Below are positions 1 to 36,165 of a stretch of 36,165 nt of DNA, piece after piece. The translations under genes were made by a program, and so were the position numbers. The stretch covers positions 1-36,165 of the forward strand of contig CACYWZ010000022.1 in the NCBI GenBank assembly GCA_902778325.1, read 5' to 3'. Below the pieces are notes generated by a model that was given only the letters and a program-made list of their open reading frames with translations, did not search any database and was not told the origin of the DNA. Each line of letters begins with the position of its first letter. Positions within the stretch are counted from its first letter, which is position 1. The stretch is from an uncultured Spirochaetaceae bacterium. Its GTDB lineage: Bacteria > Spirochaetota > Spirochaetia > Treponematales > Treponemataceae.

Positions 1-2
1 AC

Positions 3-515
3 GGTTCCTCCACCACCAACCTGGATTTGAGAAAAGGCACCGCTACCGTCGGCAGTCCGGAACTGGCCATGATCAACGCCGGTGTCGCCCAGCTGGCTCA
101 GTTCTACGGAATTCCCAGCTTCGTCGCGGGCGGGTAGACGGATTCCAAAGTTTCCGATCTCCAGGCCGGTTATGAAAAAACCCAGAGCTTCCTCCTCACC
201 ATGCTGGCAGGCGCCAACATGATCTATGGGGCGGGTATGCTGGAACTGGGTATGACCTTCAGCCCGGCTCAGTACGTCGCCGATGATGAAATCATCCGAA
301 TGCTCAGCAGAATTCTGCGCGGGATCCCCACCGATGATGAACATCTCGCCGTCGATATCATCAAGGAAGTCGGCTGCGGAGGTGAATTCCTCTCGCATCC
401 GCATACGTTCCAGAATCTGAGACACAACATCTTCCCGGAAATGATCGACCGCGATGATCGCGAAACCTGGAATATGATGGGTAAGAAGACTTTGGCTGCC
501 AGCGCCAGAGAAAAG
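3..515 (+). CDS. mttB: Trimethylamine methyltransferase MttB, C-terminal fragment (partial, read through an in-frame TAG)
   Basis: This is the C-terminal part of a trimethylamine:corrinoid methyltransferase, which moves a methyl group from trimethylamine to a corrinoid protein in the cytoplasm. Reading in frame from base 3 gives a family-like stretch ([11 protein letters not shown], then [20 protein letters not shown]), followed by GG, an amber codon, then [15 protein letters not shown]. After that come the typical end segments [29 protein letters not shown] and [11 protein letters not shown]. In MttB of methanogens and some bacteria an amber codon in this context encodes pyrrolysine. The ATG at 201 is internal and not a true start. 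The fragment is clearly richer in G+C than what follows and enters FliG sequence in frame near base 515. It therefore probably comes from another organism, either a Pyl-using bacterium or a methanogen. The 5' end lies outside the window. Confidence 0.8.
135..137 (+). other. In-frame amber codon, probable pyrrolysine site
   Basis: TAG lies in frame with both flanking MttB segments, between a Gly-Gly pair and Thr-Asp-Ser-Lys. The frame stays open and family-like on both sides, so a random stop is unlikely. No pyl genes or tRNA-Pyl are visible in the window. Confidence 0.72.
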
Positions 516-1250
516 GCCATCGATATCATCAACCGACTTACTTCAAGTCTTCAGGTTCGTCCTTTCGACTTTATCCGCCGTACAGACCCGGCTCATCTTT
601 TGAACTTTATTCAGCAGGAATATCCGCAGACAATTGCCTTGATTCTTGCTTACCTTGAACCAGGAAAGGCTGCCGTAATCATGCAGAACCTTCCGGAAGA
701 TATGCAGGCTGAGGTTTCTAAGCGTCTTGCAACAATGGACCGAACTTCACCAGATGTATTGCGTGAAGTAGAGCGAGTTCTTGAGAAAAAGCTTTCTACG
801 CTTTCCAGCGAAGACTATACTGCTGCTGGTGGTGTTGAGGCTATCGTTGATATTCTTAACCTTGTTGACCGTAGTTCTGAAAAAGCGATTATCGAATCTT
901 TGGAAGAAGAAAATCCAGATTTGGCAGAAGACATCAAAAAGCGAATGTTCGTTTTCGAGGATATCGTTATGCTCGACGACCGTGCTATTCAGAAAGTTCT
1001 TCGCGAAGTCGATACACAGGAACTCGCAAAGGCTCTCAAGAACGTGGATGCGGAAGTCCAAGACAAGATTTATCGCAATATGTCAAAGCGTGCCGCAAGT
1101 ATGCTCAAAGAGGATATGGAGTTCATGGGTCCTGTCCGCGTAAAAGACGTAGAAGAAGCACAGCAGAAGATTGTTGCGGTTATCAGACGACTGGAAGAGA
1201 GTGGCGAAATTGTTATCGCTCGTTCAGGCGAAGACGAAATGGTTGTTTAA
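516..1250 (+). CDS. fliG: Flagellar motor switch protein FliG, N-terminal third missing
   Basis: FliG is part of the rotor switch (C-ring) under the flagellar MS ring and takes torque from the stator. The roughly 244 residues here match the middle and C-terminal domains of treponemal FliG. They begin at AIDIINRLTSSLQVRPFDF and include the EYPQTIALILAYLEP segment of the middle domain and the MFVFEDIVMLDDRAIQKVLR torque helix region. The end, ARSGEDEMVV, is the usual spirochete C-terminus. The normal first ~105-110 residues, which bind FliF, are replaced by MttB sequence, so no genuine start exists here. The gene is followed 24 bases later by fliH, as in the conserved fliE-F-G-H-I-J operon. I think the break is an assembly artefact, though a true rearrangement is possible. 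Confidence 0.93.
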   Translation, partial: AIDIINRLTSSLQVRPFDFIRRTDPAHLLNFIQQEYPQTIALILAYLEPGKAAVIMQNLPEDMQAEVSKRLATMDRTSPDVLREVERVLEKKLSTLSSEDYTAAGGVEAIVDILNLVDRSSEKAIIESLEEENPDLAEDIKKRMFVFEDIVMLDDRAIQKVLREVDTQELAKALKNVDAEVQDKIYRNMSKRAASMLKEDMEFMGPVRVKDVEEAQQKIVAVIRRLEESGEIVIARSGEDEMVV

Positions 1251-1274
1251 TACGGATAATTTTGGGGAAAAAAT

Positions 1275-2234
1275 ATGTCAGACGAAGCATTTATCAAAAG
1301 CGCATATATGTCAAAACGGGTTTTTCGCCCGAATGAGATAACGCAGAAAAAAGACGGCGTTGTGCTACAGCTGGCACGCGATTATGCTCCAAAGGTGGAA
1401 GAAGTCGTTGTTGAAGAAGCGCCTCAGTATGAAGGACCAACCGCAGATGACTTGCGCCGTGAAGCTGAAGAGTTCAAGCTTCAGTGGGAAGCCGAAAAAG
1501 CCGAGATGATTGCAAAAGCTCAGGCTGAAGCGGCTGAAATAGTCAAGAATGCCGAAAGCACTGCTTTTGACCGCGTAAAAGAGCAGCAGGACAAGGCTCT
1601 TGTCATTAAGGCTGACGCAGAAAAAGAAGCTGCTGAGATTATCCAAAAAGCAAAAGACGAAGCGGACGCTATCCTTGAAAAAGCGAGAAGTGATGACGCA
1701 AATATCCGTCGTTCTTCAAATGAAGAAGGCTTTGAAAAAGGACACGAAGAAGGCTATAACAAAGGCAAAGACGAAGTTCAGCGCCTTATCGGTCGCGTTC
1801 ATTCAATGCTCGAAGGAATCCAGTCACGCAGACAGGAAATCCTCAACGAAACAGAGCAGCAGATTGTTGACCTCGTTATTTTGATGACAAGAAAAGTCGT
1901 AAAAGTTTTGTCTGAAAGCCAGAAGAACGTCGTTATGGCGAACGTGCTTTCTGCATTGAAGAAGGTCAAAACACGTGGCGATGTTACAGTCCGCGTAAAC
2001 TTCTCTGACGCAAAACTCACGACAGAGCACATAAAAGATTTCATCGCTTCTGTTGAATCAGTAAAGAACATCAATGTTGTCGAAGACACATCGGTGGACT
2101 TGGGTGGCTGTATCGTTGAAACTGACTTCGGAGCAATCGATGCTCGCATTGCAAGCCAGTTGGCAGAACTTGAAACAAAGATTCTTGAGATTTCTCCTGT
2201 AAAGTCCGTTTCAAAAGCAGAAAGCGCAAAGTAA
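1275..2234 (+). CDS. fliH: Flagellar assembly protein FliH
   Basis: FliH binds and regulates the FliI ATPase and tethers it to the flagellar export gate in the cytoplasm. The 319-residue product has a treponeme-like start (MSDEAFIKSAYMSKRVFRPNEI). A long Ala/Glu/Lys-rich coiled coil follows at about residues 60-160, then the Gly-spaced segment EEGFEKGHEEGYNKGKDE near 150-167, typical of FliH. A globular C-terminal domain ends the protein and contains VDLGGCIVETDFGAIDARI. The purine-rich GGGGAAAA just before the ATG acts as ribosome binding site. It lies between fliG and fliI in the same operon, with 21 bases to fliI. Confidence 0.92.
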   Translation: MSDEAFIKSAYMSKRVFRPNEITQKKDGVVLQLARDYAPKVEEVVVEEAPQYEGPTADDLRREAEEFKLQWEAEKAEMIAKAQAEAAEIVKNAESTAFDRVKEQQDKALVIKADAEKEAAEIIQKAKDEADAILEKARSDDANIRRSSNEEGFEKGHEEGYNKGKDEVQRLIGRVHSMLEGIQSRRQEILNETEQQIVDLVILMTRKVVKVLSESQKNVVMANVLSALKKVKTRGDVTVRVNFSDAKLTTEHIKDFIASVESVKNINVVEDTSVDLGGCIVETDFGAIDARIASQLAELETKILEISPVKSVSKAESAK

Positions 2235-2255
2235 CAGAGGTTTCGGTATAGCATA

Positions 2256-3707
2256 ATGGAAACTCTTTTTTCAAAATACCTTGAAACAGCAGAGCGAACA
2301 GAAACAATCCTCTACACAGGTTCTGTTACGGCAGTAAAAGGACTGATGATTGAAAGTCTTGGTCCTTGCTCTGTCATTGGTGAGATTTGCACAATAAAGA
2401 TTCCAAGCAGCTCCTCCTCTGTTTTGGCAGAAGTTGTTGGTCTTGATAAAAACACAGTAAAACTGATGGCTTACGGCGCAACAAGCGGAATTGAAGTTGG
2501 TTGCGAAGTCGTAGCCTCAGGACACGTCTTGGAGGTCGGAGTAGGGGAGAGCCTCATCGGTCGCGTAATCGATGCAACAGGCAAGCCTTACGACAGAAAA
2601 GGCGAGATTATTCCAGAAACATTTTATCCAGCCCTTGCCTCTCCTCCGAATCCGCTCGACAGAAAGCCGATAAACAAGCGTATTGTAACAGGCGTTCGCG
2701 CAATCGATTCCCTTTTGGCAATCGGTCGTGGACAGCGTCTTGGCATCTTTGCGGGAAGTGGTGTCGGAAAATCAACGCTGCTTTCTATGATTGCGCGAAA
2801 CACAAACGCAGATATTAACGTAATCGCCCTTATCGGTGAGCGAGGGCGTGAGGTCTTGGACTTTATCGAGCGCGACTTGGGAAAAGAGGGCTTGAAGCGC
2901 TCCGTCATCGTTGTGGCGACAGGCGACCAGCCGTCAATCTGCCGTCTTCGTGCAGCATACGTTGCGACTGCGGTTGCCGAGTATTTCCGCGACCAAGGCA
3001 AAGATGTCATGCTCATGATGGACAGCGTTACACGATTTGCACACGCACAGCGCGAAATAGGACTTGCGACAGGAGAGCCTCCAGCACAGCGCGGATATCC
3101 GCCGAGCGTTTTCGACCTCTTGCCAAAGCTCTTGGAGCGACCAGGAACGAACCAGACAGGCTCTATCACAGCGCTTTACACCGTTCTTGTCGATGGCGAC
3201 GATTTCGATGAGCCGATTACAGATAAAGTGCGCGGTACAGTTGACGGACACATCGTTTTGAGCCGTGCCCTTGCTGAACGCTATCACTATCCTGCGATTA
3301 ACGTGCTTCGAAGCATAAGCCGTCTTTCAAAGCGCGTCAGCGGAAAAGAAACGCTCAAGGCGTGCGCGATTATCAGACAGTTAATGGCGGCATACGACGA
3401 GAACTCGGATATGATTAATGCGGGTGTTTACCAAAAAGGCAACAACCCGCTTATCGATGCGGCGATTGACAAGCACGAGGCAATCGAGGATTTCTTGAAG
3501 CAGGAAGAGTTCGACCCGTGCCCGATTACCGACACATTGAAGCGACTTTCAGAACTTACGGGCGTTGCAATTCCGGAGGAAGAGTCTTCGATAACGCCAG
3601 CGCTTGACCGAAAGACGACCGCGCAGATTGTTGCGGAGAACACTCTTGCAATCGGAAGTGCTGCAAAAGCGGCTCTTGCGAGTGCGTCTGAAGCGTTGAG
3701 CAAGTAG
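2256..3707 (+). CDS. fliI: Flagellum-specific export ATPase FliI
   Basis: FliI is the F1-beta-like ATPase that energises the flagellar type III export apparatus at the cytoplasmic face. The 483-residue product has full family length. It shows a beta-barrel N-terminal domain, a Walker A loop AGSGVGKST at residues 166-174, the GERGREVLDFIERDLG segment just after residue 193, and Walker B VMLMMD at 251-256 followed by SVTRFAHAQREIGLATGEPPAQRGYPP. All catalytic landmarks are present and no frame damage is visible. It starts 21 bases after fliH and ends 5 bases before fliJ, so translation is probably coupled. Confidence 0.97.
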   Translation: METLFSKYLETAERTETILYTGSVTAVKGLMIESLGPCSVIGEICTIKIPSSSSSVLAEVVGLDKNTVKLMAYGATSGIEVGCEVVASGHVLEVGVGESLIGRVIDATGKPYDRKGEIIPETFYPALASPPNPLDRKPINKRIVTGVRAIDSLLAIGRGQRLGIFAGSGVGKSTLLSMIARNTNADINVIALIGERGREVLDFIERDLGKEGLKRSVIVVATGDQPSICRLRAAYVATAVAEYFRDQGKDVMLMMDSVTRFAHAQREIGLATGEPPAQRGYPPSVFDLLPKLLERPGTNQTGSITALYTVLVDGDDFDEPITDKVRGTVDGHIVLSRALAERYHYPAINVLRSISRLSKRVSGKETLKACAIIRQLMAAYDENSDMINAGVYQKGNNPLIDAAIDKHEAIEDFLKQEEFDPCPITDTLKRLSELTGVAIPEEESSITPALDRKTTAQIVAENTLAIGSAAKAALASASEALSK

Positions 3708-3712
3708 AATAA

Positions 3713-4138
3713 ATGAAGCAGTTTTCGTTTTCGCTTGAAAAGATTTTAGACCTCAGAAAGTTCGAGAAGAAGCAAGCAGAAGCCGAACTTGGAAAAGCCT
3801 TGTCAGAGGAAAGCAAAATACAAGGCTGTTTGGACACGATAGCCAATGAGCGCGTGTCCACGAACCACGACAGCGACAGCTCACACGATATTTTTAGCCT
3901 GATGCGAAACCAGCAGTATCTGAAACTGCTGAAAATCAAAGAGAGCGAGTATCTCAATGAGCTCTCGCAGGCGAAAATGGTCTCGGAAGAAAAGCGGAAC
4001 GTTTTGATAGAAGCGATGAAAAAAGAGAAAGTTTTGACCAAACTAAGAGAGACAAAACTAAGAGAATACAACAAAAGTTTGAACAAAGCCGAAGATATTG
4101 CAAACGACGACGTCGTAACTGCAAGGTACGGCAGATAA
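3713..4138 (+). CDS. fliJ: Flagellar export chaperone FliJ
   Basis: FliJ is a small coiled-coil protein that links the FliI hexamer to the export gate FlhA and escorts export chaperones. The 141-residue product begins with the family signature MKQFSFSLEKILDLRKFEKK. It is almost entirely charged, heptad-like helix, as expected. It follows fliI after five bases and is the last gene of this operon in the window; two hairpins follow within 120 bases. The identification rests on its start, length, coiled-coil nature and position. Confidence 0.9.
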   Translation: MKQFSFSLEKILDLRKFEKKQAEAELGKALSEESKIQGCLDTIANERVSTNHDSDSSHDIFSLMRNQQYLKLLKIKESEYLNELSQAKMVSEEKRNVLIEAMKKEKVLTKLRETKLREYNKSLNKAEDIANDDVVTARYGR

Positions 4139-4149
4139 TGTTAGTATCC

Positions 4150-4192
4150 AAAGCCCGTTTCACAGCGCCGTTGGCGTGTATAGACGGGCTTT
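4150..4192 (+). terminator. Hairpin after fliJ, probable terminator
   Basis: AAAGCCCGT at 4150-4158 pairs with ACGGGCTTT at 4184-4192. A smaller inner stem, CGCC-GTT-GGCG, sits inside the loop near 4166-4176. The T-run is short. It lies 11 bases after the fliJ stop. Confidence 0.6.
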
Positions 4193-4217
4193 TGTATACA
4201 TTGTTGCGTAAAGCCCG

Positions 4218-4256
4218 AAAGCCGTCTATGAAAAACATCATAGGACGGCTTTTTTA
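4218..4256 (+). terminator. Rho-independent terminator of the flagellar operon
   Basis: AAAGCCGTC at 4218-4226 pairs with GACGGCTTT at 4244-4252. The stem is extended by TATGA/TCATA with one bulged G, and a run of T follows at 4250-4255. It is the stronger of two consecutive hairpins and marks the boundary between the flagellar operon and the LRR island. Confidence 0.82.
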
Positions 4257-4269
4257 TGCGCATTGCAAC

Positions 4270-4318
4270 TTGGCGAATGTGAGCGGCACTGTATAAATTA
4301 TATTAAGGTTGTTATAAT
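4270..4318 (+). promoter_or_regulatory. Possible sigma-70-type promoter region of the LRR island
   Basis: TTGGCG at 4270-4275 stands 16 bases before TATAAA at 4292-4297. A perfect TATAAT occurs at 4313-4318 but lacks a good -35 partner. Either would give a leader of roughly 60-80 bases to the ATG at 4383. The position just after a strong terminator supports a new transcription start. This is prediction from consensus only. Confidence 0.4.
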
Positions 4319-4382
4319 CGATTGTCAGCGTTGTTGCAAAACCGCGCTCACAAGAGAAATGAAATTATAAGGAGAAAGATTT

Positions 4383-5447
4383 ATGGAAACAGTATGTTTT
4401 TCTGGAAAATGCCTGGAAATGTCCAGAGAGGAACTTGAAAAAAAGGCTTGGAAACAGTTTGACGTGCATTCAACACTGACAAAAAAGGTGGACATTCTTG
4501 TTTGCGATGACGCTGATTCTGGAACAGAGAAAGTGGAGAAAGCCAAACGCTACGGAACAAAAATCATGAACTACTATGATTTTCTTGAGCTGCTTGATGG
4601 CGGAGACAGGGCGCAATCCAAAAAAGAAGAAGCAAAGCAGAAAAAGAAAAAGCAAATAGATTTTGCAACAGCAAAAGCGTTCTTTGATGTGATTGTCGAA
4701 GAACATCCTTTGAAAAACATGAAAGTTGAGTATGGAGCAAAAGAGTTCTATTTGGTCATTCCCACAAAAGACGGAGGTGTGGAAGTGTGCCTTGAAAGCG
4801 CGAAGGCTGAAAAATGGCGGCAGACGCTCCCTTCTTTCTTGGATATGGCAAGCGGCGGAGCGACAGAAAAAGAATTGCGCGAATACATGGCGGAGAAAAA
4901 GCTCAGCGACGCAAGCAAATACCGCCTGAAAATCTCAAAGTACGGTGAACTGAAAGGTCTTCGTTCTAATGCAACTTATCTTGTAATCCCTGACAATGTT
5001 GTGGAAATTTGCGAATGGGCGTTTTCTTTTAACAACTCGCTTTTGTCGGTGGTAATTCCTTCGAGCGTGACGACTGTCGGAGAAAGGGCATTTCAAGACT
5101 GCAAAAATCTCAAATCTGTTGTTATATGCGATGGTGTGAAGATAATTGGGGAAGGTGCGTTCTATGGTTGCCATTCGCTTGAGTCGGTGACAATCCCTTC
5201 GAGCGTGGAGAGAATCTTTACGTTGACGTTTACGAATTCAGGGATTAAGTCTGTGGTAATTTCTGAGAACGTGTGGGAAATACATCGTGAAGCTTTTTAC
5301 TATTGCTTCTCTCTTACTGAAATTACGTTTAGAGGAACAAAGAGTCAGTGGGAAAAAGTCTCTAAAGGCGATAAGTGGAACTATTGCGTTCCTGCGAAAG
5401 TGGTGCATTGCTCAGACGGCGACGCAGAGTTGACGGGAGAGGCTTAA
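4383..5447 (+). CDS. BRCT domain fused to BspA-type leucine-rich repeats
   Basis: Residues 1-72 look like a single BRCT domain of the ligase/RFC type: VCFSGK at the start, a charged helix, VDILVCDD in the core, and GTKIMNYYDFLELL at the end. A Lys/Glu-rich tether follows at 78-92. Next is a middle domain at about 93-182 (FYLVIPTKDGGVEV, then EKWRQTLPSFLDMA) that recurs in the LRR paralogues downstream. LRR_5 repeats fill about 198-315 (pattern AFxxCxxLxSVxIPssV). The end cap is FRGTKSQWEKVSKGDKWN with a VVHCSDGD tail. There is no signal peptide, unlike secreted BspA proteins, so it is probably cytoplasmic. The start is set by AAGGAGAAAG seven bases upstream. Its stop overlaps the start of the next gene by one base, suggesting coupling. 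Function is unknown. Confidence 0.85.
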   Translation: METVCFSGKCLEMSREELEKKAWKQFDVHSTLTKKVDILVCDDADSGTEKVEKAKRYGTKIMNYYDFLELLDGGDRAQSKKEEAKQKKKKQIDFATAKAFFDVIVEEHPLKNMKVEYGAKEFYLVIPTKDGGVEVCLESAKAEKWRQTLPSFLDMASGGATEKELREYMAEKKLSDASKYRLKISKYGELKGLRSNATYLVIPDNVVEICEWAFSFNNSLLSVVIPSSVTTVGERAFQDCKNLKSVVICDGVKIIGEGAFYGCHSLESVTIPSSVERIFTLTFTNSGIKSVVISENVWEIHREAFYYCFSLTEITFRGTKSQWEKVSKGDKWNYCVPAKVVHCSDGDAELTGEA

Positions 5448-6163
5448 TGAGCGAGCAAGTCAGGAGAGGGTACTTTGACAGCGATGAGACAGATTTCAAC
5501 GAAAAGAACCTTGTGCGGTTGCGTAAGGCGCAGAAAGACTTTTATTATCTGATGAACCAAAACTATCCCATGCAAAGCATTGCGACCTTTGTGGGAAACC
5601 ACTTTGCGTTCTCGGAACGGCAGCGGATGGCTCTGATTCGTGCGACTTCCTCAGAAAAATCCATAAAAAGTCGCGCCCAAAAAGAAATAAAAACATTGAG
5701 CGAAAACGAGACGGTCTACATCGACGGCTTCAACATCATAATCACGCTTGAAGTCGCGCTTTCTGACTCGACGCTGCTGCACTGCATGGACGGCACAATC
5801 CGCGACTTGGCAGGACTTCGCGGCACTTACCGACTGATTGACAAAACCGAAACGGCAATCGACATAATCGGGCAGAAACTCAACGCGATGAAAATCAAAA
5901 AGTGCGTTTTCTATCTGGACAAGCCCGTCTCAAACTCAGGACGGCTCAAAGCCAAAATCTTTGAGGTGCTGGAAAAATACGACTTTGAGACGGACGTCCA
6001 AATCGTAAACGACGCAGACCAAGCGCTCGTGAGCCTTGAGAACGTGATTTCAAGCGACGCAATGGTGATTGAGCGCTCTGAGAGCTGGATAAACCTCGTG
6101 AAAAGCATTTCTGACGAAAGCGAAAAGCCCTTCCGCTTTTATGATTTTACGATGTCGGAATAA
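5447..6163 (+). CDS. DUF434-type hypothetical protein
   Basis: The 238-residue product starts at the ATG in TAATG, which shares one base with the stop of the BRCT-LRR gene. An upstream start at 5375 would lie entirely inside that gene and add an Arg-rich, unlikely peptide. Residues 1-65 (RRGYFDSDETDFNEKNL, then FVGNHFAFSERQRMALIRA) match my memory of the DUF434 family. The C-terminal part, with YIDGFNIIITLEVALS and GTIRDLAGLRGTYR, matches the DUF5616-like region often fused to it, which has a PIN-like look. No biochemical role is known to me. The one-base overlap with the BRCT-LRR gene is the main hint of a joint task. Base composition resembles that of the flanking LRR genes. Confidence 0.8.
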   Translation: MSEQVRRGYFDSDETDFNEKNLVRLRKAQKDFYYLMNQNYPMQSIATFVGNHFAFSERQRMALIRATSSEKSIKSRAQKEIKTLSENETVYIDGFNIIITLEVALSDSTLLHCMDGTIRDLAGLRGTYRLIDKTETAIDIIGQKLNAMKIKKCVFYLDKPVSNSGRLKAKIFEVLEKYDFETDVQIVNDADQALVSLENVISSDAMVIERSESWINLVKSISDESEKPFRFYDFTMSE

Positions 6164-6181
6164 AAAAATAAGGAGAAATGA

Positions 6182-6344
6182 TTTCCAAGATTGGAAATAC
6201 AATTTCCCAAAAAGGAAAAAAGATTTCCAAAGTTGGAGAAAGAATTTCCTAACTTGGAGGAAGAGTTTCCGAAGTCGGAAAAGAGATTTCCAAACTTGGA
6301 GAAATGATTTCCAAGTTTGGAGAACGAATTTCCTTGATATAAAA
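6182..6344 (+). repeat. Array 1: eight dyad units at exactly 21-bp spacing
   Basis: TTTCC starts at 6182, 6203, 6224, 6245, 6266, 6287, 6308 and 6329, always 21 bases apart. Most units are dyads such as TTTCCAA-GA-TTGGAAA (6182-6197). One unit, TTTCCGA-AG-TCGGAAA, differs on both arms so that symmetry is kept. The last unit has lost its right arm. The array fills most of the space between the DUF434 gene and the inverted-repeat element at 6349. Because 21 is a multiple of three, it leaves short frames open, but the repeat peptide looks like a by-product. Confidence 0.93.
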
Positions 6345-6348
6345 GACT

Positions 6349-6428
6349 GTCATGCTGAACTTGTTTCAGCATCTCGGTTGCTAAAGCAAAGCCGAATCAC
6401 AGATTCCGAAACAAGTTCGCCAATGTCA
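6349..6428. mobile_element. MITE/REP-like element, copy 1 (80 bp)
   Basis: The left end TGTCATGCTGAACTTGTTTC and the reverse complement of the right end TTCCGAAACAAGTTCGCCAA form imperfect terminal inverted repeats of about 27 bases. The left end is itself a hairpin, TGCTGAACTTGTTTCAGCA. The same element recurs at 9131-9210 and 19896-19967. It encodes no protein. It directly abuts repeat array 1. Confidence 0.85.
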
Positions 6429-6483
6429 GCCTTCATTTGTCGTGAGTGGATTTGACGGCATTTTTTCAAAAATGGAGACAAAA

Positions 6484-6987
6484 ATGAACTTCTGTTATGA
6501 ATGCGATAGTATGGACGCTCTTATTTTAATAGATGAGCAGTATCTTGATAAAATTGATGACGAACTTTTACGCGAGTTAGATATTTTTATCGATTATTAT
6601 GGAAAAAGTGAATTAGCATACGATTTTCCAAATGAAAATTGGAATGATGTCAGGAAAAGAGAAACAAAAGAACTTGTAGAATTTTGTAATTCAGGAAAAA
6701 TGGTGATTTTTTTGTATTATGAAAATGAGAAAAATGGTGAAATAACTATTTCTGATTCTCAAAAGTCCTCACGAACATTTATCAATATTGAGTCTGGAAA
6801 ACTGATTTTAGTTAATGCAAGTGAGTTGTTGCAATGCCTTTCCTATCCTGATTTGAAAATGGAGCGTATTTTGGAGCTTGATATAGAAAAAGGAGTTTAT
6901 TCAATAGAGTACGAAGAAATCAAATCATTAAAACTTGCACGAAGACTAGAATGTAATGAAGTTAATAATGCCATTGAATTGCTGTGA
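6484..6987 (+). CDS. Hypothetical protein, AT-rich, acidic
   Basis: The 167-residue product from ATG 6484 (MNFCYECDSMDALILIDEQY) is preceded by GGAG at a seven-base spacing. That makes this start better than 6442 or 6472, which would also run towards the MITE-like element. It is acidic, with alternating predicted helices and strands, no signal peptide and no membrane segment. I do not recognise the family. The gene is much richer in A+T than the LRR genes around it, like the next three genes. Together they look like a separately acquired cluster of small cytoplasmic proteins. An immunity-protein role would suit the setting but nothing in the sequence proves it. Confidence 0.72.
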   Translation: MNFCYECDSMDALILIDEQYLDKIDDELLRELDIFIDYYGKSELAYDFPNENWNDVRKRETKELVEFCNSGKMVIFLYYENEKNGEITISDSQKSSRTFINIESGKLILVNASELLQCLSYPDLKMERILELDIEKGVYSIEYEEIKSLKLARRLECNEVNNAIELL

Positions 6988-7034
6988 CTTTTCATGAAAA
7001 AACATTGCTGTAAGTAATTGGGGGAATAAAGAAA

Positions 7035-7706
7035 ATGTTTGAAAATCTATATGATGAATTAAAACAATCTATTAGAGATGGAAATTATGAAAAGGTAAAA
7101 GAAATTATTTCTATTGATAAAGACTTGCTTAATAAAGTTTCTGCCCTAGGCTCTAATTTAAGAATGGCAGCACGGTATAATCAATACGAAATATGCAAGT
7201 TACTTATTGAGAATGGAATTGATATTGATTTGGTTGGTGGAGTAAGTCATGATTCTGCCATTGTGGCTGCTACGTTTAGTGGAAATTTTGATATTGTAAG
7301 GCTCTTAATGCAAAATGGAGCAAAACTTGATGTTTCAAATACAAGAAACAACCCACTATTTGTTGCAATTTCAGGACGCAATGTAGAAATAGCAAAATAC
7401 TTGATAGACGCAGGCATTGATATTTATGCGACATATAAAATCGGAGAAATTGAGAACTGCGACGCTTGCGAGTGGGCAAAGAAATGGGGAACAAAAGATG
7501 TATATGATTATCTCATAGAAAAAGAAACTGCTGATGCCAAGCTGTTTGAAGTCACGGCAAGCACTTCATTTGAATCTCTTTGCAAAATCGTAAAAGGCAC
7601 AAAGGATTTGTATAATGCAGACGAGAAAATCATTTGCACAGCAAAAGGCAGAAGACAACTTATAGAAGCAAATCTCAAAGGCGTTTCGTTTTCAGTAGTG
7701 CAGTAA
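7035..7706 (+). CDS. Ankyrin-repeat protein
   Basis: The 223-residue product has about four ankyrin repeats between residues 35 and 165, e.g. NQYEICKLLIENGIDIDLVG, GNFDIVRLLMQNGAKLDVSN and RNVEIAKYLIDAGIDIYATY. A short C-terminal region of unknown type follows. There is no signal peptide. Ankyrin repeats bind other proteins; no catalytic domain is present. GGGGGA lies nine bases upstream of the ATG. It is AT-rich like its neighbours and is spaced 47 bases from the preceding gene. Small ankyrin proteins are common in toxin-immunity and phage-defence islands, but no toxin is visible here, so the role is open. Confidence 0.82.
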   Translation: MFENLYDELKQSIRDGNYEKVKEIISIDKDLLNKVSALGSNLRMAARYNQYEICKLLIENGIDIDLVGGVSHDSAIVAATFSGNFDIVRLLMQNGAKLDVSNTRNNPLFVAISGRNVEIAKYLIDAGIDIYATYKIGEIENCDACEWAKKWGTKDVYDYLIEKETADAKLFEVTASTSFESLCKIVKGTKDLYNADEKIICTAKGRRQLIEANLKGVSFSVVQ

Positions 7707-7778
7707 AATTGCGGATATGAAAGATGAGCGAGCGCGACAACGTGACGAAATCAGATTTTTATTGAGGGTGAAAACACT

Positions 7779-8285
7779 ATGAACGCAGATGATTTATACG
7801 AAGACAATATCTACGGGAACGGCAATCCGACATATTATGAGGATGAAGAATGCGAAATCCCTTATACGGGTCATGTTGAGGTCATTTATGACGGCAAACT
7901 TGAAGAGGAGTTTGATGTCGTGGACGGATTGCGGAACGGAATTCAAAAAGAATATGAGAATGGAATTCTTACTGAAATTGATGAAACAAGGGGAAATAGA
8001 ACTTCCGGATTTGGTGTGTCATATTATCCAAGCGGAGCGTTTAAGGCTATATCGATTACTTATGATGATAATTTGATTTCTGCTTATTTTTATAGCGAAG
8101 ACGGGCATAATGTAAAAAAATACGGAGTGCCAGAACGGTTCAAGGATATAGTAAAAACAGAGCTGGACGGTATTTTTGCACTTGTATCAATAGCAGACCT
8201 TGAGAAAATGAACGAAGAAATCCTTAAATACGGGCATCCGTTGAATCTTCCAAAAGGATTTGAATTTGTTCCACCAGAAAAGTAA
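7779..8285 (+). CDS. MORN/YwqK-like repeat protein, hypothetical
   Basis: The 168-residue acidic product contains stretches like those of MORN-type or YwqK-family proteins: YDGKLEEEFDVVDGLRNGIQKEYENGILTEI, here split by a linker, then FGVSYYPSGAFKAISITYDDN. Each is a beta-hairpin motif of the kind G-x-x-x-x-Y-x-x-G. The N-terminus is Asp/Glu-rich and there is no signal peptide. A GAGGGTG ribosome binding site stands nine bases before the ATG. YwqK-family members have been annotated as antitoxins, which would fit this cluster, but that is inference by analogy. The next gene starts 11 bases downstream. Confidence 0.68.
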   Translation: MNADDLYEDNIYGNGNPTYYEDEECEIPYTGHVEVIYDGKLEEEFDVVDGLRNGIQKEYENGILTEIDETRGNRTSGFGVSYYPSGAFKAISITYDDNLISAYFYSEDGHNVKKYGVPERFKDIVKTELDGIFALVSIADLEKMNEEILKYGHPLNLPKGFEFVPPEK

Positions 8286-8296
8286 AGTTTATTTCT

Positions 8297-8821
8297 ATGG
8301 GACGTTTGATTATGGTAGTGATAATTGACGCAGATTATAACGAAGAAACAAGAACTGGACACGTTGCGGGCATTGTGGCAAAAGATATTCTTGCAGAAAA
8401 AGAAGAGTATGTTTTGACGTCAATCGTAACAGAGATTGCAGACTATATTCCTGGGCAATTCTACAAAAGAGAGCTAAAAAGCGTAAAGTCTATTATTGAG
8501 CAAATGAAAAAAGAAGAGATTGATTTGATTGTAATAGACGGCTATGCCGACTCGGGAACAGAAGAACACGCTTTGGGCACTTTTGTTTTTGAAGAATACA
8601 ACATTCCTGTAATTGGAATTGGAAAAAACAAATATAACAGATGTGTTTTAGAAAATCTTGAAGTTTATCGAGGTAAAAAAAGCCAGAAACCATTGTATGT
8701 GACCAGCAAAGGAATGGATAATGAAAAAGCCAAAGAGCTTGTCAAACAAATGGCTGGAGAGAATAGGCTTCCTTACTTTGTGAAATTAGCAGACAACAGA
8801 GCAAGAGATTGGAATTTCTAG
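8297..8821 (+). CDS. Endonuclease V-like protein (divergent)
   Basis: Endonuclease V cleaves near deoxyinosine in DNA, or inosine in RNA. This 174-residue product is somewhat shorter than typical family members but keeps the core. VVIIDADY near residues 7-14 holds the first Asp. YIPGQFYKRE at 50-59 corresponds to the diagnostic Y-x-PG...RE segment with the catalytic Glu. LIVIDGY at 77-83 holds the second catalytic Asp. IPVIGIGKNKY at 103-113 matches the conserved Lys region. The glycine- and histidine-rich stretch after the DG motif is altered, so activity is not assured. The start is uncertain: ATG 8297 or ATG 8312, neither with a clear ribosome binding site. It is AT-rich and the last of four small genes. 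Confidence 0.68.
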   Translation: MGRLIMVVIIDADYNEETRTGHVAGIVAKDILAEKEEYVLTSIVTEIADYIPGQFYKRELKSVKSIIEQMKKEEIDLIVIDGYADSGTEEHALGTFVFEEYNIPVIGIGKNKYNRCVLENLEVYRGKKSQKPLYVTSKGMDNEKAKELVKQMAGENRLPYFVKLADNRARDWNF

Positions 8822-8875
8822 TTTCATATATAAAGTTTATAAAAACATATTCGGAAAACTTGTTCGCAATGGCAC

Positions 8876-9092
8876 TCCTTATTTTAAGGAAATGCAAATT
8901 TGCAGAAAGCCTGAAATCCTTGTTTTAAGGAAAAGCGCCTTAGCAGAAAATGGCATTCCTTATGTTGAGGATTTGTGATTTTGCAAAAAGTGGGCGTTCC
9001 TTATGATAAGGATTGCCCGCTTTTTAAAAAGCAGCGTTCCTTACGATAAGGATTACCAGATTTTTTAAAAGACAGAATCCTTACGATAAGGA
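8876..9092 (+). repeat. Array 2: six CCTTA/TAAGG dyads at about 40-bp spacing
   Basis: Six units of the type TCCTTATGATAAGGA centre near 8883, 8925, 8964, 9005, 9045 and 9085. Several intervals carry a second dyad, e.g. GCAAATTTGC near 8894-8903 and GCTTTTTAAAAAGC at 9019-9032. The last three units are nearly identical, the first three more diverged. Together with the 80-bp element at 9131 the array accounts for most of the 436-base space without a gene at 8822-9257. Confidence 0.88.
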
Positions 9093-9130
9093 AAGGCGAC
9101 TTTTATTGAGTTTGAGCCTTTTGAAAAGGG

Positions 9131-9210
9131 TGTCACCCTGAACTTGTTTCAGGGTCTGGTTGCTAAAGCGAAGCCGAAGAAAAGATTCTGAAACAAGTTC
9201 TCAAATGACA
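9131..9210. mobile_element. MITE/REP-like element, copy 2 (80 bp)
   Basis: It starts TGTCACCCTGAACTTGTTTC and ends GAAACAAGTTCTCAAATGACA, related to copy 1 along its whole length. In the left hairpin the arms changed together: CCCTGA...TCAGGG here, against TGCTGA...TCAGCA in copy 1. It lies between array 2 and the first long LRR gene. Confidence 0.85.
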
Positions 9211-9257
9211 CTCTGCTGTTTCGGAATGAGAATATAGATTATAAGGAGAAAGAACAA

Positions 9258-11195
9258 ATGGACAACACAGAAAATGATGTTTTGACAATCGAGAACGGCG
9301 TTGTGACCAAATGCAAAGAAGACGCTGTGAACGTGGTTATCCCTGAGGGCGTGACGGCAATCGGAAAAGAGGCGTTCGACAACTGCTCAAAACTTTTGTC
9401 CGTGAAAATCCCTGAGGGCGTGACTGAAATCGGATATAGGTCGTTCGCTTGGTGCACGAAACTTGAGGAGGCGAACATCCCTGAAAGCGTTGTGAAAATC
9501 GGCAACTGCGCATTCGAAAATTGCCAGTGCCTCAAGTCGATTGCCATTCCCGACGGCGTGAAGGAAATCGGAAACAACGCCTTTGACGGCTGCTGGTTGA
9601 TAAAATCCGTGACGCTAAGGGGCGTGGAGACAATCGGCTTCGATGCGTTCAAGGGGTGCTCGTCTTTGGAATCGCTCGTGATTGGCGGGAACGTCAAGTT
9701 CATCGACAGATACGCCTTTTCTCGCTGCAAGTCGCTCGTTGACGTGACGTATTGCGGAACAAAAGCGCAATGGGAAGCCGTGAAGGGAAGAATGCACGTC
9801 CTGAACAACGAAGGCGTGAAGAGCATAAAATGCTCTGACGGCGAATGGATAAAACCTGTCCTCTATATTGAGAACGGCTGTGTACTTGAGTGCCTCGACA
9901 AGAGTGCAAAGAGCGTTACAGTCCCAGAGGGCATTACAGAAATCAGCTTTGGTGCGTTCGAGAAATGCAAGGCTCTTGAGTCTGTGGTTATAAGCGAAGG
10001 CGTGACGAAATTAGATAGCTTAGCGTTTTGTGACTGCACAGCTCTCAAGTCCGTTGTCATTCCTTCGACTGTGACAAAAATCGAATCGTCCGCATTCGAT
10101 GGCTGTGAAGCAGTGGAAAAAGTCGTGTCGAATGCTCCGCTATTCCCTGTCGACGAGAAGAAGCGAAAGCTTTACGACGCGACATGGAAAAGAAAGAAGG
10201 CAATCCTCGTTCTTCAGGCGGCAAAGGAAGAGGCGAAGAAAGAGAAAATCGAGAAAGTGCAAAACGTTTCTGCAAGCGCTGTGCTTGAATCGATTTTGAG
10301 CGCGCAAAAAAATATCCGTCCGAAGTTGAGACGAGAGGGAAAGGAAGCATATCTTTGCCTAAACGCAGGAAAGGGCGGATTTGAGGTTGTCCTCGAGGAT
10401 TCAAAGGTGTCAAAGTGGATGCAGAGCCTTCCCGCCTTGCTCGACTTTGCTTCAACTTGCACTGACGAAGTGGCTTTGCGAAAGTATGCGCTCGACAATG
10501 GCTTTGAGGACACAAGCCGAAAGTTCTTGTATGTTCGATACGGCAAGGGCAAGGTGAGAGCGGACACGAAGCCGATTCATATCGTTATTAGCGACGAAGT
10601 GACGGAAATCCAAGAGAAAGGCTTTTATGAATGTGGGTCGCTAAAGTCCGTCGTTCTTCCGTCTATGGTCAAGAAAATCGGAGAAAAGGCTTTTGCTGAT
10701 TGCTTTAATCTCTCGTCGCTCTTCATTCCCGAAAGCGTGAAGGAAATCTGCAAGGACGCTTTTTCTAGCTGTAATTCGCTTTATGAAATAGATTTCGGCG
10801 GAACGATTGCACAATGGGAAGCTGTGGAGAAAAACGACGTCTGGAACAATAATTGCCACGTGAAAACGGTGAAATGCACTGACGGAGATTGGAAACGCCC
10901 TGTGCTTTTGATAGAAGATGGCGTTGTTGTGGGAAAACTCTACAACAAAATGACGAGCGTCACAATAGCCGACGGCGTTAGGGAAATCAGAGACAATGCG
11001 CTTTGTGGTTGCTCGTGTCTCAAATCCGTCTTTATTCCCGAAAGCGTGAAAAAAATCGGCATTAATGTCTTTTCTTCCTGCGCTTTGCTTTCAGAAATCA
11101 CGTTCGGCGGAACTTTGGCGCAATGGAACGCCGTGGAGAAAAGCGATGATTGGAACAAAGGCTCTTGTGCAAAAAACGTGAAATGCTCTGACTGA
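9258..11195 (+). CDS. BspA-type LRR protein, ends at a premature TGA
   Basis: The 645-residue product is built of LRR_5 units (AFxxCxxLxSVxIPEGVxxIG) in several blocks: about 20-165, 215-295, 430-500 and 575-615. Blocks are closed by caps of the type FGGTxAQWxAVExxDxWN plus VKCxDGxW. Between blocks lie a Lys/Glu-rich helix (EEAKKEKIEKVQ) and the family's middle domain (GGFEVVLEDSKVSKWMQSLPALLDFA). There is no signal peptide. The start has AAGGAGAAAGAACAA before it. The TGA at 11193-11195 stands where paralogous caps read KCSDG or KCTDG, so a Gly codon GGA has probably become TGA. The same frame continues as LRR to 11789. The intact protein would be about 843 residues. Confidence 0.88.
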   Translation: MDNTENDVLTIENGVVTKCKEDAVNVVIPEGVTAIGKEAFDNCSKLLSVKIPEGVTEIGYRSFAWCTKLEEANIPESVVKIGNCAFENCQCLKSIAIPDGVKEIGNNAFDGCWLIKSVTLRGVETIGFDAFKGCSSLESLVIGGNVKFIDRYAFSRCKSLVDVTYCGTKAQWEAVKGRMHVLNNEGVKSIKCSDGEWIKPVLYIENGCVLECLDKSAKSVTVPEGITEISFGAFEKCKALESVVISEGVTKLDSLAFCDCTALKSVVIPSTVTKIESSAFDGCEAVEKVVSNAPLFPVDEKKRKLYDATWKRKKAILVLQAAKEEAKKEKIEKVQNVSASAVLESILSAQKNIRPKLRREGKEAYLCLNAGKGGFEVVLEDSKVSKWMQSLPALLDFASTCTDEVALRKYALDNGFEDTSRKFLYVRYGKGKVRADTKPIHIVISDEVTEIQEKGFYECGSLKSVVLPSMVKKIGEKAFADCFNLSSLFIPESVKEICKDAFSSCNSLYEIDFGGTIAQWEAVEKNDVWNNNCHVKTVKCTDGDWKRPVLLIEDGVVVGKLYNKMTSVTIADGVREIRDNALCGCSCLKSVFIPESVKKIGINVFSSCALLSEITFGGTLAQWNAVEKSDDWNKGSCAKNVKCSD

Positions 11196-11789
11196 GATTC
11201 GACACCTTCTGTTCTTTTGATAGAAAATGGCGTTGTTGTGGCGAAACTACGCCAAGACTTAACGGACGTCATAATTCCAGAAGGAGTTACGGAAATCGCA
11301 AAGAAAGTGTTTGATTGGTGCGTCTCGCTTAAGTCTGTGGCTCTTGCGCAGAGTGTGAAGATAATTGATTACTGTGCATTCGAGGGGTGTAGCGGACTTG
11401 AATCGGTTGAGATTCCAGATGGTGTGACGGAAATCGGAAGAGAGGCGTTTCATTTCTGTGACTCTCTTAAGTCTGTGGTGATTCCTCAGAGTGTAACGTC
11501 TATTGGAAGAGAGTCGTTCTCTTGGTGCAAATCTCTTGAGTCTGCGGTGATTGGTGCAAACAAAATCGGCAATGTTGCCTTTGAAAGATGCCCAAAGCTC
11601 AAGTCTGTAACGTTTAGCGAAAGCGTGAAGAAAATAGGAGATGGTATATTTTCTGGATGTCCTGAGCTTTGTGAAATCACGTTTTTAGGCACGATGAAAG
11701 AGTGGAACGCCGTGAAGAAAGGCAAAGACTGGTGCAAAGATGTTCCCGCAAAGACCGTAAAATGCTCCGACGGAGACGTGGCGCTTTAG
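11196..11789 (+). pseudogene. 3' part of the split LRR gene
   Basis: This continues the frame of the gene at 9258 after the in-frame TGA. DSTPSVLLIENGVVVAKL matches the linker that follows KCTDGDW earlier in the same protein. At least five further LRR_5 units follow, then a final cap FLGTMKEWNAVKKGKDWC with TVKCSDGDVAL. A TTG at 11217 could start a 190-residue product but no ribosome binding site precedes it. The sequence is otherwise undamaged, so the stop is recent, wrong (sequencing), or read through. Confidence 0.78.
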
Positions 11790-11794
11790 TTTTT

Positions 11795-11943
11795 GCCTTT
11801 CGGGAAAATGCCCAAAGGCAACTTTGCTCCAGTTTGGCTCGTGGGTAAATGCCCAAAGCGTAATTTTGACCAAAGTGGGCTTTTGGGAAAATGCCCAAAG
11901 CATACTTTTTGATATTTTGCCTTTTTGGAGAAATGCCCGTGAG
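11795..11943 (+). repeat. Array 3: four GGG-AAATG-CCC dyads at about 41-bp spacing
   Basis: Units lie near 11795-11819, 11836-11860, 11877-11903 and 11918-11943. The first is a long hairpin, GCCTTT-CGGGAAAATGCCC-AAAGGC. Later ones keep GGG...AAATGCCC with weaker outer arms. It fills the gap between the split LRR gene and the next LRR gene, and its first hairpin may also terminate transcription. Confidence 0.85.
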
Positions 11944-11966
11944 GTTATTTTATAAGAGATGAGTTT

Positions 11967-13130
11967 ATGGAAAAAGAAAAAGATGCTCTCAAGATTGAAA
12001 ATGACGTGCTGACAATCGAAAATGGTGTTTTGAAAAGGTGCAAGAAAGACGCTGTGAACGTGGCTATCCCTGACGGCGTGACCGAAATCGGAGCGGGAGC
12101 GTTTCAAGATTGCTCGTCGCTCAAGTCGGTTGTGATACCTGAGAGCGTGACGAAAATCGGCGAGGGTGCGTTCAGTGGCTGCACGTCGCTTGAGTCCGTC
12201 GTGATACCAAAAGGTGTGAGCGAATTCGGAAAAGGTACGTTTGGTTGTTGCGAGTCGCTTGAATCTGTGGTTATTGGAGAGGGCGTGACGAAAATCGGCG
12301 AATTGGCGTTTTGCTATTGCTCATCGCTCAAGTCGTTGTCTCTTCCATCGACCGTCACGAAAATCGAGAAAATGGCTTTTGAAGGGTGCGACGCTGTTGA
12401 GGAGATTGTTTCCGCTTCTGCCTCGTATCCGTTCAGCGAAAAGACGCACAAACTATATCGAGCGACGAAAAAGTCGAGAAAGGCTATCCTTGTTTTGAAC
12501 GCGGCTAAGGAAAAGGCAAAGGAAGTGAAAGTCGCAGAAATGCAAAAAGAGGCTGCAACAGCGCTGCTCGAGTCGATTTTGGGCGAGTACAAAGAAGAGG
12601 AGGATTTTGTCAGAACATATAGAATCATATATAACTGGAAAATCATAAAGTATGCGATTATCTCTATAAACGTTGCAAATGGCGGAATGGATATCGTTCT
12701 TCCCGATTCCGCGGCGGCAAAGTGGAAGAAGACTCTTCCCGCGTTGCTCGCTTTTTCAAGAAGCTGCACAGATTCGGCGGAGGTGCGAAAATATGCGGTC
12801 GACAACGGTTTTAAGGACGCAAGCAGAAAGTTATTGTATTCAGAAAAAGGCGTCGTGTCTTTTTGTCACAAAAGCGCTGTGAACGTGGTTATCCCCAACC
12901 GCGTGAGGAAAATCGGAGTTCTCGGGAATTGCAATTCCCTCAAATCTATTGTGATACCGAGCAGTGTGACGGAATTTGAACAGTTTGCGTTCCAAGGCAG
13001 CAAGTCGCTTGAATATATCACGTTCGGCGGAACTGCATCACAGTGGAAAGCCGTGAAAAAAGGCGAGAACTGGAACAAAGATGTTCCCGCAAAGACCGTG
13101 AAATGCACTGACGGAGAAGTGGAAATATAA
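11967..13130 (+). CDS. BspA-type LRR protein (387 aa)
   Basis: The product starts with an N-terminal strand repeat (DVLTIENGVLKRCKKDAVNV) shared with the other paralogues. LRR_5 units follow to about residue 150, then a Lys/Glu-rich helix (AAKEKAKEVKVAEMQKEAA). The middle domain is at about 215-290 (GGMDIVLPDSAAAKWKKTLPALLAF). A short second LRR block and the cap FGGTASQWKAVKKGENWN with TVKCTDGEVEI close the protein. There is no signal peptide or membrane segment. Unlike its neighbours it lacks the AAGGAGAAAGAACAA leader; only a weak AGAGATGAG precedes the ATG. Its last ~45 bases closely match the end of the preceding gene, hinting at recombination between paralogues. Function is unknown; LRR_5 proteins usually bind proteins. 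Confidence 0.88.
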   Translation: MEKEKDALKIENDVLTIENGVLKRCKKDAVNVAIPDGVTEIGAGAFQDCSSLKSVVIPESVTKIGEGAFSGCTSLESVVIPKGVSEFGKGTFGCCESLESVVIGEGVTKIGELAFCYCSSLKSLSLPSTVTKIEKMAFEGCDAVEEIVSASASYPFSEKTHKLYRATKKSRKAILVLNAAKEKAKEVKVAEMQKEAATALLESILGEYKEEEDFVRTYRIIYNWKIIKYAIISINVANGGMDIVLPDSAAAKWKKTLPALLAFSRSCTDSAEVRKYAVDNGFKDASRKLLYSEKGVVSFCHKSAVNVVIPNRVRKIGVLGNCNSLKSIVIPSSVTEFEQFAFQGSKSLEYITFGGTASQWKAVKKGENWNKDVPAKTVKCTDGEVEI

Positions 13131-13151
13131 ATATATAAGGAGAAAGAACAA

Positions 13152-15065
13152 ATGGACAACACAGAAAATGATGTTTTGACAATCGAAGACGGCGTTTTGA
13201 CCAAATGCAAAGAAGGTTTGGTGAACTTGGTTCTCCCTGCAGGGATTAAGAGAATCGAACCCTTTACAATCAGGAATAGCTATAAGACGCTTGAATCCGT
13301 GGTGATTAACGAGTGGTTTCCGGGTTTGCAATTTTTTGGCTTCGAGGCGCTCAAGTCGGTGCAGTTCGGAAGAGGCGTGACGATGATTGGTTATACCGCA
13401 TTCAGCAAATGCACTGCTCTTGAGTCGATTAAAATCCCTGAGAGCGTTACGGAGATAGACTCAAGCGCGTTTGAAGACTGCACTGCCCTAAAGACGGTTG
13501 AGCTTCCTTCAAGCTTGTTGAAAATCGAGGATAAGGTGTTCAAGGGCTGCACTGCTCTTGAGTCGATTAAAATCCCCGAAGGCGTTACGGTGATAGGAGA
13601 GAACGCGTTTGAAGGCTGCACGGCTCTCAAATCGGTTGAAATCCCCTCGACCGTGACAAAAATAGAATCCTATGCGTTTGCTGGCTGCACTGCCCTTGAA
13701 AGCATCGTTATCCCCGACAGCGTGGAGAGAATTTGCTATCAGGGGTTTTCTGGCTGCAAGGCTCTCAAGTCGATTGTGATTGGAAGCGGAGTGGAAGATT
13801 TGGGGCAGTGGGCGTTCGATTATTGCACGTCGCTCAGCCAAATCGAGTTCCGCGGAACGGTGGCACAATGGGATAATATGGACGGGCTTCATGATCTTCT
13901 TTGCGTTGCACCTGTGACGAGCGTGAAATGCTCGGACGGCGAATGGAAAAAAGGCACTTTGATGGTGAAAGGCGGAACGCTCATCGCGTGCGTAGACAAA
14001 AGCGCAACGAGCGTTACAGTTCCCGACACCGTGAAGGAAATACGTCGGTATGCGTTCGATAAGTGCGACTGTCTTGAGTCCGTGGTGATAAGCGAGGGCG
14101 TGGAGGAAATCGACGGCCATGCGTTCAATGATTGCAAGTCGCTCAAATACATCGAAATCCCTTCGACAATGAGGATTATTTACAAAGGTGCATTTTCTGG
14201 TTGCGGCTCTGTGGAGAAAATCGTGTCGCGCTCAACGCTGTACCCGTTCAACGAGAAAACGGGAAAACTCTACGACGCAAGAAAAACAAAGAAAGAGCCA
14301 ATCCTTGAAGTGCAGGCGGCAAAGGAAGAAGCAAAGCAGCTGAAAATCAAGAAGATTCAGAAAGTCAGCGCAATGTCCTTGTTCTCTGAGGCAATCAAAA
14401 AAAAGGGCATTGAGGATTACGCTGTGGAATCGTTCATTCCAACAAAAACAGTGAATATCATTTGGGTGAGAGTCAACGAGAACAACGTGATTTACAAAGT
14501 GAAAGCCAATGCTTTTGACTGGACCAGCGACGTTCCGAAAATCGTGGACGCACTTTGTGACAAAGAAAAAAGCTCCCGTGAGATTTTCGATTCTCTTATG
14601 AAAGCAAAGCTCCAGCCTCTTGAAGTTCCGAAAAAGCTTCCTGACGCTCTGGAACTGCATCCGAGCAAAGACGGAAAAATCCGATTCTTCAGCCAAAGTC
14701 TTCTGAGGAAAATCTCTTTTCTCTACACCACAAAAGAGCTGGAAATTGTTGGCGTGACGGAAATCGACAAGAATGCTCTTTGCCTTCGAGGTTCATATTA
14801 CGAGCTTGAAACTCTAATCATTGCCGACGGCGTGGAAAAAATCGGAGAGTCGGCATTCGGTTATTCCAAGAATCTCGTTTCCGCTTCCATTCCCGAAAGC
14901 GTTACGGAAATCGGACAAACTGCCTTCCGTGGCTGCACTGCTCTTTCTGAAATCAATTTCCGAGGCACGCTCTCGCAATGGAACGCCATTGAGAAAGGCG
15001 AAATGTGGAACAAGAACGTTCCAGCAAAAGTCGTGCATTGTTCAGACGGCGACGCTGAAATATAA
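13152..15065 (+). CDS. BspA-type LRR protein (637 aa)
   Basis: Two large LRR_5 blocks (about residues 20-235 and 265-345) are each closed by a cap of the type FRGTVAQWDN plus VKCSDGEW. A charged helix follows (KEEAKQLKIKKIQKV). Then comes a divergent version of the middle domain (IEDYAVESF, NVIYKVKANAFDW, VPKIVDALCDKEKSSREIF), a third LRR block and the cap FRGTLSQWNAIEKGEMWN. The last ~260 residues resemble the next gene from start to finish, suggesting one arose from the other. The first 53 bases, leader plus start, are identical to those of the gene at 9258. There is no signal peptide, so it is probably cytoplasmic. Confidence 0.9.
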   Translation: MDNTENDVLTIEDGVLTKCKEGLVNLVLPAGIKRIEPFTIRNSYKTLESVVINEWFPGLQFFGFEALKSVQFGRGVTMIGYTAFSKCTALESIKIPESVTEIDSSAFEDCTALKTVELPSSLLKIEDKVFKGCTALESIKIPEGVTVIGENAFEGCTALKSVEIPSTVTKIESYAFAGCTALESIVIPDSVERICYQGFSGCKALKSIVIGSGVEDLGQWAFDYCTSLSQIEFRGTVAQWDNMDGLHDLLCVAPVTSVKCSDGEWKKGTLMVKGGTLIACVDKSATSVTVPDTVKEIRRYAFDKCDCLESVVISEGVEEIDGHAFNDCKSLKYIEIPSTMRIIYKGAFSGCGSVEKIVSRSTLYPFNEKTGKLYDARKTKKEPILEVQAAKEEAKQLKIKKIQKVSAMSLFSEAIKKKGIEDYAVESFIPTKTVNIIWVRVNENNVIYKVKANAFDWTSDVPKIVDALCDKEKSSREIFDSLMKAKLQPLEVPKKLPDALELHPSKDGKIRFFSQSLLRKISFLYTTKELEIVGVTEIDKNALCLRGSYYELETLIIADGVEKIGESAFGYSKNLVSASIPESVTEIGQTAFRGCTALSEINFRGTLSQWNAIEKGEMWNKNVPAKVVHCSDGDAEI

Positions 15066-15086
15066 AATTACAAGGAGAAAGAACAA

Positions 15087-16124
15087 ATGAACGACACAGA
15101 AGACATCGAAAAAGCAAAGCTTGAGAAAATCAAGCAGGTTCAGCAGGTCACTGCAACGTCCTTGTTCTCACAGGCAATCAAGGAAAAGGGCATTGAGGAT
15201 TTCTCCGTGGAAAGCGTCAATGCCACAAAAGCGGACACAATCCTTTTGGTGAACGTCAACGGAAACAACGTGCTTTTGAAAGCGAGTGCGAACGTTCAAA
15301 AATGGATTGGCGAAGTGCCAAAAATCGTGGACGCGCTTTCTGACGAATCAAAGAACTCGCTTGAGATTTTCGACGCTCTTATGAGCACGAAGCTCCCGCC
15401 TTTTGAAATCCCGATTCGGCTTGCAAAGGACATAACGCTCAAGCCCAACAAAAACGGCAAGGCACGCTTCTTTACGCAAGGAATTATGAGACCTATCAAT
15501 TTCAAAACCGTCAAAGAGCTGGAGTTTGTGGGAGTGACGGAGTTTGAAGAAAAGGTATTTTGGGGTTTCGGGTACTATTATCAGCTCGAAACGCTAATCG
15601 TTGCCGACGGCGTTGAAAAAATCGGCAAAGCTGCGTTCTCTTGTTTCAAGCATCTCGTTTCAGCGTCTCTTCCTGACAGCGTGTCAGAAATCGGCGATGA
15701 CATATTCGCTGGTTGTGATTTGCTTAGTTCCGTGTCGCTTCCGAAAAACCTGACGAAAATCAACGGAATGTTCCATAAATGCAAATCCCTGAAACACATT
15801 GACATTCCAGATACCGTTACCCAAATCGATAACTGGGCGTTCTGCAACTGTGATTCCCTTGAGTCTGTAAAGCTCCCCGAAGGCTTGTTGGAAGTCGGAG
15901 TTCACTCGTTCGAGCACTGCATTTCGCTCAAATCCATAAGGATTCCGAAAAACGTGGTGAAAATATGGCCTCGTGCATTTGAGGGCTGCACAGCCCTTAC
16001 TTCAATCGAGTTCGACGGAACTGTGGAACAATGGAACAAAATGCCAAAGGGATTGTATTGGAACGAAAAAGTGCCCGCCAAAGTCGTGAAATGCACGGAC
16101 GGCGAAGTGTCGCTCGAAGAATAA
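15087..16124 (+). CDS. BspA-type LRR protein (345 aa)
   Basis: It starts with the charged helix (EKAKLEKIKQVQQV) and the divergent middle domain (IEDFSVESV, NVLLKASANVQKWIGEVPKIVDALSD). Five or six LRR_5 units and a cap (FDGTVEQWNKMPKGLYWN, KVVKCTDGEVSLEE) follow. It is thus equivalent to the C-terminal part of the preceding protein, made as a separate gene. The start is fixed by AAGGAGAAAGAACAA, the same leader as in the paralogues. There is no signal peptide. It is the last plus-strand gene; it faces rnz, with repeat array 5 between them. Confidence 0.9.
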   Translation: MNDTEDIEKAKLEKIKQVQQVTATSLFSQAIKEKGIEDFSVESVNATKADTILLVNVNGNNVLLKASANVQKWIGEVPKIVDALSDESKNSLEIFDALMSTKLPPFEIPIRLAKDITLKPNKNGKARFFTQGIMRPINFKTVKELEFVGVTEFEEKVFWGFGYYYQLETLIVADGVEKIGKAAFSCFKHLVSASLPDSVSEIGDDIFAGCDLLSSVSLPKNLTKINGMFHKCKSLKHIDIPDTVTQIDNWAFCNCDSLESVKLPEGLLEVGVHSFEHCISLKSIRIPKNVVKIWPRAFEGCTALTSIEFDGTVEQWNKMPKGLYWNEKVPAKVVKCTDGEVSLEE

Positions 16125-16130
16125 AATACA

Positions 16131-16236
16131 ACCCGCATGCAGGTGAGGTGTCCTTCCGCATGCGGGTGGGGTGTCTACCTGCATGCAGTTGAGGTGTCCA
16201 ACCGTATGCAGTGAGGGTGTCCACCTGTATACAGGT
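16131..16236 (+). repeat. Array 5: five palindromes at exactly 23-bp spacing between convergent genes
   Basis: Fourteen-base dyads start at 16131, 16154, 16177, 16200 and 16223, separated by a nine-base linker close to GAGGTGTCC. Cores read CCGCATGCGG (second), CTGCATGCAG (third) and CTGTATACAG (fifth): paired changes that keep perfect symmetry. The last unit, ACCTGTATACAGGT, is a perfect 14-base palindrome. The array fills the space between the LRR gene and the end of rnz. Confidence 0.93.
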
Positions 16237-16252
16237 GGAGATGCACAAAAAA

Positions 16253-17179
16253 TCAGTCGACATAAGGAATGTCGATTTGCATTCTGTCGCGTGTCAGGAA
16301 TGCTTCCGGGTAATTTGCCCTTGCGGCTTCAAGAAGGCTCGGCAGCTCCTTGTCGTTGTAGCGTGGGCTGTAGTGAATCAAGCCCATTCTCTTTACGTTT
16401 GCGTCGCGAGCGATGATGCCCGCCTGACGCGCTGTCATGTGCTTTTTCTCTTTCGCCTGGTCTGCGTTTTGGTCAGAGAACATTCCCTCACAGATAAGAA
16501 GGTCGCTTCCTTGCACCTCTTTTGCAATCGACGGAAGATAGAGCGTGTCGGTAACGTAGCTGAACTTTCTTCCGCTTCGCTCTTTTCCCAGCACTTGCTC
16601 AGGGTGGACTGTCGAGCCGTCAGCGGCAACGACGCTTTCTCCGTGCTGCAATTTTCCCCAAAGCGGGCCGCGCGGAACGCCGAGCGCCTCGGCTTTCTCT
16701 GGCGAGAACTCTCCCGGGCGGTTTAGCTCTTCAAGCGTGTAGCCGACGCATGTTTTTGAGTGCTCAAGCGGGAAAGCGCGGATATAAAAGCCGTCGCCTG
16801 AGTGAACGACACACGGCGCTGTGATTTCCTTGACGATAATCGGGTAGTTTATGTACATATCAAGCACTTTGCGGCTTGTTTCGATGTATTCTGCGATTTT
16901 CGGCGGGCCATAAATGTAAAGCGGCTCGTTTCTGTCAACCTGGCTTGAGAGCATAAGGATTCCAGGAAGGCCTGTAACGTGGTCTGAATGTGTATGCGAA
17001 ACAAAAATCGCGTTAATCTTTTTCCATTTTAGATTTAGTCTGCGCAAAGAAACTTGCGTGCCTTCGCCGCCGTCAAAAAGGAACAAATCCCCGTCGCGCC
17101 TCAAAAGCACGGACGTGAGATGACGATACGGTAGCGGCATCATTCCGCCGCAACCTAAAACAAATGCTTCCATATTCAT
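16253..17179 (-). CDS. rnz: Ribonuclease Z (tRNA 3' processing)
   Basis: RNase Z cuts pre-tRNA after the discriminator base to make the 3' end. The 308-residue product is a metallo-beta-lactamase fold protein of usual length. The zinc motif HTHSDH lies at residues 62-67. Further ligands are probably His140 (PLEHS), Asp211 (YVTDT) and His269 (LIHYSPRY). The GPLWGKLQHG segment near 171-180 is typical for the family. The start may be Met1 or Met3 (MEAFVLGCGG); no ribosome binding site is seen for either. A TATAGT stands 11 bases before Met1, so the leader may be very short. It lies 72 bases after folC on the same strand. Confidence 0.96.
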   Translation of the reverse strand: MNMEAFVLGCGGMMPLPYRHLTSVLLRRDGDLFLFDGGEGTQVSLRRLNLKWKKINAIFVSHTHSDHVTGLPGILMLSSQVDRNEPLYIYGPPKIAEYIETSRKVLDMYINYPIIVKEITAPCVVHSGDGFYIRAFPLEHSKTCVGYTLEELNRPGEFSPEKAEALGVPRGPLWGKLQHGESVVAADGSTVHPEQVLGKERSGRKFSYVTDTLYLPSIAKEVQGSDLLICEGMFSDQNADQAKEKKHMTARQAGIIARDANVKRMGLIHYSPRYNDKELPSLLEAARANYPEAFLTRDRMQIDIPYVD

Positions 17180-17251
17180 AACAAGAGCAAACTATACCGT
17201 ATTTCCTCGATTTTGGGAATTAGTGATTATTGTTGATGAGAAAATCCCTTT

Positions 17252-18610
17252 TTACGAGATGAACTTTTTGACTTCGGCAGCAAGATAAAAAGAGCCTGCG
17301 ACAACGAGTGGCGCTTTCTCTTCGTTGGCGGCACAAAAAGAGTCGGCAATCATTTTCTCATAATCCTCGCCCGAAGAAAACTTTGCTCCTGCTTTGCGGA
17401 AGGCCTCTTGTGCTCTTGGCAAGTCGGCTTTCTTCTCGCCGCCTGGAATCGTGAGCGTAATCTTGTAAAACTCTCTCGACAAGAGGGCTGCGATGTCCTC
17501 AGCGTCCTTGTCCGCGGCAAGCGCAAAGAGCAGATGCGGCTTTTTCTCATCTGCTTTCTCGATAGCGCTCAGTGATGACAGAAGGCATTTCGTGCTGTTG
17601 ACGGTGTGAGCGCCGTCAATGACGAGATACGGGATTGCGCTGTATTTTGGAACACTGCGGACGACTTCAAAGCGCGCTGGAAGGAAAGCCGCCTCAAGCC
17701 CGCGCTCGATTTGCTCTTCTGTGACGCAAGGACAGGCTGTTTTTATCGCAATCGCGGCAAGAGCAGCGTTCTCCGCCTGCTCATAGCCAAGAAGGCTCAA
17801 GTGTGCAACAAGAGGGCGGGCAAAAAGCGGGCTTTCAATGCTGGCTTTCATAACAGGCTTTCCGCTTTCTGTCGTCTCAAAGGCGCTTTCAATCTTTGCC
17901 GCTTTTGAAACCTCGATTAAAGGCGCGTGCCGCTCTTTTGCGATATTGCGAATGACAGAAAGCGCCTCGTCTTTTTGCGCGGAAGTTACAACAGGGACGC
18001 CTTCTTTTATGATTCCGCATTTTTCGAATGCGATTTTCTCGATTGTGTCGCCAAGATATTCCGTGTGCTCAAGCTCCAATGGCGTTATGCAGCAGACTTC
18101 AGGGCTTATCACGTTCGTTGCGTCAAGCCTTCCGCCGAGTCCGACCTCAAAGACGCTCCAGTCTGCGCCGTATTCTCTGAACGCCAAGAAAGAAAAGAGC
18201 GTCGCAAGCTCAAACCATGTGATTGCCCGCTTTCCCGGAAGCTCGTCGTCGCTGACGCTTCGGATTGCGCGCTCTAGTTCAAGGGACGCCTTTTTGTAAA
18301 CGTCGTCGCTCAAAAAATCGTGCGCGCTTCTCACGCGCTCTGCAAAATCCAAGAGGTGAGGGGAGGTGTAAAGCCCCGTCTTAAAGCCAGCCGCGTCCAA
18401 AATCGAGGACGCAAAAGCGCTGACAGAGCCTTTCCCTTTAGAGCCTGCGATGTGGACGCACTTTGCGCTCTTTTCGGGGTTGTTCAAGATTGAGCAGAAG
18501 AAGCGGACTGTGTCGAGCCAGAAGATATTTTTTTGCGGATGCTTCTCAAAATTAAGATAAGTGTCCAGCCACTTCTCAAAATCGCGGATTGAAGGAAATT
18601 TACTATTCAT
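17252..18610 (-). CDS. folC: Folylpolyglutamate/dihydrofolate synthase FolC
   Basis: FolC joins glutamate to dihydropteroate and/or extends folate polyglutamate tails in an ATP-dependent, Mur-ligase-like reaction. The 452-residue product shows the P-loop GSKGKGS at residues 56-62, the GLYTSPHLLDFAERVR segment, FEVGLGGRLDATNVI, ITPLELEHTEYLGDTIEKIAFEKCGIIK and the C-terminal VIDGAHTVNS. I chose ATG 18610 because AAGAGGG lies just upstream; a TTG at 18628 would also work but overlaps the end of the preceding gene. The preceding membrane-protein gene ends 14 bases before this start, so the two are probably co-transcribed. Confidence 0.95.
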   Translation of the reverse strand: MNSKFPSIRDFEKWLDTYLNFEKHPQKNIFWLDTVRFFCSILNNPEKSAKCVHIAGSKGKGSVSAFASSILDAAGFKTGLYTSPHLLDFAERVRSAHDFLSDDVYKKASLELERAIRSVSDDELPGKRAITWFELATLFSFLAFREYGADWSVFEVGLGGRLDATNVISPEVCCITPLELEHTEYLGDTIEKIAFEKCGIIKEGVPVVTSAQKDEALSVIRNIAKERHAPLIEVSKAAKIESAFETTESGKPVMKASIESPLFARPLVAHLSLLGYEQAENAALAAIAIKTACPCVTEEQIERGLEAAFLPARFEVVRSVPKYSAIPYLVIDGAHTVNSTKCLLSSLSAIEKADEKKPHLLFALAADKDAEDIAALLSREFYKITLTIPGGEKKADLPRAQEAFRKAGAKFSSGEDYEKMIADSFCAANEEKAPLVVAGSFYLAAEVKKFIS

Positions 18611-18624
18611 TTTATACCCTCTTT

Positions 18625-19833
18625 TCAAGCGCCGAGGATTTTCCCGACGAAAATGCCAAAATATGTGCCGATTGCGTATCCGAGAGTGCCGACGAGGAGA
18701 ACAGGCCCTGTCAAATCCTGCCAGCCCTTCGAAATCGCCATCGCTGCGGCTGTTGTTGGGCCTCCGATGTTCGCGTTTGAAGCAAGAATGATGTCCTCAA
18801 GCGAATATCCGAGAAGAAGCCCTGCGACAAAGCAGAAAATCATATTGCCGAAAACGATAATCGCGCAAAAAGCGAACAAAAGAGGAGCGTTTTTCAGGAT
18901 TTGACCGATTGACGCGGGAACACCGACAGCAAAAAAGAAAAGATAAATCATAAAAGTGCCGAGCTCCTGCGTTCCGGCGTCGGGCTTCACCTTGTCGCTC
19001 AAAAACGTTGCCAGAATCATAGAAATCGATGTCATTATAAGATAGCGGCTCGAAAAAAGAGCGTTTATTATATCAAGCGCGATGTTACCCGTCGGAATCA
19101 AAGCGCCAAAGACGGCGGAAAGCTCTGTTGAAAGCCAAACGATAAGCGCCGATGAGGAGAGGGCAATGGCGATGTCTTTTAGCGAAATCTTTTTTGGCGC
19201 CCAGAACGCCGCCGCCTGCGTTTTCGCACCTCCATTTCCCTCGCGCTCTGCCTTGTCGATGTGCGGGTGAGGAAAGTGACGCTTCACAAAGGGCGAGGAG
19301 GACAAAAAGAGCAGAACGAAAAAGTAAAGCGCCATCAGAACATTGTCTGCGACAGTCGCCGCCGCCGTAAGTTGCGCGCTCGTCTTGTAGTAGGACGAAA
19401 TCGCCGCCAGATTGACACTTCCGCCAATGTATGAGCCTGTCATCATTGCGGAAATCTCTTTTAGAGAAGGGATTTTGTCCTTGAAGACGTTGTACGCCAC
19501 GATTGCAAAAATCGCGCTTCCTGCCGAGCCTGATAAAAACAGCGCCAAAAGACGGCCTGATTCTTTCCAGATTTTTTTGATGTTGCACTTGAAAAGAAGA
19601 AGCGGAATCGCCAGCGGAATGGCGTAATCCCAAATCACAGTGTCGAAAAACGGAGCGCTCATCGGGATTATGTGAAGATTTGTCAAAATAATCGCGCCTG
19701 CCATGCAAATCACTGTCCCTGTGATTTTTGACGCCCATTTCCATTTTTGTTCTGCCACTATCGCGAACGACACCCATGTGAACGAAATCGCAATCAGTGC
19801 TATTGTGTTATCGCTTTTTATTATTGAGTCCAT
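18625..19833 (-). CDS. DUF819 family integral membrane protein
   Basis: The 402-residue product has about ten to twelve hydrophobic segments, in the N-terminal half (ALIAISFTWVSFAIVAE, VICMAGAIILTNL, LLALFLSGSAGSAIFAIVAY) and again after a polar loop near residues 205-225. Conserved Gly-rich motifs of DUF819 are present, e.g. MMTGSYIGGSVNLAAIS and ASNANIGGPTTAAAMA, the latter suggesting a two-fold repeated transporter-like fold. Substrate is unknown; YjcL-type members are uncharacterised. ATG 19833 is preferred over TTG 19839. It lies directly upstream of folC with no terminator between them. Confidence 0.9.
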   Translation of the reverse strand: MDSIIKSDNTIALIAISFTWVSFAIVAEQKWKWASKITGTVICMAGAIILTNLHIIPMSAPFFDTVIWDYAIPLAIPLLLFKCNIKKIWKESGRLLALFLSGSAGSAIFAIVAYNVFKDKIPSLKEISAMMTGSYIGGSVNLAAISSYYKTSAQLTAAATVADNVLMALYFFVLLFLSSSPFVKRHFPHPHIDKAEREGNGGAKTQAAAFWAPKKISLKDIAIALSSSALIVWLSTELSAVFGALIPTGNIALDIINALFSSRYLIMTSISMILATFLSDKVKPDAGTQELGTFMIYLFFFAVGVPASIGQILKNAPLLFAFCAIIVFGNMIFCFVAGLLLGYSLEDIILASNANIGGPTTAAAMAISKGWQDLTGPVLLVGTLGYAIGTYFGIFVGKILGA

Positions 19834-19840
19834 TCTCAAG

Positions 19841-19870
19841 AGTATAGCCTTTCGTGGCTTTCATAATCAA
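19841..19870 (-). promoter_or_regulatory. Possible promoter of the DUF819-folC unit
   Basis: On the minus strand TTGATT is followed after 18 bases by TATACT, close to sigma-70 consensus. TATACT ends only about nine bases before ATG 19833, so a transcript from it would be leaderless or nearly so. Prediction by eye; coordinates are approximate. Confidence 0.35.
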
Positions 19871-19895
19871 TACAGCCAGAAAAATATTTTTTGTG

Positions 19896-19967
19896 TGTCA
19901 TGCTGAATTCGTTTCAGCATCTGCCTTACTTGATTGAATAGATTCCGAAACAAGTTCGCCAATGACA
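19896..19967. mobile_element. MITE/REP-like element, copy 3 (72 bp)
   Basis: It has the same ends as copies 1 and 2 (TGTCATGCTGAA... and ...GAAACAAGTTCGCCAATGACA), with a shorter and different middle. It lies in the same orientation on the plus strand as the other two copies, next to repeat array 6. Confidence 0.85.
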
Positions 19968-19988
19968 ATTTTTACTATTCCGCATCTT

Positions 19989-20073
19989 AAAATACGTTTG
20001 GGGCGACTCACTGTTGAATTTGGCAAAACGTACGTACGGTGGGCATGACTCAACGCTGAGCTGGCAAAACGTA
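19989..20073 (+). repeat. Array 6: about two and a half units at 41-42-bp spacing
   Basis: GACTCA recurs at 20005 and 20047 and GGCAAAACGTA at 20022 and 20063. Between the GGCAAAACG copies lie dyads such as ACGTACGT and CTCA-ACGC-TGAG. The left edge AAAATACGTTT is the reverse complement of the right edge AAACGTATTT, so the whole array is roughly an inverted repeat. It ends exactly at the stop of the radical SAM gene. Confidence 0.75.
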
Positions 20074-20074
20074 T

Positions 20075-22864
20075 TTAGTGAATCTCTGGGTGAGATTTGA
20101 AAAACGCCTTTCGCTCTTTTTTCATGTCGTCCCGCTCTTTTATGAGCGCGGCATTGACTGCGGCAATCTTTTTGTAGAGCGTGTAATACGGAACAGGCGC
20201 GGAAGAAAGCTTGATGTCCTCTTCTTTTTCGCCAGTCGGAACGAAGGCTCGTCGCTCTTCGCTTGCGTTCTGCAAAATCCACGCTCTCTCATCAGAAAGC
20301 GTCCAGCCTGTGACCTCACCTTTTGAAAGCGTCTTTAGCTTCGTGATTTGGCAAAGGCGGAAAATCTTGTCGCCGCCTGCTTCTTCGATTGCGTCGCGGA
20401 AAGGGCGGTCTGATTTGAACGGAAGCGTGAAAATCTTTTTGCGCTCGCTCTCGCTGTCCTCAAAAGCAAAGCCTTCTGTGTCCGAAAACTTCTTGAACGC
20501 ATCGCTTTTCTTGAACTCTTCAAAATCGAACGATGGCGAAAACTCGTAAGCGTAGACGTTCCCCCAAAGAGATGAGGCAAGAGATTCGCGTTTTCTCTGG
20601 TTTGTGACAGGGAAAATGTAGGCGCTTTCGACTTTGAGGTTTTGCGGCAAAACAGCGTTCATTTTTTCGACGAAATCACTTTCGCTCATCGGCTCAAGAA
20701 GCACGCACGAGGCAACTTCGTCGAGCGAGCGCACGCCAAGCGAGAGCGTCGAGGCAAACTCAAGGCGCGGAATCGGGTTGAAGCCCATTGTGTAAACGAC
20801 GGGGAGGGAAGCGCAAAGGAAAGCGCGCTGCATAATCTCGACTTGCATCAAATGCGACACGTACTCACCGCCGTTTATCTTCGTGAACGTGAAAAGACAG
20901 CGGTAGAGAATCGGGATATTGTCGCCCTGCTTTAGCGCCACTTTGTCTGGAACGCTCAACGCTTCCAGCTCCTTTGCGTCGTCTTTTGCAAAGTGGACGC
21001 TCTTTGTCGCCGAGCAAACGCCGCAGCGCTCTGTGCACGGATTTCCGCAACGGGACGTCAGAACGGCTTTGAGCGAGCGATTCCATTCGCGGACAAAGAA
21101 CGATTTTGGCTGACCGAGGTTCACGCTGTCCCACGGCAATTTTTCGTCGAGGAGTCTTTCACGAAGGATTTCGCTTCGGACGTCCCAGTCCGCGCTTTCA
21201 AAGACAGCGTTCCAAATCGCCATGTTCTCGCGAAGATGGTCTTCCCAAGCGTCAAGGCGCGCTCCTTTTTTGTATGCTTCAAGGATGAGAGCGCCTGCTC
21301 TCTCGTCGCATCTTGACAAAAGCCCTTCAAGATACGCGACGTTTTCGTTGTGAGTGCCGACTTTGAACTTTCCGCGCGGAAGGTGTGAGCGAATATAATC
21401 CATTTTCGCCTTTGATTCCTCTGGCGTAATCTGCCGAATCCACTGATACGCGGTGTGTGGCTTTGGAATAAAAGTGCCGACATTGACGTTGCACTGTATT
21501 CCAGTCTTTTCCTGCAAGTCCAAAAGAAAATCCACGATTGCTTTTTCCTCGCTTCCCTCTGCACCCGCCTCGACTTGAGTCGGGAGGGGCATGTCGCACC
21601 ACGGGGAAGAGGCGTTTTTTGCGCCTGCGAGGTTGTTTCCGAGCGGAAGCCCAATCATAAAGTAGAACTTGGCTTTGTTCCAGCCTTTTTTCTTTGCTTC
21701 GAGGATAATGTCAATCAAATGCTGGGCGTAAACTTCCTTGTTCACCGAAAGCTGCCACATTTCGTCAGGTGTTTCCACCGCGAACGTAAGCCCGCCCTTT
21801 CGCACTTCGGAAAGTTTTTCCAAAAGCGGCAGCGACATGCTGTTGACCTTGAGAGAGGGAAGCTGGAAGCTGACGTTCTCGCCGTTGTATTTTTTGTTGA
21901 GCGCGTCCAACAGATTGCCGATTCCCTCGTAATCCGCTGACGAAAGCGACATCAGGCTGATTTGCCTGTAACCCGCTTTTCTGACAAGGTTGTCGACCTC
22001 GCTGAAAATGAACTTGGCTTTCTTCATTCGCTGCGGGCGATAGTAAATGCCGGCATGACAAAAGCGGCAGCCGTTCGGGCAACCGCGCATAATCTCCACA
22101 GTTCCGTGGTCCTGCACCATCTTCACGCTCGCAAGCGGAAAGTATGCGCTCACAGCCTCTTTTTGCCCGAAATCCGCCTGAAGCGCTCTCGTGGCAACGA
22201 CGTGCGCTGTCTTTTCCATGCTCATGTCGCGCGTCCAAACGTGCGGCGAGCGCGCAAAATGCGAAAGAAGCTCGCTTCTGGATTTCCCGCTTTTTTTCAT
22301 CAACGAAAGTTCTTCAACAAGCGAGAACAAATCGTCTTCCGCCTCTCCGATAAACACCGCGTCGAAAAAATCGCTGAAAGGCGCAGGATTTGTAACGCCG
22401 CAACCGCCAGCGAACACAATCGGGTCGCTCTCGCTTCTGTCGCAGGCGAGAAGTGGAACGCCGCCTGCTTCAAGCATCGCAAGAACGCTCGTGATGCCAA
22501 GCTCATAGCCGATTGAAAAGCCAATCATGTCAACGTCTTTGAGCGCCATTCCCGTTTCAAGCGTGTAAAGCGGAATGTTTTTCGCCTTCAAAAGCGCCTC
22601 AAAGTCCGTGTCGGGTGCAAAAACGCGCTCACAGCGAATGTTTTCGCTCCTGTTCAGCCCGTTGTAAATGATTTTGACCGCCTGATTGCACATCGCGATT
22701 TCGTAAAGGTCTGGAAAAGCGATGGCAAAGTTGTATTTGCTCTCCTCGCCGTCGTTTTCGTGTGCTTTTATGATTGCGCCAACCTCGCCTCCGAGGTATC
22801 GCGACGGGTTTTGCACCGCGCAAAGCTCAGTGCCTATCTCTTCAAGTGGATTTATCAGTTTCAT
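20075..22864 (-). CDS. B12-binding-type radical SAM protein with DUF2344 tail
   Basis: The 929-residue product joins two parts that are often separate genes. Residues 1-~600 match the TIGR03960 type: a B12-binding-like N-terminus, then a radical SAM core with MRGCPNGCRFCHAG (Cys262, Cys266, Cys269 for the 4Fe-4S cluster). A Cys-rich link follows (SRCGNPCTERCGVCSATK). From about 655 the TIGR03936/DUF2344 domain begins (LYRCLFTFTKINGGEYVSH, YTMGFNPIPRLEFASTLSLG). The substrate is unknown; an RNA-modification role has been suggested for the family, which I treat as inference. AAGGAGAAG lies six bases before the ATG. The unusual leader upstream holds repeat array 4. It follows rodA on the same strand. 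Confidence 0.93.
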   Translation of the reverse strand: MKLINPLEEIGTELCAVQNPSRYLGGEVGAIIKAHENDGEESKYNFAIAFPDLYEIAMCNQAVKIIYNGLNRSENIRCERVFAPDTDFEALLKAKNIPLYTLETGMALKDVDMIGFSIGYELGITSVLAMLEAGGVPLLACDRSESDPIVFAGGCGVTNPAPFSDFFDAVFIGEAEDDLFSLVEELSLMKKSGKSRSELLSHFARSPHVWTRDMSMEKTAHVVATRALQADFGQKEAVSAYFPLASVKMVQDHGTVEIMRGCPNGCRFCHAGIYYRPQRMKKAKFIFSEVDNLVRKAGYRQISLMSLSSADYEGIGNLLDALNKKYNGENVSFQLPSLKVNSMSLPLLEKLSEVRKGGLTFAVETPDEMWQLSVNKEVYAQHLIDIILEAKKKGWNKAKFYFMIGLPLGNNLAGAKNASSPWCDMPLPTQVEAGAEGSEEKAIVDFLLDLQEKTGIQCNVNVGTFIPKPHTAYQWIRQITPEESKAKMDYIRSHLPRGKFKVGTHNENVAYLEGLLSRCDERAGALILEAYKKGARLDAWEDHLRENMAIWNAVFESADWDVRSEILRERLLDEKLPWDSVNLGQPKSFFVREWNRSLKAVLTSRCGNPCTERCGVCSATKSVHFAKDDAKELEALSVPDKVALKQGDNIPILYRCLFTFTKINGGEYVSHLMQVEIMQRAFLCASLPVVYTMGFNPIPRLEFASTLSLGVRSLDEVASCVLLEPMSESDFVEKMNAVLPQNLKVESAYIFPVTNQRKRESLASSLWGNVYAYEFSPSFDFEEFKKSDAFKKFSDTEGFAFEDSESERKKIFTLPFKSDRPFRDAIEEAGGDKIFRLCQITKLKTLSKGEVTGWTLSDERAWILQNASEERRAFVPTGEKEEDIKLSSAPVPYYTLYKKIAAVNAALIKERDDMKKERKAFFKSHPEIH

Positions 22865-22887
22865 TGTCTTCTCCTTGTGATTTTTTT

Positions 22888-23097
22888 TCTGGAAAGCTCG
22901 CCAGTGAGTCGGAATGGCGTTTCCACAACTGTGGAAAGGTCGCCAGTGACTCGGAATGGCGTTTCCACAAACATGGAAAGGCCGTCAGTGACTCGGAATG
23001 GCGTTTCCACAACTGTGGAAAGGCCGCCAGTGAGTCGGAATGGCGTTTCCACAAACATGGAAAGGTCGCCAGTGACTCGGAATGACCTTTCCATAAA
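22888..23097 (-). repeat. Array 4: 42-bp repeats carrying alternating dyads
   Basis: GGCGTTTCC recurs at 22916, 22958, 23000 and 23042, with a degraded fifth start at 23084, exactly 42 bases apart. Dyads alternate between TTTCCACA-AC-TGTGGAAA (22920, 23004) and TTTCCA-CAAACA-TGGAAA (22962, 23046), giving an 84-base higher order. The intervening part, GCCAGTGACTCGGAATGGC, has GCCA/TGGC ends. The array occupies the rodA to radical SAM gap and would be transcribed as a series of hairpins in the mRNA leader. Confidence 0.94.
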
Positions 23098-23121
23098 AAT
23101 TATGTGCCGTTTTTTGAAGAA

Positions 23122-24441
23122 TTATATCAATTCTTGGAAGTCAAGACGGCGGGCGCTGATGCTCATCAGCAATCCAACGCAAATCATTGCTGTCCAAAGC
23201 GACGAGCCGCCGTACGACATAAACAAAAGCGGGATTCCTGTAATCGGCATTATGCCCATAACCATTCCGACGTTGACGATGAAGTGGAAAAAGAGCATTC
23301 CGAGGATTCCGCCTGAGATATAGTAGCCGTAGTTGTTTGTTGTGGAGCGGATTATGTAGAGGATTCGCATCAAGATGATAAAGTACAAGATGAAAACGAC
23401 GCAACAGCCCGCAAATCCTAGCTCTTCGGAAAGGATACTGAAAATAAAGTCTGTGCTTTGCTCTGGCAGGAACTGCAAATGGCTTTGAGTGCCTTGCAGA
23501 TAGCCTTGCCCGAAGAGGTTTCCTGAGCCGATGGCGATTTTTGACTGTATTATGTTCCAGCCAGCGCCGCGCGGGTCAACGGACGGGTCAAGAAAGACGA
23601 TGAGTCTGGAAACTTGGTATGGCTTTAGGACTTTTCCTGCTGCGATTGAGGCAACGAGGGCAAAAACGATGATTCCGAAGACTGTTGAAATCCAAGTGTA
23701 ATAGCGGTTTCTGAAAAAAATGCGCGCAAGAAGTGCGATAATCATGATGATTGCGCTTCCGACTGTGAGCAAAAGGCGAAGGTTTGAGTTCGTGAGCAAC
23801 TGCATTGCGGGGATTGCGCCTTGGTAAATCTCTTTTTCCCAAATCGGAAGGACGGTGAGGACAATCGTGAGCGCACCCGCTGATATAAAGATGAGAAGGT
23901 AGGGGAGCTCGATTCCCGCGATAAATCCCATCGTAATAAATATCGGAAGGTACACGCTGGCGCTTCCGAGGTCGGGCTGCATGAGAATCAGACCCATCGG
24001 GAGGAGGAGCATCATTCCTGCTTGCATAAAGCGCTTTTTCGGTGACATTGTCTCTGTTTTGTCAAAGAAATATGCGAGCGTCAGTATGAAAAGCACTTTG
24101 CAAAACTCTGCGGACTGTATTCCAAGCCCTCCGATTCCGAGCCAGCTTCTGGCGCCTTTCACTTTTTTTCCGAATATGAGGGTGATGACAAGGAGAACTA
24201 TCATCAGCGCATAGAGTTTTTTTGCGTGCTGATAAAAAAAACGGTAATCAAAGAGCGCAAAGAAGAGCATTATGATGATTCCTGTTGACGCCCAGATGAT
24301 TTGCTTTACATATTCTTTCTTCACGGAAATTCCCGCTGAATTCACGCCCGATGAATATATGAATGATATTCCGAGCGTGATTAACAGCAACACGCAGAGA
24401 AAAAGAAAAGCATCGAATACTGAATATGATTTTGACTGCAT
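23122..24441 (-). CDS. rodA: Rod-shape peptidoglycan glycosyltransferase RodA
   Basis: RodA is the SEDS-family polymerase that builds glycan strands for lateral wall growth together with PBP2. The 439-residue product has about ten membrane segments, starting with FDAFLFLCVLLLITLGISFIY. Family motifs include GARSWLGIGGLGIQSAEFCK, ILMQPDLGSASVYLPIF, ERS-like DPSVDPRGAGWNIIQSKIAIGSG, FLPEQSTDFIFSILSEELGF and the end GGSSLWTAMICVGLLMSI. It starts five bases after the mrdA stop, with GGGAG inside the end of mrdA serving as ribosome binding site. It is the last elongasome gene of the operon. Confidence 0.96.
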   Translation of the reverse strand: MQSKSYSVFDAFLFLCVLLLITLGISFIYSSGVNSAGISVKKEYVKQIIWASTGIIIMLFFALFDYRFFYQHAKKLYALMIVLLVITLIFGKKVKGARSWLGIGGLGIQSAEFCKVLFILTLAYFFDKTETMSPKKRFMQAGMMLLLPMGLILMQPDLGSASVYLPIFITMGFIAGIELPYLLIFISAGALTIVLTVLPIWEKEIYQGAIPAMQLLTNSNLRLLLTVGSAIIMIIALLARIFFRNRYYTWISTVFGIIVFALVASIAAGKVLKPYQVSRLIVFLDPSVDPRGAGWNIIQSKIAIGSGNLFGQGYLQGTQSHLQFLPEQSTDFIFSILSEELGFAGCCVVFILYFIILMRILYIIRSTTNNYGYYISGGILGMLFFHFIVNVGMVMGIMPITGIPLLFMSYGGSSLWTAMICVGLLMSISARRLDFQELI

Positions 24442-24446
24442 TTGTT

Positions 24447-26333
24447 CTACTCCCGTCTGACGTTTGACTGCATAAGATATCTAAAGCCGAGTGTCGATAT
24501 TGCTTCGTCATAGGTCTGGTTTGCAAAGATTCCCTGCAAAATGATGTTTGTGCAGTATGGCGCCCACCATTCCCAAGTGTTTACGGCTTCAACGAGTGTC
24601 ACAACGATGACTTGCTCTTCAACAGGTGCGTCAAATGGCGCATAAGCGACCATCCACGAATGCCAATGGTCTTTTCCGTAGCCGTTGACTTCCGCAGTTC
24701 CTGTTTTTCCTGCGATTTGGATAAATTTGTTGTGCATTGGGTATTCAGCAGAACCGTCCGTGATTGTGTATCGGAGTGCGTTCTGAACTTCGCGCCATAC
24801 GGCTTTTTCAACGTTCGACTGATGAAGCACTTCTGGTTGCACTTTTTCGAGAACTTCCGCGTCTGCTCCCGGCGCTCTTACTTCTTTTAGCAAATGCGGT
24901 TTGTAAATTGTGCCGCTGTTACAGACCATTGCCATCATATCTGCGATGTGAAGAGGCGTGACAAGCGTGTATCCTTGTCCGATTGACATATTCATTGTGT
25001 CGCCATCAACCCATTTTTCGTGGTAGCGTCTCTCTTTCCACTGTGCTGTCGGAACGAAGCCTTCTTTTTGCGATGGCAAATCGATTTGAAGCGATTGACC
25101 AAAGCCGAACTCTTTGGCGTAACTTGCAATACTGTCGACGCCGAGATAATCGCGTCCGACAATCCAATAATAAACGTCGCAAGACTGCGCAAGTCCGTTT
25201 TTCAAGTCAAGCCAGCCGTGTCCTGGATATTTTTTGTGGCAGTTGAAAACGCGCCCACCATAAACGATGCGTCCTGAGCATTCGATTGTTTTGCTTGACG
25301 GGAACACTTTTTCTGCAAGCATTGCTGTCGACATAATCGTTTTGAATGTTGAGGCTGGCGGATATTCTGCGTCAACAACGCGGTTCAAGAACGGCTGATT
25401 TTTTTGCTTTGCGATTTTCTGGTATTGTGCCGCTGAATCATCTGAATTGAAGATGTTCGCGTCAAAATATGGATAAGACACCATCGCAAGAATCTCGCCT
25501 GATGCTGGTTTTAGCGCTACAACAGCGCCAACGCGTTCTCCCAGTGCCTCTTCTGCGAGTTTTTGGATTCTTGAGTCAATTGTGAGCACGAGGCTTTTTC
25601 CGCTTTGTGGTGGTGTGATTTCTGGTTTTGTGGAAATAATGCGTCCTTTTGCGTCGACTGTCCAGCTTTCTTTTCCTGCGACGCCTTGCAAAAGGCTGTC
25701 ATACTGCTTTTCGATACCGCTTTTTCCGATAATCGAGTTCGCTTTATAGCCCAAGTTCCACATCATGTTCATTTCTTCTTTTGTGATGTCGCCAACATAT
25801 CCCAAAACGTGTGAGATTGAGCCTGTTTCAACATAATATCTGTTTGGTTTTGACCGCCATGAGACTCCAGGCAAATCGTAACTGTTTTCTGCGATGTTTG
25901 CGATTGTCTCAAATGGAATGTTTGCCTTCACTTCAACAGCGGTAAAAGACATTTTTAGCGGTTTGATTTTTTTGTCGATGTCGGTTTTTTTTATTCCCAA
26001 GTATGAAGCAAGACGCGCTGTTACTGTGTCGTAACGGTCTGCGGGAATTTTTCCGGGTGTGATGTCGACAGCGAAAGAGTCAATGTTGACAACGAGCGGA
26101 TAATCGGCGTTTCTGTCAAATATTTCTCCTCGCTGAGCGGGGATTGTGTTTAGTTTGCTGGACATATTTTGAGATTGGCTTCGATACTTTTCGCCTTCAA
26201 CGACCTGCATTGAAAACAATTTCAAAATGTAAATTACGAAAACTGCAATGATAATGAAAGCAAGAACGAGCATTTTGCCGTTCTTCTCAGCAGAGTTAAG
26301 CGATGTGCGTGCGTTTTCGGTATCGAGCATCAT
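24447..26333 (-). CDS. mrdA: Penicillin-binding protein 2, elongasome transpeptidase
   Basis: PBP2 cross-links peptidoglycan during elongation and works with RodA. The 628-residue product has a short cytoplasmic tail and one membrane anchor at about 21-42. A dimerisation domain starting PAQRGEIFDRN near 65 follows, then the transpeptidase domain. Active-site motifs are complete: S328-T-F-K331, S384-C-D386 and K543-T-G-T. The start overlaps the mreD stop as ATGA, with Met1 and Met2 both possible. Length and motif spacing are normal for class B enzymes. Confidence 0.96.
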   Translation of the reverse strand: MMLDTENARTSLNSAEKNGKMLVLAFIIIAVFVIYILKLFSMQVVEGEKYRSQSQNMSSKLNTIPAQRGEIFDRNADYPLVVNIDSFAVDITPGKIPADRYDTVTARLASYLGIKKTDIDKKIKPLKMSFTAVEVKANIPFETIANIAENSYDLPGVSWRSKPNRYYVETGSISHVLGYVGDITKEEMNMMWNLGYKANSIIGKSGIEKQYDSLLQGVAGKESWTVDAKGRIISTKPEITPPQSGKSLVLTIDSRIQKLAEEALGERVGAVVALKPASGEILAMVSYPYFDANIFNSDDSAAQYQKIAKQKNQPFLNRVVDAEYPPASTFKTIMSTAMLAEKVFPSSKTIECSGRIVYGGRVFNCHKKYPGHGWLDLKNGLAQSCDVYYWIVGRDYLGVDSIASYAKEFGFGQSLQIDLPSQKEGFVPTAQWKERRYHEKWVDGDTMNMSIGQGYTLVTPLHIADMMAMVCNSGTIYKPHLLKEVRAPGADAEVLEKVQPEVLHQSNVEKAVWREVQNALRYTITDGSAEYPMHNKFIQIAGKTGTAEVNGYGKDHWHSWMVAYAPFDAPVEEQVIVVTLVEAVNTWEWWAPYCTNIILQGIFANQTYDEAISTLGFRYLMQSNVRRE

Positions 26334-26833
26334 AAACTACTCTCTGGAATTAGCATATAACTGAACAAATCCAAGAACTTGAAGATAATAGGCGCCAAAA
26401 GTGCATTTGCGGCAAGTTCAAAGTAAAATGCAATTGTTGACGGGTCATATGGCAAAACGATTGACGGATAAAACAGCGATATAAACCATGCCAAAAAGAA
26501 TTTCGCCGCTGTCATTATGAGCCCCATAATAACAGGAATGAAAAAACCGCTTGCATTGATTGTTTGGCTAAAAAGACCTGTGCAATAGCCGATGATGACT
26601 CGAACAAGACAATTCAAGCCAATTGGTGCGCTACTCAAGAAATCAAGGAATATTCCCGACACGAATCCAGATGCTTCGCCAAATCCCTTTCCATTTCGTA
26701 TTGAAAGATAAAGTACCGCAATAAGGGCAAAATCTGGAACGGCAGGCAATACCAAAACGTTTGATAAAACTGCTGATTCAAAAAGAGAAAAACAAAGTAA
26801 AACTATTATGGCAGATAAAAAAGAGCGAATCAT
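26330..26833 (-). CDS. mreD: Rod shape-determining protein MreD
   Basis: MreD is the small integral membrane partner of MreC in the elongasome. The 167-residue product is hydrophobic, with about five membrane segments (FLSAIIVLLCFSLFESAVLS, ALIAVLYLSI, GFVSGIFLDFLSSAPIGLNC, GFFIPVIMGLIMTAAKFFLAWF, ANALLAPIIFKFLDLFS). It overlaps mreC at its start and mrdA at its end by four bases each (ATGA), so the three are translationally coupled. The sequence is weakly conserved in this family; position and topology carry the call. Confidence 0.92.
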   Translation of the reverse strand: MIRSFLSAIIVLLCFSLFESAVLSNVLVLPAVPDFALIAVLYLSIRNGKGFGEASGFVSGIFLDFLSSAPIGLNCLVRVIIGYCTGLFSQTINASGFFIPVIMGLIMTAAKFFLAWFISLFYPSIVLPYDPSTIAFYFELAANALLAPIIFKFLDLFSYMLIPESSL

Positions 26834-27705
26834 TGTACATCAACCTTTGTTACATTCGGTGCAGACTGGTCAACAACTATTACTGTTTCAAGTCGCGCAA
26901 AATCAATGATTGGCGCGATTTCAATCGAAAGCGATGAATCATAATCGAGAACTTCGACGTGCGTGACTGTGCCAATAGGAATGTCTCGCATATAATTATC
27001 GTTTTCGCCAGAAGTTACGATGACATCTCCATCTTGAATATCGTTTGCGACTTTATTTCTGATATATTGAAGTTGAAGTGTGCCGTCAACTGTTCCAAGT
27101 CCCTTAGCAAGTCCGACATCTCTGGTGTTTTGGATACGCGCAGAAATATTGCACTGAGTGGAGTAGAGTGGCATAACCATGCTTGTGGAATAACCAACTG
27201 TAACAACTTTTCCGACAACACCAACATTGCCGTTCTGGATTGCAATAACAGGCATATTCTTTCGAATCCCGTTTTTGCTTCCTTTATCAATCGTAAGAGA
27301 ACTGTATGTGCTGTTCAAATCTCTGGCAATAATTTGCGAAACGATGTTTTTCTGGTCAATGTTGCGTGAAAAATCAAGTTGCTCACGAAGTCTTTCGTTT
27401 TCTTCTCGAATTTCAGCATTATTTCTTCGCATGTATTCGTAATCTTTAAGTTTTTCAGAAAGTTCTTCGTACTTTTTTTTCAAACTTGAAAGTTCTCGAA
27501 CAGAATTAACAGAATCTGCAACTCTATCAGTTACAACGTAAACATATTTGCTCATTGTAGACATAACTGTAAAGCCGATTCTGTTAAAATCAAGCAAAAA
27601 GCCTCCAGAATTAATTGCTAGCAAAATTCCAGAGCCAACAGTAAGAAGAACAAGCATAAACTCGGATAAATGCTGCACAAACCAGTTTTTCCTGTGAAAA
27701 GCCAT
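26830..27705 (-). CDS. mreC: Rod shape-determining protein MreC
   Basis: MreC links the MreB filaments to the periplasmic wall synthases and activates PBP2. The 291-residue product has one membrane segment at about 13-33. A coiled coil follows at about 65-100 (LKKKYEELSEKLKDYEYMRRNNAEIREENERL), here an uninterrupted helix. The two beta domains include IIARDLNSTYSSLTIDKGSKNGI and GDVIVTSGENDNYMRDIPIGTV, both family hallmarks. GAGG lies about nine bases upstream of the ATG. It begins 22 bases after mreB and overlaps mreD by four bases. Confidence 0.96.
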   Translation of the reverse strand: MAFHRKNWFVQHLSEFMLVLLTVGSGILLAINSGGFLLDFNRIGFTVMSTMSKYVYVVTDRVADSVNSVRELSSLKKKYEELSEKLKDYEYMRRNNAEIREENERLREQLDFSRNIDQKNIVSQIIARDLNSTYSSLTIDKGSKNGIRKNMPVIAIQNGNVGVVGKVVTVGYSTSMVMPLYSTQCNISARIQNTRDVGLAKGLGTVDGTLQLQYIRNKVANDIQDGDVIVTSGENDNYMRDIPIGTVTHVEVLDYDSSLSIEIAPIIDFARLETVIVVDQSAPNVTKVDVQ

Positions 27706-27727
27706 AAAAGTGCCTCAAAAATCCTCG

Positions 27728-28765
27728 TTAGTCGTTGAGATTATCGTAAATTGAACGGTCTGAAGACATATCGCGGAAGAGTTCAAATGCTTGTCCTGCT
27801 CCAACAGCGACACACTCAAGTGGCTTTTCAACGAGAATTACAGGAACACCAGTTTCTTTAGAAATGAGCTTTGGAAGTCCTTTAAGCATAGAACCTCCGC
27901 CTGTCATAACGATACCGCGTTCAACAATATCTGCTGCGAGTTCTGGAGGGGTAAGACCAAGTGTGCGTTTGATTTCTTCAACGATTTCATTAATTGTATC
28001 TTTGAGAGCCTCTCGAACTTCAACGGAATCAACTTCAAGACGGCGAGGAAGACCTGTGATTGCATCGTTTCCTTTGATTTCCATTTTTTCGATTGTTTTG
28101 TCTGGAATTGCATTTCCGATTTCAATCTTAAGGCGTTCGGCTGTACGCTGGCCAATAATCAAGTTATGGACTGAGCGAACGTGCTTTATGACTGCTTCGT
28201 CAAACTCATCTCCTCCGATGCGGATAGAATTTGTCGTAACCATACCACCAAGAGAGATGACGCTGACTTCTGTTGTTCCTCCACCAATATCACAAATCAT
28301 GTGACCTGCTGGCTCATAAATTGGAATCTGTGCTCCAATAGCAGCTGCCAAAGACTCTTCTATGACTTCAACTTCCTTTGCGCCAGCTTTCAATGCTGCT
28401 TCGATAACAGCTCGACGTTCAACTTCGGTGATGCAAGAAGGAATACCAATTTTCATTCTTGTTGATTTTATAATCTGATGACGAGGCACAATCTTTGAGA
28501 TGAAGTATTTTATCATCTTTTCAGTGCTATCCATATCAGCGATAACGCCATCTGCAAGCGGACGAATAGCAATAATATTGTCAGGAGTCTTCCAAAGCAT
28601 TCTTTTTGCTTCAGCGCCAACGGCAACGACATGTTTTGTACCTTTTTCAACGGCAACAACTGACGGCTCGTCAATTACAATCCCCTGTCCACGAACATAG
28701 ACTAGCGTATTGCAAGTGCCAAGGTCGATTCCAATGTCCGTCGAAAATCTATCCCAGAATCCCAT
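27728..28765 (-). CDS. mreB: Rod shape-determining actin homologue MreB
   Basis: MreB forms membrane-bound filaments that guide lateral wall synthesis. The 345-residue product has the actin-fold nucleotide motifs in order: phosphate-1 [14 protein letters not shown] at 12-25, phosphate-2 [18 protein letters not shown] near 160, and the adenosine motif [19 protein letters not shown] near 285. The N-terminal [10 protein letters not shown] is an amphipathic start suited to membrane contact. GGGGGA lies seven bases before the ATG. It follows the TPR gene by 18 bases and leads the mreBCD-mrdA-rodA series. Confidence 0.98.
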
Positions 28766-28783
28766 AATAATTCCCCCACAAAT

Positions 28784-29740
28784 TTATTTATAACTGTTCA
28801 TTTTGTTCAAAGCACCTGCGTGATTCACTTGAATACGCAATGCTTTGCGCCATTCCGAACGGGCTTTTATCAAATCGCCTTCTTTCTCATAAGTTACACC
28901 TATACCATAATAGGCGTCGGCAGAATTAGGCTCTTTTTCAAGTATAATCTCGAACTCTTTTCGTGCTTCTTCATATTTTTCGTCATCTATATAAATTTGC
29001 CCAAGCAAAGTTCGACTTCGTAAAACTAATTCTTCGTTGCGACTTTCAGAATTTACACGAAAGAGATATTGCATAGCAGCTTTTGGTTGCCCATTTTTGT
29101 AATATTGTTCAGCAATTGCCATCAAAAGAATATCTGATTCTCTAACGATAAGCGCTTCTGTAAATGCTGCAATGCTTTCTTGCACTCGGTTAAGAGAAGA
29201 ATAACTCAAACCAAGATATTCTGGAATATCATCTGCTTCATAACCTGCATTTTTTGCCTTGAGCAAATGCTCAATTGCCAAGTCAGAATAATAATGATAT
29301 GACGAAAGAATATTTTTATAAAAATACGCTTTTCCAAGCATATATTCAAGTTGCGGAATTATTGGCGCTTTTGCATCTTGCAAAACAACTCTGATATTGT
29401 TGATTGATTCGTCAAGAAGTGTTTGTGCTGTTGTTGTGTCTGTTGAAGATACTGCAAGATAAAATGCTGCATAACCATTAAGCATTAATGCTGTTGGTTG
29501 AAAACGCTCTGTTTCAAGAACTTTTGACGTGATGTTATATACTTCATTATAATCACGATTATTCCATTGCTCATAAATCGCAGAGAATGGCGTTTGTGAC
29601 TTTATTTTTGATAAAACAAATCTTCTTAAAAAATAAACTGAAACTGATAATATAGAAACAATAATAGCGAAGATAAAAAACTTGAGCAAAAATCTGTTTT
29701 TACGCTTTGTTACCGAGCGTCCTAAAACCATCTTCTTCAT
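28784..29740 (-). CDS. Membrane-anchored TPR protein upstream of mreB
   Basis: The 318-residue product has a basic N-terminus (GRSVTKRKNRF), one membrane anchor at about 18-40 (LLKFFIFAIIVSILSVSVYF) and tetratricopeptide repeats over most of the rest. Clear repeats include DIPEYLGLSYSSLNRVQESI, LLMAIAEQYYKNGQPKAAMQ and ADAYYGIGVTYEKEGDLIKA. It probably sits in the periplasm as a scaffold. Its position 18 bases before mreB suggests a role with the elongasome; I recall a TPR protein in this place in other treponemes. The start could be ATG 29740 or ATG 29731. Confidence 0.88.
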   Translation of the reverse strand: MKKMVLGRSVTKRKNRFLLKFFIFAIIVSILSVSVYFLRRFVLSKIKSQTPFSAIYEQWNNRDYNEVYNITSKVLETERFQPTALMLNGYAAFYLAVSSTDTTTAQTLLDESINNIRVVLQDAKAPIIPQLEYMLGKAYFYKNILSSYHYYSDLAIEHLLKAKNAGYEADDIPEYLGLSYSSLNRVQESIAAFTEALIVRESDILLMAIAEQYYKNGQPKAAMQYLFRVNSESRNEELVLRSRTLLGQIYIDDEKYEEARKEFEIILEKEPNSADAYYGIGVTYEKEGDLIKARSEWRKALRIQVNHAGALNKMNSYK

Positions 29741-29768
29741 TGTCTACATTAACTTAGCAACCATTTGA

Positions 29769-29782
29769 TAAAATAAAAAAAA
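29769..29782 (-). terminator. T-run after RNase P RNA
   Basis: On the minus strand the P1 stem of the RNase P RNA is followed at once by an uninterrupted run of about ten T. This suits P1 or a 3' hairpin acting as terminator before the TPR gene. Confidence 0.55.
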
Positions 29783-30174
29783 GGAAACGGAATAAGCCGA
29801 GTTCTGTCACGCAAACGCGTATATTCATCTATCCAAGAACAGCGATTACTCGCTGACTTTAGCGATTTACCCGCAGTTTAATGCTCGGAATAACAAACTG
29901 CTTCTTAATCTTGCTCCAAATGAGGTTTGCTTTGCTGCGCTGTTACCAGACACACGGTAGGCTCTTACCCTGCCTTTTCACCCTTACCGATTGCTCGGCG
30001 GTTATTTTCTGTAGCACTTTCTGTCGGCTAAAAGGTTATGACAAAAATCTTTCGATTAGTTGAAAACTGCTTTTTGCCGCCCGGTTATTATCCGGCATTT
30101 CTTCCGAAGGAGCCCGGACTTTCCTCACATTGAAATATTATCATCAATATTCCAACGCGCGAATATCCGTTTCC
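29783..30174 (-). ncRNA. rnpB: RNase P RNA, bacterial type A
   Basis: This is the catalytic RNA that trims the 5' ends of tRNA precursors. On the minus strand the conserved GAGGAAAGTCCGGGCTCC (P4 5' strand region) occurs about 50 bases into the molecule. The far end reads GACAGAACTCGGCTTATTCC, the universal 3' signature. GGAAACGG at the 5' end pairs with CCGTTTCC at the 3' end as P1. Length is about 390 nt, normal for type A. It begins only about 15 bases after the zinc-ribbon gene, so it is either co-transcribed or driven from a promoter inside that gene. Confidence 0.96.
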
Positions 30175-30189
30175 CTTTAATTCTCTAAA

Positions 30190-31086
30190 TTAATCCTGTT
30201 CTCCGTCATAATCTGATGAACTTTCGTCATTATCGTCGTCGCCATCATCTTCATTCTCGGAGTATTCGTCGTCAAGACCTTCTTCGTCATCATCAAAGAA
30301 TTTAAGGTCTGCAAGACTTCCTGTGTCAGTGAGTGTGAAACTACTCTCGTCTTCTGTCGGCTCTTCGTAATAAAGAATACGACTACAATATGGACAGAAC
30401 ATTACTTTATTACCAGCATGAACTTCATTTGCAAATTGTGCTGGCAAAATCATGTGACAACCGCTACAGACAATTCCCTTTACAGAAACTATACCTTTGC
30501 GATTGCGCTTAATTATACGCTGAAATTTCAAAATGATTTCTGGATCAATTTCTGAAGAAAGAGTTTTTTCTTTTTCTTCAAGTTTATCACATTCTGATTT
30601 ATAACTCTCAAGCTGCTTTTCAATTGAAGAACGACCTTCTGCAATACTGCTCTCTTGATTGTGAATCATTTCTTCTTCAATCTTGAGCTCTGCATCTTTT
30701 TCGTCCATCATCTTTTCTTCTTTCAAGAGTTCTGAACGAATTTCTGCTTCTTTTGCTTTTGCGTCTGAAATCTGCTTTTCAAGAGAATCATATTCGCGGT
30801 GAGTTGTTATACTGTCCATACCCTTTTCACCGTTTTCACGAATAGCTTCAACTTCTGCAAGTTCTGCTTTGAGATGTGCAACTTTTGCACGTGCTTCTTC
30901 AAATTCACTGTTTTTCTTCAAAAACTCTTCCTTAAGTTTTGAAAGAAGCATTTCCTGTTCATCAAGTAAACGCGGCGTATCAGAAATCTTTGTCTCTAAA
31001 TCGTATTTTTCAGCCAAAATATCCTGAAGGTCTTTAAGTTTGTCAAAAACAACCTTCATTTTTTCATTATCAAAATCTTCAGCCAT
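30190..31086 (-). CDS. Coiled-coil zinc-ribbon protein with acidic tail
   Basis: The 298-residue product is a long antiparallel-type coiled coil (about residues 10-180) followed by a C4 zinc ribbon: Cys207-x-x-Cys210 and Cys231-x-x-Cys234 in GIVCSGCHMILP and VMFCPYCSRILYY. It ends in a tail of about 40 residues made largely of Asp and Glu. This matches the DUF164/CT398-type family. Chlamydial CT398 has been linked to sigma-54 and type III secretion factors, a point I recall rather than see here. A start SD is weak. It is cut off from rpoD by a strong terminator, so it has its own promoter. Confidence 0.9.
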   Translation of the reverse strand: MAEDFDNEKMKVVFDKLKDLQDILAEKYDLETKISDTPRLLDEQEMLLSKLKEEFLKKNSEFEEARAKVAHLKAELAEVEAIRENGEKGMDSITTHREYDSLEKQISDAKAKEAEIRSELLKEEKMMDEKDAELKIEEEMIHNQESSIAEGRSSIEKQLESYKSECDKLEEKEKTLSSEIDPEIILKFQRIIKRNRKGIVSVKGIVCSGCHMILPAQFANEVHAGNKVMFCPYCSRILYYEEPTEDESSFTLTDTGSLADLKFFDDDEEGLDDEYSENEDDGDDDNDESSSDYDGEQD

Positions 31087-31145
31087 AAAGAAGAACCCCG
31101 TAATTTCGCTTATGTAATGTAATAATATACAGTAAAAAAAGAATA

Positions 31146-31185
31146 ATGTCTAGAAGAAACTAATTTTGTAAAATCTTCTAGACAT
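31146..31185 (-). terminator. Rho-independent terminator of rpoD
   Basis: ATGTCTAGAAGA at 31146-31157 pairs perfectly with TCTTCTAGACAT at 31174-31185. On the minus strand it is followed by a T-rich run (31133-31145). It lies just after the rpoD stop. Confidence 0.88.
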
Positions 31186-31193
31186 AAAATGAA

Positions 31194-32981
31194 TTATATT
31201 TCGATGTAATCTCGAAGTCCTGAAGCTCTTCGTGGATGTCTTAGACGTCTTAATGCTTTTGCTTCAATCTGTCTAATTCGCTCACGAGTTACATCGAAGT
31301 AAAGACCAACTTCTTCAAGTGTCAGCGAATATCCATCATCAAGCCCAAATCGCATTTTGAGAACTTCCTGTTCACGAGGAGGAAGAGTTCCTAAAACTGA
31401 ACGCAACTGCTCTTGAAGCAGAGTGTAGGCTGTCTGCATTGCTGGATTTTCGACTTCTTTGTCTTCGATAAAATCTCCAAGCAAACTGTCCTCTTCTTCG
31501 CCAATTGGTGTTTCAAGTGAAATTGGCTCTCGCGCAACATTTTTGACCTGCTTAACACGACTTACTGGCCAACCAAGTTGCTGAGCAATCTCTTCATCTG
31601 TAGGTTCTCGACCAAGTTTCTGCATAAGTTGTCTGCTTTCACGAACAACTTTGTTAATCTGCTCAATCATATGCACAGGAACACGAATGGTTCTTGCTTG
31701 GTCAGAAATTGAGCGAGTAATAGCCTGTCGAATCCACCATGTTGCATATGTTGAAAATTTGTATCCCTTTCGATACTCAAATTTCTCAACAGCTTTGATA
31801 AGACCTATATTGCCTTCTTGAACCAAATCGAAGAATTGCAATCCACGATTCGTATATTTTTTTGCAATAGAAACAACAAGACGCAAGTTTGCATTGATAA
31901 GGCGGTTTTTAGCCTGTTCCATCATTATGCGACCGCGCTGTATTTCTTTTGCCATATCAAGAATTTCAGAAACAGAGTTTTCAAAATCAAACTCAAGTCT
32001 GCGAAGCCTTCTCTCAATTTTTTGAATCTGCGTATAAATATCGCGAATTGTATCTGCTGAAAGAGAAAGCTCATTTTCAAGTTTTACAGCCTCTGAGCGG
32101 CTACCGAGTTTTCGACCGATATTTCGAAGTTCAGCAGGGTCTGTAATTCGGAGCTCTTTCATCAACTTTTCGCACTTGTGATTATACACATTGATTTTTT
32201 GTGTAGCATCCAAGAATTTTGCGCTGAATCGGTCAATTTCTTCTGTTTGAATATTGATATTTTGCAATTCTGGCAAAATCTTTTCACGAAGTTTCATAAG
32301 CGCTGCATCATCAAAAATGTTTTGCGATGAATCAGTTTCAAAAAGCTGCTTTTTGAGCTGCATATAAGATTTCATTTCTGCCCAAATAAGTTTCAAATTT
32401 GAACCGTAACAACTCTTAAGACGACGCTTTTCAGCCATTTCTTCGTTGATTTCTTTTCTTGCTTTACCAGATTCATGTACATCAATTCTGGTAAATGCTT
32501 TTTGACCGATAGCATAGAATTCAGGAATAATCATTCCAGAGTTTTTTATAACATCTTTTATGATGTTTTCTCCGTTTTCCATTTTTTTTGAAAGAATAAC
32601 TTCCTGTTCTGCTGTCAGCAAGTTTTCTTTTCCAATTTCGCGAAGATAAAGACGTATAGGATCATCAACATTTGAATCCTTGTCGCTAGAAACAAGACGA
32701 TGCTTTCCGTCTAATTTTTCCTCATCTTCAACAACTTCTGCTTCGTCATCTGGCTCTGCAACATCATCATCTTCTGCATCGTCGTCCAAATCAGGGTCTT
32801 CTTCCATAATTTGAATGTTATTTTCAGTGAGCAGTTGAAGAACTTCCTCCATTTTTGGAGAATTGACAAAATCAGGAGTGAGAATTTCCGTAATTTCGTC
32901 CCAAGAAAGAACCTGTTTGTTCTTACCTAAATCCAACAGTCTCTCCACAGCTGGATTTGATGTCTCAAGTTCCTGTTCCAT
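31194..32981 (-). CDS. rpoD: Primary sigma factor RpoD (sigma-70)
   Basis: RpoD directs RNA polymerase to housekeeping promoters. The 595-residue product has region 1.1 with an acidic segment near 57-90, then region 1.2 ([21 protein letters not shown]) near 106. A non-conserved linker follows, then region 2 from 366 ([30 protein letters not shown]). Region 3 contains [13 protein letters not shown]. Region 4 ends in the helix-turn-helix [20 protein letters not shown] near 555-575. It is full length, group 1. AAAGGG lies six bases before the ATG, inside the end of dnaG. It is the last gene of the mltG-dnaG-rpoD unit before a terminator. Confidence 0.98.
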
Positions 32982-32984
32982 TTT

Positions 32985-34787
32985 TTACCCTTTCATCGCT
33001 TCGATCAGTTTATCTATGTCCATTTTCTCTTTTAAGAGATTTTGCAATAATACCTTATCATCATCGGAAGTTGGGCGCATTGCACTAATTTTTCCCCCGA
33101 TTTCAATTCTCTTTCGCTCAAGACTTCGCTTTTTGAGAAAAACAAAACTATCCTGCACAGCTTTTGCTGCGTTATTCGAGAATTCGCCCTCACTTGTCAT
33201 TTCGACAATTGGACGCTGTAACTCCTTGTCGCATTGGGAAATTATGTTTTCCAAAGAAAGATTATTATTATTGTTACACTCTTTAAGTACAATGAACAAC
33301 TTTTTGGCAGTAGAATCCTCGAAATCCTCTGCCGATAACTGTTCTATTATATTTGGAGCTGCTGAAATATCAGAAATTATCGCAAAAAGCGCTCGTAGTT
33401 CCTGACCAATCGCCAATTGATTTTCGCCAGAAGAATCTACCTGTGCATTCTTTTGATTCACAGCCTCCGTTCTGTTGTTTTGTTTCCTGTTAAAGAAATC
33501 TCGTTTTGCAGCTTCAGGATTGAGATTGAAAACCCTACATAACTGCTCCATGCTGGCAGTTTTTTGCACACTTGACTGCAACGTATCTATATAATTGAAA
33601 AATTCTGATGCTGCTCGTGCTTTTCCGTCAGGAGTATCTTTAGAATATTTTTGTGACAATTTTGTCAAAAGATACTCATTATCTAATATAGCGTCTTTTA
33701 CATCTGCTGTCAATGTTTCAGCACCGTAATTCAGCATAATTTCTGCAGAATCTTTGCCTTGCTTTAATTGAATTATTTTTACAGTCAAATCCTGTCGTCT
33801 GCAAAGCATTATTGCTCGCTCTGTTGCAGCCTGTCCTGCGCCATCTGAATCAAAGGACAATAAAACTGTATCAGCAAATCGTTTTACAAGCTGAACCTGC
33901 TCTTCTGTTAATGCTGTTCCAAGAGGAGCAACAGCATTTGTAAATCCGCATTGATGATAGGCGATTGCATCCATGTAGCCTTCGCAAAAAATTACTTGTT
34001 TTGTTTGCATGATACTTTGTTTTGCCATGTCAAATGCAAACAGAATTTCACCTTTTTTGTACCATGGCAAATCAGGAGAGTTTATATATTTTCTGTCGTT
34101 TCCATCATTTTTGGGATGCAAAAGACGACCGCCAAAAGCAACAACGCGACCTTTTCTATCACGAATAGGAAACATAAAGCGGTCTGTATATACAGAAAAT
34201 TCTGGATACTTTTTGCTGAAAAGACCAGAGTCCGCTAAAAATTCATCGCTAAACCCCTGTTTTTTTAAAAAGCGATGAAGCCATTTTCCGTCAGATGGAC
34301 TCCAACCAAGATTGAACTTTCTGATTGTGTCCATTGTAAGACCGCGGTCAAGAATATACTTTAATGCAAATTTTCCGCCATCTCGGTTTAGCAAAAGGTA
34401 GTTAAAAGTTCCAGCAACTCTTGTATAAAGTTCGATGTACTGTTCTTTTCGAAGATAAGAGGAATCTACAACAGGCGCACTTCCGTTCTCATAAACAATT
34501 TCGACATTTGCGCGTTTTGCCAGTTCCTGAAGTGCTTCTGCATATGTCATTTTATTGTATTCCATCAAGAAAGAAACTGCATTTCCTCCAGCATGGCAAC
34601 CAAAACAATAATACAGTTTTTTTTCTTCATCGACCTTAAAAGACGGTGTGTTTTCATGGTGAAAAGGACAGCATCCCCACCAGTCACTTCCACGTCTGGT
34701 GAGATTGCAGTTTTCACCAATAAGTGACACGATATCCGTTCTTGCGAGTATCTCATCTATTGAGGTTTTCGAAATTAAGCCGCCCAT
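32985..34787 (-). CDS. dnaG: DNA primase DnaG
   Basis: DnaG makes the RNA primers for replication. The 600-residue product has the CHC2 zinc site Cys40-Pro-Phe-His43 with Cys61 and Cys64. The RNA polymerase domain includes YINSPDLPWYKKGEILF. The TOPRIM centre has Glu269 (FCEGYMDAI) and Asp312/Asp314 (SFDSDGAGQAA). The C-terminal part from about 430 is the weakly conserved helicase-binding region. Its ATG follows the mltG stop with no gap (TAA then ATG), and rpoD follows three bases after its own stop, so the three genes are tightly coupled. Confidence 0.97.
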   Translation of the reverse strand: MGGLISKTSIDEILARTDIVSLIGENCNLTRRGSDWWGCCPFHHENTPSFKVDEEKKLYYCFGCHAGGNAVSFLMEYNKMTYAEALQELAKRANVEIVYENGSAPVVDSSYLRKEQYIELYTRVAGTFNYLLLNRDGGKFALKYILDRGLTMDTIRKFNLGWSPSDGKWLHRFLKKQGFSDEFLADSGLFSKKYPEFSVYTDRFMFPIRDRKGRVVAFGGRLLHPKNDGNDRKYINSPDLPWYKKGEILFAFDMAKQSIMQTKQVIFCEGYMDAIAYHQCGFTNAVAPLGTALTEEQVQLVKRFADTVLLSFDSDGAGQAATERAIMLCRRQDLTVKIIQLKQGKDSAEIMLNYGAETLTADVKDAILDNEYLLTKLSQKYSKDTPDGKARAASEFFNYIDTLQSSVQKTASMEQLCRVFNLNPEAAKRDFFNRKQNNRTEAVNQKNAQVDSSGENQLAIGQELRALFAIISDISAAPNIIEQLSAEDFEDSTAKKLFIVLKECNNNNNLSLENIISQCDKELQRPIVEMTSEGEFSNNAAKAVQDSFVFLKKRSLERKRIEIGGKISAMRPTSDDDKVLLQNLLKEKMDIDKLIEAMKG

Positions 34788-35732
34788 TTATCTGCTTGCC
34801 GCCTTTTTTGTGTGTGCGGCTTTTATTTGCGCGTGCTCATCGAATGTTTCGCTGAAAGTGTGACTTCCTGCATTTTCATCTGTCAGCCTAAAGTAGTAGT
34901 AATTTGTGTTTGCAGGATTTGCCACTGCTTTTAGTGCCACAAGTCCTGGATTTGAAATCGGAGTAGGGGGAATACCTTTCTCTCTGTATGTATTATAAGG
35001 ACTTTCTCTGTACAAATCTTTGTAATAAATTACATCAGGGTGTGGTAATCCCTCGATTTCAGTGATGATGTACTCAACTGTAGCACAAGATTGCAAACGC
35101 ATGGATTTTTCAAGGCGATTTATAAATACACTCGCAATCAGAGGCGCTTCATCGGCAACTCTGTATTCTCTTTCTACTATCGATGCCAAAATAACTTTGT
35201 CGTATAATTCTTTTCTTTCCAACGATTTTAACTCGTTGATATCTGAAATATGTGAAAAGAAATTGTCTACCATCATTCTTACAACTTTTTCGCTTTCCAT
35301 GTTACGCACAAAAAAATAAGTGTCTGGAAAAAGAAATCCGTCAAGAGAAGACGAGTCAAATCCATAATCTTCTATAATACTTTTATTTTTTACACAGTCA
35401 ATAAAATCTTTGCTTTTGCAAATTTCACGACTTTCAACGATAGAGGCAATTTTTGAAAGTGTAAGCCCTTCTGGAATAACAACGGTAATAACGTCTTGAT
35501 GACCAGTTTGCAATGCTGCCATAATCTCTGGGATTGTCATTGCGTTATTAAGGTTGTAACTACCGCTTTTCAAAGAAAAATCAGAGTCGATACCAAGAAA
35601 TTTGTGCGAGAATGTTTTGTAACGGGCAACATAATAGAAAAAGCGAGCATTTTTTATAAGTCCTTGTTTTTCAAGGTCAGACAGAGCATTCTTTACAGTC
35701 ATTTCGCTCTTGTCTAACTGGATGCTCTGGTC
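34788..35732 (-). CDS. mltG: Endolytic murein transglycosylase MltG, N-terminus replaced
   Basis: MltG cuts nascent glycan strands at the outer face of the inner membrane. The ~314 residues here cover a LysM-like lead-in (TVKNALSDLEKQGLIKNARFF) and the YceG domain (TVVIPEGLTLSKIASIV, LDGFLFPDTYFF, ILASIVEREYRVADEAPLIASVFINRL, LQSCATVEYIITE, PYNTYREKGIPPTPISNPG). The catalytic Glu is probably the one in IVEREY. The normal short cytoplasmic tail and membrane anchor are absent. Upstream of about 35733 the frame continues into an unrelated surface-protein sequence. I read this as a chimeric join, so the true 5' end is not in this window. Confidence 0.92.
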   Translation of the reverse strand, partial: DQSIQLDKSEMTVKNALSDLEKQGLIKNARFFYYVARYKTFSHKFLGIDSDFSLKSGSYNLNNAMTIPEIMAALQTGHQDVITVVIPEGLTLSKIASIVESREICKSKDFIDCVKNKSIIEDYGFDSSSLDGFLFPDTYFFVRNMESEKVVRMMVDNFFSHISDINELKSLERKELYDKVILASIVEREYRVADEAPLIASVFINRLEKSMRLQSCATVEYIITEIEGLPHPDVIYYKDLYRESPYNTYREKGIPPTPISNPGLVALKAVANPANTNYYYFRLTDENAGSHTFSETFDEHAQIKAAHTKKAASR

Positions 35733-36164
35733 CTGTGTGAATTTCGCGACAAGCTGAACATCTTCTGTGACAGCAAAGCGATATTCTGTTTCTGTACTGA
35801 CGCAAGAGTCGCCATTATACCAGCCTGTAAATACGAATCCTTCAGCAGGTTCCGCTGTTACCTTTGCGAATTCTCCTTTCACATAGGATCCTCCACCAGT
35901 CAACGTCCCATTTCCTTCAGTAGTGATTTCAACAGAAAACTCAATTACTTCGTCCCCTGACATGATTTCATCCGGAAGAATGGGGGTTTCATCCTCTTTG
36001 TACTGAAGTGTATACTCTGCCTCATCCTCATCCGGCACTTCAGAGGCACTTCCTTGCAACTCATCGCCTGCGATCACTTCGATATTTTTGAAGTTGATAA
36101 CTTTTTCCGTCGTGTTGCTGTCAAAGTTGTATTCTGTAATCGTATAATTTACTTTACCGTCATC
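35733..36164 (-). CDS. Surface-protein fragment: CnaB-like end plus InlB-type B repeat
   Basis: The frame is open from the window edge to the MltG join. The first residues (DDGKVNYTITEYNFDSN, VINFKNIEV) look like the end of a CnaB-type or similar beta-sandwich of a Gram-positive adhesin. A Glu/Asp-rich link follows, then a repeat of the InlB B / Listeria-Bacteroides type (GNGTLTGGGSYVKGEFAKVT, GFVFTGWYNGDSC, VQLVAKFT). No such parts belong to MltG. Base composition is somewhat higher in G+C than the mltG part. It probably comes from another organism, with the start outside the window. A GTG at 36077 is only an internal codon. Confidence 0.7.
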
Positions 36165-36165
36165 T

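Follow-up and report, generated by a model that had tools for sequence, protein, structure and literature searches.

The 36,165-nt stretch of DNA analysed here (the window) raises the question of why intergenic arrays that are unrelated in sequence should be tandem series of short dyads built to one plan. Six such arrays had been claimed in the first-pass annotation. A scan of the full window for tandem periods of 15-60 bp with a score of at least 18, run with no prior positions, returned exactly five segments (A1, A2, A3, A4 and A6; coordinates are given without strand), and five dinucleotide shuffles of the window yielded no segment with such a score. A1 (6167..6333, period 21/42 bp, score 57) adjoins the stop codon (6163) of a DUF434/DUF5616 gene just 3' of it, A2 (8876..9092, period 40-41 bp) starts 55 bp past the stop of an endonuclease V-like gene, A3 (11791..11938, period 41-42 bp) lies directly 3' of the stop of a BspA-type LRR gene, A4 (16131..16237, period 23/46 bp) sits between convergent genes encoding an LRR protein and a metallo-beta-lactamase-fold protein, and A6 (22890..23100, period 42 bp) reached a score of 127. 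The remaining array, A5 (19990..20076; placed by the first-pass annotation at 19989-20073), consists of only two units of ~42 bp and falls under the threshold of the period scan; its edges are marked by a perfect terminal inverted repeat of 10 bp (AAATACGTTT / AAACGTATTT), which overlaps the neighbouring stop codon by 2 bp. All six arrays lie outside called genes, within ~55 bp of a stop codon, and have homologous arrays elsewhere in their own genome: eight arrays of the A1 family lie in the sampled part of the genome, the A2 and A4 families comprise five and three arrays, the A3 family is the largest in the sample (16 arrays), A5 has kin on three other contigs and A6 has 43 matches in the genome, itself counted.

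Regular dyad spacing had been ascribed to all six arrays. Judged by perfect stems of at least 5 bp (14, 9, 4, 3, 1 and 7 stems in A1 to A6, respectively), it is plain in A1, A2, A4 and A6 and weak in A3 and A5. Many dyad centres in A1 are 10.5 bp apart, dyads in A4 are spaced by 23 and 46 bp, and those in A6 by 19.5 and 22.5 bp in turn. The alternation of two dyad types is no feature in its own right, because a sequence of period p that is mirror-symmetric about a point c has a further centre of symmetry at c + p/2, and the alternation thus follows already from periodicity and mirror symmetry.

The same architecture recurs far beyond the window. A genome sample of 836 kb (808 kb unmasked, about a quarter of the genome) contained 127 intergenic arrays, counted after removal of ten segments inside called genes, that fall into 36 sequence families when families are delimited by a BLAST E cut-off of 1e-4, on which their number depends. 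The period is 21-24 or 40-43 bp in 125 of the 127 arrays, with 41-42 bp the most frequent and 12 arrays at 23 bp, and 33 of the 36 families have a modal period of 21-24 or 41-42 bp. When the allowed periods were widened to 12-120 bp, 122 of 124 arrays had a period of 21-24 or 40-42 bp or, doubled, of 81-85 bp. Two segments with periods of 30 and 45 bp are intergenic under one gene model and coding under another, and therefore probably lie in a gene. For comparison, one shuffle of the sample gave one segment, so that the possibility that such arrays are no more frequent than expected by chance falls away. The arrays account for 2.9% of the sampled bases and for roughly a seventh of the intergenic DNA in the sample. 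The first-pass observation of one architecture with many unrelated sequences is confirmed, and the pattern is more extensive than described.

Within the arrays, the number of dyads is three times that of column-permuted controls, and the prevailing distance between them is 20-21 or 41-42 bp. Conservation in the dyad arms is 0.886 versus 0.814 in the rest of the unit, a difference that is seen in 65 of 71 arrays and that amounts to -0.005 in the permuted control. One or two consensus dyads are present in 55 of the 72 long-unit arrays, the other 17 having no consensus dyad at the threshold used. Mean identity between units is 0.776, 0.745 and 0.705 at lags 1 to 3 (73 arrays), 0.718 at lag 4 (39 arrays) and 0.690 at lag 5 (21 arrays); units resemble their neighbours more than they do distant units, showing that arrays grow by local duplication. 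Isolated single units also exist, for example at C1:96974 (TGAGTTTGC...GCAAACTCA).

Arrays have also been copied to new sites, contrary to the earlier suggestion that the pattern reflects a shared process or need rather than a spreading repeat: there is spread within families, and some whole arrays were moved as blocks, as for C2:193 and C2:12201, which are collinear unit by unit with a diagonal identity of 0.88-0.95. In several pairs of arrays at different loci homology stops at the array edge, give or take a few bases, and other pairs have ~35-240 bp of flank in common as well, on one or both sides. Several pairs are thus dispersed copies with non-homologous flanks, as is characteristic of MITEs. 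Beyond the periodic part, copies of one family carry inverted ends (AAAAATTGTATACGC / GCGTATACAATTTTT), recognized by eye, which are exact in two copies and changed at the left end in a third. Mirror-symmetric ends, as predicted for a TIR-bounded element, are weakly supported: 35 of the 127 arrays are strongly symmetric as a whole, and 20 of these 35 (57%) have their centre of symmetry close to the midpoint, versus 42% in a random-trim control. The few flanks inspected by eye showed no target-site duplication, and when flanks were used to look for unoccupied copies of a site, the search returned ambiguous overlaps and same-family matches with no decisive case.

Arrays are over-represented between convergent genes: 34 of the 70 such intergenic regions contain them, versus 80 of 340 others (p = 6e-5), these classes being approximate since genes were called by a simple ORF and hexamer model. 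They also lie close to stops; between co-directional genes, 50 of 63 arrays are closer to the stop. A6 occupies the junction of a rodA/ftsW-type gene and a radical-SAM gene, where the gap measures 257 bp; in 28 related loci with the same gene order, whose gene starts were extrapolated from tblastn matches, it is approximately -4 to 93 bp, with a median of 12 bp.

The sampled congeners have a far lower density of arrays. About 2.0 Mb of congener DNA, in which some loci are from the same species (L161 and L230 share one array), contained one array at 40-43 bp, and 21-23 bp arrays of still other sequences occur sporadically. A6 was matched in one of 147 genomes of the genus, its own, with at most the five best candidates per genome scored, so that absences are incomplete. 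For one array of the largest family, six of 201 genomes gave a match among the best three candidates per genome (absences again being incomplete): its own and five weak ones. The two weak matches that were inspected both lie in protein-coding genes and are therefore treated as chance. Spread on phages or plasmids gained no support, as viral contigs contained no exact match to the two unit patterns searched and a plasmid collection no match to A6, the one family searched there.

We give about an even chance to the reading that the arrays are non-autonomous, MITE-like intergenic tandem repeats that multiplied in this species. The monomer would be a short inverted-repeat unit of 41-42 bp, or of 21-24 bp in other families, and head-to-tail joining would let the arms of adjacent units form regularly spaced palindromes. 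We infer that some protein may recognise the double-stranded DNA of the dyad arms by its sequence and drive or tolerate the spread, and that the common unit lengths could represent the smallest unit that places one dyad in roughly every two turns of the helix; a host function would not be required. That two unit lengths are common to dozens of unrelated families is not predicted by a plain MITE model.

Known repeat families, checked in Rfam and the literature, include relatives in kind, and the earlier statement that no named element resembles these arrays was too strong. The nearest named case is the BrickBuilt minisatellite-MITE of Porphyromonas gingivalis, which consists of intergenic 23-nt imperfect tandem repeats at 19 loci, with predicted long stem-loops, a repeat number that varies by locus and no BLASTn match outside the species (PMC4596501). 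Intergenic tandem repeats of 23 nt also occur here, but BrickBuilt is one family that makes up 0.44% of its genome (PMC4596501), unlike the 36 families of mostly 41-42 bp units found here. The repeats of BrickBuilt come with leader and tail segments (PMC4596501). BOX of Streptococcus pneumoniae is a composite intergenic repeat with a tandem inner module (boxB) that is commoner between convergent genes and that its authors regard as a non-autonomous mobile element (PMC3049150). A tandem intergenic module and an excess between convergent genes are found in both, whereas BOX is one family with boxA and boxC ends and the arrays here form many unrelated families. REP, BIME and REPIN elements are short extragenic palindromes, which in BIMEs are clustered at regular spacing (PMC12306157). 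By contrast, the arrays here have no palindrome in common and the genome has no Y1 (RAYT) transposase. Unit spacing in BIMEs is much longer than in these arrays. As in CRISPR, some families have a conserved palindromic repeat alternating with stretches of constant length and more variable sequence, but these stretches are, by eye, mostly alike within an array, and Cas1 is missing. REP/RAYT, CRISPR and integron attC arrays were rejected as the corresponding enzymes are absent or below cut-off: the genome, which is 94% complete, has no match to RAYT (PF01797; 12 of 59 genomes searched have one) or Cas1 (PF01867), and its five weak matches to the integron integrase (TIGR02249) all remain below the cut-off, and the 14 control genomes likewise have none above it. 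No mobilising enzyme was thus found among the three types searched.

The foremost alternative to MITE-like spread, which we regard as possible though doubtful, is a sequence-independent process with a built-in ruler that makes ~41.5 or 21-24 bp tandem dyads from any short inverted repeat, for instance by foldback synthesis or hairpin-guided strand switching, such that families arise anew with the architecture alone in common. The sharing of two unit lengths by 36 families without similarity at the BLAST cut-off argues for such a process, as do the drop in unit identity over lags 1-3, which local amplification would give, and the still other sequences of the 21-23 bp arrays in congeners. On the other hand, family members are scattered over many loci, some of them having been moved as blocks, and arrays therefore also spread by copying; foldback correction should leave compensated changes in the arms, of which there is no excess (28 observed versus 27.5 expected). 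Hairpin elongation is an existing idea, and no relevant report was found among 8 of 45 literature matches; nor was a report of a multi-family pattern of unrelated sequences with two unit lengths met in the open-licence literature searched. Bacterial repeat families are usually described consensus by consensus, and consensus-based finders would miss families that, as here, share geometry and not sequence. If the ruler exists, it would point to an unknown DNA transaction acting on dyads by their spacing, and we consider it conceivable, if somewhat improbable, that a genome with dozens of unrelated minisatellite families houses a structure-guided, length-measuring repeat factory instead of independent MITEs. 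This array-rich genome and the sampled congeners, which are nearly without the 41-42 bp class, provide a natural experiment on the multiplication of small repeats.

Selection of the arrays as DNA platforms that offer multiple sites to a dimeric protein (for example a topoisomerase or a nucleoid protein) and absorb supercoils behind genes, a role that has been proposed for E. coli BIMEs, is unlikely. The greater conservation of the dyad arms, the prevalent dyad recurrence every 20-21 or 41-42 bp and the enrichment between convergent genes are all consistent with this explanation. Dozens of unrelated palindromes would, however, need many proteins, sampled congeners largely lack such arrays, and phasing on one DNA face, as suggested in the first-pass annotation, does not cover arrays with 23-24 bp spacing, which are out of phase (2.2-2.3 turns at 10.5 bp per turn).

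Finally, it is very improbable that the arrays act as RNA hairpin chains, an option raised earlier, and serve in 3' untranslated regions to stabilise transcripts, attenuate them or terminate them. RNA-level selection found no support in mismatch types (51 G-U versus 42 A-C in the sense orientation, near balance), in compensatory changes or in the folding of sense over antisense strands. The sense strand folds better in 42 of 63 arrays (41 of 63 with a shorter cut), but shuffles give an equal advantage (63%, p = 0.54), indicating no bias beyond composition, and no intrinsic terminator (a GC stem followed by a T run) lies around A6 (22800-23200). What speaks for hairpin chains is the proximity of all six window arrays to stop codons and the capacity of arrays to fold: in a comparison of each array with one column-permuted control, 115 of the 127 folded better per base. 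As MITE-like repeats, arrays in transcribed junctions such as that of rodA and the radical-SAM gene could likewise fold into one long hairpin, and folding is strong in A6 and A1, with z scores of -6.9 and -6.6, respectively.

An unbiased scan of the whole window for tandem periods of 15-60 bp returned five segments in total (none reached the threshold in five shuffles), exactly five of the six phased dyad arrays proposed in the first-pass annotation: A1 (6167-6333), A2 (8876-9092), A3 (11791-11938), A4 (16131-16237) and A6 (22890-23100, at the junction of a rodA/ftsW-type and a radical-SAM gene). The sixth, A5 (19990-20076), consists of two units bounded by a terminal inverted repeat that is perfect over 10 bp; its kin occur on three other contigs. 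Judging from counts of perfect stems of at least 5 bp (14 in A1, 9 in A2, 4 in A3, 3 in A4, 1 in A5 and 7 in A6), the dyads ascribed to all six are plain in A1, A2, A4 and A6 but weak in A3 and A5. The reported alternation of two dyad types is present, but it is no separate feature, as it follows mathematically from a period and one mirror centre. A run of BspA-type leucine-rich repeat genes (9258-16124; two proteins tested), with DNA repeats of 69 and 138 bp, contains A3 and ends at A4. Another interspersed element, whose ends are inverted (GAACTTGTTTC ... GAAACAAGTTC type), adjoins three of the six arrays (about 6348-6426, 9129-9210 and 19897-19970); its 87 motif matches in the genome sample described next are 57 intergenic and 30 coding, and 28 of the 57 lie within 150 bp of an array, a zone making up 15.6% of the non-array intergenic bases.

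All six window arrays have homologous arrays elsewhere in their own genome. We scanned the window and 800 kb more of this genome (836 kb, 808 kb unmasked) and obtained 137 periodic segments, of which 127 lie outside called genes, compared with one segment in one shuffle of the same DNA. The 127 fall into a short class with periods of 21 (11 segments), 22 (1), 23 (12) and 24 bp (5) and a long class of 40 (2), 41 (55), 42 (37) and 43 bp (2), leaving one segment at 30 and one at 45 bp. A rescan admitting periods of 12-120 bp with a raised threshold placed 122 of 124 intergenic segments at 21-24, 40-42 or a doubled 81-85 bp. Of the unmasked sample, arrays occupy 2.9% overall and 13.7% of the intergenic bases, and the 125 arrays of the two classes extrapolate to about 519 in the whole genome. 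BLAST grouping yielded 36 families, of which 16 consist of one array each, and the modal period is 21-24 or 41-42 bp in 33. The passages on BrickBuilt in PMC4596501 describe a single family of 23-nt intergenic tandem repeats with leader and tail, at 19 loci and 0.44% of the genome, whereas our sample holds 36 families. The inner module of BOX is tandem according to the relevant part of PMC3049150, and a recent palindromic-repeat survey reports REPs without clear clustering or periodicity along the chromosome (PMC12306157, in its account of their distribution). None of these three papers, in the pertinent sections, describes a single genome in which many unrelated families share unit lengths.

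With the same scan and threshold, four congeners (320 kb) gave 9 intergenic arrays, 80 named loci around rodA (1.32 Mb, all Treponema or other spirochaete records) gave 11, and 18 congeners with high PBP2 similarity (0.36 Mb) gave 5. At a lower threshold, 116 pooled loci (2.0 Mb) held 33 arrays, 14 of them at 21-23 bp, one at 42 and one at 44 bp. On the basis of these counts, this genome is nearly alone among those sampled in having the 41-42 bp class, and arrays of 21-23 bp are sparsely scattered over the genus. The A6 family matched one of 147 genomes, its own, and an array of the largest family matched six of 201 (three candidates scored per genome), namely its own and five weakly; both weak matches examined lie in coding sequence. 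E. coli K-12 (50 kb) gave one segment, at threshold, with period 18. In another Treponema, a 22-bp array (L161:14049-14192, the same array as L230:13143-13286) has arms in both orientations that, by eye, could form nested hairpins.

Dyad density is 2.42 per 100 bp versus 0.74 after permutation of unit columns, which leaves period and composition unchanged. In 85 of the 127 arrays it exceeds all ten of the array's own permuted controls (about 11.5 arrays expected by chance), and distances between dyads are most frequent at 20-21 and 41-42 bp. Strong dyads are not a feature of every array: of 72 with units of at least 40 bp and at least three units, 17 lack a consensus dyad with arms of at least 5 bp, 38 contain a single one and the remaining 17 contain two. 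Arm positions are more conserved than the rest of the unit (88.6% versus 81.4%; same direction in 65 of 71 arrays), a difference not seen with permuted columns. RNA folding of the arrays is strong. In arrays between co-directional genes, read in sense orientation, stem mismatches comprise 51 G-U and 42 A-C; pairing-restoring double changes number 28 versus 27.5 expected, and in 41 of 63 arrays folding is slightly better for the sense strand, a bias that shuffles also show (63%). From these three results, the arms seem to be maintained by sequence rather than pairing, with no strand preferred.

We favour the view that the arrays are MITE-like repeats, in which an inverted-repeat unit would polymerise locally and the resulting arrays would occasionally move as a block. 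Between some loci the limit of homology coincides, to a few bases, with the array edge, whichever strand the copy is on; other pairs share about 35-240 bp further. The arrays at C2:193 and C2:12201 correspond unit for unit in the same order and represent a block copy; A6 and its copy on contig C6 show no such collinearity, suggesting that they amplified after they had separated. Unit identity fell from 0.776 through 0.745 to 0.705 over lags 1, 2 and 3 (73 arrays); at lags 4 and 5, with fewer arrays, it was 0.718 and 0.690. Array-like sequence also occurs outside arrays, at 56 places between genes and 7 in coding DNA; 12 of the 56 have no array nearby, and these include single units with inverted ends. 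A symmetry test of array ends for MITE ends gave a weak signal, and no target duplication was seen in the few flanks inspected by eye. The search for a mobilising enzyme covered RAYT, Cas1 and integron integrase: neither of the first two was found in this genome, and no integron integrase scored over the cut-off. The geometry common to the families is a puzzle for the MITE-like reading and leaves room for a ruler-based process. At each of two loci, G000:C1:131014-131770 and G000:C16:10375-11298, a pair of A6-family arrays encloses a stretch of other DNA about 160-210 bp long; these loci are alike over 711 bp (79%), possibly as a larger composite element.

At the A6 site, rodA and the radical-SAM gene are 257 bp apart, compared with about -4 to 93 bp (median 12) in the 28 of 80 named loci with this gene order; the pair was absent from the fetched DNA of the other 52. 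Since no promoter-like or terminator-like consensus was seen around A6, transcription of the downstream gene probably passes through the array. Among intergenic regions of at least 50 bp, 34 of 70 convergent, 61 of 259 co-directional and 19 of 81 divergent ones bear arrays (convergent excess, p = 6e-5), and 50 of 63 arrays between co-directional genes lie nearer the stop. A similar convergent excess of pneumococcal repeats is interpreted, in the passage of PMC3049150 concerned, as tolerated insertion behind genes. An mttB-like reading frame at 3-1250 of the window has an in-frame TAG (135-137) beside a PYLIS_3 match and, with no other stop codon, continues into the middle and C-terminal domains of FliG. 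Either MttB and FliG are fused in one protein here, or two sequences were joined in assembly close to the end of the contig.
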